From Corynespora cassiicola (taxonomy: Eukaryota; Ascomycota; Dothideomycetes; Pleosporales; Corynesporascaceae): a stretch of DNA of 64,000 nucleotides. This document shows positions 1-64,000 of this stretch, piece by piece. Position 1 is the first letter of the stretch. Every line of letters begins with the position of its first letter. The stretch spans positions 310,001 to 374,000 of the forward strand of contig JAEUWY010000016.1 in NCBI GenBank assembly GCA_022059125.1, written 5' to 3'. The position numbers were made by a program, and so were the translations under genes. The notes below the pieces were generated by a model, which saw only the letters and a program-made list of their open reading frames with translations, did no database searches and was not told where the DNA came from.

Positions 1-2
1 TT

Positions 3-1643
3 AACAGTTCACTACCTGATATCATCCGAATTACCGGAATCAGTAGCTTGACATTAGGTTTCTGCAACTTTATTTGGTTGGTGGCCTGAAGCTATATGCT
101 GATCATATCGCGCATCAGTAAAATCGAAAACGGAAGCTGACGCGGAATAGGATCCCGATGTCGGTAACATTCGGACGTCGACCTACGTTCATCATATCTA
201 CGATCATCAATCTTGTAGCCCAAATAGTACGCGCCGAATCAACATCATATAATATGTTTGTGGCAGGCACCGTTTTGAATGGTATTGGTGCTGGACCAGC
301 TGAGGTCCTTATGCCGGACGTCATTGCCGACATATTCTTTCTCCACGATCGTGGCAAATGGTATACATTTTACTGGGTCCTTTGTATGGGATCAGTGATG
401 GTAAGCAAACATTATCTTTAAGGAATTATGGTCTGTCACTGACCGCTGCTAGCTCGGACCTATCATTGCCGGTCCAATGGCTGACGGCACCGGATGGCGA
501 AGCTTCTTCTGGCTCAACACTGGACTGAATGCAGTTGCGCTTCTAGTAGCAATCTTCGCATTCCCAGAGACTCGATATAAACGACAAATCCTCGAACAAG
601 CCTCCAATGAGTCGTCCGAGAAGGATCTACGACCCGTCAATATCGAAAACGCCGACGAAAAGCTTACGGCCGCACATATGGAGAACTTAGAAGGACCTAC
701 ACCCGTCTCAAACATGACTATAGAAGTCCACGAAAACGGCTCCGAAAAGAGTATTGAGCGCGGTGCCTTCCTAGGCAAAGGAAAGCCAGCCAAATGGCAA
801 TGGAAGCTATTCCAACCCAACTCCAATGCTATCCGAGACATTGTGGTGGAGGTCATTGTACCTTTCCAGCTCCACCTATATCCTATCTGTCAGCTCGCGT
901 CTTTCCTAGTGGGCTGGGGCTGTGGATGCTTCTTCATATTGAACATGACCCAAAGCCAAGCCTTTGCCGCTCCGCCATACAATTACAGCCAAAGGGCGAT
1001 CGGTAAATATCAATATGTCATAGAAATCCCGAAAACACATCCACTGACTCAAATCAGGTACTATGAATGTGGCCATGCTTATCGGAGCGTTGGTCGGCCT
1101 GGTCACAGCCGGGCCCCTCTCTGACTGGATATCCGATCGTCTCACCAAGAAGAATAACGGTATTCGAGAGCCTGAAATGCGTCTCTTGACTCTTATTCCT
1201 TACGCCCTGATCATGTTCTTTGGAAACGTCATCGTGTCAGTGGGTTGGGACCACGGTTGGCCATGGCCAGTCATTGTCGTCATTGGTTATGGGTGCGCGG
1301 GCATCCATGTCGCTGCGATACCATCAATCGGCACCACTTATGCAGTCGACTCTTATAAGCCAGTAGCAGGGTCAATTCTGGTCATGGCTACGATCAACAA
1401 GAATCTATGGGGATACGGGATGGCTGAGTTTGTCCCAACTTGGGCTGCGAAGGTCGGGTAAGTCGACATTTTGATTTTTAGATTTTTGTGATGACGGCCC
1501 AGCTAACACATCAAAGATTCATGCCACCCATTTTGATGAATGCGGGCATCGCACTGTTTATCTGCTGCACAGCCAGTATCTTCTGGTTTTATGGGAAGAC
1601 CTTTCGACGCTGGAGTAGCAAATCGTGGGTGCATACACGATAA
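3..1643 (+). CDS. MFS transporter (DHA1-like), 5' end outside window
   Basis: Proton-driven major facilitator carrier of the plasma membrane; substrate unknown. The window opens inside the gene. Exons read as <3-76, 151-400, 453-1002, 1058-1457 and 1517-1643, all joining in phase. The first join gives NFIWIPMSVTFGRRP, the usual end of helix 2 and loop 2-3 of fungal DHA1 carriers. Next come GIGAGPAEVLMPDVIADIFF (helix 4) and a cytoplasmic loop rich in Glu/Asn/Lys. That loop ends with FLGKGKPAKWQWKLFQPN and is followed by TQSQAFAAPPYNYS, a hallmark of this fungal subfamily. The C-terminal end is short (FRRWSSKSWVHTR). The family is clear, but sequence alone does not separate drug efflux from metabolite export. 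It converges on the sugar transporter downstream. Confidence 0.88.
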
Positions 1644-2021
1644 GCCAACGATATAACAACGTACATGGATAGTGCATAGGGGAATTTGATGATATAGTTG
1701 CTATAGATGTGCCGCAAGTGGTTAATGGCGTAGGTGCTTCTGCTGGAATGACAACGAAGAAAGTTACACGAGTCCATCACCAAAAAATTTCTGCGCACAG
1801 AGCCAAGACTCCATTAAATCCTCGTGTATTATATATTCCATCACTAGATAAAGAATGAAGGGTATCCAGCATCGATCCTATAGACACTGCATGCATGACA
1901 GTGCAGCACATCATCCGCCTTCACGCCGATTCTCATTAAATCATACATCTTCACATTTGATAACCGTAACTCGAGCTAAAGGCTTGATACAGCCCAAGCC
2001 CCATCGTAACCGTGAAGATAC
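1644..2021. other. Intergenic, convergent 3' ends
   Basis: Space between two convergent genes, expected to hold both 3' UTRs. AT-rich stretches such as attaaatcctcgtgtatta could serve in 3' end formation. No coding signal seen. Confidence 0.6.
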
Positions 2022-4241
2022 TCAAACTTGAGGAATCACCGTCTTCTCACTGCCAAAGTACGGATCCTCCTTTGCACTAACACCACCCCTCGCGTCATGC
2101 GGAATGGGGTCATCATTGGTCTGGTACAAGGGCTCCATGGGCGGCACATCCTGTCGGAGAACCTTAGTTTGGAAGTACCAAGGTAGTTTCTCGCGGTAGT
2201 AGGTGGCGTGCTGCCTATTTCCGATATCGAAGACAGTGTCGAGCTCTTCGAGGGTGAGGTTCTTGGTCTCGGGTAGCAGGAAGTAGCAGTAAATCCAACC
2301 AAAGAAGTTCCAGCCTGCGTACCAACCAAAAGCACCCTGCTCTGTGAAGGCCTCCACCAGAGCAGGCCATGTGAGTGACAGGATGAAGTTGAAGCCCCAG
2401 CAGGTGGCGGTGGCAAAAGACATTCCCACGTCACGAAGGTGGAGAGGGAACGCCTCGGCTGAGTATGTGAAAGGAACAGGTCCTTCTCCTGGCGAGTAGA
2501 CTGCCATAAAGGTGTAAATGGCCGCAGCTATGGAGCCTACACGCTGTGGAGAGGGCACACCATCGTTCTCTGGCAAGTAGAAGGAAAACCCACACCAGAG
2601 CAAGCAGATACCCATAAGCGGGAAGGTAGTCAAAAGTAGATTACGACGGCCGAAAGTGTCAATCGTGTAGATGGCTGGGATGGCGAACAGCCAGTTGGTA
2701 GCACCTGTTCCGAGGGATACAAGCAGGGCCGTAGAACGTTCGAATCCGGCTTGCTCGAAGATCGTGGAACCTTGAATATTATTAATATACCTAATATCAG
2801 GAAGCGAAGTTCTGATAAACTTACTGTAGTAGGCAATGACGTTGACACCGCAGAATTGCTGCATGAACATGACAAAGAAGGATGATTGGGCTGCACGTCG
2901 ATTGCGACGGACGAAGAAGAATTCCTTCCAAGGATTCCTGCCAGCACGCTCGGCCTGTTCAATCTCGAGCAATTTGTAGGCATAGTACATGTCGCGTGCA
3001 GCTTGGAGCTTGTGCTTGCGAAGACGGCAGAGAGCTTCGAATGCCTTGTCGTATTTTCCCTTCTCCATATACCTGCACAGTGTCAGATCGGCAATAGACA
3101 AATCTTCTATTACGATACTCACCATCTTGGAGATTCAGGACAGAAATAAACCTGGATCATGACAAGAAATGGTGGGATGCTGGTACTTGCCAGCATCCAT
3201 CGCCATTGAGAGTATTCTCCCATGAAATCGACATTTTCGAAAGCAACTGATACAACAAAACCAAGCATAATACCGAATGCAGTCCCTAAAATGAGGATTA
3301 ATCGGTCTTCTCTAGACGTGTTCCTGGAAATGGGGCCAAATACGTACACATTTGCCACATCATAGTAAGGGCACCGCGAATAGTCTTAGGAGCAGATTCT
3401 GCGGCGTACACCGGTGTAGTGGAGGATTTGGCACCAACAGCGAAACCAAGAGCGAAGCGAGCGAAGAGCAAATTGATCCAGCTAGAATAGGTTAGCAAGA
3501 ATGGTTGAAGCCAGTTGAAACCTTCAACACTTACTGTTCAGCAGCAGCCATCCAAAAACCAGTAATAAATGAGATGACGCAAGATATGAAAATGCAACCG
3601 CGACGCCCAAAGTACTTGTTCAGAGGCGCGTTGGTCCAGCATCCGATGAGCGCAGAGCAAAGGTAAGGAGCACCGTTGAGGAGCCCTGTCTGCCAAACGT
3701 TTGTGATGCCAAATTCTTCGAGGTAGTACAGCTGTATCCATGTTAGTGTGTGGAATCGAAGGAAGTATCCCGTACGCACCTGAGCACCATTCACAGCCGT
3801 CTGGTCCATGCCTTGCACGATGGCACTGCCGGCGCAGAGAATGACCAAGAAGTACAGCATGAAAGGTTGATCCCATCGATGAGTGGTCTCATGCCTAAGG
3901 AGGGCCCTTTCGTCCTCGGTAAGCTGGCTGACATACTCGAAGCCATCGTCCCTCTGGCCAACACGTGCGATCAATGCGCCTTTGCGGAATTCGTCCTGGT
4001 ACTGGGTGAGACCCTTCTCCTGACACCAGATGTCTACATCATCAAGGACAGCCTGTTCCGTCATGCCAGCGAGGGGATTGCGAAGACGGGCAGCCACCGA
4101 GGATTTCCTCGTCGCGTCGTTGACGGACTCGCGGCGCTCGGCATTCTCGTTGAACTGGGCGTTGTTCAAAGAGCTCTTGCTGGTGCCGTGAGAGGAAATC
4201 TCCGGCTCTGTAGCCTCGATGTCGGGCTTCTGAGGAGGCAT
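2022..4241 (-). CDS. Sugar/polyol:H+ symporter (MFS sugar porter family)
   Basis: Twelve-helix plasma-membrane sugar porter of 650 aa. Exons on the minus strand: 4241-3780, 3731-3535, 3481-3348, 3285-3123, 3072-2825, 2770-2022. All five introns (48-62 nt) join in phase; the one ending at 3732 has donor GTGCGT and branch point ACTAAC. A long soluble N-terminus (about 130 aa, with VLDDVDIWCQEKGL) precedes helix 1. Signatures: NKYFGRRG, RFALGFAVGAKSSTTPVYAAE, PESPRW before the central loop, FMQQFCGVNVIAYYSSTIF, FTYSAEAFPLHLRD, and PETKNLTLEELDTVFD at the end of helix 12. The long N-terminus and GVNVIAYYSS are seen in fungal myo-inositol/polyol-type porters, but the substrate is not proven. A TATATAA at 4359-4365 lies about 120 bp before the ATG. 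Confidence 0.9.
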
Positions 4242-6954
4242 GGCGAGCGTGTCGTGCTAGCTGTCAGGCTCCAAGCTAACTAAGCCGATCCCAAGGGGAA
4301 AACTGGGGAGTAAAAAGAGACAGGTCAGGGTCCCAGAAGCAAAGCATGGCAAGACTTGTTATATAGTCGCGCTCAGACACGCGTGCCCGACCTCCAACAG
4401 TAAAATGTGGAGAACAACCGTTTGGCTGGGCTAAAGCGACCGCTTGTTCCCCAGACATTGTCCCCACGGAGCTCCAACCTGTTAGCAGATGTAACACTAC
4501 ATGGCGATGGAGGTCCCAAGACGACAAGAGGTGCCTCCCAAGAGTCGGGCCCGCAGCTCTCGTAAGACAGGAGGTCTGAGCCTACATCATAGTGGAGCCG
4601 CACAAGAGCATGGTACAGCTCGGCGGAAGCATAGATTCCCCTTGGCACGAAAGGCTGCAGGGGCGGAAGGCGGAGGCTAAGAAGGCGGGGAGGCGTGGTT
4701 CTCCGGGCCAAGACTGCGCGTTCGAGATCGGACGGGCTACATGGAAGCGGCCCAGCGGCGGGACCAATGAAAAACTTTTGCGCATCGGCTTTCCCGCTAC
4801 AATGGACGGTTAAGGACGAAGGATGGAGGATGATGTTGAGACGACGGGATGACGATGGAGGCGCACTACTGATGTTTCCCGGGTGTTGCTTGGTCTTGGC
4901 CTTGGCGGTGATGATCTTTTCGATCTCAAGTAATCCGCTTCACGTGCCGGCAATTACATCCGACCTTACTCGACTCCAGGCGTCGCCGCCATTGGTACAT
5001 GTTGGGATAAATTGTGGGCCTCCAATATACGCGCCCAGCTCCCTCAGAAAGCCGCGTGCAGGATTTGACCGGAACGGTGCACATGCTGCCTATCACTACG
5101 CGTCAGACGCCATCCCAAGTCAGCCCTGCAGCACACCTCTTGACGTCTGAGAGATTGTGAGGACACTGGCAGAACTGTGCATCAGTCGAGGTTCTTGGAT
5201 CTCCTGCGAATTGACTCTTCTCGCTTGGCCCATGGGGAAACAGTTTGTCTAGAACAAGGTGGAGAGACCCACGCGCCATGGTCCCTCGACCGGGTCATGG
5301 GATACTGCAGGCGCTGATTATCTGTGGAGAATGGCACGAGTTTCGAGGCTTGGGCATCGGAAAACTCGCAAAGAGACCCGAAGCGGCAGTTGATACATTT
5401 GCCTTGATCCGATCATTAGCAATTTTAACAAAAAAAATTTCATTCCTATGAATTTTCAGGCTCTTAACTCTTAGTTTGCTGGGGCTAATTGTGCTTGCGA
5501 TTGAGAGTACTACTGGTTATTGCTCGGCAATGCGTGGGCAAGCGCAGGTAAAGAGACGATGACTATCATTTCAAGGCTAAGCCGTACATCGCGTTCCAGG
5601 CCACTCGATCAGAAAGGATTCCAGGCAAGCTGTCCCGCACTTACATGTGATAAGGTTCAAATCGGGTCAATAGACAGCAGAGTTATATAACGGAGAATGG
5701 TCGACCGTGCCGCCTATCCGAATCTAGTGCCAAAAGAAACGTTTCAAAGCATTGTTTTTCTGACATTGCATCCCACAAACTGCAACAATAACTCCAAGAA
5801 CTTGATCTAGAAAATATGTGACATGCAAACGGTATGCTCCGCATGCAATACTCCGCACCCCGCATTATTTATGCGCTCCCCTTCCACCCCAGGAACACAT
5901 CTTAGGAGAAGGACATCGCTCAGGACATGGACCAAGCCAACTACTGCGCCAACCTAGTAAGTCACGTTTACATTTACCATAAAGAGCACGCCGTCATACC
6001 GATTCCCGTGTTGTTGGTGACTGCTCAGTGGCAAGGATCGTCGTTCCACTTTTCTACCACGAGGGAGCGCCTCCACTGCGCTCTCCACACCAAGATCTTA
6101 GCATCTGGGGATGCCAATACAATCCAACTCGTACCCGCAACAGTTTCAATCCTTCATACCGCCCCGATTTATCTCTTACCCTGATTTATCGCGAATACTT
6201 CAACATCGATCTGTAGCACCAGCAAACTACACACCCTATCCATTTAGCCAAGAGCGGTCGACAGGTCCTGAGAATGCAAAGTTGCTTATTTAGGACCCTG
6301 AAAATGGGAATACGAAGTGGAAGTGAGGATTGGCAGGGACCGGCAAGAGTTCCGGAAGATGCTCGTTATTTGTTATGATTCACGAAGACATGCTGAGACT
6401 ACCAAGAGGCTTCTCTTGCCATGGCTCTTGAGGACCTGGGCAACGTTCAGTAAGCGATAATTGGCAAACACCGTTCACTATAGAGCATGTATACAACTCA
6501 TGCAGCTCCGAACTACTTCATAATATGCATCGCACTCAAATTTTGAAATGCGATCATCTAATATGTGTAGGTTTGGGGTTGCTGACTGCCATGCATCGCT
6601 TGTAGATAGGATTGTTACTCTACAGCCCACAAAGCCATGGCGTTAATCCTTCACACCATCGATGATCCGATCATCCGGATAAGTTCGTTCGAAACATTGG
6701 ATTGTAAGCCTCGGAATGGAATATTCACCCGACCCTCTTAAATGATTTCGCCATTGGCCTCGGTGAAAGTAGCAGCATCCACCCTCTACCATCCATAACC
6801 CAGGAACACGTTAGGAACCGAGAAGGTATTTTTCAGGGCATTGAAACCAAAAAATAAAGTTTGATTCAGATGTCAATTAAAATCAGCTATTTGATGCAAA
6901 TATAGCAATACTGGCAAGATAAATCTTCTTGGCCTAAGATGTTTACGGCTCCGC
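4242..6954. other. Long intergenic region (2.7 kb)
   Basis: The first part is the promoter of the sugar transporter, with a TATA box at 4359-4365 and GC-rich sequence at 4590-4760. No long conserved reading frame is seen on either strand. A weak candidate starts at ATG 5927 (MDQANYCANL, then donor GTAAGT at 5957, possible acceptor at 6029). Two overlapping frames stay open after the acceptor, so no gene is called. The rest holds nothing I recognise. Confidence 0.5.
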
Positions 6955-8336
6955 CTAGGAAGAACTCATGGCAACGCCTTCATCTACTTTTTCGTAATCT
7001 GGGAGAGTCTGTCTCTTTTTTGCGATGGAAACAGGTATCAAACTGCCCAAAAGGGATCCAAACTTCCGGCTCCATGTCGAGCTGGTGATGCCGGTCACGG
7101 TGTTGAAGACTTTGATCCCCAGCTCCGTCTGAGGATTCGCAATCTGCGGGGCTCCTGGAAAGAGAGACTGTGCCTGGTCAATGAACGGCCGCGCAGCCTT
7201 TTGGTAATTCTTCAGTGCGTCGGGAATGTCTGATGTGGATGAAATCTTGGAGAGTTCGCCTGCCAGTAGGTATGCAGCGGTTATCGCGGTAGCCGTTCCC
7301 TAAAGACATCCATCGTCAGTTTCATGTCTCACAGCGTAGCACACACGACAGGAAAACATACCATTCCAGAAATGGGGCTCGGACAAAACCCCGCATCGCC
7401 CAGAAGCGCAAACCTCCCCTTGACGAAATCCTCCATCTTGACTTGGGCGATCATCTGACAATACCAATCCTTTGAGTTTCTCATCTCTCGTACCAATCTC
7501 TCGGCCCTAAACCCAGCGCCCTCAAACTCTTTCTCGAACCAATCTTGCTGCGCATCCTTCCCCTCCTTCATGGCCTTTTCAATCCCCTCGAATCTCTTCT
7601 TATCCGTATCCGTAACGCCAAAATAGCACCTCGTCTCGCCATACTGATCCGGACGAATAAAGATCAACCGCCCCTTAGGCGCATTATACCACTGCGCAAA
7701 CTTCGAATCCTCCGCTTCGACCCTGGGAATGGTAAAGTACGCCAGATACTGGCCCAGAAACTTGAGATACTGCTTCCCATCTTCCCCCTCGCCAAACACG
7801 AGCCGGCGCGTAGGCGAAATCATCCCATCTGCCCCCACCACAAGATCAAACTCCTCATCCGGCAACCCATTCGCAAACCTCACCCTAACCTTCCCTCCCC
7901 CCTCTTTCTCCTCCTCCTGCACAATCTCCTTCACAAACTCATCAAACACATACCTAATCCCCTCCAACCCCCTGGTCCCCTCATAAAAAATCCCCGCCAA
8001 ATCCCCCCTCAGAATCTCAAACTCGCTCGTGAACCCCTGGCTCTCCGCATCCCCCGAGGCCGGGAACCGCGCGAAATTGACCCCGTCGGCGTACACGAAG
8101 TCGAGGCCTTCTTCGGTGGTCGTCTTGGCGCGGATCGCGGGCTCCAGGCCCATGCGCCGGATCACGTCGACGGCGGTGGAGCGAATGTCGACGGCTTGGC
8201 CGGTCGTGCGTGGGCGGGGGTAGCGGTCGACTAGGGTTATGGAGGTGGAGGTGGGGAAGTGGTGGTGGAGCCACCAGGCGAGGCAGGGGCCGGCGATGCC
8301 GGCGCCCGAGATGAGGATGTTGAGGTTGGGGGGCAT
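6955..8336 (-). CDS. FAD-dependent monooxygenase (PHBH fold)
   Basis: Class A flavoprotein hydroxylase of 439 aa, expected to use FAD and NAD(P)H to hydroxylate a small, probably aromatic, substrate. Exons 8336-7362 and 7299-6955, joined across a 62-nt intron with donor GTATGT; both exons are whole numbers of codons. Residues 5-20 carry the dinucleotide motif ILISGAGIAGPCLAWWL. The DG motif is VVGADGMISPTRRLVF and the GD motif is LLGDAGFCPSPISGMGTATAI, which the intron interrupts right after SGM. Length is normal for the TetX/UbiH-like fungal members. No polyketide or peptide synthase lies nearby, so a biosynthetic cluster role is unsupported. The coding strand is strongly GC-rich, which creates long shadow frames on the other strand. 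Confidence 0.9.
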
Positions 8337-9855
8337 TGGGGGGGTGGTGGTAAGGATAATGTAAGGTGTGCGAGCTGGGATGCGGAGCTATAAGAGAAGT
8401 GTAGTGTTGGTTCGGAATCAGTTACGAAAGGGCTTGATAGAACGATTTGGCTGTGTATTTTCGTAATCGCGTACTCTGGTGTTTGACAAGAAAAAAAGCT
8501 TCGTGTTTACACTGCCGTACATCTTTCTCCACTGTTTCCTATTTATTCTCCGAGGGTGTGCTCGATGTGGATGTTTGCGATCGCGAGTCTATACCAATGA
8601 TGTCATAGACCCTAGCTCTAGACTGCGGCGCGGTGAACCTCTAGGTACGGTTCGGGAGTTCGGGGCCCCGAATTCAGCCTCAAAGCACAGGCTGTATATG
8701 CGAAACCATCAACCAGGGGTCTTTAACGATAATAATCAGGCCACTGGATAACTGTGACACTCACGAAGGAGTTAGTGACTTTGGGTGGACATCGGAAGGT
8801 AGCTGTAGATCGTGGCCTGGCACAGTGTTCTCGCACGAGTGCTTTCCAGCAAAGTTAACCATCAGCGCTTCATAGTCATATTTGAGGGGTTAATAATGTT
8901 GTTCATTTCAGTCTCATGGAATTCGTTGCAGATTAAGATGCTAGGTACATGGAAAGGGTTGGTGTTGCCCCTCAACAAAGGAAACAGACAAACAAGAGCT
9001 ACAATAAGAACGAAAGTTGTTGAAAACAGACTACATGTGTTTTGAAAGCCCACAGGAGAGGTCACACAGGACCAAAAGATGACTGCTTTTGTTTCCAGAT
9101 TGCGAAACCTTCGCTGCGCACCCAGCTTACCTATCTTACCCTTGACACTTACCCATGGGTGTTCAGACTGATTTGAGAGCGAAAGAGATGTTACAATCAT
9201 CGGTTGAAGAAGACATGTCGAGACAGATCAAGTCCCCTGAATAGTTGTCCTTGAACACACAACCGTGTCAAGAAATTGCTTGTAAAGAGATGTAAAACAT
9301 AGGAAAAGGTAAAGACAGCCAAACAGATAGTAATGCACAGTAACGGTACTGAAAACGACCACTCGAAGCAACAACGCCACCCTGTAACGGAGCTTTTCAA
9401 CCCGAGGTATCACCGCCATTTTCGCCTCACAATGAGATGGTAACAGTAACATCGTCTCAAAAGCGCACGCCAAGAACGCCGCCCAACGCCGTCGCACCCG
9501 ATCAAAAGAGGGAAAATCTGCCAAGAGGACAAGGAGAACTCCGCAAGTCACGTTATCCATGAGAACGAAAGAGAAGGCAAGTAGGAAAAGAAATTCTAGA
9601 TCCCTGCAGTAGACCCACCAAAGTCGTTGGCTCAAAGGAAGCGTCCAGCTCCGCGGATGGGCAAGGGAAAAAAACAACCGGTGCGCAAAAGGGTTCGATC
9701 ATAAGGCCAGAACGAGACATGCCGGTACGCCAAGGGGTAACGTATGTCCCAGTCTAAAAGCAATGTTGTACGGGGTGGTGGAACATGAGGCCAGGCCAAG
9801 GGGAAAACTGGTAGCCTCGTTGTCAATGCCAAGGAAGGGCCGGTCAGGTAGTCAT
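8337..9855. other. Intergenic region (1.5 kb)
   Basis: Holds the promoter of the monooxygenase and probably the 3' UTR of the zinc-finger gene. A minus-strand open frame at 9228-9677 gives a Leu/Phe/Val-rich product with no recognisable domain and is not called. Nothing else seen. Confidence 0.5.
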
Positions 9856-10281
9856 TCAGTAAGATTCCTCGTCTGGGGAGAACCGGTCGCTGTGGCGGTC
9901 CTTCTCGTGGACGTTCTTCACGTGTTCGTCGCGTTTGTCCTTGCGGGTGCCGAAGCTTCGGCCTTGGCCGCCGCCGATGGCGTTGCTGCGGGGGCAGCCG
10001 TCGTACGGGCAGAAGAATTGGAGGCGATTGCGGGCATGAGCCTGGTCGTGGTGGCGACGGAGATCAGCGAGGCGTCCGAATTTGAGTTCAGCGCATGGCT
10101 TCTGTGGGCATTTGAAGATCTTTTTGTTCGCCAAGACGTAGCCTATGACTTCATCTGTTTGTGTACGTGTCTGGGCTCGATGCTGCTGACGAACCCGGGG
10201 CTTGGACTGGGGCGGGGGCGAACGCTGTGGCGATGGAAGTGCAGCAGGAATGGTAGTGGAGAAAGTGGACGAAGAGAACAT
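9856..10281 (-). CDS. Small C2H2-type zinc-finger protein
   Basis: 141-aa intronless coding region. The N-terminal 50 residues are Ser/Pro/Gln-rich. Two spaced Cys/His pairs follow: C58-x4-C63-x13-H77-x4-H82, then C91-x4-C96-x23-H120-x4-H125, the second with a long Gly/Arg-rich finger (GGGQGRSFGTRKDKRDEH). This resembles the degenerate C2H2 fingers common in small fungal nuclear proteins and suggests DNA or RNA binding. The target is unknown. A consensus intron (donor GTGAGT near 10333, acceptor CCTTAG near 10286) lies just before the ATG and probably splits the 5' UTR. The upstream ATG of that leader is in another frame. Confidence 0.65.
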   Translation of the reverse strand: MFSSSTFSTTIPAALPSPQRSPPPQSKPRVRQQHRAQTRTQTDEVIGYVLANKKIFKCPQKPCAELKFGRLADLRRHHDQAHARNRLQFFCPYDGCPRSNAIGGGQGRSFGTRKDKRDEHVKNVHEKDRHSDRFSPDEESY

Positions 10282-11857
10282 GGGCCTAAGGAGTCAGTGT
10301 TGTTATTCCAAGACAAGATAGTAAACTCACAGAGGAAACTGCATAGGAGTAACAGCAGAAGCAATAGAGTTTGCTCGCGTTTGCGCATTCGTGACTTGCG
10401 GCCAATTTACCAGTCTGCTTTGTTTATGGTCAGACTGGGTTCTGGAAATCGCATACCAAAAAATTCGAGAGTCCGTTGGAGCGGAGTCGTCCATAGTGGC
10501 CATATGATATTGGAATCAAGACCGGTTGGCCGTCTCGAAAAGCCGGTAGAAGATGTGGTCCTGCTCTATGGAGATCATTGCTAAGGTCTGAACTCCGGTG
10601 GCTTTATTCCGGCTTAAAAACGAGAGATTGATTGTTTGGGGTATTTCCAGATTGTTATGGACTGCAAAGAATCTGTGATTCGTCCCTAGGTTGGTAGTAT
10701 CCTCGGAAAGATCGATTGTATGTCGTCCAATCCCTAGAGTTCGTCGTTTCCTTTGATGTCCTTATTGATACATGACTCTACTCGAATTTTGCGAATGGCT
10801 ATTCGTACGAAAGGGCCAGAAGCTAGATATCGAAAGAATAGGCTGGCGTCAGAATTAATGGCCGTCCGAATGGTAGTCGGGAATAGTCGTAAAGCAAGGT
10901 AGCTCGATCATGTCCTATATGGTCCTATGTCGGGGATAGCGTTGGAACAAAACATGATACACCTAACAGTAAATCGGGTTGGGCTCAGCCCAAGGATGAC
11001 TCTTGTGCATGAATAAAGTGAAAAGAAACACTGTCTAAAAATATGACCCACCTATCTTTTTCATGGCCAATGGTTGGATCCAGCTAATTGCCGGTGAAGT
11101 GATCCAGTACAGTCATCCATGATCCTGGGAAAATAATCAATCAGGGTATTGGGCCATTCAAAGTATACAAGCGGGATGAAACGGTGCTAGTAGGGGCGCT
11201 CGGACTCCGGATAGTATATGTTGGCCGGTGAGAATATCGAGTCACTAAGAGGGTTTGTATCGCAATGATGCTGTCCTTCCACCGGAACCATTATTGGCGG
11301 TTGCAATTTAATCGGTGTGTATCATCCAGTAATCATCTGCGCAAGAATAGACCTAGAATAAAGTTCACAATGTCGGCGTCTCGATGGTCCGGTGTTCCCT
11401 CGACAAGGTGCATATAAAGCCTGCATGTGGCGTTTCGTCAGGCATCAATATTCGGGGTGCGTTTCTTTTAGATCGTCCGGTCAAGGTCCAGGATGACGCT
11501 CAATTCGACCAGTTTCACAGCTCTATGGATAAGATAGGATCTCATGGGTTGATTGGTTGTCTTCTACTAGGCTCCAGAGGCTAGACAACGACGTCTAGGT
11601 AACTTCTTCCAGTTCTGGCCAACAGGTCTCAAGCTTGGCTCCTCCGGTAACGAATCAACAAGAAAATTGGCTATATCCTGGCACGTACATGGTGTGTCGA
11701 ATCCTACAGCAATACCGAGAAATCGGGTCGATAGTCTATGGGGGCCAATAAGTCTCCATCCGGTGTATTCCGGTTCCATCGATGCAGGTAACCAGTTTGG
11801 GGCGGCTCGGCATTATTGGAGTCCTGGGAATCATGTCATCAGGTGTATGAACTTCAC
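10282..11857. other. Gene-poor region
   Basis: Promoter of the zinc-finger gene followed by about 1.4 kb with stops in all frames. Part of it (about 11350-11860, minus strand) may be decayed transposase sequence, listed separately. Nothing else recognised. Confidence 0.45.
11350..11800 (-). pseudogene. Possible decayed pogo/Fot1-type transposase fragment
   Basis: On the minus strand a 70-codon frame (11779-11567) reads DIANFLVDSLP..RPVGQNWKKL. This resembles the HTH domain of fungal Fot1/pogo-type DDE transposases (a pattern like xxANxLLxxx..xxVGKNWxxRF). About 120 nt further on, in another frame, come the words MPDETPHAGFICTLSR, reminiscent of the NMDETxxxxGV segment at the first catalytic Asp. 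The frames are broken by several stops, as expected for an old copy. No terminal repeats or TA target duplication were found, and the match may be chance. Confidence 0.25.
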
Positions 11858-12259
11858 TTACGAGGCTGATCCTGAATCCAAATCAAAAGAGTCGTGCCTT
11901 AGGGCAGTGCCGCTCACGGCATAGAACGAAAGGTCAGATGCGCCTGAGCTATAGGGTGCTACCGGTGAACTCGCTGATCGTATCATGTCGCTTGCGTTTG
12001 GTTGGTGGACGATGGCAGGATTCGCTTCATAGCCACGAGGCTGAGACGACAGATGCTGATGATTCGATGTTAGGGTCTTCGTGGGTGTTGGCGGGGAACC
12101 ATAAGCAGAGCCAAATCCCGGTGAGCGAGTTTGCTGGCTGATATGGCGTTGCATGTCCAGCTCTTCGCTGAGTTGGTAGTTGTCGCTACCATCCCCCAGG
12201 CCGTAACGATCCGGTCGGTGGTTCGGGAAGACCTCGCTATACTGGCGATAGGAGGTCAT
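11858..12259 (-). CDS. Hypothetical Ser/Pro-rich protein
   Basis: 133-aa frame from ATG 12259 (MTSYRQYSEVFPNHRPDRYG) with low-complexity composition rich in Ser, Pro, Gln and Asn (YGSPPTPTKTLTSNHQHLSS). No domain, signal peptide or membrane segment. The last codons GGATCAGCCTCGTAAGTGAAG contain a perfect donor (GTAAGT), so the TAA may lie in an intron and the protein may be longer; a convincing downstream exon was not found. The composition resembles a disordered regulatory protein. Expression evidence would be needed to fix its 3' end. Confidence 0.45.
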   Translation of the reverse strand: MTSYRQYSEVFPNHRPDRYGLGDGSDNYQLSEELDMQRHISQQTRSPGFGSAYGSPPTPTKTLTSNHQHLSSQPRGYEANPAIVHQPNASDMIRSASSPVAPYSSGASDLSFYAVSGTALRHDSFDLDSGSAS

Positions 12260-12707
12260 GACTTAGGCAAAGGAGCGAAAAGGGTTTGAGTTTCAGGTAG
12301 AGATTGTGTGCAGTAGTGCGGTAGTGCAAGAGTTCAAAATAAAAGTGCGAGGGTTGTGTGGTCGACGCTCGAGAGCGAGGCAACCTATGTATTATCTGGA
12401 CAGGCTCAAAGGGCGTATGAAGGACGTCCTTGGCGGGGCTTAAGCTGGATGCGGGATTTATCGCGGAGGCGGACAAGGCAACTTTGCTGACGACTGCATC
12501 TTCGAACGCGACCGGGGGTGCATGCCGCACCCGCAGATGTTGCATGTGACTCATGCTACACGACACGAGGCATCTTTCGCTAGATGCACGAAGCTCATTA
12601 GTGGCCCTGATTCGCCTCATTTTCATAGTATATCTACCCCATTTCCTCCATGCATGTGTTACTGAGGGCGCGATGGGTATGAATTCCGCTTATCCAAGCT
12701 GACCCCC
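12260..12707. other. Intergenic region
   Basis: Contains the probable promoter of the Ser/Pro-rich gene and the 3' UTR of the AIP1 gene, both on the minus strand. No other feature seen. Confidence 0.5.
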
Positions 12708-14827
12708 TCAGCCATCGACCTTCCACACTTTGATACTAGCATCGCCTCCGGCAGACAATACCTTTCCAGCCTTCTCCCACGCGACGCCGGTGACACCATC
12801 CTTGTGAGCATTCAGGGCTTTGATACGCTTCCCTGGGTCCTCCACACTCCACACCATAACGTTGGTGTCCAAAGAGCCGCTTGCCGCAAAATTGCCGCTC
12901 TCATCCCACGCAATACACGTTATCCGTGCCGTGTGCGCACTCCATCGGTCAGTAATGAGTTTCCACTCCCCAGAAGCCTCAAAGGCATAGACTTTGCCAT
13001 TCGTGGCACCCACCGCAAGCTTATCGCCAGAGGCAGAGAAGGAGAGAGCAGAGACGGGCGACGTTGCTCGCCGCAGCTCTATTCCCGTATCTTTCAAATC
13101 CGTACCGGACAGTGTGTAAATGTGCACTAATTTGTCATCGCCTCCCACGGCAACCGTGGATCCACTCGCGGCTATGCTCGTGGGGGCGTACTTGACCGAC
13201 ACACTGTTTGCCTTCTCTCCGTTGGAGTAGACCGAAATGGAATCCGAAGATGGGACCAACACAACCTTTCCTGTCGTAGCAAGGCCTTTGGGTTGGAATT
13301 CCAGGGCGGTAGCCGATCCCGTGAAGATCTTGCTGGGTACTGAGATTGACCGTAGCGTATCATCCCAACCGACGCTGTAAGCCTCTGCTTCGCCGTTTGA
13401 ATCAGAGGTGGTGAAGCCTGCCACGTAGTTGGAGTGCGAATCTCCCTCAACTTTATCCGCAAGCCCCGTGGAGGCATCCCATGCCAGGACACGGCCCTCG
13501 TAACTGCCTGTGAAAAACGTAGATCCGGAAATCCCGGCAGCTGTGATGTTCTTTTGGTGCCCGCGAACAACCTTGGTAGGCTTTGGATTTCCGTCCACTA
13601 GATAATTGAGATTGCCCTCGAGGTCCACACTGATGATAAGCCCGTCGCTGCGGCCCGTAGGCCAAACGACACCGACCTGTTGATCGGGGATGCTGGGCGT
13701 GCCCTCTTCTCCCATCCTCCAGGTCTGGATCGCCTTGCCCGCTTCAGGGTCCCAGATTCGGACAGTCTGGTCCGCACTCGCCGTGACAAATTTCTTCGAG
13801 TCCTTTGACCAAGAGACGCCGAAAATACTGCCGGTGTGTACGCCCTCTCCAATCTGACCCTTGGCCTCTCCAGTGCGCCCATCGTAGAGCCAGATGCGCT
13901 TGTCGGCGCCCACACTGGCAAAAACGGAACCGTCTGGGGCAAAGGCCGTGCCAAAAACAAAACGGTTATGTTGCCCTCTTAGACTAGTATTGAATTTGAA
14001 GGGAGCACCGTGATAAAATACTAGGCTAGTGTCGTCGGAGCCAGTTGCCGCACGCAGGGGCCGCTGCTGGCGGATGGAAACGCAGTTGATCTGTGACGAA
14101 TGTCCCGAGATCTCACCAACGCTGTTGCCGCTATCCGCCGTGATGCAGTGTCCGAATCGCTCCTTCCCATCACCTACTGCGATGATGCGCTGCGAGTCAC
14201 CATCCCAGGCGAGATCGTTGATTCGGCCGGCGATGATATGATAGTCCCCTGTCGTCTCTCGGTCAGCCTCACTCTGGCGGTGTCCCGTGTCCAACCCCGT
14301 CTGAAACCGCATATACGATATAGCGGAGCGACCAATCTTCTGGGTTTGGTATTTCCTTCTATCCGGGCAGGATGAGCGGGTGGTCCGCTCCCGCCGCCTC
14401 GCCTTTTTGAGTTGCCGTAGCACACCGCCTCCCCGTACGCACCTTTTGTAGCGCCCTCTCCCACCACATCCCACACCTTTACGGTACCGGAGACATCACC
14501 GCTGGCAACATAGAAGCCGGACGGAGCAAATCGGGCTACCGTGGTTTGGGCTGTGTGTTGTGTGTATTGTTTACTGACGGCAGGGTCGTCGATGGATCGG
14601 AGGAAGACGGATTTCCCTGACTTTGCCTCATTGTTAGTACAGCCCTGGATTGAAGAAGAGGCGCACTTACGGCATAGGCTATACGCTCGCCCTTGGGGTC
14701 TGACGACAGAGGTGTAGGCTGTCCTCGAGTCGTGGTAGGCGAAGCTGCCCAGATGGCGTCTGGCTTCCACGTCAGCTGCATGCGTCTAGCACCGAACATA
14801 TGGAGCTTTACCGGACACAAGGGACAT
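12708..14827 (-). CDS. AIP1: Actin-interacting protein 1 (WD40 repeat, cofilin cofactor)
   Basis: Cytoplasmic WD40 protein that works with cofilin to cap and disassemble actin filaments. Exons 14827-14812, 14759-14671, 14620-14443 and 14248-12708 give 607 aa, the usual AIP1 length. The tiny first exon (MSLVS+D) joins to [35 protein letters not shown], the conserved AIP1 start. The whole chain is a run of WD repeats with typical endings such as [42 protein letters not shown] and [10 protein letters not shown], expected to fold as two seven-bladed propellers. The third intron is 194 nt, four times the local norm, and begins with donor GTGCGT after codon TKG. Divergently arranged with CHL1, 618 bp between start codons. 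Confidence 0.95.
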
Positions 14828-15445
14828 GGTGAGGAGTTTCGATGAGCAGTAGTGGGGGTGTGGGAGGCTGCGATTATAGGGGACCGAGGGGTGCTGTTTG
14901 TACCTGAAAGCGTGGCATGCCAGGCTTCGTCACTGTCGTGTCCAGGTTTCAGCCTTCACCAGCCCCAGAGCGGGGCATGTGGGGGCCGTTGTGGCTGTGC
15001 TGTTTGCAGATGCACCGAAGAGCCAATGCACAGGTGTTCTCCGTTCCAGGACAGTCGTCTCTAAGCTTGATACGCAGTTGGCGTGTCTGGAGTGCGGTTG
15101 TGAATCAGGTTTTGAGCAACTCTGAAGTGACCATAGAACCCATCTGTTGCCATTTCAGACGGTGGTAGTCGAGGGGAAATGAAGACGGACGTGGGCCAGA
15201 AGATCGCCATGTACAGAGCCTTCCCGAATCACTGCAGTACGTCAGCCAGCAGGAGAATAGCCATTGAAAACAATGGCGGGGGTCAACTCTGGTAGACCTT
15301 AGGGAGACCCATGGACGCCCGTGGACCGACAGCAAGCTTGAGAGGACGCTAGCTTCATTGAGACGTCACGTGAAACCCCGTTCAGCTCAAGCGCGTTCGC
15401 GTTTCCTCAGTTCTGCAACGCGACACCAATCCTGGCCCTGCAGCC
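14828..15445. promoter_or_regulatory. Divergent promoter region AIP1/CHL1
   Basis: 618 bp between the two start codons, probably serving both genes. Contains GC-rich blocks but no clear TATA box. A CACGTG-like E-box (tcacgtga, 15366-15373) lies about 80 bp before the CHL1 ATG. Confidence 0.5.
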
Positions 15446-18205
15446 ATGGCTGACCAACACAAGGAAAAGGATTTCCACCACCCGTACAAACCATATGAAA
15501 TCCAAAATCAGTTCATGAATGCCGTCTACGACTGCCTAGAAGATGGTAAAGTCGGCATCTTCGAATCGCCCACCGGAACGGGAAAGTCTCTAAGTCTCAT
15601 CTGCGGCTCGCTTACCTGGTTGCGCGACCATAAGAGGCGGACATTTGAAGAGGGATTTGCTGCAGAAGCCGCAGATAGCGACGAACCCGCATGGATCATA
15701 GAGCACGAGCGCAAGCAAAAGAAGCAGGCTGCTCTTCGTCGGCGGCAAGAACTTGAAGACCGCCTAGCAAAGATCAAAGCGAAGGAGAAGCGCATGAAAG
15801 ACCGATATCAAAATGGGAAACCTCAATTTAAGCGCCAAAAGGTCGATGCCGAGGATGGGAGCAGCGAAGACGCAGATGAAGCACGTTTTGTCCTGGATGA
15901 CTATGAGAGTGACGAGGAGTCAAGTAAACTGCGCAAAGCGACGACATTTAACGACTCGGGGATTTCAGAGGAAACACAAGCATTGATGGAGCAGCTGGGT
16001 TATTCATTCGGTCCCGACAAGGCCAGAGAAGATACTATTGATGAAACCAAGGTCTTCTTCTGTTCCAGGACGCACTCTCAATTGACTCAATTCTCAAGCG
16101 AATTGGGTCGCGTGAAACTTCCACCTGCCTTAATTCCAGATGATTATGCAGAGGATCAGGCAGTGGATTCAATTGTCGAAGACGTCAAACACCTTACACT
16201 TGGATCCAGGAAAAACCTTTGCATCAACCCCAAAGTCAACAAGCTTGGTAACGCAACCGCAATCAATGAACGGTGCCTGGAGCTGCAACAGTCTGGAAAG
16301 TCTTCTGACTGCAAGTGCCAGTTCATGCCGACCAAAGACAGTGAAGTGCTAGTAAATGAATTCCGGGACCACGCTCTAGCCCGCATCAGAGACATTGAGG
16401 ATCTCGGTTCACTCGGAAAAAAGATCGGCATCTGCCCCTACTATGCGTCACGACCTGTTACAAAGCACTGCGAGGTGAGTAATAGAAATGACGAAAGGGT
16501 TTCGCATGCTGACGGCCCCAGATTGTCACCTTGCCATACCCGCTACTTCTCCAGAAATCGGCCCGTGAAGCACTCGATCTTTCCCTGAAGGACCACATCG
16601 TCATCATCGACGAAGCACATAACCTCATGGACGCGATAGCTGGTATCTACTCTGTGGCTGTCACGCTTGACCAGGTGAAACAAGCCCGCATACAGCTCAC
16701 AGTTTATTTGCAAAAGTTCCGAAACAAGCTCAAAGGGAAGAATCGCGTCTATGTGGCTCAGACCATTCGCGTCATAGATTCTATCATTGCCTTTCTCGAG
16801 TCCAAAGTCTCACAAGCGGGTACCAAGGACGGTCTGGCAGACATTGGCAGTCTCATGTCGGGCAAAGGGGTTGATCAAATCAATATCTACAAACTCAATG
16901 CCTATCTTCAAGAAAGCCGACTGGCCAGAAAGGTTGACGGCTATACAAACTACAAGGAACAATCGCAGATGGAGGGCTCAACTGCTGGTCCGACGAGTAC
17001 CACAAAGTCTGGCCCACGGCAGACTGTGCCCGTCTTGACGCACGTGCAGGGGTTTCTGTTATCGCTGATGAATCCTTCTGCTGAAGGTCGATTCTTTTAT
17101 TCGAAGGAAGAGGCGTCAGGGATGACTCTGAGATACATGCTTCTGGACCCAACGTTTCACTTCAAGGATATCGTCGAAGATGCGAGAGCAGTGGTTCTTG
17201 CGGGTGGCACAATGTCTCCGGTGAGTGTGTCGGGTAGTTCTCCATGCAATGGCCTGTCTGACGTGTCGCAGATGAGTGACTACGAGCAACACCTGCTCTC
17301 CTACCTTGATCCGTCTAAAATCACGACTCTCTCTTGCGGGCATGTGATACCGCCGTCGAACCTCCTTGCAATCCCGGTCGTTCGCACCTCGAGCGGAAAC
17401 GAGTTTGATTTCACATTCGAGAAACGCATGTCGGAGAAGATGGTACGCATGCCTCCTTCCCCAATAGTGCGTCAATTAATCTGCCGCCCAGATGATCGAC
17501 CTTGGTCATGCCATTCTGAGCGTTACACAGCATGTGCCTGACGGAGTGGTGGTGTTCTTCCCCAGTTACTCTTATCTGGACACATGTATAGCAGCCTGGA
17601 AGCGCCTGCGCACAGCCCAGGCCGCGAATTCATCGTCGTACTGGGACGCATTTACCAAAAACAAGCCAATATTCCTCGAGCAACGTAGCAACCAACAATC
17701 CTCGGAAAACCACGCATCCACAAAAGAGGCAGCTGTGGATTCGGTCCTAAGTGCGTACAGCAGTGCAGTAGCGGCGGGGAATGGCCGGGGTGCTCTGTTG
17801 TTCGCTGTCATCGGCGGCACGCTGTCCGAGGGCATCAACTTCAGCGACTCACTTGGCCGCGGGGTGGTTGTTGTGGGCCTGCCCTTCCCTAATCCCCATT
17901 CGGCAGAGTGGAAAACGAAGATGCAATATATCTCCGCCAAAGCGGCTAGCCGAGGCCAGGATGGCAAAGCGGCGGCCCGCGACTTTTACGAGAATGCATG
18001 CATGCGCGCTGTCAACCAGTGCGTTGGACGAGCAATCCGACATCAAGGAGACTATGCCGCCATCTTGATGCTGGACAGACGCTATGGTGGTCATCGGATT
18101 CAGGCTAAGTTGCCCCGGTGGATTCGAGATTCTCTAGCGAATGGCGCAGGGGTCCGGGACATTGAAAGGAGTTTGGATGATTTCTTCGCGGGGAAGAGCA
18201 GTTGA
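15446..18205 (+). CDS. CHL1: ATP-dependent DNA helicase CHL1 (DDX11/FANCJ-like, Fe-S)
   Basis: Nuclear 5'-3' superfamily 2 helicase of the XPD group, needed for sister-chromatid cohesion at replication forks. Exons 15446-16474, 16522-17220, 17272-17442 and 17492-18205 give 870 aa, normal for fungal CHL1. Residues 41-48 are the Walker A SPTGTGKS. An acidic/basic insert follows (residues about 90-190). SRTHSQLTQF is motif Ia. The Fe-S cysteines are seen in KNLCINPKV, ERCLELQ, SDCKCQF and GICPYYASR. IIDEAHNLMDAI is the DEAH box, directly after the first intron. FPSYSYLD, GGTLSEGINFSD and NQCVGRAIRHQGDYA are motifs IV-VI. Introns are 47, 51 and 49 nt; the 51-nt one has no stop in frame, so its retention would add 17 residues. 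Confidence 0.95.
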
Positions 18206-19110
18206 GTAAGATAAATGTGCATGCTGTCCATAAGAGGCTTAGATGTGTAGATCTTGGTGGATACGTCAATCCTGGACCTTGCGGGCTGTCAACGAGGCCT
18301 CGGGAGTGGCTTGCCTAACCGGTAACAATGGGCGCCACTGCTAAGAGACTTGATATCGCAGTGGAGCTTTGCGACCTGGACAAGCCGATATTATTCGGCA
18401 CTCAAATTCTTGGTGGTGGGTTTGGGTGGCTGGACATGCAACTTTGCTGCAGCAGTGCGGACATCTGGCTCGACAAGGGAAGTTGCTCCACAGGTCAGCC
18501 ATCCATCCAGTGGGTCGCCTCTATATCCTTGCTCCAGATCTCATTGGGCTTTTATGGACGCACCTCACGTACAAAGGCTAGAAAAACCCTGAACGGTAAT
18601 GGAAGATCTTGTCCGCCACCATCCGGCAATGCTTTTGTCGTCCCGCGCCCACCGATCTGACCTCAATTGATGAGATATTTCTTTTTCCTCTTAGCGCAAC
18701 TCTAAGTCCTTGGTTCCCGTTATTGTCGGCTGGTGGCATCTACTCGGCAATCGGCCAACCTTTTAGCTCGTTCCCTAAGGCGGCATTACTTTACTGTCAT
18801 GTAAGGGACGTGTCCAGGACCTGATTCGAACGTACGATATAAACCTAGTGTTCCCAGGTAGGAATTCCATTTCTTATAATCACTTAATTCATACCTTCAT
18901 TTGCACGACGCTCACTAAGCACCATCAGCAGCCTTTTCTTTATCATCATCTCGTCCCCACCTCGAGGCATCTTGGCTCAGTTCTATTCACCTTTTGCATC
19001 ACCCATCAACTTTTCTTCGTGTAATATCACCCAAAGTTATACATTTCCACTCTCCAATCAAGCGGAAACACCCTCTGGCCAACGCGATCAATTCGCACCA
19101 ACCACACCAC
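18206..19110. other. Intergenic region
   Basis: 3' UTR of CHL1 and promoter/leader of the membrane protein gene. A possible TATA (cgatataaacc, 18834-18844) lies about 270 bp before the next ATG. The open frame at 18328-18660 shows no protein-like features and is not called. Confidence 0.5.
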
Positions 19111-19770
19111 ATGGCAATTGTCGCAGCAAGATCACCTTTGCAGACAGTGTCTCAGCCAGAGAGCACGCAAGCACAGGAGACTACAACAGAAACCGGCCCT
19201 GGGGGTCTCAATAATGGGATCAAGATCGGTGTGATCATCAGCATGACGGCCATAGCCATCCTCACGCTAATGACACTCATAATGTGCATTCTAAGCATGA
19301 GGCGCCGAGTACAGAAGAGAAACGCGGAGGCCGCGCAGCGCGCGCAACAACACGACCCGGAATTCCACATCATGGGAGACGAGCCATCATCATCATCATC
19401 CGACTTACGGGCATATCAAAGAGAGAAGAGACAAACAGCGGGTGGCCTGTGGGACAAATTGCGCTTCCCGCCCGTCAACAACGAACAGCGCGCTGCGGAG
19501 CTGCAGACCCGAGCAGAAGAAAGCAACAGTGGCTCGAGAGACGCACAAGCGCAGCAAGATGGCGGGGTCAGGAGTTCCACGGGCGAGGGATCAAGGCTTG
19601 GGCCTAGGACCACGTGGAGGTACAGTTCCTTTTCAGGACATTCCGACCAGTTGCCTGCGTATACCCCAAGGGAGCGGGCGAGCACTCTCTCGTCTGTGGC
19701 GAGTGTGGGCTTTACGATTTTTACCAAGCCGCGCTCTTCCAGCAGCTCGAGCATCCCTCGTAAGTGGTGA
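19111..19770 (+). CDS. Single-pass membrane protein, unknown function
   Basis: 219 aa, one exon. The first true ATG is 19111 (MAIVAARSP); the frame runs open upstream but only from a TTG. A short Thr/Glu/Gln-rich N-terminus is followed by one membrane helix (GVIISMTAIAILTLMTLIMCIL) with a strong stop-transfer cluster SMRRRVQKR, so the long tail should face the cytosol (inferred). The tail is Ser/Gln/Arg-rich, has a poly-Ser tract and carries QLPAYTPRERAS. That PxY-like motif is found in fungal membrane proteins that recruit arrestin/Rsp5-type ubiquitin ligases. The layout matches the many fungal single-pass proteins whose N-terminus is extracellular. No enzyme domain. Confidence 0.65.
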   Translation: MAIVAARSPLQTVSQPESTQAQETTTETGPGGLNNGIKIGVIISMTAIAILTLMTLIMCILSMRRRVQKRNAEAAQRAQQHDPEFHIMGDEPSSSSSDLRAYQREKRQTAGGLWDKLRFPPVNNEQRAAELQTRAEESNSGSRDAQAQQDGGVRSSTGEGSRLGPRTTWRYSSFSGHSDQLPAYTPRERASTLSSVASVGFTIFTKPRSSSSSSIPRKW

Positions 19771-20387
19771 GGATTTCTAACGAGGATGGTACAATTGTTT
19801 TCCGCGCTGATACCTCGGGCCCTGAAATGGGTTTATTGGATGGCGCTCGTAAAATGGCCCTCCGATACTCTAATCGTCTAAGCATGTCGCTCTATTTTGT
19901 CGCATGATAGTATTTCTTGTAATCTTAATATTGGTCACAGACCGCTTTTTTTTTTCTTCCATGCCCATCGATTCGAAATGTCCGGGAAGTTCCCCCATTG
20001 TTTCCTGCGTGCGCTGGATGAGATGGGCACGAAGCCGGGCCACAGTGTGGCTGGTGTGGCTATTCATCGCCAAAAGCGGCCTAGTGCATTGCATTGCCGC
20101 GTCTCATCTCCAACGCCGCGCCCCGTGTCTTCATCGCATATCACTTCCGGATCGCCCAACTCAACATCGTTTTCAATAATGTCGCTAGTGCGTTGAGGGG
20201 TTCCTGCGGCAAAACCCGACAAAATCCCAAGCTGTTGTGTTCTGTCCGGAGACCCGGACCCCTGTATGGCTGCTTCCAAGTCGGGGCTTGAGTCTGTGCT
20301 AGGCAGGCGATGATAAGAGTTGGGACGCATTGGCTGTAAGAAGTAGCTCCCAACAGAGGAGTAGAATCCAGGGGGATCAAATCCATC
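19771..20387. other. Intergenic region
   Basis: 3' UTR of the membrane protein gene and promoter of the peptide transporter. The minus-strand frame 20141-20602 overlaps the transporter's first exon and intron and has no recognisable features; it is treated as a shadow. Confidence 0.5.
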
Positions 20388-22373
20388 ATGGCATCGAGGG
20401 GTGCATACACTTCTGTGGCCCAGGCCGAAGACGCGAATGTGGAGTTGACGGCGCACGGGAAAGAGCTTGAGAACGGTACCTCGTGAGTCAATTCCATGCC
20501 CTTGGGTCCCTCCCGAATCCTCTGGTTCCTGCTCTCGGATGGTACTGCAAAAATTGGGAAGACACTATCTGGCCCAATGATAATCTCCGTTTCCTTGGCC
20601 ACAGAGCGATCTTATAGACCCTGACTCTTTGACCAGATTCGAGGCGATAAATGGGCAATCAAGAAGCAAATCCCTCGATAGCATCGAGAGCCCAATCTCC
20701 GACGATGAAATATCAGCGGATGATTATGCCACTCTTCCACGTGTAGCGGACAAGCTCCCGTGGGGCGCCTTTCTTGTCGCCATCGTGGAACTGTGCGAAC
20801 GATTTGCCTACTATGGCCTATCGGGTCCTTTCCAAAATTACATGTCTAACAAGTACCACGACCCGAACGGCCTTCCCGGAGCCCTTGGTCTAGCCCAGTC
20901 AGGCGCCACGGCTTTATCGAATTTCTTCCAGTTTTGGTGCTATGTGACGCCGATCCTCGGTGCTGTCATTGCGGACCAGTACCTCGGAAAGTACCTCACG
21001 ATTAAGTACTTCTCCATCGTGTACATGGTTGGAATTCTTATTCTGTTCATTTCATCGACTCCGTATTCAATTGAACATGGGGGTGCATTCCCTGGACTCA
21101 TTGCCGCGATGGCAATCATTGGACTTGGGACAGGCGGCATCAAATCCAACGTCTCGCCCCTCATTGCTGAGCAAGTGCGATCCGAGAAACCCTTCATCAA
21201 GGTAGTACACGGAAAGCGTGTAATTGTAGATCCAGAGGTTACCGTCCAGCGCATCTACATGGTCTTTTACATGTGCATCAATCTGGGTTCGGTCTCGGCC
21301 GTCTTAACAACCTTGCTGGAGCTCCATGTTGGCTTCTGGGCTGCATATTTCCTCCCATTGATCATGTTTTGTGTCGGCTTCTTCGTGCTGGTCTCGGGGA
21401 AGAAGAACTATGTGCTGAAGCCCCCTCAGGGCGGCGTCATTGGCAATTGCTTCAAGGCACTCTGGATTGCCATGCGCAATGGCTTCGACCTGGACCAAGC
21501 CAAGCCCTCGTTACAACACGCCGGGAAGCGTCACAAAATAAGCTGGGACGACAAGTTCGTCGACGAACTGAAAACCGCACTCGTAGCCTGCAAAGTCTTC
21601 CTCTTCTTCCCCATCTATTGGGTCACCTTCTCCCAAATGATGAACAACTTCATCTCCCAAGGTACCCCCTCACCCTCCCACCCCCCCATCCCGCCACTCC
21701 AACTAACCTCTTCCCAGCCGGCCAAATGGAACTCCACGGCCTCCCCAACGACATCCTCCCCAACATCGACCCCATCACCATAATCATCCTCATCCCCCTC
21801 TTCGACCGCATCATCTACCCCTTCCTCCGCACCCGCCTCCACCTCGCCTTCACCCCCATAACCCGCATCACCCTCGGCTTCCTCACCGCCGCCGCAGCAA
21901 TGTCCTACGCCGCCCACCTCCAATCCCGTATCTACGCCTCGCCCCCCTGCTTCACCTCCCCCTCCTCCTGCCCCGCCGCCCGCCTCGGCCCTTCCTCCTA
22001 CGCCCCCAACAAGATCCACGTCGCCTGGCAGACCCCCGCCTACGTCCTCATCGCCCTCTCCGAGATTTTGGCCTCGATCACGAGCCTAGAGCTCGCGTAT
22101 GCGAAGGCGCCGCAGAATATGAAGAGCTTCATCATGAGTTTGTGCCTGCTGACGAGTGCGGGGGGCAGTGCGTTGGGGATTTTGGTGGCGCCGTTGGCGA
22201 GGGATCCGTATCTTGTCTGGGTGTATGCGGGGTTGGCGGGGGCGGTGGGCGTGGCGGGATGTGTGTTTTATTGGATGTTTAGGCGGGTGGATGAGGCGCC
22301 TCGGCCGGTGGAGAGTGCCGAGGAGATTGAGATGGAGGTTAGGGGCAGTTTTGGGCGAGGGAGGGATGTTTGA
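20388..22373 (+). CDS. PTR2: Di/tripeptide:H+ symporter, PTR2/POT family
   Basis: Plasma-membrane proton-coupled peptide importer of 591 aa. Exons 20388-20482, 20637-21661, 21718-22373. Exon 1 starts MASRGAYTSVAQAEDANVELTAHG and ends with two bases of a Ser codon that the next exon completes in frame. Exon 2 carries VELCERFAYYGLSGPFQNYM, the ExxER-type motif of POT carriers, then GLGTGGIKSNVSPLIAEQ (the PTR2 signature) and FFPIYWVTFSQMMNNFISQ. The 56-nt second intron falls at FISQ/AGQMELHGLPND. The C-terminal part has APQNMKSFIMSLCLLTSAGG and ends in an acidic tail. The first intron is long (154 nt), so exon 1 is the least certain part. In exon 3, codon choice switches from C-ending to G-ending around 22080. 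Confidence 0.92.
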
Positions 22374-22720
22374 GGGTTTGGACGGTTGGTAGTTTTGGCA
22401 TGTAGAACGTTTTGGAACATCATTGCTTTTTTGGAATGGCCGATTATGTTTCGAGGCTCTGTTTTAATCATCAACTAATCAGTCGCCAATCGAGGCCTTT
22501 TTGTCCAAGGGCACCTGCTGAGCAGATTTGTGGAAAAAATTGATGCTTGTCATTGAACAGGGATGAGAAATCCACAGGATATGCACAAAGACGCCATTCC
22601 TTTAAAAGGTCATATCATCAAGAAGGCGCCGTTAGAGACCAGTTCCCCTAGCAATGTAAAACCAAGCGCCATTATCCTCGCATTATCCATAACCCATATT
22701 TCGTGCATTCAGTCGTTCGA
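22374..22720. other. Intergenic, convergent 3' ends
   Basis: 3' UTRs of the convergent PTR2 and APP1-like genes. No feature seen. Confidence 0.5.
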
Positions 22721-24353
22721 TCACAGACCAATGAAGAAAGCGGCGGCCAGCGCCACGACAAAGCTCATTGTGGCAGAGCCGGCGAGCCTGCCTCCAGCAC
22801 CATGAATCCCCAAAAGCTCCGCTTGGGTACTGAAGGTGACGTTCTGGGGAATGGTAGTGTTCAGGCACTGGCCGTTTGCAATATCCAAGTTGGTGAGGTC
22901 GTTGGGCTCCCGGAAGAACATGTAGCTATTACTATTCAATCCTTCGAACCCCTTGGTATCGTAAGGGAACTTGTCTGATTCGTCTGTGGCAGAAGTGTTG
23001 CGGAGAAAAATGCACTGTACTTGATTTGGGTGGTCGTGGGCGAGTTGCGGGTAGTCCTTCATAACGTCCGAGTTGGATGTGTCGGCAACAAGCACGAACT
23101 TGCGCTGGGGGAAGGTCTCGAATACCTTGGTCAAAAGATACATGCGAATGGAAAGCGTAGCCGACACGTCGGAAAAGTTCAAGGGGCGTGTGTCAAAGGA
23201 GCCGCCAGGGTACGTCTTGTAGATGAAGTCCATGTAAAGCCTGGTAGCCTGTTCCGGAGTGGTGGTCAGATAGTGGAAATGCGTCGAGTTGGGAAGCGTC
23301 CGAGACCAGTTTGCATAAATTTCTGGCATATTCTCCCACGCAGTGAACGGCTTTGCGAAAGAGTTGTAGATGCCTTCTTTGGGATCGTAGATCTTGGTGA
23401 CGCGGAGAATGTCGTCAATGTCCGAGATAAAGGTGATGCCCTGAGGTGGAACCAAGAAGGCGGTCGCATTGCCGGTGTCGGTACCATTAGTGTAAACATT
23501 CAATCGCTGCACGTTGTTTGTCTCATTTCCTTTCATGATCTCGCCACTCGAAAAGTTCTGAATAGGCACGAAAGCATCGAAATCGCCAAGAGTAGTCGTC
23601 TCGTAGGGGAAGGTGACATTGACATATCCCTCGCTTGGTGTGATCGAGTTGCCACCGCCGGGCTCACCAGATGCTCCCTGGAGCGGGGCTGGTTCAAGGT
23701 GGAAGGATACGTTTTGGTCGCCCTGCTGTACGATGAAGATGGCTTGTGTTAGGTTACGGGCCTGCCTCTGTTCGTTCTCAGGAAGATCCTCGACCTTGTA
23801 GTCAATGAGGAAGCCATTTGCAAGGTCATTGAGCCTGTCCTCGCTGATGTCAGGAACCTTGTACACGTTTCCGTGAAACCTGACATTCCATCCTTGGTCT
23901 GTCCAATTCGCATAGGGTGGAATATTTAGCACCTCGGTTGGTTTGGCATCGAGGCTATCTTCTCCAATGCCGAGGGAGGAGAGTACCTGGCTCGGGCTGT
24001 CGGCGACCTTGCTCCACCATAGAGGAATTCCTGCAAACCGCGTGAGCATCGAATGGTGCTGGCACTAGCGTTTACTACTTACCATCTGTGAAGAAAGAAG
24101 GCACATCAGTCTTCAGGATGCTGCCCCAATCGTCCAGCAAGCTATCCGCTCCGTTCGCGATATCGGAAATAACATTCCTCCTGTCGTACATGTAGCTGTG
24201 GCTTCCATCGAAGCGAATGGCTGCAGGGGTGACGACGGGAGTTCGCACTTCGACCTTTGCAGGCACCGCGGTCGGGTCGGGGATTGCAACAGCATGAACG
24301 GCAGCAATTGCTGCTCCGACGAGCAGAAACCGGCGGGCGATTCTTGCATCCAT
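22721..24353 (-). CDS. Secreted, probably GPI-anchored APP1-like phosphatase (DUF2183)
   Basis: 526 aa, exons 24353-24083 and 24030-22721. The start at 24353 gives a signal peptide (MDARIARRFLLVGAAIAAVHAVA). The C-terminus is a Gly/Ala stretch and a terminal hydrophobic tail (MSFVVALAAAFFIGL) typical of GPI addition. The middle contains ITFISDIDDILRVTKIYD, the HAD-type DxDx motif of the APP1 phosphatidate phosphatase catalytic domain, followed by TRLYMDFIYKTYPGGSFDTRPLNF and a QRKFVLVADTSNSDVMKDYP segment matching the later HAD elements. Yeast APP1 acts in the cytosol at actin patches. This copy is predicted extracellular and has many N-glycosylation sites (ANWTD, NLTQ, NVSF, NVTF, NFSS). Canonical DIDDT is DIDDI here. 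The substrate is unknown. Confidence 0.85.
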
Positions 24354-26137
24354 GACTTCTGACCGATGCCAGGCGTGGCGCAAGAGAAGGCGGGAGGGCA
24401 GGAGAGGTCGAATTGATAGGCGAGGCCCAAGAGTCCAAGGGACGAAAGTAGAGAAGCGAAGGACGGAGTGAGGACAAGATCAGAACCAAGACACGGGAGA
24501 GCGACGGCGTTAAAGTACCAGAACAGGAGTTGTTTGGTTTGGTTTTCCAAGTTTTGTATATCCTGTGCGCCGATCTCCAGGTACAGGGGGGTGACGTCAA
24601 GAAAGAAGCTTTGACCACAAGCATTCTCTAACCGCATCGGGATAGCTCAATCTTGGTGGTGAAAGCCCAATGAGGTGTGATCTGGTGCACATCCTGGAAC
24701 GACAACGTACGCATGTGCGATGGCCGTTGCTTTTTTGGCACGGCAGAATCCATGGCCAGCATCGGTTTTGCAAATGTACGGCAAGAAACCCCACTCTACG
24801 GGTACCACGTCACACATTTCCCAAAGGCAATGCACATTTCGCCGGCGTGTACACGGCCAGATAGGCTTAATATGTCCGGACCCCTAGTGTTGAACAAGTC
24901 AAGAGTCGCTGTTCTACGCCATGGAGAATTAAAGCATGGGCCTTGGTCGTGATGCGTGTCACGTATTAATAGGCACAGCCTTCCGAAGTTTTTGCGTAAA
25001 TTGGCCGAGGCCTCTGCTGGGTGTGGCAGTGCAATGGCTGAGGGCACCAGGGCACGACTCTGCTGTCTTTGGCATCGCTGCGTTGTCCAGGGGTCCCTCG
25101 TTGGTACACCTTGGCGCTGTGGCCAATACTCGCCTCAAATATCAGCCCAGCTCTGACCTTAATCAGCCACCGCACGAGCCTCACAGTCGACATGTAATGC
25201 AGTCACCTTGGAGCAGCTGCGTTTCTCTGAGGGACTTTTGTTTGGCCCATGACAATATCCGACCGGCGGCGGGAGCTTGGCGCTTGAATGAACGCCGAGA
25301 ACGAATCAGGGTTTACCTGGGTCAAGGATGCAGTAGACCGTTTCATACACCATCTGATAACATCATTCTCATGCAGACTCGACTGGTCCGCCCTATTGTC
25401 AGCGTCTCTTTCGGCTCTCCACTTGATACTCCAGGCTTAGTCAAAAGGCTGCTCTGGTGCAAGCTTTGCCATGAGCATTAGCAACATTCCCATCTCGTTC
25501 GAGTTACCCCTACAAGACTGGACTCCGAGAACAAGCCTTGTTGAGGTTTGCAGGCAATGCGAACAAACCTTCTCAAGCGCGCGGAAATAAAATGGACATA
25601 TTTCACCCGAAATGTCTTGACAGTCGCCGTCACTGAAGCAGTGTCACGGCCCGTCAACACTTTACCGTGCCAGTGTCTCGTTTCATACTATGCTACCCCG
25701 CGTTCCCACACATCTTCTTTTCATCCACATCTCCAGTAATAGCACACCAGTATTATGTTCTTCTAAAGTGTATCTGCTTCAATTGTGGTCACAGATGATG
25801 AGGTGAGAGCCTACCTCATCATCCGTGTTGAAGAATGCACCAAAGCATGTGAAGAAGAGCCGCATGCGTTCCAAACCCAACACATCTGTAGACCCGTAAA
25901 ACTAAGCAATAAGATTTCGCAAATGCACACAGAACTGCGTATCGCCCTGTTCTACTGCTGCCGTATCGGCAGCGGCAGCGGGGAAGCTTTGCGTCACGGG
26001 GAAGGTTCTGATTTAAGCTTCACGCACATTTATCGGGGGGCAACTTATATAGCTCCCATGGCCACTCATTCGTAGATACTCACTGTTCCGCTTTCTTGTA
26101 TCAGCTGGTATCCTATCCTTCACAAAAGCTCGACAAC
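24354..26137. other. Long intergenic region (1.8 kb)
   Basis: Divergent promoters of the APP1-like gene and the DHA1 transporter. A TTATATA at 26045-26051 lies about 90 bp before the transporter ATG. A perfect inverted repeat sits at 25794-25823. No convincing reading frame. Confidence 0.55.
25794..25823. repeat. Perfect 11-bp inverted repeat
   Basis: Arms gatgatgaggt (25794-25804) and acctcatcatc (25813-25823) are exact reverse complements around an 8-nt spacer, 315 bp upstream of the transporter ATG. It could be a dimeric regulator site or an RNA hairpin; function unknown. Confidence 0.6.
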
Positions 26138-27964
26138 ATGGGGAAGCAAAGCTACAAGCATACATCTCGCATACAAAAAACTCCTAGAACGCATCACAAT
26201 GAGCCCCCTGGCAAACCCCCCAACGATTCCAGGGATCACAACGGATATCTTCTCGAAGAAATCATTACACTCGACTACAATGCAAACGGGTCTAGCGATT
26301 CGATAAGTGCAGTCCCACCTATGAGTCTGCCACTATGGCGCAAAATCATGGCATCCATTTCTTTATACCTCATCGTTTTCATGCTCGGATTCGACAGTAG
26401 CATCGGCAGCGCTTTGGTTGGCACGATCATCAAGCGATTCCACGTAATCCCCCCGTTCGCCCTGATGAACGTTGCCATGTACGTCAAGGTAGGTACTCTC
26501 TGACACTTGATGAAACTGTATAGTTGCTAAAAAAACGCAGGGGTGGTCTCTTGGTACTGCACTTTTCGGACCTCTCTCCGATGTGTTTGGACGCCGCTAC
26601 CCCATGATTATTGGCACTCTTCTTTTCGTCGTGTTCCAAATTCCCACCGGGGAAGCGAAAAATCTCCAGACACTCATAATTTGCCGCTTCCTTACCGGAT
26701 TTTTTGGGTCGGTCCCATTGATATTGGCGCATAGTATCTTTGCGGACATCTGGTTGGGGACACAACGCAATGTCGCGTCGGCCATTTTCACAGCTTGTCT
26801 GCTCACAGTATGACACTACCACTCCACAAATATCAAACAAATCTAAAATTCTATAGGGAGCTTGTTTGGGGCCAATAGCAGGTACCTATCTGCTTATGGC
26901 TCGAATCCCAGACATCGTCATGGGTTGGCGATGGATCGAGTACACGACAGTCATTATGTCGGCTGCAGTATGGCCTACAGTTTTCTTCATACCTGAGTCT
27001 CGCGCCATGAGGACAGTCCAAACACGTCCCCGCAGTGAGAGAAGGCGATCGATCAGCCACCATAGCTTGGGCGGCCCGCACGAGATCAATCCAAACAGGG
27101 TATCTGCCAAACATTTGTTCGACGTCTGGATTCATAGACCCTTTATCATGATCTTTACCGAGCCGGTGTTACTGCTGAATACTGTCCACTCAGCGCTAGT
27201 CTTCGGCATTCTCTACATCAGCTTCGAGACTTACATGCAACCCTTCGTGCACACTCGCCACTGGAAGCCCGACGTAGCCACACTCCCGCCGTTCATTACT
27301 ATGGCCATCGGTATCCTCATCGGAACGCTAATCACGCTGTATTTTATCACCGTCTTTTTTTCGCCCCAACTCCGACAAAACGGTGGAAACCTGCTTCGAC
27401 CAGAACAGCGCCTAATCCCCGTCGCAATCGGCGCATTCCTTCTCCCAGGCGGCCTCTTCTGGTTCGCATGGACCGACAAACGCGACGTCCACTGGCTCGC
27501 ACAGTCAGCCTCGTGTATACTCATCGGAGCGGGAGTCATGCTCATCTGCCAGCAGAGTGAAGCGTATACGCTCGAAATCTATCGAAACTCAAAGTACCTG
27601 AACAGCGCGCTTACAGCGACTCTTATCTTGCGCACCATGTTTGCGGGTGGATTCACCATGGCGGGGTCCCTGCAGTATGAGAGGATGCATGTGCCGTGGG
27701 CGACTACGTGAGTCATTGTTTCTTTCATCCTGTCCTTCGGGTGTTGTCCACGTAAACATTGTGGGCTGCTGTGTGCTAACGGTGCTTTGCAGTATATGGG
27801 GTATCGCCGCTACGGTCATGATTGCGATACCAATATGTTTATATGTATTCGGCGAAAGGATGAGGGCGCGCAGTCGGTATGCGCGGGGAAGTTTGGTCGA
27901 TTCGGATGTGGACGTGGTTAGTCAATGGGAAAGCCGAGTGCCCGCCGCCACTTCGAAGGTTTAA
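26138..27964 (+). CDS. MFS multidrug-type transporter (DHA1)
   Basis: 546 aa, exons 26138-26488, 26541-26807, 26857-27707 and 27793-27964, all in phase. A hydrophilic N-terminus of about 60 aa precedes helix 1. Family marks: GWSLGTALFGPLSDVFGRRYP (loop 2-3), CRFLTGFFGSVPLILAHSIFADIW (helices 4-5), GACLGPIAGTYLLM at the start of exon 3, and PESRAMRTVQ at the end of the first half, followed by a basic central loop. These place it with fungal drug/metabolite:H+ antiporters. The TATA at 26045 gives a short leader. No biosynthetic enzymes lie next to it. Substrate not predictable. Confidence 0.9.
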
Positions 27965-28302
27965 TCTAAAATCGCGTGGCTCACGCGCTGAATGTGCTAG
28001 GTGATTACTGTTTTGATTTGATCTTTTGTTTCTAGTCGAAGTTTTGGATTTGCTTGTCATTAGGATCAGTCACAAAGCGATTTCCGAAGTGGCCAGACCT
28101 TATGACTGGTGTACAGTATGACTAGCGGGCAGAGTGACTGGTAATGTCTATAAAGCTGGCGTGTTTCTTTCTTCCAACCTTCATCCCTTCATGAGATTTA
28201 CAACATACCTTTTTGCGGTCAAATCAAAGAAAGCACATTTTCGTCTTTTTGCAACAGGAACTATTATTCAAGTCTATTTACATAGCCAGTGGTCATCAAA
28301 CA
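27965..28302 (+). promoter_or_regulatory. Promoter of kinase-fold gene A: three TGACT elements and TATA box
   Basis: TGACT occurs at 28103, 28119 and 28135, exactly 16 bp apart. The last lies 14 nt before TATAAA (28149-28154). The ATG used is 28303, giving a leader of roughly 120 nt. The same TGACT(C)-14-TATA spacing recurs upstream of five other genes in this window. Confidence 0.65.
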
Positions 28303-29442
28303 ATGGACTCGATCATGGATCCTGTGAATCAAATAACAGATCTGGAAGGAAAGATACCCAAGTTTCTTACGATCAAAGCCCAGCAGCCTGATGACGGACC
28401 TCACCATGTTGCCGTCTGCATTAAGAATACCAGCTCATCTCCTACCGAAAATACGGCCCCACAAGATAATCTTCATCTACCAGCGAAAGAAAAAATCGTT
28501 ATCCTCAAGGTTGCCATAAAACCGCGAGACATGGCTGTCCCGCTGGATAAAAATGACCCAACAATGAAGGAATTTTTACCTTTGCGTGACCTCAAGTATA
28601 AGAAGCGTCAAAGATCAGATTCAAGGAATGGAAGGTTTCATCCCAATCTTCTTCACCTAGATCATTTTGGCTTTCAAGAGACTATCCATCCATATTTCAC
28701 GAGAGAGACGATATTAGAAGGCCATCATATCGGGCACATTCGATCTATCGCCAAGCATCGCAACCAAAGGATTCCTGATGCGCTTCTTTTCCATCTTCTA
28801 TATCAAATTGCCTCAGCATATCGCTTTCTACACGAGGAGTGTGAATTGTACCACGAAAAACTACGAGACGATCAAATACTGATTCGATATCCTGGAACTA
28901 TATTCAATTCTAGGAACGAAAAGAGCACGCCTTACAACGGGTTTTCAGATCTTCCCCAGTTTTGGGACTTCAAGTGGCCAGATCTGATTCTGGACGGCAA
29001 TGTTAAGCATAAAAATGACGAATCCAATCTGAGAGATGATAATAAGACGATTTGTGGCATCTTTAGGGAGCTTCTTGTTCCGGGTTGGGAATGTGGAGAA
29101 GGCCACCTTAACGGTAAATGCAGTGTAGAAGAAGAATCTCACAGTGCAGGGTTTAAATGGATCAAGGACCTCGTCGAAAAAGAAAAGTTTACGTGGATCC
29201 TAATCGACTCAAGTTCCAGACTCCTCTATCACAAGTCGCGGAAGCAGTTGGCAGGTGAACGGAATTGGTTGGAAAATATGGAGTCGCTTTTAAATAAGAA
29301 CCAAATAGCTGCAGCGTCTGAACATACCATTGACAATGAGAGAAGAAGACAAAATCCCCTTAATGAATCGCTAAAGATAGAAGAATTGCGGATAACGAGC
29401 ACGGATGAATCGATGGATTATGTGAGTTTCAATCTGGAGTGA
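28303..29442 (+). CDS. Diverged kinase-fold protein A (probable pseudokinase)
   Basis: 379 aa, intronless, AT-rich. Start 28303 (MDSIMDPVNQ) was chosen as the first true ATG after the TATA box; an in-frame ATG at 28213 also exists. Residues 66-73 (VILKVAIK) look like strand beta-3 with its Lys. Residues 164-197 (HLLYQIASAYRFLHEECEL, then YHEKLRDDQILIRYPG) align with helix E and the catalytic loop of protein kinases. There the H-R-D aspartate is Lys (HEK, 184-186) and the metal-binding Asn is Gln191. No DFG is evident (FWDFKWPDLILD is the nearest). The next block, KTICGIFRELLVPGWECGEG, matches the same part of genes B and C. Kinase-fold membership is inferred from these landmarks. Function unknown; catalysis unlikely. 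Confidence 0.6.
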   Translation: MDSIMDPVNQITDLEGKIPKFLTIKAQQPDDGPHHVAVCIKNTSSSPTENTAPQDNLHLPAKEKIVILKVAIKPRDMAVPLDKNDPTMKEFLPLRDLKYKKRQRSDSRNGRFHPNLLHLDHFGFQETIHPYFTRETILEGHHIGHIRSIAKHRNQRIPDALLFHLLYQIASAYRFLHEECELYHEKLRDDQILIRYPGTIFNSRNEKSTPYNGFSDLPQFWDFKWPDLILDGNVKHKNDESNLRDDNKTICGIFRELLVPGWECGEGHLNGKCSVEEESHSAGFKWIKDLVEKEKFTWILIDSSSRLLYHKSRKQLAGERNWLENMESLLNKNQIAAASEHTIDNERRRQNPLNESLKIEELRITSTDESMDYVSFNLE

Positions 29443-29893
29443 AGGAGATCGATACAGGAACCACATGTCACACCACTCCGCCAAGAGATAAAACGGGTCC
29501 AAAATTGAGGAAAATTTCGACACTCGGCTAAAAGGGTTTTGATAGTTACTTGTCACTGTTACAAAAGCTTACACCACTATACCTGCTTTAGAGAAGGTAC
29601 GTTCTTAGTATACAAGAAATATATAATAAAATCTATATACATATACTACATATACTTAGAGTACAAAAGAAAGTTCCTCCCCAACCTATACATAGAAAAT
29701 TCCCCATTAAGTTTCCTACTTGAAGAAAACCCTAAGAATTATACAAACAAGAAAAAAACCCACCATGTATCTGCCGATCCAAATTAATTTAGAGAAATGC
29801 CATATTCTGTAGAGATCCAAATGTTGACTGAGACTATTGAGCAGGTGGGAAGATGCTCGTAACAACAGTTCTAGTGATTTCTCCAGAAGAACC
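29443..29893. other. AT-rich intergenic sequence
   Basis: Convergent 3' ends of kinase-fold genes A and B. 29590-29800 is a strongly AT-rich stretch (aaatatataataaaatcta and similar), unlike the GC-rich housekeeping parts of the window. No gene seen. Confidence 0.6.
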
Positions 29894-31162
29894 CTAAAAA
29901 CTTGGATCATTTAGAGCAGTATTCGTCAAAGTTTCGATGCTCTCGTCTAGTAAGTTGTTAGACATGGTATGAGGTGCCGTGCCTGATTGTTTCAATTCGT
30001 TTTCTTCAGCCAGCCGCTCGTCTTGTGCATGGTTCATGAGCTTTTCTAGTCGTGCATCGATAGCGTACCATACGTTCCTCCAATCGTCTTGTCCCAGTAT
30101 TCTCAATATATGTATTAACGTTTGTTGAACATTCGCTCCCATAAGAGAAAATGGGTGGCCCCCAGCGGCTGATCCAAGGCTTTTCATAAGTGCAATCCAC
30201 TCATAAGTATGCTCGTGGTTGTGATTAATGGAGTTACAAAACGCACTTTGATTTATCTCCGAAATTCCTTTTTTCTTTAAATCCTCGGGAAGTTCTTCAT
30301 TCTCGTCCCAAATGAAATCTTCAGGAGGTGCGTTCCACCCAGCTCTCACGGTTTCAATCATCGCAAGGGCGGCCATCTTGCTGTCGCCTATCTCAGTGGA
30401 CTCAAAAGTAGATCCGCCCACGGGCCGGCCTCCAACAATACGAAAGGGCTCAAATTCTGTCCATGTATTAAATTCGTCGATGAGAGGCGTAAAATCTCCA
30501 GTGGTTGCGCTCTCAAAATCGGTGATGACAAGATCTGGAAACACCGCTTTGTCGTGTAAACCGGCGAACCCGAGCTGAGAAAGTATGGTTCTTGTATGAG
30601 CTCCTGGGTATTGTAGTACCATACATTTCCTGGTGATATTGTTGTGTTTTATCCCTCTTTGTACCAGAAATTTCATTGCGGCGAACATCTGATGACTAAG
30701 CCAAAAGGCTAGAATTTCTGGGACTGGGAATTCGTGCTTTTTGGCAGCTTGATATATGTTTTCAAGGCTTATGCCACTGGTTATAGGTTGTACTTTGAAA
30801 AAGTCAAAGTTATCCCATAGCCTTGGGGGTTCTATAAGAACCGGGAATAGAGAAAAGTTACTTTGGTCGCCAATGTGAGGCTGCAAGTTCTCCAGAACTT
30901 CCAGTTCATGTAACAGAGAAGTTTTCTGCTCTGCCAAATTGCCTAGTTGGCAGGTGTATACAAGCACAACTGTAGAACGAGCAGTAGCGATAATCTGTCG
31001 AACCATAGAGTTGTCGTTTCCAATATTGACGAGATTGTAACGGTTTCTGACATAGTCCCTTGCGGCATCTTTGGGAATGCAAAAGAGTTTTAGGAATTTG
31101 TCGCCTGCCTTGGCCTCGTGGAGAAACATATGATCATTCGGAATAAGGTAGCGTTTTTCCAT
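29894..31162 (-). CDS. Diverged kinase-fold protein B (probable pseudokinase)
   Basis: 422 aa, one exon, ATG 31162. Clearly paralogous to gene C: shared IPNDHMFLHEA/LPNSLFFLHES, FCIPKDAAR/FCIPKNIAR, HELEVLENL/NELEILCEL, TSGISLENIYQAA/LSGISLENFFTAA. Kinase landmarks: VVLVYTC at beta-3 with no Lys; Glu in LLHELEVL (helix C); IKHNNITRKCMVLQ as catalytic loop, where HRD is H173-N-N175 and the metal-ligand Asn is Cys180; LVITDFESA as the DFG segment (DFE, 215-217). The C-terminal 200 residues are helical and end in a Thr/Asn-rich tail. Loss of the catalytic Asp, the Lys and the Asn suggests a non-catalytic scaffold or regulator. Function unknown. Confidence 0.65.
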   Translation of the reverse strand: MEKRYLIPNDHMFLHEAKAGDKFLKLFCIPKDAARDYVRNRYNLVNIGNDNSMVRQIIATARSTVVLVYTCQLGNLAEQKTSLLHELEVLENLQPHIGDQSNFSLFPVLIEPPRLWDNFDFFKVQPITSGISLENIYQAAKKHEFPVPEILAFWLSHQMFAAMKFLVQRGIKHNNITRKCMVLQYPGAHTRTILSQLGFAGLHDKAVFPDLVITDFESATTGDFTPLIDEFNTWTEFEPFRIVGGRPVGGSTFESTEIGDSKMAALAMIETVRAGWNAPPEDFIWDENEELPEDLKKKGISEINQSAFCNSINHNHEHTYEWIALMKSLGSAAGGHPFSLMGANVQQTLIHILRILGQDDWRNVWYAIDARLEKLMNHAQDERLAEENELKQSGTAPHTMSNNLLDESIETLTNTALNDPSF

Positions 31163-32044
31163 TGTGGCTGAATCGATAGACTACTGACAGCAATGCAGGT
31201 AGTCAGAGAAGCAGAAGCCGAAAAGAAGTTATATATTGTGAAAACACAAGCAGTAGGAGAAACAGTAATAGTGCTAAGAGTAGGGAACAATTTAAAGGCA
31301 CAAAAGGTAGATAAGATAATCAGGATGAGGTAAGAGACTTTTATGTAGTGAGAAGAAGAAGAATTTAGTTGGAGAGTTGAAGCCTTTATATACAAGTTGG
31401 GAGTCATGAAAGAATGTCATAGTAAGAGTCACGGATAGTCACCACGATATTAGTCATGATAGAATGAAATAGCAGGAGTCACAGAGTATGCTAGAATATA
31501 AGTCATGGAAAGATGATCGAGTAAGAGTCAGCGTGGTGAAACTAGTGTTATTATAGTCTACAGCATTTCTATGTAAATTCATGTTGAAAAAAAGGTTTTA
31601 ATACAATATGAAGTTATACTTGAATTTAAACATACCAGAAGACCAGCTGGCATTAAATAATAGAAGACGATCAATAAATAAAGCTACACAAGACTAGCCT
31701 GTGTAAATATACGTAAGAGATGTGTACAGAAAGCCATATATATTCACCAGCTTACACTCCTAAAGAAAATCTACATGAAAAGTTTCCTTGAGCCTTCATC
31801 TATCCAGAGTAATCCGTCGTTTATGGGCAGTTTGTATGAGATCAATAATTAACCCAAGCCCCGGAAAGCTTCTTGTGAGTCCATTCTAATTAATCTCTAA
31901 GGGTATCATGCGCATGAATTTGATAGCCTGAAATTAACCAGAAATATGATACGCTTCCACTCAATGTGCCGGAGAGGTCCAAATGTTCTCAGTTTTCTTG
32001 GTTGACAAAGAGACAAATGCTGACTCCAACCATCATTCGACATC
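31163..32044 (-). promoter_or_regulatory. Upstream region of gene B: TATA, TGACTC elements, tandem repeats
   Basis: On the minus strand a TGACTC (complement of 31401-31406) is followed 14-16 nt later by TATATAAA (complement of about 31385-31392), about 230 bp before the ATG. Further GAGTCA copies on the plus strand start at 31426, 31476 and 31525. The remaining sequence to 32044 is AT-rich with no gene seen. Confidence 0.6.
31402..31549. repeat. Three imperfect 49-50 bp tandem repeats
   Basis: Units start at 31402, 31452 and 31501, each beginning agtcatg and carrying an internal (a/g)gagtca. The first two share agtcatga.agaatg...atag and the third keeps the same layout with more changes. They lie directly upstream of the TATA box of gene B and multiply its TGACTC element. 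Confidence 0.65.
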
Positions 32045-33250
32045 TTATAGGTTATAAACCTTATTTGACAAATAGCTCTCTTTGAATCGACTTTCCAAGC
32101 TAGGGGTTCCTTTTACATCAAGACGATCCTGACGGACTGCGCTGCTTCGCTCCCTTTCTACCTTTGTCATGAACCCCTTCATTCGATCTCTTATAACCCC
32201 TCGAACTTCTTCCCATTCTTGCTCCTCATCTGGCAGCTTCCAGGTTTGCTTTATCTTCTCATAATCGGAAATTGAGTCCTTCATCTCGATGGATGTCATA
32301 ATGAAGCTCTTACCCTCACTGAAATCGGAAAGAGCGCGTTGTACCCTCGTCCATTCCTTGGTATGTTTAGAGTTGTCTGTCAGACATTCCAAGCAGTGTT
32401 CCTTGCTTTTAATTGAGAGACTCCGATCCTCTGGCTTGTCACCTCTCCAACCTGCACAAACGGTCTCTTCCATTGCGCTGAAAGCACTCATAATATCACC
32501 ATCTCTCACATCTACTCCTCCGCACTTCCTGACTCCTTTGGCAAAATCGGTAATAAGAAGATGAGGAAATGTAGGATCTCTCAAATCCGGAAATTCAAGC
32601 TTTATGCATTTTTTGTCAATGTGTCCGTGTTTAACGTTTGCATTTCTCATGTATCCCATCGCTTTGAACAGTTGATTTGCCAAGTCGACGGCGACAAATT
32701 CTGGAATAGGCAAATTGTAATTTATGGCGGCCGTAAAGAAATTTTCAAGGCTGATTCCACTCAGGAGAGCGATCGTCGTGAAACATGGCTGACCTTCGTA
32801 CAGCTGTGGAGGACCTTGAAATACCATCGGAAAACATGTATTGGCGGGTCTGCGTAATTCACACAAAATCTCCAATTCGTTGAGTAGACGTCTCTTAAAT
32901 TCTGGGGCATGTTTATTATAGGTGTATAATGCCACAACTTCCCCACGCAGTCTATGCATGTCGATCTCAGGTTCAGGGAGGGAGTCGCCTCCTCCACTTG
33001 CTTTGTCCTTTTCAAAGGTTTCCCTTTGCTCTCCAAGGTATTTTGCCTCGTACCGAGCTATGTTTTTGGGTATACAAAAGGCTATCACTTTCCCATCAGA
33101 CGACAAATGGGATTCGTGGAGGAAAAAAAGAGAGTTCGGCAAATAGTAGTAAAACGGATCTGGTACTAGTTCGACTGGGTTTGATTTGTCCTTTATGCCT
33201 GGGTCCATCCTTCCTGTGGGAGACAGGCCAGGTAGACGAGATCCCGACAT
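32045..33250 (-). CDS. Diverged kinase-fold protein C (probable pseudokinase)
   Basis: 401 aa, one exon, ATG 33250 (MSGSRLPGLSPTG). Paralogue of gene B, in tandem and in the same direction. Landmarks: VVALYTYNK near beta-3 (110-113); LLNELEILCEL (helix C, Glu kept); GPPQLYEGQPCFTTIALLSG as hinge-like segment; DLANQLFKAMGYMRNANVKH then GHIDKKCIKLE as helix E and catalytic loop, with HRD replaced by H208-G-H210 and the Asn by Cys215; LLITDFAKG (Asp235-Phe-Ala) at the DFG position; MEETVCAGWRGDKPEDRS matching METVRAGWN in gene B. The pattern again predicts a kinase fold without catalytic activity. The C-terminus is basic and charged. Function unknown. Confidence 0.65.
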   Translation of the reverse strand: MSGSRLPGLSPTGRMDPGIKDKSNPVELVPDPFYYYLPNSLFFLHESHLSSDGKVIAFCIPKNIARYEAKYLGEQRETFEKDKASGGGDSLPEPEIDMHRLRGEVVALYTYNKHAPEFKRRLLNELEILCELRRPANTCFPMVFQGPPQLYEGQPCFTTIALLSGISLENFFTAAINYNLPIPEFVAVDLANQLFKAMGYMRNANVKHGHIDKKCIKLEFPDLRDPTFPHLLITDFAKGVRKCGGVDVRDGDIMSAFSAMEETVCAGWRGDKPEDRSLSIKSKEHCLECLTDNSKHTKEWTRVQRALSDFSEGKSFIMTSIEMKDSISDYEKIKQTWKLPDEEQEWEEVRGVIRDRMKGFMTKVERERSSAVRQDRLDVKGTPSLESRFKESYLSNKVYNL

Positions 33251-33745
33251 AATGAAAGCAGTATGGAGATAAGGGACGGCAGAATAATGTGTAATGTGAA
33301 TAAGAGAATAGAGTCAGTTCAAGTAGTGATGAGCTTTGCTTTGGAAGAAGAGAAAAACTGTAAAGCTACATCTGCAGTCTTATATGCACGCTAAGAGTCA
33401 TAAAGCGGAGCGACAATAAGAGCCAATGTTTTCAAATTAACATCAACATAACCGTTACCCTTTGTTCAACCTGCACTCCGTGCCACTGAGCACCGTCATG
33501 AACAACCAACAACATTAAACCGGTGTAATATCCTTAAATTACTTCGTGATTAAACCACAGGGCTGGAAAACTTTGGTAAAAGAAAACGTAGTCAATGAAT
33601 TGTTAATATGTACATGCGAGCCCGAATGACTATCTCATCAAGTTAGGCACCCACCCCACCGTCGTACCATCCCCGTTGAAACCCCCGTTGAAACCCTCCT
33701 TATCTAACCCAGGCCCTCCACCTCTCCAACAACCTAGGAGTCAAC
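33251..33745 (-). promoter_or_regulatory. Promoter of gene C and spacer
   Basis: On the minus strand TGACTC (complement of 33395-33400, in ttatgactctt) is followed at +16 by TATAAG (complement of 33380-33385), about 135 bp before the ATG. A second gagtca is at 33311. The rest, to the next gene's stop, holds no feature I recognise. Confidence 0.6.
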
Positions 33746-35161
33746 CTAAGAGTCATCCTCATCATTCTCGCCGTTCAACTCCCGCCGCCGCTTCAACATC
33801 TTTGCCAACTCACTCTCACCTTCCTCCTGAGCCAGACCCACACTTGCGGCCGAAGTCCTACGCTCCGTAGTAGGAGGCGCCACCTTCCTAAGCCGGGACC
33901 GCTCTGTGGCCGCAGACGGCACAAAGGGCGAAGAATACTGCTGCGCGAGCGGGGGCTGGTGGATCGAGCCCCGCAGGCGAACGGCTGGGGCGGGCGCTCC
34001 ACCCGTGGCCGGCACCGTGCTGGCCGTGGCCTTTGACTCGGCGAGGGCCTGGGACTCGTGCTCGGGCTGGGTGCGCGTGCCAATCTTGAAGCGGCCGTAA
34101 TTTGTGTTCATGGGGGTCTGTGAGAAGTCGGGAAGTGGCGGGGGCGTGGGCTTCGGGGCCGGCTTGAGGGGCTTGGTCGAAGCTTGGGTAGTGGCGGTTT
34201 TGGGGGTAGGTAGTGGCGGGGGAGGCGGCGGGGCGGGGATACCGGCTGCGGGGGAGGCGGGAGGTGATAATTCGGTGACTGGAGAGGGCTTCTTTCGGGC
34301 TGCCATGATGGCTGGTGGTGTGGATGGTGGGGGAGTCAAGGGAGGGGATGTGGATCCTGCCGAAGACACCCGTGGCGAGGAGAAATACCCATCACCCGTG
34401 CCCCTACTCCTAGTCCTGCCCATGTCCATTCCCATTCCCATGCCCATACTCCTGCCACTGCCACGGCTCGTGCCACTGCCCATACCTGAGTGCGATGAGT
34501 ACGTCGTGGTAGTGAATTCATATTGATGCAACATACCTCCTCCACGCCGTGTGGTATCTTCTCCCATGATGTCTGGTCGAGGGATTTCCATTGAGGCCCG
34601 AATAGCAGCTTCGACGTCAGCCCTTTCTCGCGCCTGTTGGATACGTGAGAATTCTTCTGAGCTCTGGCGTGTGGTGAAAATAACCTCTTGTTCAAATTTC
34701 GCATGGCTGGCTGCGCGAGACTCGTCCATCGACATGGACATAACCCTTTGCACGTTTTGCTCGTGGAGCTCTTGCCGACGAGCCTCAGCCAAAGACGCCT
34801 CTCGGGCCTTTTCCAAGGCCTCCTGATGTTCCATGTGCCGCTTGTACGCAGCCAAAGATTCTTCCTGGGCTTTCTTCATCTCCATTCGCTGGAATTCTTC
34901 GTACTTGCGGTACTCTCGAAGACTCTCTTCGCGAGCGTTGTCGATCTCTCGCTGCATGGCCAATTGTTCTTGGGCGTCCCAGTGACTACGCTGACACCTA
35001 TCGCAGAGGCCTTCCTCGGTTATACGGCTGAAAATACACTGTGTTGATGGATTATCGGGGTCGCAGTTGATGCCCCGGCTACGCGCTGTAGCGCAGTACT
35101 CGATGTGGTCCTCCCGGGCGTGGGTGCAGTCATGCGCCCAACGCTTGGTGATGTGGCACAT
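33746..35161 (-). CDS. Coiled-coil, proline-rich protein of unknown function
   Basis: 471 aa in one exon. The N-terminus has a Cys/His cluster (MCHITKRWAHDCTHAREDH, then EYC, NCDP, QCIF and LCDRCQRSHW) that could bind zinc. Residues about 80-200 are a long charged helix rich in Glu/Arg/Gln (REIDNAREESLREYRKYEE), likely a coiled coil. A Gly/Met/Ser/Arg low-complexity segment (SMGMGMGMDMGRTRSRG) follows, then a proline-rich tract (PAPPPPPPLPTPK) and a basic C-terminal end (ELAKMLKRRRELNGEN). The C-terminal element recalls actin-binding or SH3-partner proteins, but this is only compositional. Divergently transcribed from the complex I 24 kDa gene. Confidence 0.7.
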   Translation of the reverse strand: MCHITKRWAHDCTHAREDHIEYCATARSRGINCDPDNPSTQCIFSRITEEGLCDRCQRSHWDAQEQLAMQREIDNAREESLREYRKYEEFQRMEMKKAQEESLAAYKRHMEHQEALEKAREASLAEARRQELHEQNVQRVMSMSMDESRAASHAKFEQEVIFTTRQSSEEFSRIQQARERADVEAAIRASMEIPRPDIMGEDTTRRGGGMLHQYEFTTTTYSSHSGMGSGTSRGSGRSMGMGMGMDMGRTRSRGTGDGYFSSPRVSSAGSTSPPLTPPPSTPPAIMAARKKPSPVTELSPPASPAAGIPAPPPPPPLPTPKTATTQASTKPLKPAPKPTPPPLPDFSQTPMNTNYGRFKIGTRTQPEHESQALAESKATASTVPATGGAPAPAVRLRGSIHQPPLAQQYSSPFVPSAATERSRLRKVAPPTTERRTSAASVGLAQEEGESELAKMLKRRRELNGENDEDDS

Positions 35162-35803
35162 GCTGTAGAGAATGTAGTGTGTTGCTGGATCGAAATGCAG
35201 GGTATGGCGGAATAATTTAAATAGCAGAAATCATAACCATTGTTGTAGCAAAAAAGCAATGAATGGGCGGGGAAGAATGACTGCCATGGCTTGTGAAGAA
35301 ACACGGCTATATAGCAGACTGTCGGTGAAAGTACTGCAGAAGAAAATGGAATAGTCACGCTGCTGCGTTGGATTGGACCCGCTGCTACGTTGATGGTATA
35401 CATGCTAGTACAATTCACTACGGGGAGGGTCGAGCAGACGTGGGATGCAGGGATTGGCCGGCGCGGGTGGGTACGCAAATGAGGCGAAGTGTATTGTGCC
35501 AAGCATTGTGATGAGGCGTTCAATCACGATATGAAGGGAAGAGCGGCTATGTAACGACGCGGGATCTGTCGATTCTGTATAAGTCGCATACCGATGCACC
35601 TGTTCAGGGCGCCAGAGACACGACACAGCGCGGAGATGGAGGGGATGAGGTGAGGTCCGGGATCGAAGGCCTCCTGACCGACGTGATGACAAGCCCCTTG
35701 CGCTGATTGGCCGCTTTGCCGATGCAAAGCGCCAAGATCGAAGCAGCTTCATCGTTGACATCTTCAATCAACGCCATCGCCTCCGACCCCAATCACGCCC
35801 ACC
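35162..35803. promoter_or_regulatory. Divergent promoter region
   Basis: 642 bp between the ATGs of the Pro-rich gene and the NADH dehydrogenase subunit. GC-rich near 35620-35760. No clear TATA box for the respiratory gene. No other feature. Confidence 0.45.
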
Positions 35804-36805
35804 ATGGCCTCCAAGCTGACCCCCTTCGTTTTCCGAAGCGCTCCACGGGCCCTGCGACAGCTTCAGAAGACCCAATGGCGGGCCTTCAGCCTCACAGCGC
35901 CTGCGCGGAGCGACTCGCTCATGGTGGTAAGTAATTCACGACCCGCAGCCCCAATTGCGCCGCTCACGCTTCCGCCAGCACCGCAACACGCCTGAGAACA
36001 ATCCCTCGATACCCTTCAAGTTCACGGCCCAGAATGAGGCCATCATCAACGAGATTCTCGCCCGGTACCCCTCGCAGTACAAGAAGGCGGCCGTCATGCC
36101 CCTTCTCGACCTCGGACAGCGCCAGCACGGATTCACAAGCATCAGCGTCATGAACGAGGTTGCGCGGTTATTGGAGATGCCCCCGATGCGCGTGTACGAG
36201 GTTGCGACCTTCTACACCATGTACAACAGGAACCCGGTCGGCCGATACCACGTCCAGGTTTGCACGACGGTGAGTGCGCATTTAGGACGGCTACGGCGGC
36301 AGCTGCTAATGACAATCCCAAGACCCCTTGCATGCTCTGCAACAGTGACGCCGTCATGAAGGCTTGCGAGGAGACGCTCGGCATCCACCACGGCCAGACC
36401 ACCGAGGACGGTCTCTTTACCTTGACTGAGGTCGAGTGCCTTGGCGCCTGCGCAAACGCCCCCATGGTCCAGATCAACGACGACTTCTACGAGGATCTCA
36501 CCTACGACACCACCTCCTCGCTGCTCAAGGCTCTCAAGAATGCGGCTGAGAAGGTTGGCACGAAGCCTGGAGAGACTGGCCTGGTTGGCGGCCCTGGCGG
36601 CTTCTACATGGAGGGCGACGCCGGCAAAGTTGCGGGCGAGGCGGCAATTGCTGAGCAGCAGCGGGCATACGAAGCCAAGGGCGTCAATGTGCCAACGCCC
36701 GGACCCTTGAGCGGAAGGGCGAGCTGCGAGCCCGCTGGCGGCTTGACCTCGTTGACGAGCGAGCCGTGGGGCAACGAGACGCTCAGGAAGGATGGTGAGC
36801 TGTAA
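35804..36805 (+). CDS. nuo-24: NADH:ubiquinone oxidoreductase 24 kDa subunit (complex I, NDUFV2)
   Basis: Mitochondrial matrix-arm subunit that holds the N1a [2Fe-2S] cluster next to the NADH-binding 51 kDa subunit. Exons 35804-35926, 35979-36269 and 36323-36805 give 298 aa. The N-terminus is a presequence ([20 protein letters not shown], many Arg and hydroxyl residues, no acids), followed after intron 1 by [15 protein letters not shown]. The thioredoxin-like domain has [20 protein letters not shown] and [18 protein letters not shown]. Cluster ligands are Cys in VCTTTPCMLC and [17 protein letters not shown]; intron 2 (53 nt) lies between CTT and TPC. The C-terminal tail is longer than in mammals ([15 protein letters not shown]). 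Confidence 0.96.
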
Positions 36806-37756
36806 ACTAGTATATATGTACGATCACCGCCTTTTAAAAGAGTCATTAGAACTGACCAATCACCAGCATTTTGTAGAAAACTGCAATACCATTTCATTGA
36901 AGCTTCATCCGCGGGTTATTAGTGTGAGCTTGGAAAGCATATTCTGCCGTGAACGACAATGTGACATGAGACTTCACTGAGCTACCAGCCCCTGTCTGCT
37001 TGGCTCTTCAAGGGCCTTGTAATTCACCAGCTTACGGGGCCGTCACATTTGTCATGAAGATGAATGCCGATCATCACCAACCGTATAGACGTACACCTGA
37101 ACATCAACATCTCGACCAGATCACAGCCTATACCTGCTACTTTGGAAGCGAGCCTTGTCCTGGTCAGCCTGATGCTCACGTTAAATTCAGCAATCGTCTC
37201 CAATTCCTCCCCGGATATGCTGGGCTGCGATGGCAATGAAGTCAGCGCCTCTAGGTAGTGTTATATCTGTTGGAATTACGAGCACGAATATGTGAAGGTG
37301 AGCTTATATCTATTAGTCTATAGATGGCCGAGTTTGTACAGGGCTGTGGGTCATGCGTATTAGCAGAAGAATGAGTACAAGATATACTGGATAGTGGGAG
37401 GTAGACTACAAATAGAGGCAGCCTAGCATCGTGATTTAATAGAATTGCATCTTGAGTACCATGCCAATACGTATCCTTTCTTGACTAGGTGACGCCCGGA
37501 TAGCCAGCCAGTAACAGCATGGTTGTATCGAAACATGTCCATCAAATCAGATTGGAGTCCGGTTGATTTTGACAAAGCACAGTAAACACCTTATAAACCA
37601 CTCCGGTCTATTGGTCGGACTCATTAGGGAGGTTGTGGAGTGATAGAGCTCGGCATGTGATGTGCGCACGGGCCATATGACAGCGCAATTCCGATATCAC
37701 TTCCGCGGCTCAACCCAAACATTTGCGCCGTCCCACCTCACTCCACCATAACCACC
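36806..37756. other. Intergenic region
   Basis: 3' UTR of the complex I gene and promoter of the TLS1-like gene. 37260-37470 is relatively AT-rich. No convincing frame or repeat. Confidence 0.5.
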
Positions 37757-38954
37757 ATGGAAGGCGAGATATCCGAGGCACGGGTGCGCTTTAAGCGCCG
37801 CAAGACGAACAACGCGAAACGCATCCGCCACGAAGCGGAGCCCGCCTTTGCTTCCGAATCGCAGTCTCCCGACGCTGTCACACCAGCCGAGGCCGACGCC
37901 GCCGCCTTGCCGGGTACGCCCAAGGACGATGACGACGAAACTGCTTCCAGTCTGCGCGAGGCCCTCCGCTTGCGTAAGCGCCCGCGCGACCGACTTCGGG
38001 AGGCTGCACGCAGAGCCGAGGAGGCGACCAGGGCAGAACTGCAGGTGCAGACGGATGCGCCAAAGCAGGATGTTTACCGGAGCCGCTTTGTCGCACAAAC
38101 TGGGCAGAACCTCGGCCTGGAGGACAAGCAATTGTAAGTCCCGCCCGTTTTGTCGCCCCTCAGTCTTGATCTCCGTCGTTGCAGAAGGAGGCTAATGGTA
38201 CAGGGACGTATATGTAGAAGCCTCCATGGCTGAGAAGAACAACCGCCTGTATGGCTGGCCAATCCCTAAACACCTCGAGGTTGTCGCCGCACGCATCAGA
38301 GCCGATCTTGAGAATGGCACGTCTCTGGCGGTTTCGAAGCCAAGGGCATCTGCGATTACACCAGAGGTCACAAAGGACGGGTTGACAGGCGAGGGTCGCG
38401 TTACCGATGACAGGCACGCCGCAGGCATGGGCAGGTTGCATGAGGTCGATCTTGGCCCCGACGCCACTGCGCGCAACATACAGCGTACCGAAGAGGCCTG
38501 GAAGAGACTGGAGGGTGGTCAAGTCGGGTCTTTGGAAGACACCTCCAAGGTGCGCCTGGGCCGCGACGGAAAGCCCCGCCGACGACAGAGAAGGACCAGT
38601 GAAGACATTCGGCGCGACCAACTGGTGGAGGCCGTTCTCAGCGAGGCAAAGTGTATGTTCAAACTCTCAATCCTGGTTTGAATCATGCTAACATCTACAG
38701 TGGGCTATTTCGGAGAAGAGCGCCAGCCTAGTCCAACCGCCGACAATGACGCCGACAACGACGAAGCCATGGCGGAGAAGTTCCGTCAAGAATTCCTTGA
38801 GTCTATCGAATCCCAGAAGCAACGCAGGCCCGCCCCTCCACCAGGTGCCAAAGGTGCCAAAGAGGCGCCCAAGGGCCCCAAGCTCGGAGGTTCAAGGAGT
38901 GCACGAGCCGCCATGCGCTTGCAAGAAGAGCAGGCGGCCAAATCGAAGAGGTAA
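37757..38954 (+). CDS. TLS1 / C9orf78 family protein (spliceosome-associated, telomere silencing)
   Basis: 359 aa from exons 37757-38133, 38204-38652 and 38701-38954. Family pattern: an acidic/basic N-terminus with a SLREALRLRKRPRDR helix, then YRSRFVAQTGQNLGLEDKQLDVYVEASMAEKN, matching the RF..QTG.....DK.M..Y.E core of the Hep59/TLS1 family. Fission yeast TLS1 affects telomere length and heterochromatin through splicing of shelterin messages; human C9orf78 is a late spliceosome component. GMGRLHEVDLG and the RRRQRRTSEDIRRDQLVEAVL segment continue the family. The C-terminus is Lys/Ala/Pro-rich and disordered. In the last intron, donor GTATGT (38653) restores the frame, whereas the nearby GTGTAT would not. 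Confidence 0.82.
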
Positions 38955-39949
38955 CCTTGTATCGTGGATTTTCAGTTCTTGCTGTGATTTGTTTCATACA
39001 CATCCAGCAGCAGCATTATCGTTGTTCGTCGATTAACACATTGTATTAGTGAGGCTTTGCCCGATGGTTACAGGATCAATGATGGAAGGATGCTGCACCC
39101 ATCCGAGTGGAGGTCTACGTCTGTCAAGAAGACGCCCTGGTACACGAAGTAGGGTGGGATATGGATATGGATATGGAAACAGGATGCAGATCGTTCATGG
39201 ACGCATTTGCCTATCCATCATTGGTCTGCACGTTATTCCCGCGGCTGTTGGCTTTGCTACGATGATAACAAACCAGCTGGAATGACAGCGGATCGACGAT
39301 GGCGTATGGGCGGGACATGCGACCCGGCCTGCCTTTCAGGGCACCCTTCTGGCACAGCCACCTTTGCATCATCAAAGGCCTCACGGCCCTGCCAGAGGGG
39401 AAACACACATGTAGGAGTAGGGAACTATCACGTCCAATGAGATACCCAACCCCAAGGCATCACGCTTTGGCTCTTTCATACCTACACCTCTCCCACGAAC
39501 CCCAATATTCTTTCCTACTAGCTCTTTTACAGATAAATGAAGATACCCATCCCTAATATCTGCTTCCCTCACTCTGACGTACATACTCCCGCCAAGCCCG
39601 CCAAGCCCTCCGCGCCTGCACACCCCAGCCCAGCCCGTCCTCCGCCCCCGCAAGCAACAAAGCTTGACCTCTGGGCTGACGTGAGTGTTGCTCTGCAGCA
39701 CGCAGCACGCTCGCCAGCGGGCGCTGCCAACGGGTTCAAGAAGCGCGGCTTTTTCGCTCGCGGGGGCTTGGAGGGGACAAGCTGTCTTGAGGAATCCACC
39801 TTGACCTTGATTTTGCTTTGCTTTGCTTTGCTTTGCCTGCGCTTGGGGTGTGCGATACGATACTACACTATATTGTACTGTACTGTACTGTGCTGTGCTG
39901 TACCTGGAAAGGGACGAGGCTGGGTTGGATCGAAAACATTGTGAACGCC
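38955..39949. other. Intergenic region with pentanucleotide repeats
   Basis: A frame from ATG 39537 (MKIPIPNICFPHSDV) runs 136 codons, but its product is Pro/Ala low complexity and then reads through the microsatellites, so it is not called. The region just before the next gene holds TTTGC and TACTG repeats (see repeat entry). Otherwise no feature. Confidence 0.5.
39811..39906. repeat. TTTGC and TACTG/TGCTG microsatellites
   Basis: About five copies of TTTGC near 39812-39836 and about seven TACTG/TGCTG units near 39872-39903, within 100 bp of the start codon of the small membrane protein. Likely in its leader or promoter and prone to length change. Confidence 0.7.
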
Positions 39950-40340
39950 ATGGGCATCAACCTCGACGCCGCGCCACTCTTCCGCCGCGCGGGCGGAGGG
40001 GGGTCCTCGGAGACGCCGTACCATCCGGCTCCGTCTGTGGGACATGAGCTTGGAGTCATGTTTGGGGGGTTTGGGACGATGTTGCTAGGTTAGTTGTTCG
40101 GTCCCCTTTTTTCTTTAGCGGCGCTGTGGGTTGGACGTGGGAAATGGCTGGTTTGTGTGCTGATTGGTGTGTACAGGCGCGCTGCTGTTTTATCTATGGT
40201 GGAGGGTTAGGTTGGCGAAGGATATAAGGGAGGAGGAGGAAAGGATTAGGGGGTTGAAGAATAGGGGGTTGTTTGATGAGGGGAGGAGGGATGCTGCGGT
40301 GGGGGAGAGGGAGAAAAGGGAGGGTGTGAGTGAGATTTGA
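39950..40340 (+). CDS. Small single-pass membrane protein
   Basis: 100 aa, exons 39950-40088 and 40177-40340 joined across an 88-nt intron (donor GTTAGT, acceptor TACAG). The N-terminus is MGINLDAAPLFRRAGGGG. One membrane helix (VMFGGFGTMLLGALLFYLWW) spans the intron site. The C-terminus is highly charged (RVRLAKDIREEEERIRGLKNRG) and could form a short coiled coil facing the cytosol or matrix. The join restores both the helix and the frame, which supports the model. No family recognised; size and layout recall small mitochondrial or ER membrane assembly factors, but this is a guess. Confidence 0.6.
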
Positions 40341-40693
40341 GAGAGAGATGGTAAGTGTGCTTAGGCTGGATGAAATTTGGGTGTTTTGGCAGTGGTGTAA
40401 TGATCACTTCTTCCATGTGTTACAACGAGTTCGATATCCGATGAATGCAACGATTTCATGCATTTTATGTTTGGTTTGCTCGTTCGCTTGTTTGTCGTAA
40501 CTGTAGTCGTACACGTTCCAATCCCAATTCCATATCAAGTCGTTGCCTATCCGTGAAGACGTATAAAAAACCACATTACCCCCAAGAAAAACACAAGTCG
40601 TACAACTCTCCAAAAAGAAACACCGACGGGATACCCAGGTTGCCCCAAAACAAAAACAGACAAAAAAAGAAAAACAAATCGTTCGGGCATCAA
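40341..40693. other. Intergenic, convergent 3' ends
   Basis: 3' UTRs of the small membrane protein gene and the gene on the opposite strand. A-rich on the plus strand (40560-40680). No feature seen. Confidence 0.5.
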
Positions 40694-41335
40694 CTACGCC
40701 CCCTGCCTCGCCTTCTCCGCGCAAATCAACGCAATGATCCGGCTGAGCTCTGCGCTCTGGTTGAACTGCTCCTGCTTGACGCTCTCCTCGACGTCCTCGC
40801 TCTGCGCAATGTCGTTGCTCACCTTGAGCATGCGGTTCTGCAGGGTGAGCAGCTTGGTCAGCGTATTGTCCAGGAACGGAGCCGAGAAGGTGATGTTGGT
40901 CGGCGACTGGCCCGACGGCGGGAGCCTCATCTCGAGCTTCCGCGGGGGCTTGCGCTGCTGCTGCTTTGGCGACGTGGGGGTCGGGGGCTGGGAGCTGGGC
41001 CTGTCAATGAAGAACCATAATGTCAGTAATTTTCTTATTTTGCATGGCTTTTTTGGAGGGTTCGTGTCACGAGAGGAGGCTGGCGGTCAGGAAAGAGCTT
41101 ACTTTTCGCGCTCGACAAAGGTGTAGTTCTCTGCCATTTCGGCGACGCGGTTTGCGATTCGCGAGGCCATGATTTCGTAGGGAGAGGCGTGGACGGCGCC
41201 GTTGGCGGCTTGCACGGCGTTGTTGGCTTTCGGGGACTTGGGGCCGTTGGCCGTCTTCTTTGCGGCGGCGGTACGCGAGGCGGGCGTCTTGTTGGTGGTC
41301 CGCTGGACGGGGGCGGAGGCTACTGAGGCAGGCAT
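40694..41335 (-). CDS. Conserved-looking small protein, function unknown
   Basis: 179 aa from exons 41335-41103 and 41000-40694. The 102-nt intron (donor GTAAGC, acceptor GACAG) restores the frame at VEREK/PSSQ. The N-terminal 50 residues are Ala/Lys/Thr/Pro-rich and disordered. SPYEIMASRIANRVAEMAENYTFVERE looks helical. The second exon begins with a Pro/Gln/Lys linker and ends with a helix-forming segment (FLDNTLTKLLTLQNRMLKVS, then EESVKQEQFNQSAELSRIIALICAEK) with heptad-like Leu spacing, suggesting a small coiled-coil complex subunit. I do not recognise the family. Confidence 0.68.
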
Positions 41336-41900
41336 CGTGATTGTTTGGTTAAGGGTTCAGGAGGTCAGATCTGGGATATTGGTTAGCATGTGTGATGCAC
41401 GTGTGATATAACAACACCGGGCGGGAGCTCGCGTGCTAGCGCCGGGTACGGGGAGGGAGGCTGGAGAGCAGTCGGTGAATGCGTAGAGCATGGGCAGACT
41501 CACATTGAAGGCAGCTAGGCGGTCCGGGGTGCAGCAAAGTAGGGCGGAGTGGATATGCGAGATTGGGGGATTCGAGCACGGAGTGGATTATTATCGGAAG
41601 ATGGGATGGAAAGAGGACAGGAGAAAGGCGCGAGGGCTGATTCTTGACTCTGGTGCCACAGGAAAGTTGGAAGCAAGCGCCACACACTACGTCATCCGAA
41701 CCAGATCGCGACGGGTGGGGCCCACGCGATCGCCGACGTTCCAGCCCTCTCCCTTTCAAGGCGCGCGTCCGACACACGTCAACTCGAACACCGAACCCTT
41801 CTCCGCCTTTCTTGCGGGTCCAGACATGCTTCGAGAGTTGAATGACCGCTTGATTTGAGTTTCGAACAGCTTCAGCTCTTTGCTCATCTCGACTGCTACC
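41336..41900. promoter_or_regulatory. Divergent promoter region
   Basis: 565 bp between the ATGs of the coiled-coil protein and the acyltransferase. Several overlapping GC-rich frames here lack protein-like features. No TATA box evident. Confidence 0.45.
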
Positions 41901-44211
41901 ATGTCTCCTGCCATTAAGAAGAAGAAGGATGACTTGGGCGCCGGGCTGAGAGTGTCCCAGGACAATATTGCCGCGCATCCTGCCGGTCCGCCCAAGTATG
42001 GCCAGCTGTCGCAGGCAGAAAGAGCATTTACGCTGGCGTCGACGTTTTTGTCCGGAGTTCTTGCGTACGGTGGCCCCCTTGAGCATGTCGCATTGTAGAC
42101 GGGATGGAAGCTGACATCCGCACAGAATCAGCGCCTCGCAGTTTCTGGGGGCGCCACTAAAGCTCATCGACCCTACGTTCTACGAAGGGTACATGGCTTA
42201 CACCAAGGAATGCTTTGCAATTCTCATCACATGTCTGACACAGTGGTGGGCGCCCACTGTTGTTAGAGTGAGTGGTGATTCGAGCATGATTGGCCAACTC
42301 ACCCAGAAGAAAGATGGCAGTTTGCAATGCAACTTCGCCGACCGCATGGTGCTCATGGCAAACCATCAGCTGTACACGGACTGGTTGTACCTTTGGTGGA
42401 TTGCATATACCAACAACATGCATGGCTTCATCTACATCATCTTGAAGGAATCGCTAAAGAACATTCCCATCATCGGTTGGGGAGCTCAATTCTATAATTT
42501 CATCTTCTTGTCTAGGAAGTGGGAACAGGATCAGAGCACGTTCAAAAGGCACCTTTCCAAGCTGAACAACCCCAAGGATCCAATGTGGCTGATCATCTTC
42601 CCCGAGGGCACCAACCTGTCGGCTGTCACGAGAGAGAAGAGCAAGCAATGGGCAGAGAAGAACGGTCTGCAGGACATGAAGCATCAACTTCTTCCCAGAA
42701 GCACTGGACTGCGGTTTTGTCTACAAGAACTAAGAGAAACGACCGAATGGCTTTACGACTGCACGATTGCTTACGAAGGCGTACCACCCGGTCAGTTTGG
42801 GCAGGACATTTTTACACTCCGATCATCCTTTTTCGAGGGCCGCCCACCCAAATCGGTGAACATGCACTGGCGACGTTTCCACATCGATACGATTCCCCTC
42901 AACAACACAAAAGCCTTCGACGTGTGGCTGCGAAACCGATGGCGGGAGAAGGACTACATGCTCGAGTACTTTAACCGGCATACCCGCTTCCCAGCCGAGG
43001 AGTTCTGGAAGGATCACCTCGACATGGGCGATCGCAGCTCGCAGAGCCAAAGTATCCGCAGCGTGCCCAGACCCGCCGTGACCATCGAGACCGAAGTCAA
43101 ATCAGGAAACTGGAACGAATTTGTCAAGATTTTTGCGCCGATCACCAGCGTGATGATGGCGCTAACAGTCGCCTACGGAGCTTCTCCGAGCGATCTACCA
43201 ATACCAGGAGGCACCGAGTTCTTCGAACAGCACATGAAAGCCCTGCTCAGCGGAGGCGAAATGAAGGGTCTACCCAGTCCAGACGAGCTGGAGAAGATGA
43301 TAGAAGGTGCTGCAGAGATAGGCGCGAAGCAATCTGCGAGTCCACAGAATGTGGGACAGGTGCAGAAGCTGACCCAGGAGAACTTGGCCAAGCTTGTCAA
43401 AGAGACTGCGCTCAAGAATGGCATGGTTATGCCGGGTAGCCTGAGGAGGGCTCACACTGCACTGCCTCCCCCACCCACGAAATCAATGGCGGCGCCCTCC
43501 AAGTTGGCGCCAAGAGCAAAAACGACAGTGACCATGCCCAATGCTGCAAAACGCTCTGCTGCAGCTCCGATAAAGAAGCCAGCAGCTAAGCCGGTAGCTA
43601 AGCCGGTAGCGAAGCCTGCAGTGAAGCCAGCAGCAAAACCAGTAACCCGACCAACGCCAGCAGCAGCGGCGAAACCAAAGCCTAAGCCAGCACCTCCCTC
43701 GGGTGAGATGCAGGAAGTCATGACCGCGTCAGGTGTCATGATCAAAATCCCCAAAGCCCAAGTCGAAGAGGCCAAGACGACTGGCACAATAGTTACCAAA
43801 GATGGAATTACCATCAAGATTGGCAAAGATGAGATTGAAGAAGCACAAAAGAACAAGGGCAGCACGGTCATGACTTCCGGTGGTATACCCATCAAAATCA
43901 CTCCCAGTGGGGCTATCACTATGGAGCAAAAGCCGCCTCCGAAGCAACAGCCTGCCAGGGTAGTTCCATCAGCAGCCAAGAAGAGTGTTGCGCCAACTGC
44001 AACTCCAAAGGCGGCTCCGAAGGCAGCTCAAAAGGCGGCACCCAAGTTGAATGGAGCGCCACAGAAACCAGGCATACCCAAAATCACGCCCAAGGCGTCG
44101 GCGCCACAGCCGATTCAAAAGGCTCCCGCGAACGGGGCGGTGAAAAAACCGGCAAACACGCCGGTGAAAAGTCAGCCTGCAAAACTGCCAATCAAAAAGT
44201 CTGTCGCGTAA
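41901..44211 (+). CDS. Lysophospholipid acyltransferase (LCLAT/AGPAT type) with repeat-rich C-terminal tail
   Basis: 749 aa from exons 41901-42064 and 42126-44211. ER-membrane PlsC-domain enzyme expected to transfer an acyl group to a lysophospholipid. Motif I is NHQLYTDWLY (the NHxxxxD histidine and Asp), motif III is IIFPEGTNLS, and KESLKNIPIIGWGAQFYNFIFLSRKW is motif II. A hydrophobic segment near residues 45-60 (STFLSGVLAISASQFLG) is the N-terminal anchor. After residue about 390 the protein departs from the family: a second hydrophobic stretch (IFAPITSVMMALTVAYG), then a long Lys/Ala/Pro tail with AKPVAKP repeats and three copies of a GxxIKI motif separated by EEA helices. The usual family length is about 380-420 aa, so the tail is an unusual extension, unless the 3' half is a separate gene. 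No splice or stop signal suggests that. Confidence 0.88.
43564..43692 (+). repeat. AKPV/AKPA minisatellite inside the acyltransferase gene
   Basis: Tandem 12-nt units encode AKPV, AKPV, AKPA, VKPA, AKPV and similar, in the same frame as the enzyme. It forms part of the disordered tail. Confidence 0.75.
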
Positions 44212-44778
44212 TGTATCAGTCAGATGTTTGTATTGATCCGCTGGTCGGAGCAATGATATTTTCACCTCAAACGTGCTCGATGGTATGACGCCCGAGGCAG
44301 GACAGCTGAATTGTGCCGTTATCATCGTCAGCCATCCTGAGGCATACGAAACGAGTCAAAGAATTTGAATGGATAACATGATTTAATAGCTGCATAGGAA
44401 TGTAGCAACCTGTACGAAAGAGAAACACTTTGAAAGTAGAGAGTAGCAATTTATGAAAGGTGGCATCTTTATTTCGTTTGCAATGTGAATGTTAAGGTGG
44501 CCCCTACGGTGCTGCCGAACCCGTCCCAACCGCCACTTGTGTCATCATTTGTGACCCCCCTACGCATAAATGTGTCCACTAAGGCGAGGCAAAAGGCCTG
44601 TTGTGTTTATTATTGTGAAGCGAATGCCCCCGGGTCACTCAAGTGCAATTCCAGAATTTAATATGAATGTTGAACAGGTGCCCCTTCCTAATCTCCCATA
44701 ATATATAAATCCCCCTACTCCGTCTGCAACCCTTTTTCTCCCATCGCCCAATCCTCTACAGCGAGGACTACGCCCAAG
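44212..44778. other. Intergenic region with TATA box
   Basis: 3' UTR of the acyltransferase and promoter of the secreted protein gene. An ataatatataaat box at 44698-44710 lies about 70 bp before ATG 44779. No TGACTC is found near it. Confidence 0.6.
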
Positions 44779-45375
44779 ATGTTCGCGCGACTCTTCTTCC
44801 TGGCCCTCCTTCTCACCACCATCCCCACCCATGCAAACCCCACCGAAAACTACATCGAAAACTACATCGACCTCCTCGACCCCCCTCCCGAAACCTCTCC
44901 CGACTCCGACTTCCAAAAGATGCTTGCTGCATTCCAAGACATCGCCAAGCAGATCGGGAACGAAGAAATAAGTTTCACCCTCCGCAGCGCAAGCCACAAG
45001 AAGCTCGACGACCCGTTCGACAATCCGTCCCCCGGCATCGTCAACTGCATCACAGCAATCCCAAAGGCGCCCGAGCGCGAAGACTGCGTCAGCATGGGGC
45101 TCAGAAACCCCGTCGACAAGGATCTGTTCCTCAAGAAGGGGTGGTGCGCCGTGATCCAGCATCGCTCCTGCCTTTCGTATGTCTGCAGCACCAATTGTGA
45201 GAATGCCGAGTTCGGGTCCGCGAAGTGGCTGTTGAGTTCGGAGGAGGTGCGTAAGTAGTGTGTGCTTGGTTATCAGATGGCTGGGTATAGGTTTGTGGAG
45301 GCGGGCGCGAGTAAGCTGCTTGTGGGGCATGAGCACCCCAATGTGTATGCTGTGCCCAGGTTATATCCGTGTTAG
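44779..45375 (+). CDS. Small secreted Cys-containing protein with an interrupted 3' end
   Basis: A signal peptide (MFARLFFLALLLTTIPTHA) is followed by an acidic propeptide-like segment (NPTENYIENYIDLLDPPPE) and a domain with six Cys (VNCIT, EDCVS, GWCAV, RSCLS, YVCST, TNCEN). The first frame ends at TAG 45256-45258, giving 159 aa. The same frame reopens after it as YQMAGYRFVEAGASKLLVGH then EHPNVYAVPRLYPC and stops at 45375; this looks like the true C-terminus, supplying a seventh Cys. Either a 30-nt intron (45247-45276, donor GTGCGT, acceptor ATCAG, both phase 0) removes the TAG, which is unusually short, or the TAG is a nonsense mutation. A candidate effector-like protein by size and secretion only. 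It lies next to the HET gene in an accessory-looking stretch. Confidence 0.65.
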
Positions 45376-45730
45376 GTGGATAAAGGAGTGGATATCTCGA
45401 AAGCCTTAATGGGAGACAGGTTCACGTACAGGGACAAGAGATGAATTCTCAGTAGAGGGTGATATCGATTGGGGCGGGGGGAGGGGATGACTTTAGTAGT
45501 GGATATGTATCCTAACGATTTCATGAATACATATAGCGGAATCTCAATATTCACAATAGCCATGCAAGGATGGAATAATTTCATTTCCCTCATGATCATG
45601 ATCCTTACAGCTTCTTGTATGCAAGAGTAGACTTAATACGGCCGCTATCTTTTCTTCGGGATATCTCACTTTGCGACAAGTTTTTACTAGCGTTGGTATC
45701 CTCGCCACTAAATCCTCCAGACGCCTTGTG
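45376..45730. other. Intergenic, convergent 3' ends
   Basis: 3' UTRs of the secreted protein gene and the HET gene. AT-rich. No feature seen. Confidence 0.5.
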
Positions 45731-47718
45731 TTATATCAAAATAACTTCCGACTTTTCCATTCTCTTCATACAGTCTTTCCCAAACTCTTTAGCCTCTTCA
45801 TAAGATTTATATGACGGTATAAAACTGGCCATGTGGAGTTGAAGTATCATAAAGCCTACCCTACTATACGTATTCATATCGTGATGCTTCTTTACAACGA
45901 GACACAAGGCTACAGAATACTCTGAAATGTCATCTATGCCAATGACCATGGCCCAGAATTCTTTTTCAATATCGTTTTCGAGGCTGTTCCGTAGAAATTC
46001 CGATGAATGATCCCAGTAAATGGCCCGTGGCTCAAGTCTTTGGACAGACGCGCCAAACATTTTCAAAAGCCCAGCGGGATCGTTCAAAGAGACATTACCG
46101 GGCTCTGATGGCCGATTCTTCCGTGCCATCAACTTTCCCAAGTTCAATAACGGGGCTTTTAGTAAAATTTTGGCTTCTTTTATGCAACCCGTCATCTCAG
46201 ACCCTTCCGTAATAAATGTCGTATTGATGATCTCCGCGATGTTATACAGCGGCGGTTTGACAAACCTGACCTTCTCGCTTACAGACGCCCAGGACCATGA
46301 TGGTATTTTGCTATCTTCGGATGTGCAATGTGAAACGGGAATTATCTTTCTCCATAAGAGATCTTCTAACAATGTTTCTTGCCATAATCCCGCAATGTAA
46401 CGGCAATTGGGATGGCGTTGCTGTAGTTTTTTTGCTATTGCCGATATCGCTGGTAGCTTGTCCTTGTGGAAAGTGAGAGACCTTCGCGAGTATTCCTCCA
46501 CGAGTCCATGCCAATAGAAAGAGTTTACTTTGGTCGATGTCTCGCCATGTGATAAAGGTGCGAGTGAAAGGGGATCGGTTTTCTTTTTTTCGAATATTGG
46601 ATCGCTCTCGCGGGCCACAGATGACATGCATTCCCAGATGACTTCTTCAGCACCAAAGTGAAGAGTGCGGCGGGACAGGAGTTGCTCCTGAAGACACCAT
46701 CCTCTTTGGTATAGCGGATGATCCGCAGCGCTTTCCTCCCTGTATGAACTAATGCCGTCTGAATTTAGCACTTCAGGCAATACGAAGCGGATCTTGACGC
46801 CAGAGATTCCAGGTAAGATGTCGGCTAAATATCTCCGTTTCGTCTGTGTGAAACATCCCTGTGAGGAATCGTGGGCCTTGGAAGCAGCGATAGTAAACAA
46901 TGCGCCTTCGTAGACGCCAGCCATATGCGAAGCTTGAACATTCCAGTCGTCATCATCGTCTTGGATAATACACAGGCTGTCAATCCACAGGTACTTTACG
47001 TCCATGTTATGACATATTTGAATCGCATCTTGGAACGTTTTCGGTAACCGATCTACGAAGATGCCTTTTGATTTGTGTTCCAGAATGTTCGATCTCTGAG
47101 TCTTGAAGATATGATCTCCCGATCCCCAACAGTGACTCAGGCATGCATATTCTATCGATGTCACCGATTCGGTCAACAGTATTGGATCGTTCTCGATGTA
47201 GAGGTATCTTATGGGTACCGCGTGGTCGCTACTGCGAGGATCTACCGAATTACAGGCATCATGTTGTTTAATGCACGTATCAAACCATTTTTTGATCTGT
47301 TTAGATGTCGATAACGATCCTGTATCTCCAGGAAGTGCAACATTTGGAACTGTAAGGGGATCGGCATATAAAATTTTTTGGAGGGCAAATCAGGAGTGCA
47401 ATACTCACCACTGTCGAGTATGAGCTCTAAAACCTCCCGGGATTGTCCGAACCGTAGGTAGCAATTTTTGCGACCATCTATTGCTTCAGAAAACCAGAGA
47501 AAGCGTAGCTTTTGCATCTGCCCGAGCTGAAGTGTAGCCTGCTCAACACACCGCAACAGAATCATTGAAAGCAAACATCCTCTATCGCATTTGGCCCGCC
47601 AGTCACTCAGAGATGATGACACATCTTCCGTAAGAGCGTAGCCACCATACTCGTCCGCCAAGTCTTCGCAATGACTGCAACGATGGTTCTCAACTTCTTC
47701 CCACGAGTTTATGTGCAT
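45731..47718 (-). CDS. HET-domain protein (heterokaryon incompatibility family)
   Basis: 642 aa from exons 47718-47409 and 47349-45731 (59-nt intron, donor GTGAGT, acceptor TACAG). The N-terminus has a Cys/His patch (HRCSHCEDLADEYGG). Exon 2 begins with a linker, then IKKWFDTCIKQHDACN, the usual lead-in to the HET domain. The core follows: SIEYACLSHCWGSGD, LPKTFQDAIQICHNMDVKYL, WIDSLCIIQDDDDDWNVQAS and MAGVYEGALFTIAASKAHDS, all hallmark blocks. YQRGWCLQEQLLSRRTLHFG and IPSWSWASV complete the family pattern. Such proteins can trigger cell death when cells with unlike alleles fuse, but most paralogues have no proven role. A TATATAA (complement of 47857-47863) lies about 140 bp upstream. Confidence 0.93.
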
Positions 47719-48609
47719 TCTAAGCGGTTTTTTCTTCTAAGAAGCAAGGGAGGTGATGGTTTGTTGAGATACAACTGTTCAGAGGAACTGTATTCCTTCT
47801 AAATGCGAGAGGGTTTGCGATGAAGCCGAAAAGGTTGAGCTGGCAGCCTGCGCGATTATATAAGCGACGCATTTTAGGCCTAGCTGGAAGGCACACAACC
47901 AAGAAGCCTACGATGACTACTTGGATGTATCAGAACTTGTGCACAGCACTCTACTGTGTCTGCTGAAGTGAAACAAGGACTGTACTCAAGGCGTTTTCAG
48001 TGTGACGTCTTTTTGCGCATATCGGCACCAATTCAGAAGGCATGGCATTCACGTTGATATTCGGGATTCTGCTACTCTTAATTATGGATGATGCATCAAT
48101 CACTTTGGGTAGTCAGTTCCTCCTAAAATATCTAATAGATGGTTATTTGAGGATGGACAATATCTATATAGTGTCTAAGGATCAGAGTGGATGTGAACCT
48201 ATGACGTCACAACTACAAACGACACTCAGCTCTATCGCAACCCCTATGCCGGGAAACCCAACGACGGAAGATCATACTCTCCGGAGATGCCTTCAAAGAC
48301 GCTCGTAGGTAGAGCCTGTCCTGCCACCGATCTCCTCACCCAAGTTCTAGACTCGGATCTCCCCAGCGCACACCCCAGCATCCGCCCGCCGCGCCACACT
48401 CTACGTCATAGCGTCGTGCATCGCGAAGATCCCCCCCGCGCCACTGCACATCGCCAAAACCGGATCTCAGGACAAATGTGGCTTCCACGGCACTCTTCGT
48501 CCCAATTCCTCTCCTTTTCCCTTTCGATGCGATATCTAGATTCAGACCCTTGAACGAGTGGCATTTCGCGATTGGACGGTATCGATATTGAGAAAAGCGA
48601 ACCATCAAG
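47719..48609. other. Intergenic region
   Basis: Promoter of the HET gene (TATA near 47860) and of the repeat protein gene. The frames here have no recognisable features. Confidence 0.5.
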
Positions 48610-49583
48610 ATGAATTTCGTGCAGAACATCTTGTGGAACAGCGTCGAGGGGTTTGTGGAGGCTGGGACGCGCACTGCTGGAGGATATGCTGGCGATGCGT
48701 TGATCAAGGCGGGTGATATGATTGAGAACTCGGGGCGGAGCGTGGGAACTGGTATGTTTATTGTCATCTCAGATTATCTCTCACCATCTCATGATCCACC
48801 TACCCATACTTTGTCCTTTTCCGTCTCGTATCATCCCAAATTCCATACCATATCCCATCCCATCCACCCCCCCTTCCAACCACCCACCCAACTAACAAAC
48901 CCCCAGGCATCGAACGCCGCGCCTCAAACTATGGTTCCTCCATAACCGGCCAATCCTACCAACCCTCCGCCAAAGCCCTCCCAAGCACCGCCCGCAAACC
49001 CGCCATCAAACGCAGCAACTCCCTCCCCCCCAACACAAAATCCATAGCCCCCACCAGCAAAACCCCCATCGGCGCCAAAAAGGCCGGCGCCGCAAGGAAA
49101 CAGCTCACTGGCGCTGCAGGCGGCGCCCAGAAACAGCTTACGGGTGCAGCAGGAGGAGCGCAGAAACAACTCACCGGTGCGGCAGGCGGTGCGCAAAAAG
49201 CCCTCGGAGGAGCCGCGGGAGCCGCCAAAAAGTCCCTCCCCAAGCCCTACCCCAACAACATGCCCTACGGCACAAAGACGCCTCCCCCTTCTAAACCCGC
49301 CTCAACTTCCAACCTCCTCCCCTCCTCCTCTTATGCCCCTTCCTCGGCAGGCGGCGGCGGCGGCGGCAAGAAGAAGCCCGTAAAACCACACGCCCCCCGC
49401 CCCTTCGTCCCGCCCGAGGAAACGGCCAAGAAGGAGGACGACAAGAAGAAGGCGCCGTATCCGGGGACGAATACGCTGCCGGGGCAGGCGAGCAGGACGC
49501 CGGTGAGGGCGAAGAAGTATAAGCCCATGGAGAGGTTGGGGGCGCAGACGGAGAGGGGCAAGGTGCAGCATATTGCTGTGTAG
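48610..49583 (+). CDS. Hypothetical protein with AGGAQKQLT-type repeats
   Basis: 272 aa from exons 48610-48751 and 48907-49583; the 155-nt intron has donor GTATGT and acceptor CCCAG. The N-terminal 50 residues (MNFVQNILWNSVEGFVEAGT, then YAGDALIKAGDMIENSGRSV) look amphipathic and could bind membranes. After a Ser/Thr/Pro linker come about four 11-residue repeats of the form GAAGGAQKQLT, then a disordered Pro/Lys tail with a GGGGGG run and EETAKKEDDKKKAPYPGTN. The repeated amphipathic 11-mers recall lipid-droplet or apolipoprotein-like helices; that is inference from periodicity. No known domain. Confidence 0.72.
49098..49220 (+). repeat. 33-bp coding minisatellite
   Basis: Tandem copies encode (GAAGGAQKQLT) with variation (AARKQLT at the first, AAGGAQKALG at the last). 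Third codon positions differ between copies, so they are not a very recent expansion. Confidence 0.75.
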
Positions 49584-50321
49584 ATGCTGGGTGTGGTTGG
49601 GCGATGAGGGCAAGTTGCGGGGTGGTGTTGGGCGGTGTAGGATTTGGTTTTTTTTTTCTTTCTTTCGCTTTCTTGGTTTATTCCGGGAAGGGCTTGCCGA
49701 CGTTGAGGTTGGGAGATGTATGGATCCTGCACTTTAAAGTTGGAAGACGGTGTTGAGGAATGGCAGTCATTTTGGACTCTGGGTCGGAACTGGATTTTTG
49801 CAACCAAAGGTATGGGTTTTTTTTATGATTTTACGATAGAAGGAAAAAACGACAAAATATGTAAGGTACACATATACACAAAAATACACAATTTATCCGT
49901 TAACCTATCATCGCATTTACTAACACAGCCGTCTCACCCGCGCTCTACACCAAACAAGCCCATCACACCCGGTGCAACCCCACTCCGTAGCACCACCCTC
50001 ACGCACCTCCACACCAAACCCCGGCCTCCCCTCGCCGCCCCATCCCCAACCATGGAAACCCCGCACACCTAGCCCCAACAGGCAACAAACACGTCAATCA
50101 GCACGCCTTAACCCCGACAAGCACCCGAGACCGCGCTGACAAGCTTTTGGCGGTAATGCTTGAGTTAAAAAGGGCGCGTAGGACCCAGGACCGGCGTTGA
50201 CGGACGAAGATCGCTTTTCTCTGCCAGGCCTTGAGAAGTTGACTTTTTGTTAGTGCGTGGCTGTGGTTCAGCAGCGCTGGTTGCATTACGTCTTTTTGAC
50301 TCTCCACGCCGGATCTACACG
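49584..50321. other. Intergenic region
   Basis: 3' UTR of the repeat protein gene and promoter of the Dal5-type transporter. AT-rich at 49810-49930. No feature called. Confidence 0.5.
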
Positions 50322-51956
50322 ATGAAGATATTTTCCAAGATGAAAGAGGACGAGCAGATACACGGAAATGGGGAGAAGGAGATTGTGCCGTCGAAGAGTG
50401 AGACGGGCGATGTCGAAGCAGCGTGTGCGACATGCACGACCACAATCGATCCCGACATGGAGCGGCGGGTGCGCAGGAAGCTCGATCTGCACGTGGTACC
50501 GCTGGTTATGGCGCTCTACCTGCTTGCGTTTCTCGACCGATCAAACATTGGGTACTCTACCCTCGAGTTACCCTTTTCAGGCAGACGATCGCTAATGGTG
50601 CTGCAGAAACGCGCGCATTGCGGGCATGGCGGAAGATCTGGAGCTGACGTCGGAGCGGTACGACTGGCTGCTGACCATCTTCTACATCAGCTACATCATC
50701 TTCGAGTTCCAGGCCATCATGTGGAAGGTGGTGCCTCCGCACCGATGGGCGGCATTTTGCGTCTTTGGATGGGGCCTGGTGTCGACGGTGCAGGCTGGAA
50801 TCCACTCGTGGCCTGCTGCCATGGCGCTCAGGTTCTTCATGGGTTTGACGGAGGCCGGGTATGGCCCGGGAATACCATACCTACTCTCCTTCTTCTACCT
50901 GCGGGAAGAGCTTGGCCTGCGAGCAGGACTGTTTTTGAGCGCGGCGCCATTGGCCAACACATTTGCTGGAGCACTCGCGTTTGGCATCACCAGTGGGAGC
51001 CCAGGCATTGCCAAATGGAGGGTGCTTTTCCTCGTGGAGGGCCTGCCAACCATCGCCATGGCGGCCGTGGCGTGGTTCTTCTTACCTGACAGTCCCGAAA
51101 AGGCTCGCTTCTTGAGCGAAGAGGAAAAGGTGGTAGCGAAGGCCAGAGGGGTGAGGCAGGCTGGTGCCGGGACACGAGTGGGGGGTGTCGTCTGGAAAGA
51201 GATGGGCGAGGGTCTGCTGGATCCCAAAGGGTGGATTCTTGGAGTAAGTGAAGCATAATCTGACCAAGACCGACTCGACGCTAACCGTGGCAGCTGATGT
51301 ACTTTTCCTGCAACGTCTCCTTCTCGTCGCTGCCCGTGTTTCTACCGACCATCCTGAAGGAGATGGGCTTCTCGGCCATCAACGCGCAGGGCCTCACTGC
51401 ACCGCCCTTTTTCCTATCCTTCCTCGTGACCATCGCCACGCCTCTGATCGCGGACAGGACGCAGCAGCGCGGCATCATGATCATGATACTGACCATGGTT
51501 GGAGGGACGGGCTATGTCATCTTGGCAGCAGCGAAGAGCGTCGGGGCACGTTACTTTGGCGTCTTCATGGCAGCGGCTGGGATCTTCCCAGCCATTGCGA
51601 ACATCCTCCCGTGGGTGCTCAACAACCAAGGAAGCGACACCCGCCGTGGGGCAGGCATCGTGCTGCTGAATCTGATTGGTCAGTGCGGGCCCATACTGGG
51701 GACGAGAATGTACCCGTCGAGCGAGGGGCCCTTCTACGTCAAGGGGCAGTCGGTGTGCGCGGCCTTTATGTTCTTCACGACGCTGCTGGCGCTCACGCTG
51801 AGGACTCTGCTGGCGCGGGGGAACCGAAAGCTGGACAGGCACTATGGCACGGTAGGTGAGCAGAAGCTGGCCATGCAGGAGGCGAGGGCTCGAGGTGACG
51901 GGAAGGAAGAAGCGGCGGTGGAGAATTATGGACCGCTATTCAGGTACGTGCTGTAG
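50322..51956 (+). CDS. MFS anion:cation symporter (Dal5/Tna1-type)
   Basis: 509 aa from exons 50322-50551, 50607-51243 and 51294-51956. Family signature: RRKLDLHVVPLVMALYLLAF, then LDRSNIGNARIAGMAEDLEL across intron 1, then YISYIIFEFQAIMWK and RFFMGLTEAGYGPGIPYLLS. LPDSPEKARFLSEEEK ends the first half, as in allantoate, nicotinate and related carriers. The third exon has NNQGSDTRRGAGIVLLNLIG, GPILGTRMYPSSEGPFYVKG and GNRKLDRHYG. Expected to import a small organic acid or vitamin with protons at the plasma membrane; the substrate cannot be assigned. The next in-frame Met (50340) would shorten it by six residues. Confidence 0.92.
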
Positions 51957-52630
51957 GGGTGGTAGGGTGTGGTAGGGTGTAGTAGTAGGGTGCAGGCCGA
52001 ATCACAGGCAAGCCGGTAGAAGGCGAAGGATTGCTCGGGCCGTTTGGTCGACGACGAGGGGCGGCTTCAGCTGCGTGAGTGGGCGTGAGTGCGTGTGAGT
52101 GCGTGCGTCGAGGTGGTGAGGAGCCAGATGGTGTAGTGCGGCGGGCTGCGGTTGGAGGGCAGCGACGACCAAGCAGCCTGCCCCCTGCCCCGAGGCTTCC
52201 CAAACAGGCAATTGTGCACGTGAGGCCTCTCTCCGGCAGCATCCATGGCCCGCTGATCGCTGCAGCATCCAACGTCGCCATGATGGCCTCGACACGGCCG
52301 AATGCACTACCAGCCCTTTCTCCACCGCCTCGTCTGCCCTCTGCAGCACGCGCAGAGCCACCGCACGTCGCTGCATCGCTTCTCCAAGGTCCTGCGCGAA
52401 CCATTGGGCCGCTAGGCCGCTTCGGGAGCCGCACTGGCCCAGTGGACGTCACTCGCAGCCGCGCCCTGGACGGATGAAGAGCGCATCCCGCTCAACCACT
52501 CGCCGCCTCGTCTCCTCCCGGCATTTTTTACTGACCAACACCGCCCATCCGTCGGCCCACTTGTCTGGCTGGCTTATCGCTGTCGCCATTGCCCTTCTGT
52601 ATCAGCATCCCTCCCCTCTCGGCATGCGCA
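51957..52630. other. Intergenic region
   Basis: GC-rich spacer with the promoter of the magnesium transporter gene. A short gtgtggtagggtgtagtagt repeat-like tract lies at about 51960-51990. No gene seen. Confidence 0.5.
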
Positions 52631-55258
52631 ATGGCCTCGAGCACTTCGCGACGTGCTGGCGGGGCCTCGAACACTAGCAGTGGAGCGTCAGCTACGAATC
52701 CGGGAACCCAGTCGTATGCTGCTGCAGTCTCCATGCACCCTCCCGCGCCCTCTGACAGTACCCACGCTACCACTTCCACCGCTTCAGCAAAGAAGCGCAA
52801 GCATCGAGGCGGCAAGAAACGCCGCAACCGTCGCCAGTCCTTTGCTGCCCCCGCAGACACCCTCGTTCCCGAAGAAGAGGAAATGGCCCATGAGACGCGC
52901 CCCAACCTGGGCGACGTCGCTGGCCAGTCACACTCCAGGGGAAGCTCCAGCTTTTATCGCCTCCGCGGCAATCACAGCAACACCAGCCTGGAGAGCGAAG
53001 CCCTGTTGGACCATCGCGACCAGCCCACCCTCCCCCAGCGCCGCCGCAGCGTCCAAGTCCCCCAAATTTTTGCTCCGCGATCCAGTCAGCCCTTTGCTCC
53101 CTCTCCGAACCGGCTCGCCCCGAACGCATACGGACGTTCGAAGCTCTCGCGCCAGCAGCGCGCCACCGACAGCGAGCATGACGAAAGCGATGCCGACGAC
53201 CACACCCCCTTGATGACCAGCTCCTATCGGGACATAAGAACTAGCGATAGCTATGGCGGCACTAGCGTCCGATCCACCTCTGGCCGCCGACGTGGAGCGA
53301 GCAAGTCTTCGCCCACTACAAGCGGTCCGCCGCTGGGCAATCTCTTCTCTCAGCATCACTCGCCTAGCAACAACCTCGACGGCTACGATGTCAACAATCC
53401 ACCCTCTGTACCAGCCAGTCCTGTACTCGGCCCCGATGTTGCCTTCAACGATGTCATGATCACGGAAGATTTGGAGCATGACCACTCGGATCACTCGCCA
53501 GAGCCCGACGTGCGGAGGAACAAGTCTCGAGACGTTCTCATCGACATAGACGATGATGTCGCGCCAATTCCCAAGTTCACATCAGCTCCTACATCCCCTC
53601 CAGCTGGCGATGGTCTCCGAAGGCGCATGACTGCCTTGCACCCCACCGACGATGTGTGCTTTCCGCAGGAGGGTATGTCGGAGATTGGCGCCGAGGACTA
53701 CATGCATCGCCCTGAAGCTGGAGATCCCCGCAGCCGCCGCCGCAGGCGTCGATGGCCCGATATCAGTGCCCTGGAGGCATGGTCGCGCGAGGAGAAGGAG
53801 CAGCGCACCATGGAAGGTCTGCGCATGCGCAAAGTCAGTGAGCCGCTCATGGTCGAAGGTAGACTCAGGCCGCAGAAGCGTGCCTGGCATAGAGAAATGG
53901 ACGACGCCCCCTACCGCTTCACCTACTTCAACGAAGAGTTCGACAACACCATCCACAGTCAGACCATTAGCGAGCTTGTTCCCCCGGGCCAGACGTTCAG
54001 AAATCTTTTTATCCCAGATCCGCCCATCATCGAAGACAGCACTGATGACGAGACCGACGACGAGGATATCCATCCGCTCTCGAGAGATGCTACGCACGAG
54101 CAACACAGTAATGGAAATGTACGCTCCACAGCGCGGTTGTCCAAAGTCTCTTCCGGCGAGCAGACTCGCACCAGCACACCCGGTCCCGCCACCCCCAAGC
54201 CTGATCAAGAGAAACCCAAGCGCTATGGCTCCCGTCCTGCTTTCTGGCTAGATGTGCTATCTCCAACTCCAGAGGAAATGAGGACTCTCTGCAGGGCGTT
54301 TAGCATACATCCTCTGACTTCCGAAGATATCATGATGCAGGAGCAGCGCGAAAAAGTTGAGCTCTTCAAGCACTACTACTTTATCAATTACAGGACGTTT
54401 GAGCAGGACGAGAACAACGAGGATTACCTTGAGCCTGTCAATCTATATGTCGTAGTCTTCCGAGAGGGCGTCATCAGCTTCCACTTTTCCATGACACCCC
54501 ATCCTGCCAACGTCCGTCGCCGCATCCGTCAGCTGCAGGACTATCTGGTACTCACACCTGACTGGATCTCATACGGCATAATCGACGACATCACAGACGC
54601 ATACGCGCCTCTCATCCAGCGCATAGAAGAGGAGGTGGACGAAATCGACGAAGCCATACTGCGCCTGCACTCAATCGAAGAAGAGCAAGAGTCCAAAAAG
54701 CAAAAATCCAACTCATTCAACAACCCCCACTACGAAAAGGATCCCGACGGCACCAAGGAAACCCAAGATAGCGGCCGCGATATGCTGCGCAACATCGGCG
54801 AGTGCCGTAAGAAGGTCATGAGCCTCTACCGCCTCCTCGGCAACAAAGCCGACGTCATCAAAGGCTTCGCCAAACGCTGCAACGAGCAGTGGGAAGTAGC
54901 GCCCCGCAGCGAAATCGGCCTCTACCTCGGCGACATCCAGGACCATATTGTCACCATGACGGGCAACCTCTCCCACTACGAGAACCTGCTCTCCCGCGCC
55001 CACAGCAACTATCTCGCCCAGATCAGCATCCGCATGAACGAGCGTCAGGAGAAGACGAGCGATATCCTGGGTAAGCTGACGGTGTTGGGAACGATTGTCC
55101 TGCCGATGAATGTCGTGACGGGGATTTGGGGCATGAATTGCTTGGTCCCCGGACAGGATGTGGAGAATCTGAATTGGTTTTGGTGTATTACCTCCGGGTT
55201 GATTATGTTTGGGCTGTTCTGCTTTCTGATTGCTAAGAGAGTTTATGGGATTATGTGA
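52631..55258 (+). CDS. CorA-family Mg2+ transporter (MNR2/ALR type)
   Basis: 875 aa, single exon; ATG 52631 (MASSTSRRAGGASN) is the first true Met, the frame upstream beginning only with TTG. CorA channels are homopentamers moving Mg2+ at the plasma or vacuolar membrane. A long disordered N-terminus (about 450 aa) has basic KKRKHRGGKKRRNRRQS and acidic DESDADD and DSTDDETDDED stretches. The CorA soluble domain follows (FWLDVLSPTPEEMRTLCRAF, then EDIMMQEQREKVELFKHYYF) with its long helices (AYAPLIQRIEEEVDEIDEAI). Two terminal helices end it: TVLGTIVLPMNVVTGIWGMN, with the invariant GMN pore motif, then WFWCITSGLIMFGLFCFLIA. The long N-terminus and single-exon form fit the fungal MNR2-like branch, known at the vacuole. 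Confidence 0.94.
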   Translation: MASSTSRRAGGASNTSSGASATNPGTQSYAAAVSMHPPAPSDSTHATTSTASAKKRKHRGGKKRRNRRQSFAAPADTLVPEEEEMAHETRPNLGDVAGQSHSRGSSSFYRLRGNHSNTSLESEALLDHRDQPTLPQRRRSVQVPQIFAPRSSQPFAPSPNRLAPNAYGRSKLSRQQRATDSEHDESDADDHTPLMTSSYRDIRTSDSYGGTSVRSTSGRRRGASKSSPTTSGPPLGNLFSQHHSPSNNLDGYDVNNPPSVPASPVLGPDVAFNDVMITEDLEHDHSDHSPEPDVRRNKSRDVLIDIDDDVAPIPKFTSAPTSPPAGDGLRRRMTALHPTDDVCFPQEGMSEIGAEDYMHRPEAGDPRSRRRRRRWPDISALEAWSREEKEQRTMEGLRMRKVSEPLMVEGRLRPQKRAWHREMDDAPYRFTYFNEEFDNTIHSQTISELVPPGQTFRNLFIPDPPIIEDSTDDETDDEDIHPLSRDATHEQHSNGNVRSTARLSKVSSGEQTRTSTPGPATPKPDQEKPKRYGSRPAFWLDVLSPTPEEMRTLCRAFSIHPLTSEDIMMQEQREKVELFKHYYFINYRTFEQDENNEDYLEPVNLYVVVFREGVISFHFSMTPHPANVRRRIRQLQDYLVLTPDWISYGIIDDITDAYAPLIQRIEEEVDEIDEAILRLHSIEEEQESKKQKSNSFNNPHYEKDPDGTKETQDSGRDMLRNIGECRKKVMSLYRLLGNKADVIKGFAKRCNEQWEVAPRSEIGLYLGDIQDHIVTMTGNLSHYENLLSRAHSNYLAQISIRMNERQEKTSDILGKLTVLGTIVLPMNVVTGIWGMNCLVPGQDVENLNWFWCITSGLIMFGLFCFLIAKRVYGIM

Positions 55259-55944
55259 AGGGGTTAAGGGGGAAAAGGGAGGGTATATCTGGAAATGGAA
55301 TGGGATCGCGAGGGCGTTTTTTCATTTTGGCGGTTTCGAATAAAGAGGTGTTTTGGGATAGTATATCGCGCGTAGAATGCATCGCTTGCGCTTGTTTGGG
55401 TATATACACTTTTGGCTTTCGGCTTATTTTCGCTTTTTTCGGCGGGGGGCTACATGGAGAAGAGGAGAGGGAAGGTGGCGATGTTGTAGTAGTAGATGCG
55501 TATAGTAGTGCGGTTGTATGAGCAAAAATTAGATTTATGATTAATATGGCTGTTGTGGTCTGTGATGTGACCGTTCAGACTTAAGGCTGTGGCTGGTGTG
55601 TTGGGAAGGGGCGTTGGTGGCGGGAGGATAGTTGGATGTGGTTGACTGTTGTTGTTGTGGCGTGTTTTGCACTGCTGTAGAGGCGTTCAGATGTTGAGTG
55701 GGTTGTGTTCTATGTGAGTAGGAGTTGGAACTTTGACTCCGGCAGAAAATAGTCAAGGGTTGAAGGGCGAGTATGGGTCACGTTGGCTACAACGGATCCT
55801 TTGGTGTGTGCCTTGGAGTAACTCATAGCGTGAGGAATCAACAACAATAAATAGATTGAGTTTGTGTGTAGTTGCAAATAAAACAAAGGAAAAATAGAGG
55901 AAGTTGGATACAAAAGAGAAAGCACGGGATGGCGGCTTTCGCGC
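55259..55944. other. Intergenic region, convergent 3' ends
   Basis: 3' UTRs of the Mg2+ transporter gene and of module gene 1. GT-rich on the plus strand near 55560-55700. No gene seen. Confidence 0.5.
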
Positions 55945-56760
55945 CTAGACATCTTCCCATTGCATTTCCAGAAGAACCGCCGCCAATCCTCCCCTTCCTC
56001 TGTAGGGACCATCAACTTCTTTCTTGAAGTTGACATCATGACTGTCCCAATTCAAGAAGACGTATGTGAAATGCTCCACCACGTTCAATAACGCTTGTCC
56101 AGGATTATAGCGAGTAGGTAGGCCTAATTCAGGCACTAATGAAATTTCGCGAGTATAAAGATAATTTAGAGCTTTCATCTCACTGATGATTTCCTCCTCA
56201 TATTGACCATGGTAGTATCTGGTGCCTTGTTTGTTGGTTTGATCCAGTCGTTTCTTGAGGATCTCGACGCCGCCACGGGGCTGTTTCCAAAAGTTGAATC
56301 CACCGTTCTCGCGGTCACATTTTGTCAACATCTCTGAGATTGTTTCCTGGGTGATTTTGTCGCTCGATTTGTAGAGGCCGGGAGGACAAATTTTTTTTAC
56401 TCTCCAGTCGGCCAGTCTCGCAGAGATGTGAGCATAAACAGCATGGCTGACTGCTGTGATGTTATCGTTTTGAGCGTTCTCTATAAGCCAGTTCCCAACG
56501 TGAGCTTCGGCCGTTTCGAGGCTTTTTATTTCAGCGCCTGAAATTCCGACGGTATAGCGGAAAAGTTCTCCCTCGATTGCGGTTTCGAAGTTTCTGTTTT
56601 TGGGGCCCTCAGTTTCACTGAAAGATATAAGGCCGGATGCTGTTTTGGGGAGGGGTTTGGCAGGGGGTTTGGCAGGGAGCTTGGCCGCAGTTTTGCTTAT
56701 TGGGAGTCCTTCTATTATATCATGCTCATGTGATGGAACTAGCAGGTTGTTTTTTTCCAT
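55945..56760 (-). CDS. Orphan helical module protein 1
   Basis: 271 aa, one exon, ATG 56760. After a Lys/Pro/Ala-rich leader (AKLPAKPPAKPLPKTAS) it has one copy of a module shared with the next genes upstream. Conserved blocks in order: GELFRYTVGISGAEIKSLET, VGNWLIEN, VYAHISARLADWRVKK, FNFWKQPRGGVEILKKRL, EEEIISEMKALNYLY and EHFTYVFLNWDS, ending in GRGGLAAVLLEM. Predicted mostly helical with many aromatic and charged residues. No signal peptide, membrane helix, metal-binding or enzyme motif. I know no family with this pattern. Sequence and codons are AT-rich compared with the flanking housekeeping genes. Confidence 0.62.
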   Translation of the reverse strand: MEKNNLLVPSHEHDIIEGLPISKTAAKLPAKPPAKPLPKTASGLISFSETEGPKNRNFETAIEGELFRYTVGISGAEIKSLETAEAHVGNWLIENAQNDNITAVSHAVYAHISARLADWRVKKICPPGLYKSSDKITQETISEMLTKCDRENGGFNFWKQPRGGVEILKKRLDQTNKQGTRYYHGQYEEEIISEMKALNYLYTREISLVPELGLPTRYNPGQALLNVVEHFTYVFLNWDSHDVNFKKEVDGPYRGRGGLAAVLLEMQWEDV

Positions 56761-57084
56761 GATTGCAATATAAAGCTGAAGTTCTGGTAGTGAAATCGTG
56801 GGAAAATTTTGTTTGCCGAAATAAAGAGAACAAGATCCTACAGTGCTCTACGGTACTCTATATATAGCTTGGTTGAGTCATATCATGAATGACTTGTTAT
56901 TCTTCTATTAGTGTTTGGATAACGTGTCAAGTCACAAGTATGCTGTCATAGTTTTATAGAAAAAGTTTGTAGAGTGGTATCAAAACAAAGATAATAAAAT
57001 AAACTAACATACAAGAGAGAGAAGTTTAAACATTAAGAAACAAAATAAGCATAGAAAAGAGAATTATAGCCCTCCAGAAAATAC
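56761..57084 (-). promoter_or_regulatory. Promoter of module gene 1
   Basis: On the minus strand TGACTC (complement of 56875-56880, in atatgactcaacc) is followed at +14 by TATATATA (complement of 56859-56866), about 105 bp before the ATG. The remainder is AT-rich with no gene. Confidence 0.65.
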
Positions 57085-58698
57085 CTAAATAAAATACCCC
57101 ATTACCGCTCTAGCCAGTCTCCTCAGGCCACCAAGTTTTTCGACCTTGTCCTTGAGTTTTTCGTCAACAAGTGTATGGTAATTTTTTACTACATACGTGA
57201 AGTGACTTTTAATCACCTCCGCTTGATTGATGTCCTGTTCCAGTTGTTCACTGTCGACTGGTCTACTTCCCACTTCTCCAGCTTTCTTGTGTATATTCCC
57301 GCTCATAAGGGCTTCCAAAGCCTGGATCTCTAATATCGAATCGCTTTCTGTGTCTTGATATTGTTTTTCGCCCGTTATATCCGGATGTCTAGTTACGAGA
57401 CTTTGGAATTTCTCAAGACTTCCTTGCGGCTGTATCCAATCAACAAATTTATTTTGGCCATTGGGAGATCTTTTTTCCTTCAGAAGTCTTGCCAGCCGAA
57501 CCATGGCCTCAGAAACAACTTTTGCTTCGGGGTCGTTAGGATGCGAACCATTCGACATAAACACTACCTCTACAATCGAACTTCCGATTTCCTTGTACGA
57601 GTGGTGATTCTTCAACTCAAGCATTCTTATGAAGAAATGCATGTAGGTTTCTTCATTAAACCGCTTCACCCGCTTTTCATCTCCATTTTCCATAAGCCAG
57701 TCTCCAATGATGACTCCTTTGATGGAATCTGCCTTGTACTCAGAATCTTTGCTATCGGCATATAGCTCGAGAACATATTCGAACAGATCCATCTCCAGAG
57801 TTTTTTCAAGTTTGTGGTCGATCGGAATGCTCATGAAATTGCCGCTGAAGCTTATGACATTTGTACCAGTGGCAGGTGTCGAAGGTGGTGGAGTACAATA
57901 GAATTCCAGCACATTTCTTGCTATTGTGAGCTGGCTGAGATACTCTTGGCCTTTCAACGCACGTTTGATTGGCTCCGTCTCCCAATTTAAGAACACACAA
58001 AAGTAAAAATGGGCCATTCTTTGCCAAAATACCAGATGCTGATTTTTCCGAGGGTCGCGGCGGGCTTTATCCAAGTCCGTTGAAATTTTATCTCCAGGTC
58101 TTCTTCCTTCTTCCTTGATCTTACGCACGAAAATTGCTAGATCCACAATCACTCTTATTTCTTAATATTCATTCATGGAACAATTTGGACCATAAGGGTT
58201 CGTCTCATCCATTTCATCCTTAACCAAGAACCGCGATCGATGTTTTGTCAACATAGTTATCGTGCTCAACGGATCAGTCCAGTTGGTAAATTCAAAATTA
58301 CCGCTTGAACCTTCGCTCAGCATGACTCCCACATCTTCTTTAGTCATATTTTTCTCCACTATGGCACGAGTACGTAGCCACCACGCCCCTTCTTCGTTAT
58401 TCCAATTTTTGTATCTTGCCCGGATGTGTAAATAAACTCTTCTGTTGATGTCTGGAAGTAATTTCGCTTCCATTTGGATGCTGAAAAAGTCTCCGAGGCG
58501 GCTTTCTAACCAGGCAAATCTCTTGTCGACAATTTTATGTTTTCCGTCGAGCATTCCATGCACGTAAAGAAATAGCAACGCTTCGATTTCTGATTTTGGA
58601 CCGTCCTGGGATCCCTCACTATAGTACTTTTCGAAGTCGATGAGCTTAGGTGATTCTTCAAAAGGTCCATGGGAGGGAGTAATATCGATAGTAGTCAT
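57085..58698 (-). CDS. Orphan two-module protein 2, interrupted by an in-frame TAA
   Basis: Two open frames, 58698-58162 and 58161-57085, are in the same phase and separated only by TAA at 58164-58162. The upstream part starts at ATG 58698 (MTTIDITPSHGPF; the frame opens earlier at a TTG) and carries module copy 1 (ALLFLYVHGML, RLGDFFSIQM, VYLHIRARYKNW, FEFTNWTDPLSTITML). The downstream part has no ATG until 58017, but its sequence right after the stop continues the same module: EIRVIVDLAIFVRKIKEE aligns with EEIISEMKALNYLY of protein 1, then AHFYFCVFLNWE. A second full module follows (MDLFEYVLELY, IIGDWLMEN, TYMHFFIRM, FVDWIQPQGSLEKF, HFTYVVKNY). It was most simply one ~537-residue protein. 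The stop is a nonsense change, a readthrough site, or hidden by a weak-consensus intron. Confidence 0.55.
58162..58164 (-). other. In-frame TAA inside a conserved module
   Basis: The stop sits between NEY and EIRVIVDL, in the middle of the module, with no frameshift. CAA to TAA, a C-to-T change of the type made by repeat-induced point mutation, would explain it, as would other single changes. Possible donors nearby (GTTAAG, GTCCAA) are poor. Confidence 0.6.
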
Positions 58699-59159
58699 CC
58701 TTGCTACTATTGACAACTATCATATATCAGCGCCTATACATAAATAGCTAGACTGGAGCTTGATTGTACTAGATTAGATGATAGTATAGAGGTCGAGAGT
58801 GTTGTTTCACTGGTTTGATATGTGCCTGATACAATGAAGAATCTTTTGATCTCCAGATTTCTGTAAAATGAGTTGAGGGGGGATCAATGTTCGAAGGCCC
58901 GGTTTTTTCTTTTTTATGTAAGATATGAGTCACGGTGGCAACATATTGGCTTTAAAGATCATGATTCACTGTTAGAACTCATATAAACCTTAACTCATCT
59001 TTTTAAATCCATATCAAGTCTATAAACTTATATTTAATAGTATAAACAATAACAATTAGCTTGTCAGAGCTGATTTCTTCTTTTAATCAAAATGTATCAT
59101 AGTATATATGTATATATATATTGTGTTATGATACGGTGAATTTAAAGAGAGTCATAAAA
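58699..59159 (-). promoter_or_regulatory. Promoter of module gene 2 and AT-rich spacer
   Basis: On the minus strand TGACTC (complement of 58927-58932) is followed at +14 by CATAAAAAA, a TATA-like variant (complement of 58910-58918), about 215 bp before ATG 58698. The spacer contains a TA-rich tract (gtatatatgtatatatatat, 59104-59123) and a second GAGTCA at 59149, 6 bp past the stop codon of module gene 3. No gene seen. Confidence 0.55.
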
Positions 59160-60038
59160 TTAACCCATAACCCCCATAAGATACCGTATTAATGTTCTTT
59201 TACCCTTTTCATTATTACAATTAAGGCTACTCCTTTGTAAATACCCTCTTACTCTTGGGTTTGTTGTTCCCGGCTTAGTCCAATACAAATCATTTTCCCA
59301 GTGTTTGCTAATATGCCAAGTCTCAGTCAATAGTCTCTCCCATTCTTCTTGCATGAAAGCACTTCGTTTCCTCCGAGGTTTTGTAAGAATCTCTTGAGAC
59401 CATGACTTATAATCAGGCTTTGCCCCCAACCTGGTTTGCTGTGCATATGAAGCAAAGGACCAAAACCGATCCATCTCTATCACCTTCTCGCCTGATCTGA
59501 AGTAGTTTACAGCGAAATCAGACCTGAATGTGTGGACCAGTTCCTCGAGTAATTCAATACTACCCTTAGGATCTTCCCAATTCTCGAATTCCTTCTTGTC
59601 TTTTTTTGTGCTCTCAAGGGCCACCTTGATATACTCCTTCTTCATATTATGTTTGATTGCCCTATACACGTATTTGGCATTTTCATCTTTAGTTTCATTC
59701 CAACTCTGGAAGCGAGTGAGTACATTCTCATACACAAGTGCATTCAGACTGTTCGGCCGTTCTTCTTCCTTCAGGCAGCATATCCAATCCCCGAGGAGAG
59801 TGGCATTTATTCTTCTCTGATCATTTGGATCGTCAGTAATCTCCTTAGAGTTTACCGCTTTGAACCACTCGAACATGCCCAACTCCATATCTTCGACGTT
59901 CTCATCCGTAAGGTTTTGCCATGCCTCACCAAATCGGAAGTTGATAAGCCCCCCACAGATTATAGCTTTATCTTGTATATTTTCAGACCTGGTAGCAGCA
60001 GCAGCAGCAGCAGCAGCAGTAGCCGGAGTATCGCCCAT
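59160..60038 (-). CDS. Orphan helical module protein 3
   Basis: 292 aa, one exon, ATG 60038. After MGDTP come Ala/Thr residues encoded by a GCT/GCA triplet repeat. The module follows: ELGMFEWFKAVNSKEI, LLGDWICCLKEE, VYENVLTRFQSWNETK, FENWEDPKGSIELLEELVHT, VIEMDRFWSFASYAQQ, ending HISKHWENDLYW and RTLIRYLMGVMG. It aligns over its whole length with proteins 1 and 2, with identities concentrated on aromatic and Gly/Asp/Trp positions. The C-terminal part (KPRRKRSAFMQEEWERLLTE) is more basic than in the paralogues. No known domain. Codon use is AT-rich. Confidence 0.62.
   Translation of the reverse strand: MGDTPATAAAAAAAATRSENIQDKAIICGGLINFRFGEAWQNLTDENVEDMELGMFEWFKAVNSKEITDDPNDQRRINATLLGDWICCLKEEERPNSLNALVYENVLTRFQSWNETKDENAKYVYRAIKHNMKKEYIKVALESTKKDKKEFENWEDPKGSIELLEELVHTFRSDFAVNYFRSGEKVIEMDRFWSFASYAQQTRLGAKPDYKSWSQEILTKPRRKRSAFMQEEWERLLTETWHISKHWENDLYWTKPGTTNPRVRGYLQRSSLNCNNEKGKRTLIRYLMGVMG
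59995..60021. repeat. CAG/GCT trinucleotide microsatellite in coding sequence
   Basis: Eight or nine CAG units on the plus strand encode polyalanine near the N-terminus of module protein 3. The tract is likely to vary in length between strains. Confidence 0.8.
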
Positions 60039-61210
60039 ACTGGATGTTATGATTGATAGATGTAATGGTGTAGCCGTATTTTTTAGTTGAGATGTGTTGA
60101 GACCGGTTGTATCGAAGACTGATGCGATAATGGTAAGTGCTCAGGAGTTTATGGTTTTGCTGAGACTCACGGGAGAACTCGTTGTTACTTTGTGATGAAG
60201 AATATGGTGTCCTTGGTGAGCAATGTTCAGTGGTTCGTAGGCTCGTTGTCGCTTGTCGTGAGTTTATGGTCAATGTGCAAAAGTCAAGTGTAGGGAAATA
60301 GATATTGGATATGGGCTGACGCTTGTACAAGATTCTTCTTGTAGTCAGAGTATGATTGATTCACAAAGCTTTTGTTTTATTGAGCAAAAACATAGTCCGC
60401 CACAGCTGAGGTGAAGAGCCCTTTTATAATCTGAAAGAGTCATAATATTCGTGGATGAGTCTTGGAGACGCTCATATATCACCGATGACACACAGCTCCC
60501 CTTTCCGCTTCCGAAATTATCGCGGCGACCTAGACCTACACAGAAGGCTCGTCCCGAATGGCTGGTTTGGCTACTGGCCACCACCCGAACACGTAACATA
60601 CCTTTCGGCTCCTACGATACCGCCAACAGACGGATGCAGACTTATACTGTAAGTGGATCAATTCACAAGACTAAAAAAGTTGCTACCACAAAGATCATGT
60701 CTGCTGAGGCTATTTTCATTAGGACAACAGATATCCATTCACTAATAGTCACCAAGGAGGCCTAATCAAGGTAGAACAAGCGATGTATCACAAACATTTA
60801 ACTCCTAATTTCCCGAGCTGTGTCAACAATCTCCGGAATAAGCCTTTGCTTGGTGATACCAGCTTTGTCAACGAAAACGCTGGGAAGCACGAAAATGTGA
60901 CCTGAAAGGACTTGTAGTCTTTGCACCAGGGATATCACTCACTCGGTTTTCGTAACAAATGATGCGTATGAAGGCAAGAAGGCTCACACCCATGCAATTA
61001 TCCAAGGCAGGTACCAATACAATGGCACCCCAATGTAGTACAAACAACGGTCCTCTCATGACTACACCACCATGACTCTAACCCCGACAAATGCTCAGCG
61101 CGCAAGTACAAACACCCATTCGTTACAAAAATGCCAAACCAATAAAATCAATAGCACACAACTAAACCTCTAAAGTGCTGACCACGCCCCCGCTATGCCC
61201 CTAACATCGC
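60039..61210 (-). promoter_or_regulatory. Promoter of module gene 3 and intergenic spacer
   Basis: On the minus strand TGACTC (complement of 60437-60442, in ttatgactctttc) is followed at +14 by TATAAAAG (complement of 60421-60428), about 390 bp before ATG 60038; the long leader may hold an intron. A 65-codon plus-strand frame from ATG 60455 (MSLGDAHISPMTHSSPFRFR) starts only 12 bp from this element and is not called. 60766-61210 is the 3' UTR side of the desaturase, with nothing recognised. Confidence 0.5.
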
Positions 61211-62970
61211 TCAATGTAAATGCAACCCAAAATCGCCCTCCATAATCGTCCTCTGACACTCGGCCAAAATAGCTGCCTGCCGCCCCACATCCGCCAACTT
61301 ACCAATGACCTGCTTATTCCCATCGACGAACCCGTACAGCGCATACGGAATATCGACCTCGTTGCAAAACTCTTGGACCAACTTCTGCGTCCTGCGAAGA
61401 TTATGGCGGGGCACGCGCGGATACAAGTGGTGGATGGCCTGGAACTGGAGGCCGCCGTGGAAGAAATCGAGCCACTGAGGGCAGTCCACGTCCATGGTTG
61501 TGCGCAGCATTTTCTGGGGGAAGGACTCGTTGACGCCCATGTCGGTGGTGCTCATGGCGAAGTGGCTGAGGGTTATTTGGACGTGCAGCGGGGATGTGAT
61601 TGCGTGTGTGAGCAGGACGAACCAGAAGCGGTTCCAACCACCAGGAATGGACTTGTAGACGACGAAGTAGCCGTACCAAATCATGTAGACGAGGTTGCCG
61701 AACATCTCAAAGTAGCGGTGCCACCACGCGGGACCTTTCTTGGGACCGTGGCCGGAGAAGAGGTAGATCCAGCTGAGACGGTAGAGGTTGAAGCGGGCGA
61801 AGAGCATTATGGGGTAATAGGTCCAATTTTGGTACCGGATGAGGAATTCGCCGGCGGCGTCGTATTCCATTAGGCGTTCATAGTAAGTGGAAAAGAGGTT
61901 CTCGAAGAATCGATGGGTGATGGCGAAGAAAGGGAGATATTCAATGTCAGGATCGTGTTCGGGAGAGTTGGTGACAAGATGGTGTACGTTATGACTATAC
62001 TTCCACCAACCCGCGCTCAGGCCACCCAGCCACGATGCAACAAACATGGCTATTGTCGAATCGATCTGAAAATTGTGTGTTATGCCCATGTGGCCTGCAT
62101 CGTGGACAACGAATGTGAGTTGGTGCCAAAAGCAGCCCAAGGGAATGGAGCTTGTAATGTACCAGCCGGACCGGAGGAGATAAAGGAATGAGAGAAAAAA
62201 GAACCCATATCGTAGACATTCAATGGCGTAACAAGAGTAACGACATTCGTAAAGACCCTCAGCCTCGATCTGCTTCTGCAATTCTCGGTATTTCTGCACA
62301 ACATTCGCTTGTGTGTCCGGATCCAATGAGGGATACTTGGCCTTGTCCGCTTCAATCTCACGCTGAGTCCGAGCGTCTAGCAAGGCCATCTTTGGCGACT
62401 TGGATGTATCATCTAGTCCCGCAGAAGAGACGGACTCGGGGGAGGATGGCCGGGAAGTATTGGCTACATTACGTTTTCGTGTAGTGTTTGCGGGCGGATC
62501 GGCCGGCTCGAATATGGGACTCTGGGCCGCTGATGACGTCGAGCTGGATGTGTCTTGCTCGGAAGAGCACGACTCTGAATATTCCTCCTCTGAAAGTCTA
62601 TCCAGCTCCTCACGCGTCCTGAATTTGCCTCCCTGAATCGGTGGGAGAAAGTTTGTCCATCGTCCTTCGATGCGGCCGACCTGGTACCGATTCATGAATT
62701 CGAGAGTGTCGGAGGAATGGAATCTATTTTCGAATTGTCAACAAGGTGTTTGCAGAGCAGTCAGGGGCATGCGTACCTCTGGATCTCATCCGTCGCATCG
62801 CGCCCTATCATGTGTTTGATAGCTTTGTCACCGCCAGGGTGGTACGGTAGCCATGCATCAACCTTCAAGACCTTGCCGTCCACGATCACGATTGAGCGTC
62901 CTTCGGATATGAGAGCCTCAATCTCGCGGCGGCTGTAGACTTTCGACTTGCGCTGGGCTTGCGTGGCCAT
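61211..62970 (-). CDS. Sphingolipid delta-8 desaturase (cytochrome b5 fusion)
   Basis: 568 aa from exons 62970-62777 and 62723-61211 (53-nt intron, donor GTACGC, acceptor AATAG). ER-membrane enzyme that puts a delta-8 double bond into the sphingoid base of fungal glucosylceramides. The N-terminal cytochrome b5 domain has the haem motif YHPGGDKAI (HPGG about 44-47) and the second haem His in FHSSDT. A Ser/Thr/Pro linker of about 90 residues with acidic runs joins it to the desaturase. Its three His boxes are HDAGH (about 272-276), HNVHH (about 309-313) and QAIHH with Gln in place of the first His, the hallmark of front-end b5-fusion desaturases. Length and order match fungal delta-8 enzymes. 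A delta-5/6 fatty-acid desaturase is less likely. Confidence 0.93.
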
Positions 62971-63661
62971 GTTGAATGGGGCGGTGTACTCCCGGGAGTA
63001 CGTATTTTGACGATTTGTGCGATTCGGGGCGGTCGAAGGAGCAGGAAAAAAAGGGCGCAGGGCCGATCAGGTCATTGTCAGATCAGCTATCTGGATGCGC
63101 TGCGGACCGAGTAAATATCCGAGCAGCTTGGTGGGGAGGAGAGGCGTGATAATGTCGGTGTTGGATGTCTCCGCCATTTCTGGAAGCTCGGACGTTTCAA
63201 GCGCTCCAGGCACTGCAGGCCCAGCCGAGCCCCCACGTGGAAACCTTATTTAGGCTGACATGTGATCAGACCCTTCCACCCCTCCATGGCTGAACGACGG
63301 CTCTGGCATGTTCTGTAATCGCGTTGCGCCCCGCTAGTGGTTTTGCATCAACCTCACGTCAAGGTGGCAGGGTCGTTGTGGCCATTCCAAGTCCCAGTAG
63401 CCAAGGTGGCAAGATTACGGACCCGGGGCGGTTCAAGCACCTTCGCCCCATCCAGATCACCAGTCTAAAAACATCATCACCTGCCTAGCTAGATCCAGTC
63501 ACTTTTCTTGTCTTTCGGCCGACTCCGTCACCCAGTTCCTCTATATACCGTGGTTGCCCTCCGCAACCCATTTTTCCTTTAACTTTCTAGTCTGACATCG
63601 CAATACCCCACCTAATTTCCTCCCCCCCCCCCTCCGGTTCTACCCCCCAGAATCCACCACA
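62971..63661. promoter_or_regulatory. Divergent promoter region desaturase/phosphomutase
   Basis: 691 bp between two start codons. A ctatatacc box at 63540-63548 lies about 115 bp before the phosphomutase ATG, followed by a CT-rich leader with an 11-C run (about 63622-63632), typical of highly expressed fungal metabolic genes. Confidence 0.6.
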
Positions 63662-64000
63662 ATGACCAAGGACATCAAAGAGCTCGCGCAAGAATGGCTG
63701 CGTCTGGATGAGGACAAGTCAACGACCGATGAAATTTACAAGCTGCTGGTCCATGGCGACACCGAGGAATTGGAGAAGCGCCTTCGGAGCCGGATTGCTT
63801 TTGGCACTGCTGGCCTGCGCGGGCCAATGAAAGCCGGCTTCGCCTGTATGAACTCATTGACAGTGATCCAAGCATCGCAAGGGCTGGCCGCATACTTGCT
63901 CAAAACCGAAAAGGATGTTAAGCGTCGCGGTGTAGTCATCGGCCGAGATGCGCGTCATAATTCCGAAAAATTCGCGAAATTGACGGCAGCAGCCTTTGTC
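63662..64000 (+). CDS. Phosphoglucomutase/phosphoribomutase (PGM3/PGM2-like), 3' end outside window
   Basis: The first 113 codons of an alpha-D-phosphohexomutase superfamily enzyme, cut by the window edge. MTKDIKELAQEWLRLDEDKS begins the N-terminal helix. EKRLRSRIAFGTAGLRGPMK, then AGFACMNSLTVIQASQGLAAYLL and VVIGRDARHNSEKFA, match the start of the catalytic domain. FGTAGLRGxMxAGxxxMN is the usual form in the yeast PGM3/human PGM2 branch, which prefers ribose-1-phosphate over glucose-1-phosphate; classical PGM1/2 differs here. The phosphoserine loop (TASHNP) lies beyond the window. CT-rich leader and TATA upstream. Confidence 0.9.
   Translation, partial: MTKDIKELAQEWLRLDEDKSTTDEIYKLLVHGDTEELEKRLRSRIAFGTAGLRGPMKAGFACMNSLTVIQASQGLAAYLLKTEKDVKRRGVVIGRDARHNSEKFAKLTAAAFV

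What the first reader, a model, noticed from the sequence alone, without database searches (positions are those of the whole stretch)
28100..60445. Six orphan genes in two separate blocks share one promoter layout: TGACT(C), then a TATA-like box 14 nt on
Reading each promoter on its coding strand and counting from the first T of TGACT: gene A has TGACT at 28135 and TATAAA at 28149 (+14). Gene B has TGACTC (complement of 31401-31406) and TATATAAA at +14. Gene C has TGACTC (33395-33400) and TATAAG at +16. Module gene 1 has TGACTC (56875-56880) and TATATATA at +14. Module gene 2 has TGACTC (58927-58932) and CATAAAAAA at +14. Module gene 3 has TGACTC (60437-60442) and TATAAAAG at +14. The HET and secreted-protein promoters in the same window have TATA boxes but no such element. 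TGACTC is the core recognised by Gcn4/AP-1-type bZIP proteins. Two protein families that look unrelated, about 23 kb apart, therefore seem to share one switch, or arose by copying a common promoter cassette.
Basis: partly seen in the sequence, partly recalled or inferred. Interest (0 to 1): 0.88.

Follow-up and report, generated by a model that had tools for sequence, protein, structure and literature searches.

The report
Shared promoter switch on orphan genes
In a plant-associated fungus, unrelated gene families with almost no known relatives share the same short DNA switch a nearly fixed step in front of the box where transcription machinery assembles, suggesting that one control protein turns young genes on together.

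Summary
Gene B's protein is 96% identical to one of Corynespora cassiicola, so the genome is probably Corynespora. All six motif/box pairs sit where stated; A has TGACTG, C spaces at +16, M2 has a weak CATAAA box and an in-frame stop. TGACT at +14 before TATA occurs 4 times in the window against 0.03 in shuffles. M-family paralogues continue outside the window. Spacing-free TGACT counts also favour the six held-out promoters (p 0.008). Genome-wide the spaced pair does not exceed its reversed control, so it marks few genes. B and C look like pseudokinases; the M family has no relative found. Outside the core the promoters are not alike, against recent cassette copying. Most likely an AP-1/Gcn4-class bZIP protein binds just upstream of TATA, as BIP1 binds TGACTC in Magnaporthe. 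Binding and co-expression are inferred. A genome-wide orphan-gene regulon is open.

The parts
28103..28154 (+). Gene A core promoter: TGACT at 28103, 28119 and 28135, TATAAA 28149-28154 (+14 from the last)
28303..29442 (+). Gene A, 379 aa, probably a distant member of the B/C family (BLAST to B only E 0.008 over 69 aa)
   Evidence: no Pfam match; other places in the genome only at E>=0.018
31385..31456 (-). Gene B core promoter: TGACT starting at 31456, 31441, 31431 and 31406, TATATAAA 31392-31385
29894..31162 (-). Gene B, 422 aa, kinase-like protein with non-canonical catalytic motifs; 96% identical to C. cassiicola Philippines BS50DRAFT_636824
33379..33400 (-). Gene C core promoter: TGACTC 33400-33395, TATAAG from 33384 (+16)
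32045..33250 (-). Gene C, 401 aa, tandem paralogue of B (E 1.9e-31)
56859..56880 (-). M1 core promoter: TGACTCA from 56880, TATATATA from 56866 (+14)
55945..56760 (-). M1, 271 aa, M family
58910..58932 (-). M2 core promoter: TGACTCA from 58932, weak box CATAAAAAA from 58918 (+14)
57085..58698 (-). M2: one frame, 178 codons, an in-frame TAA (58162-58164), then open to 57085 with a second M-type repeat; interrupted, or spliced across the stop
60421..60442 (-). M3 core promoter: TGACTC 60442-60437, TATAAAAG from 60428 (+14)
59160..60038 (-). M3, 292 aa, M family; low-confidence all-helical model

Best explanation
A sequence-specific activator, most likely a bZIP dimer of the AP-1/Gcn4/BIP1 class, binds TGACTC/TGAGTCA (in A and B with two or three more TGACT copies upstream) just upstream of the TATA box and helps TBP/TFIIA/TFIIB assemble there. 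Unrelated families with almost no known relatives on one contig (A/B/C at C16:338-343 kb, the M family at C16:366-397 kb) are thereby placed under one condition-dependent switch. Shown here: the sites, their spacing, their statistical excess, and their restriction to these families in 114 kb. Inferred: that a bZIP protein binds, that it activates, that the genes are co-expressed. The elements were probably gained or kept under selection rather than recently copied between families.
For:: 4 places at +14 in the window, 0.03 expected; the layout (TGACT or TGAGTC, 13-19 nt) is in 5 of 6 window promoters and 2 of 6 held-out promoters (N3, L016b); 0 of 1000 dinucleotide shuffles reach either count. 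N1 is a third held-out case only if its start codon lies downstream of the mechanical ATG, which sits inside TATGACTC; 8 of 8 layout places in 114 kb lie at these families (N1 included), 0 of 34 other ORFs., free of any spacing choice: TGACT/AGTCA averages 4.2 (6 window genes), 2.7 (6 held-out) and 0.79 (34 others) per 450 bp, Mann-Whitney p 2.2e-4 and 0.0076; it is the most over-represented 5-mer of the 12 promoters (41 seen, 15 expected)., offsets: TGACTC or TGAGTC 10-20 nt before a perfect TATAAAAG is at 6 places in the genome, 3 of them M-family genes (searched after those sites had been seen); 2 of 11 distinct double-TGACT-TATA places in the genome are genes A and B; fungal bZIP precedents BIP1 (TGACTC) and CpcA (TGA(C/G)TCA).
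Against: No expression, binding or start-site data. Held-out N1b, N2 and L016a lack the layout. A has TGACTG and M2 a poor box. Whole-genome counts do not exceed the reversed-pattern control in 7 of 8 pattern searches (one search is 15 vs 7). No PF00170 bZIP match lies on C16. Gene starts are mechanical ORF starts, not annotations.
Confidence: 0.58

Rival explanations
1. Copied cassette: one ancestral promoter was duplicated onto both families.
For: M3, N3 and L016b share extra letters between motif and box (TTTCAG/TTCAG ... TATAAAAG), and with the core included 14 of 45 promoter pairs score above shuffles at z>2.5, some between families. Within the M family promoters probably descend from one another.
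Against: With the core removed, 0 of 45 upstream and 2 of 45 downstream pairs reach p<0.05 (upstream the motif is masked in the real pairs but not in the shuffles, so that test is conservative). A/B and M proteins are not detectably homologous.
Confidence: 0.15
2. General core-promoter grammar of TATA genes in this fungus, not a gene-specific switch.
For: For ATGACT the spacing +14 is the commonest genome-wide (3, 6, 16, 8, 8 places for gaps 7 to 11; hand count).
Against: 0 of 34 neighbouring ORFs have it although 9 of them have a TATA-like box within 450 bp. Whole-genome counts do not exceed the reversed controls in 7 of 8 searches.
Confidence: 0.12
3. Same cis element, but bound by something other than a bZIP, or by a repressor that competes with TBP.
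For: Several sites are bare TGACT half-sites (TGACTG, TGACTA), and the nearness to TATA would suit a repressor.
Against: TGACTCA and TGAGTCA both occur, as expected for a pseudo-palindromic bZIP site; precedents.
Confidence: 0.22
4. Chance, picked out by a pattern-seeking reader.
For: Post-hoc choice of motif and spacing, here too when the rule was widened.
Against: The unbiased 5-mer scans rank TGACT first, and the held-out promoters are TGACT-rich without any spacing rule.
Confidence: 0.04

Closest known systems
BIP1 regulon of Magnaporthe oryzae (PMC10833574; abstract, outline and passages seen)
   Same: bZIP protein, TGACTC core with CATGACTCG extension, a promoter with two sites, functionally diverse genes expressed together, activator shown by reporter mutation.
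   Different: The term TATA does not occur in its main text, so no coupling to TATA is described; its targets are effectors, enzymes and receptors, not orphan tandem families.
Cross-pathway control (Gcn4/CPC-1/CpcA), element TGA(C/G)TCA (PMC3199737; passages seen)
   Same: Same core sequence, both S variants.
   Different: The elements named there lie about 600-700 bp upstream; here 14-19 nt from TATA. Only M1, M2, N3 and L016b have the full 7-mer.
Neurospora lineage-specific genes clustered with HET-domain genes (PMC10684091; passages seen)
   Same: Orphan genes near HET genes, conditional expression. This window also has a HET gene between the two families.
   Different: That study reports no enrichment of mat 1-2-1, adv-1 or pp-1 sites upstream of its responding orphan genes; here a site is enriched.

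Membership tests
Gcn4/AP-1-class bZIP target promoter | TGACTC/TGASTCA-type core in the promoter, above chance | tested here: met
Gcn4/AP-1-class bZIP target promoter | Both symmetric forms TGACTCA and TGAGTCA used | tested here: met
   TGACTCA at M1, M2; TGAGTCA at N3, L016b
Gcn4/AP-1-class bZIP target promoter | Binding of a bZIP protein in vitro or in vivo | not testable with these tools
   14 places match PF00170 at E<=0.01, 13 over the cut-off, none on C16; no binding data
BIP1 regulon | BIP1 orthologue in this genome | not tested
   No BIP1 sequence was fetched; its paper says Pfam does not detect its bZIP domain
BIP1 regulon | Expression dependent on BIP1 in appressoria | not testable with these tools
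   no expression data
Copied promoter cassette | Sequence homology extending beyond motif and TATA | tested here: not met
   (10 of 12 promoters, 45 pairs)
Protein-kinase fold (B, C, and A in the alignment) | Sequence similarity to solved kinases | tested here: met
   profile of A, B, C and P0001 hits ULK3 at E 2.2e-4 and many further kinases more weakly; no Pfam match; structure model unusable
Protein-kinase fold (B, C, and A in the alignment) | HRD and DFG catalytic motifs intact | tested here: not met
   B reads KHNNI...DFE and C KHGHI...DFA at the aligned stretches (assigned by eye; A not assigned)

The most novel reading that the evidence does not exclude
A dedicated bZIP-TATA core-promoter module serves as an entry switch for young genes across this genome: unrelated, little-known families are recruited into one regulon by gaining TGACTC at a near-fixed step from TATA. 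Besides the families here, similar layouts precede uncharacterised ORFs at C1:1144 and 1146 kb (+14), C12:1168 kb (+14), C1:2154 and 2440 kb (+15), C4:520 kb (+15), C21:24 kb (+18) and C16:1183 kb (+13 to +17 in a TATATATAAA run, three sites in a row).
Probability: 0.22. Interest if true: 0.8.

Novelty: new variant of a known kind. Interest (0 to 1): 0.56.

Why it matters
How species-restricted genes acquire regulation is an open question, and the Neurospora study of orphan-HET clusters found no enriched sites for the regulators it tested (PMC10684091, passages). Here non-homologous families with almost no known relatives share an element with a defined position, so the question becomes directly testable: one transcription-factor deletion and one RNA-seq experiment would show whether new genes join an existing regulon by gaining a TATA-coupled bZIP site.

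Tried and rejected
Genome-wide enrichment of the spaced pair: rejected. Forward+reverse against the reversed-pattern control: 55 vs 61, 198 vs 248 (20), 164 vs 249 (21), 41 vs 45 (22), 31 vs 31 (30), 54 vs 61 (31), 5 vs 13 (53); only the double-site pattern exceeds it, 15 vs 7 (37; 11 distinct places once overlaps are merged, the control places not being listed). Searches list only the first places. The tool warns that it skips simple repeats and very common words.

Orphan-gene regulon from the +14 list: of the 16 ATGACT-N9-TATAWA places, 3 are window genes B, M1 and M3. I read the DNA at all 13 others: three look like promoters of uncharacterised ORFs (C1:1144 kb, C1:1146 kb, C12:1168 kb), two are copies of one repeat (C3, C6), and the other eight are AT-rich, inside an ORF, uncertain, or without a convincing ORF. 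Most distant hits are probably chance. Of the +15 places L045-L047 none looked convincing.

Structures: the B model is useless (pLDDT 33); the M3 model (pLDDT 61) gave no PDB match at E<=0.001. M-family homologue search: the single hit P0002 is the counterpart of N3b, which hhalign does not join to the M family, so alignment A3 wrongly contained it. Homologue searches of the large protein collection were run for B, M3 and A3 only; A and C were not searched there. A regex slip missed TGAGTC at offset 14; correct it.
Full report
Identity and setting. The window is C16:310001-374000 of a 44.35-Mb, 23-contig genome. Gene B's protein is 96% identical to BS50DRAFT_636824 of Corynespora cassiicola Philippines and has no other relative at E<=1e-3 in a search of 5.8 billion proteins, so the genome is taken to be Corynespora. 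A published C. cassiicola assembly is 44.85 Mb (PMC5840194, passages).

Observation. All six promoter strings are present. In the window TGACT followed by TATAWA/TATAAG occurs at +14 four times (A, B, M1, M3). The shuffle mean is 0.03 and the maximum 1 in 200, and of 1024 5-mers at offsets 8-30 only TATAT at 10 ties. M2 is weaker (CATAAA) and its frame contains an in-frame TAA. C is at +16. A reads TGACTG.

Held-out test. The M family continues beyond the window: N1 (C16:380962+), N1b (383185+), N2 (384670+), N3 (386269+), L016a (396077-) and L016b (397316-). Reading the promoters showed N3 with TGAGTCATTTCAGTTATAAAAG (+14), L016b with TGAGTCATTCAGGTGACGTATAAAAG (+18) and N1 with TATGACTCTTGGTCAGTGGCCTATAAAAC (+19, its mechanical ATG lying inside the motif); N1b, N2 and L016a lack such a pair. 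The rule 'TGACT or TGAGTC, 13-19 nt before TATAWA/TATAAG' was therefore set after the fact. Under it 5 of 6 window promoters and 2 of 6 held-out promoters pass (N1 falls outside the 450 bp before its mechanical ATG), with 0 of 1000 shuffles reaching either count; at exactly +14 it is 4 and 1. Over 114 kb on both strands the rule matches 8 places: A, B, C, M1, M3, N1, N3, L016b; 0 of 34 other ORFs have it, 9 of which have a TATA-like box. A test free of spacing agrees: TGACT/AGTCA is the most over-represented 5-mer in the 12 promoters (41 seen, 15 expected) and second in the held-out six alone after AAAAA; held-out promoters exceed the 34 others at p 0.0076.

Rarity in the genome. The pair is not enriched genome-wide (Tried and rejected), so the local concentration is the signal. 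TGAGTC 8-36 nt before TATAAAAG occurs at 5 places in the genome; 2 of these are N3 and L016b. TGACTC 10-20 nt before TATAAAAG occurs at M3 and twice at C21:23-24 kb (offsets); one of the C21 sites lies 144 nt before a 149-aa ORF, and no clear ORF follows the other. The double TGACT pattern has 11 distinct places, among them A and B. For ATGACT the exact +14 spacing is the commonest (16 places against 3, 6, 8, 8; counted by hand).

The genes. B and C are clear paralogues (E 1.9e-31). A is probably a distant member (23% identity to B in the alignment; BLAST E 0.008 over 69 aa); if it is not, the layout spans three unrelated families. A profile of A, B, C and B's counterpart matches solved protein kinases weakly but consistently (best E 2.2e-4), with non-canonical HRD/DFG positions in B and C, so pseudokinases are likely. 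M3 is predicted all-helical at low confidence. Of the M proteins, four window pieces and N1 and N3 were scanned against Pfam without a match above cut-off, and no relative was found by M3 or by the A3 profile, apart from the misplaced N3b. A and B show no similarity to the M profile.

Mechanism. A bZIP dimer on TGASTC about 1.3 helical turns before TATA would sit beside TBP/TFIIA (general knowledge) and could help load it. Extra TGACT copies 16-50 nt further up in A and B would raise occupancy. Precedents are BIP1 (TGACTC, extension CATGACTCG, site mutation abolishes expression) and CpcA (TGA(C/G)TCA). The genome has 14 places matching the bZIP profile, 13 over the cut-off, none on C16, so a regulator of this profile would act in trans. 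Binding, activation and co-expression are inferred, not shown.

Copying or convergence. Outside motif and box the ten promoters compared are not alike, so a recent cassette is unlikely between families; within the M family, M3, N3 and L016b share letters next to the box.

Wider class. Uncharacterised ORFs elsewhere have similar layouts: C1:1144 and 1146 kb (a tandem pair, +14), C12:1168 kb (+14), C1:2154 and 2440 kb (+15), C4:520 kb (+15), C21:24 kb (+18), C16:1183 kb (+13 to +17 in a TATATATAAA run). At C1:1146 kb and C4:520 kb the mechanical ORF starts before the box, so the true start is assumed to lie downstream. C1:1360 kb has two TGACT before TATATA (+15) but no ORF of 70 aa or more until 707 nt on. 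Eight ORFs from C1:1144/1146, C1:2154, C1:2440, C4:520, C12:1168 and C21 have no Pfam match above cut-off; they were not searched for homologues, and they were found by searching for the motif without a matched control, so this is a lead only.

Literature. Among the rows shown in searches (PMC open-licence papers only; titles and abstract starts) none describes a TATA-coupled TGACTC layout at orphan genes; this is not proof of absence.

Noticed in passing
57085-58698 (-): M2 is one frame with a single in-frame TAA at 58162-58164; it continues open into a second M-type repeat. Interrupted in this strain, or the stop lies in an intron.
   Followed up: partly
C16:387619-388176 (N3b, L015 3619-4176): 185-aa ORF inside the M cluster, not an M member by hhalign; its C. 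cassiicola Philippines counterpart (BS50DRAFT_636804) comes from a contig of the same length as B's counterpart, so the region is probably syntenic.
   Followed up: partly
L032 (C1:1143262-1146328, -): Two tandem uncharacterised ORFs, each with GGTGAGTC ... TATGACTGT and TATAAA at +14; the larger has a sub-threshold V-ATPase_G match (E 4.2e-4).
   Followed up: partly
L029 (C21:23282 and 24159, +): Two TGACTC-TATAAAAG pairs 0.9 kb apart beside small uncharacterised ORFs; two of the six such sites in the genome. No clear ORF follows the first.
   Followed up: partly
L030 (C16:1183137-1183090, -): TGACT, TGAGTC and TGACTC in a row before TATATATAAA; a 217-aa ORF starts 425 nt on.
   Followed up: no
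45731-47718 (-): HET-domain gene (Pfam HET, E 1.3e-18 for the 45731-47005 piece) lies between the two families, as in the orphan-HET clusters described in Neurospora.
   Followed up: no
L019, L022, L026 (C2:2348 kb, C5:3215 kb, C7:73 kb): Stretches of 17-30% GC, possibly repeat-degraded; motif hits there are likely composition artefacts.
   Followed up: no
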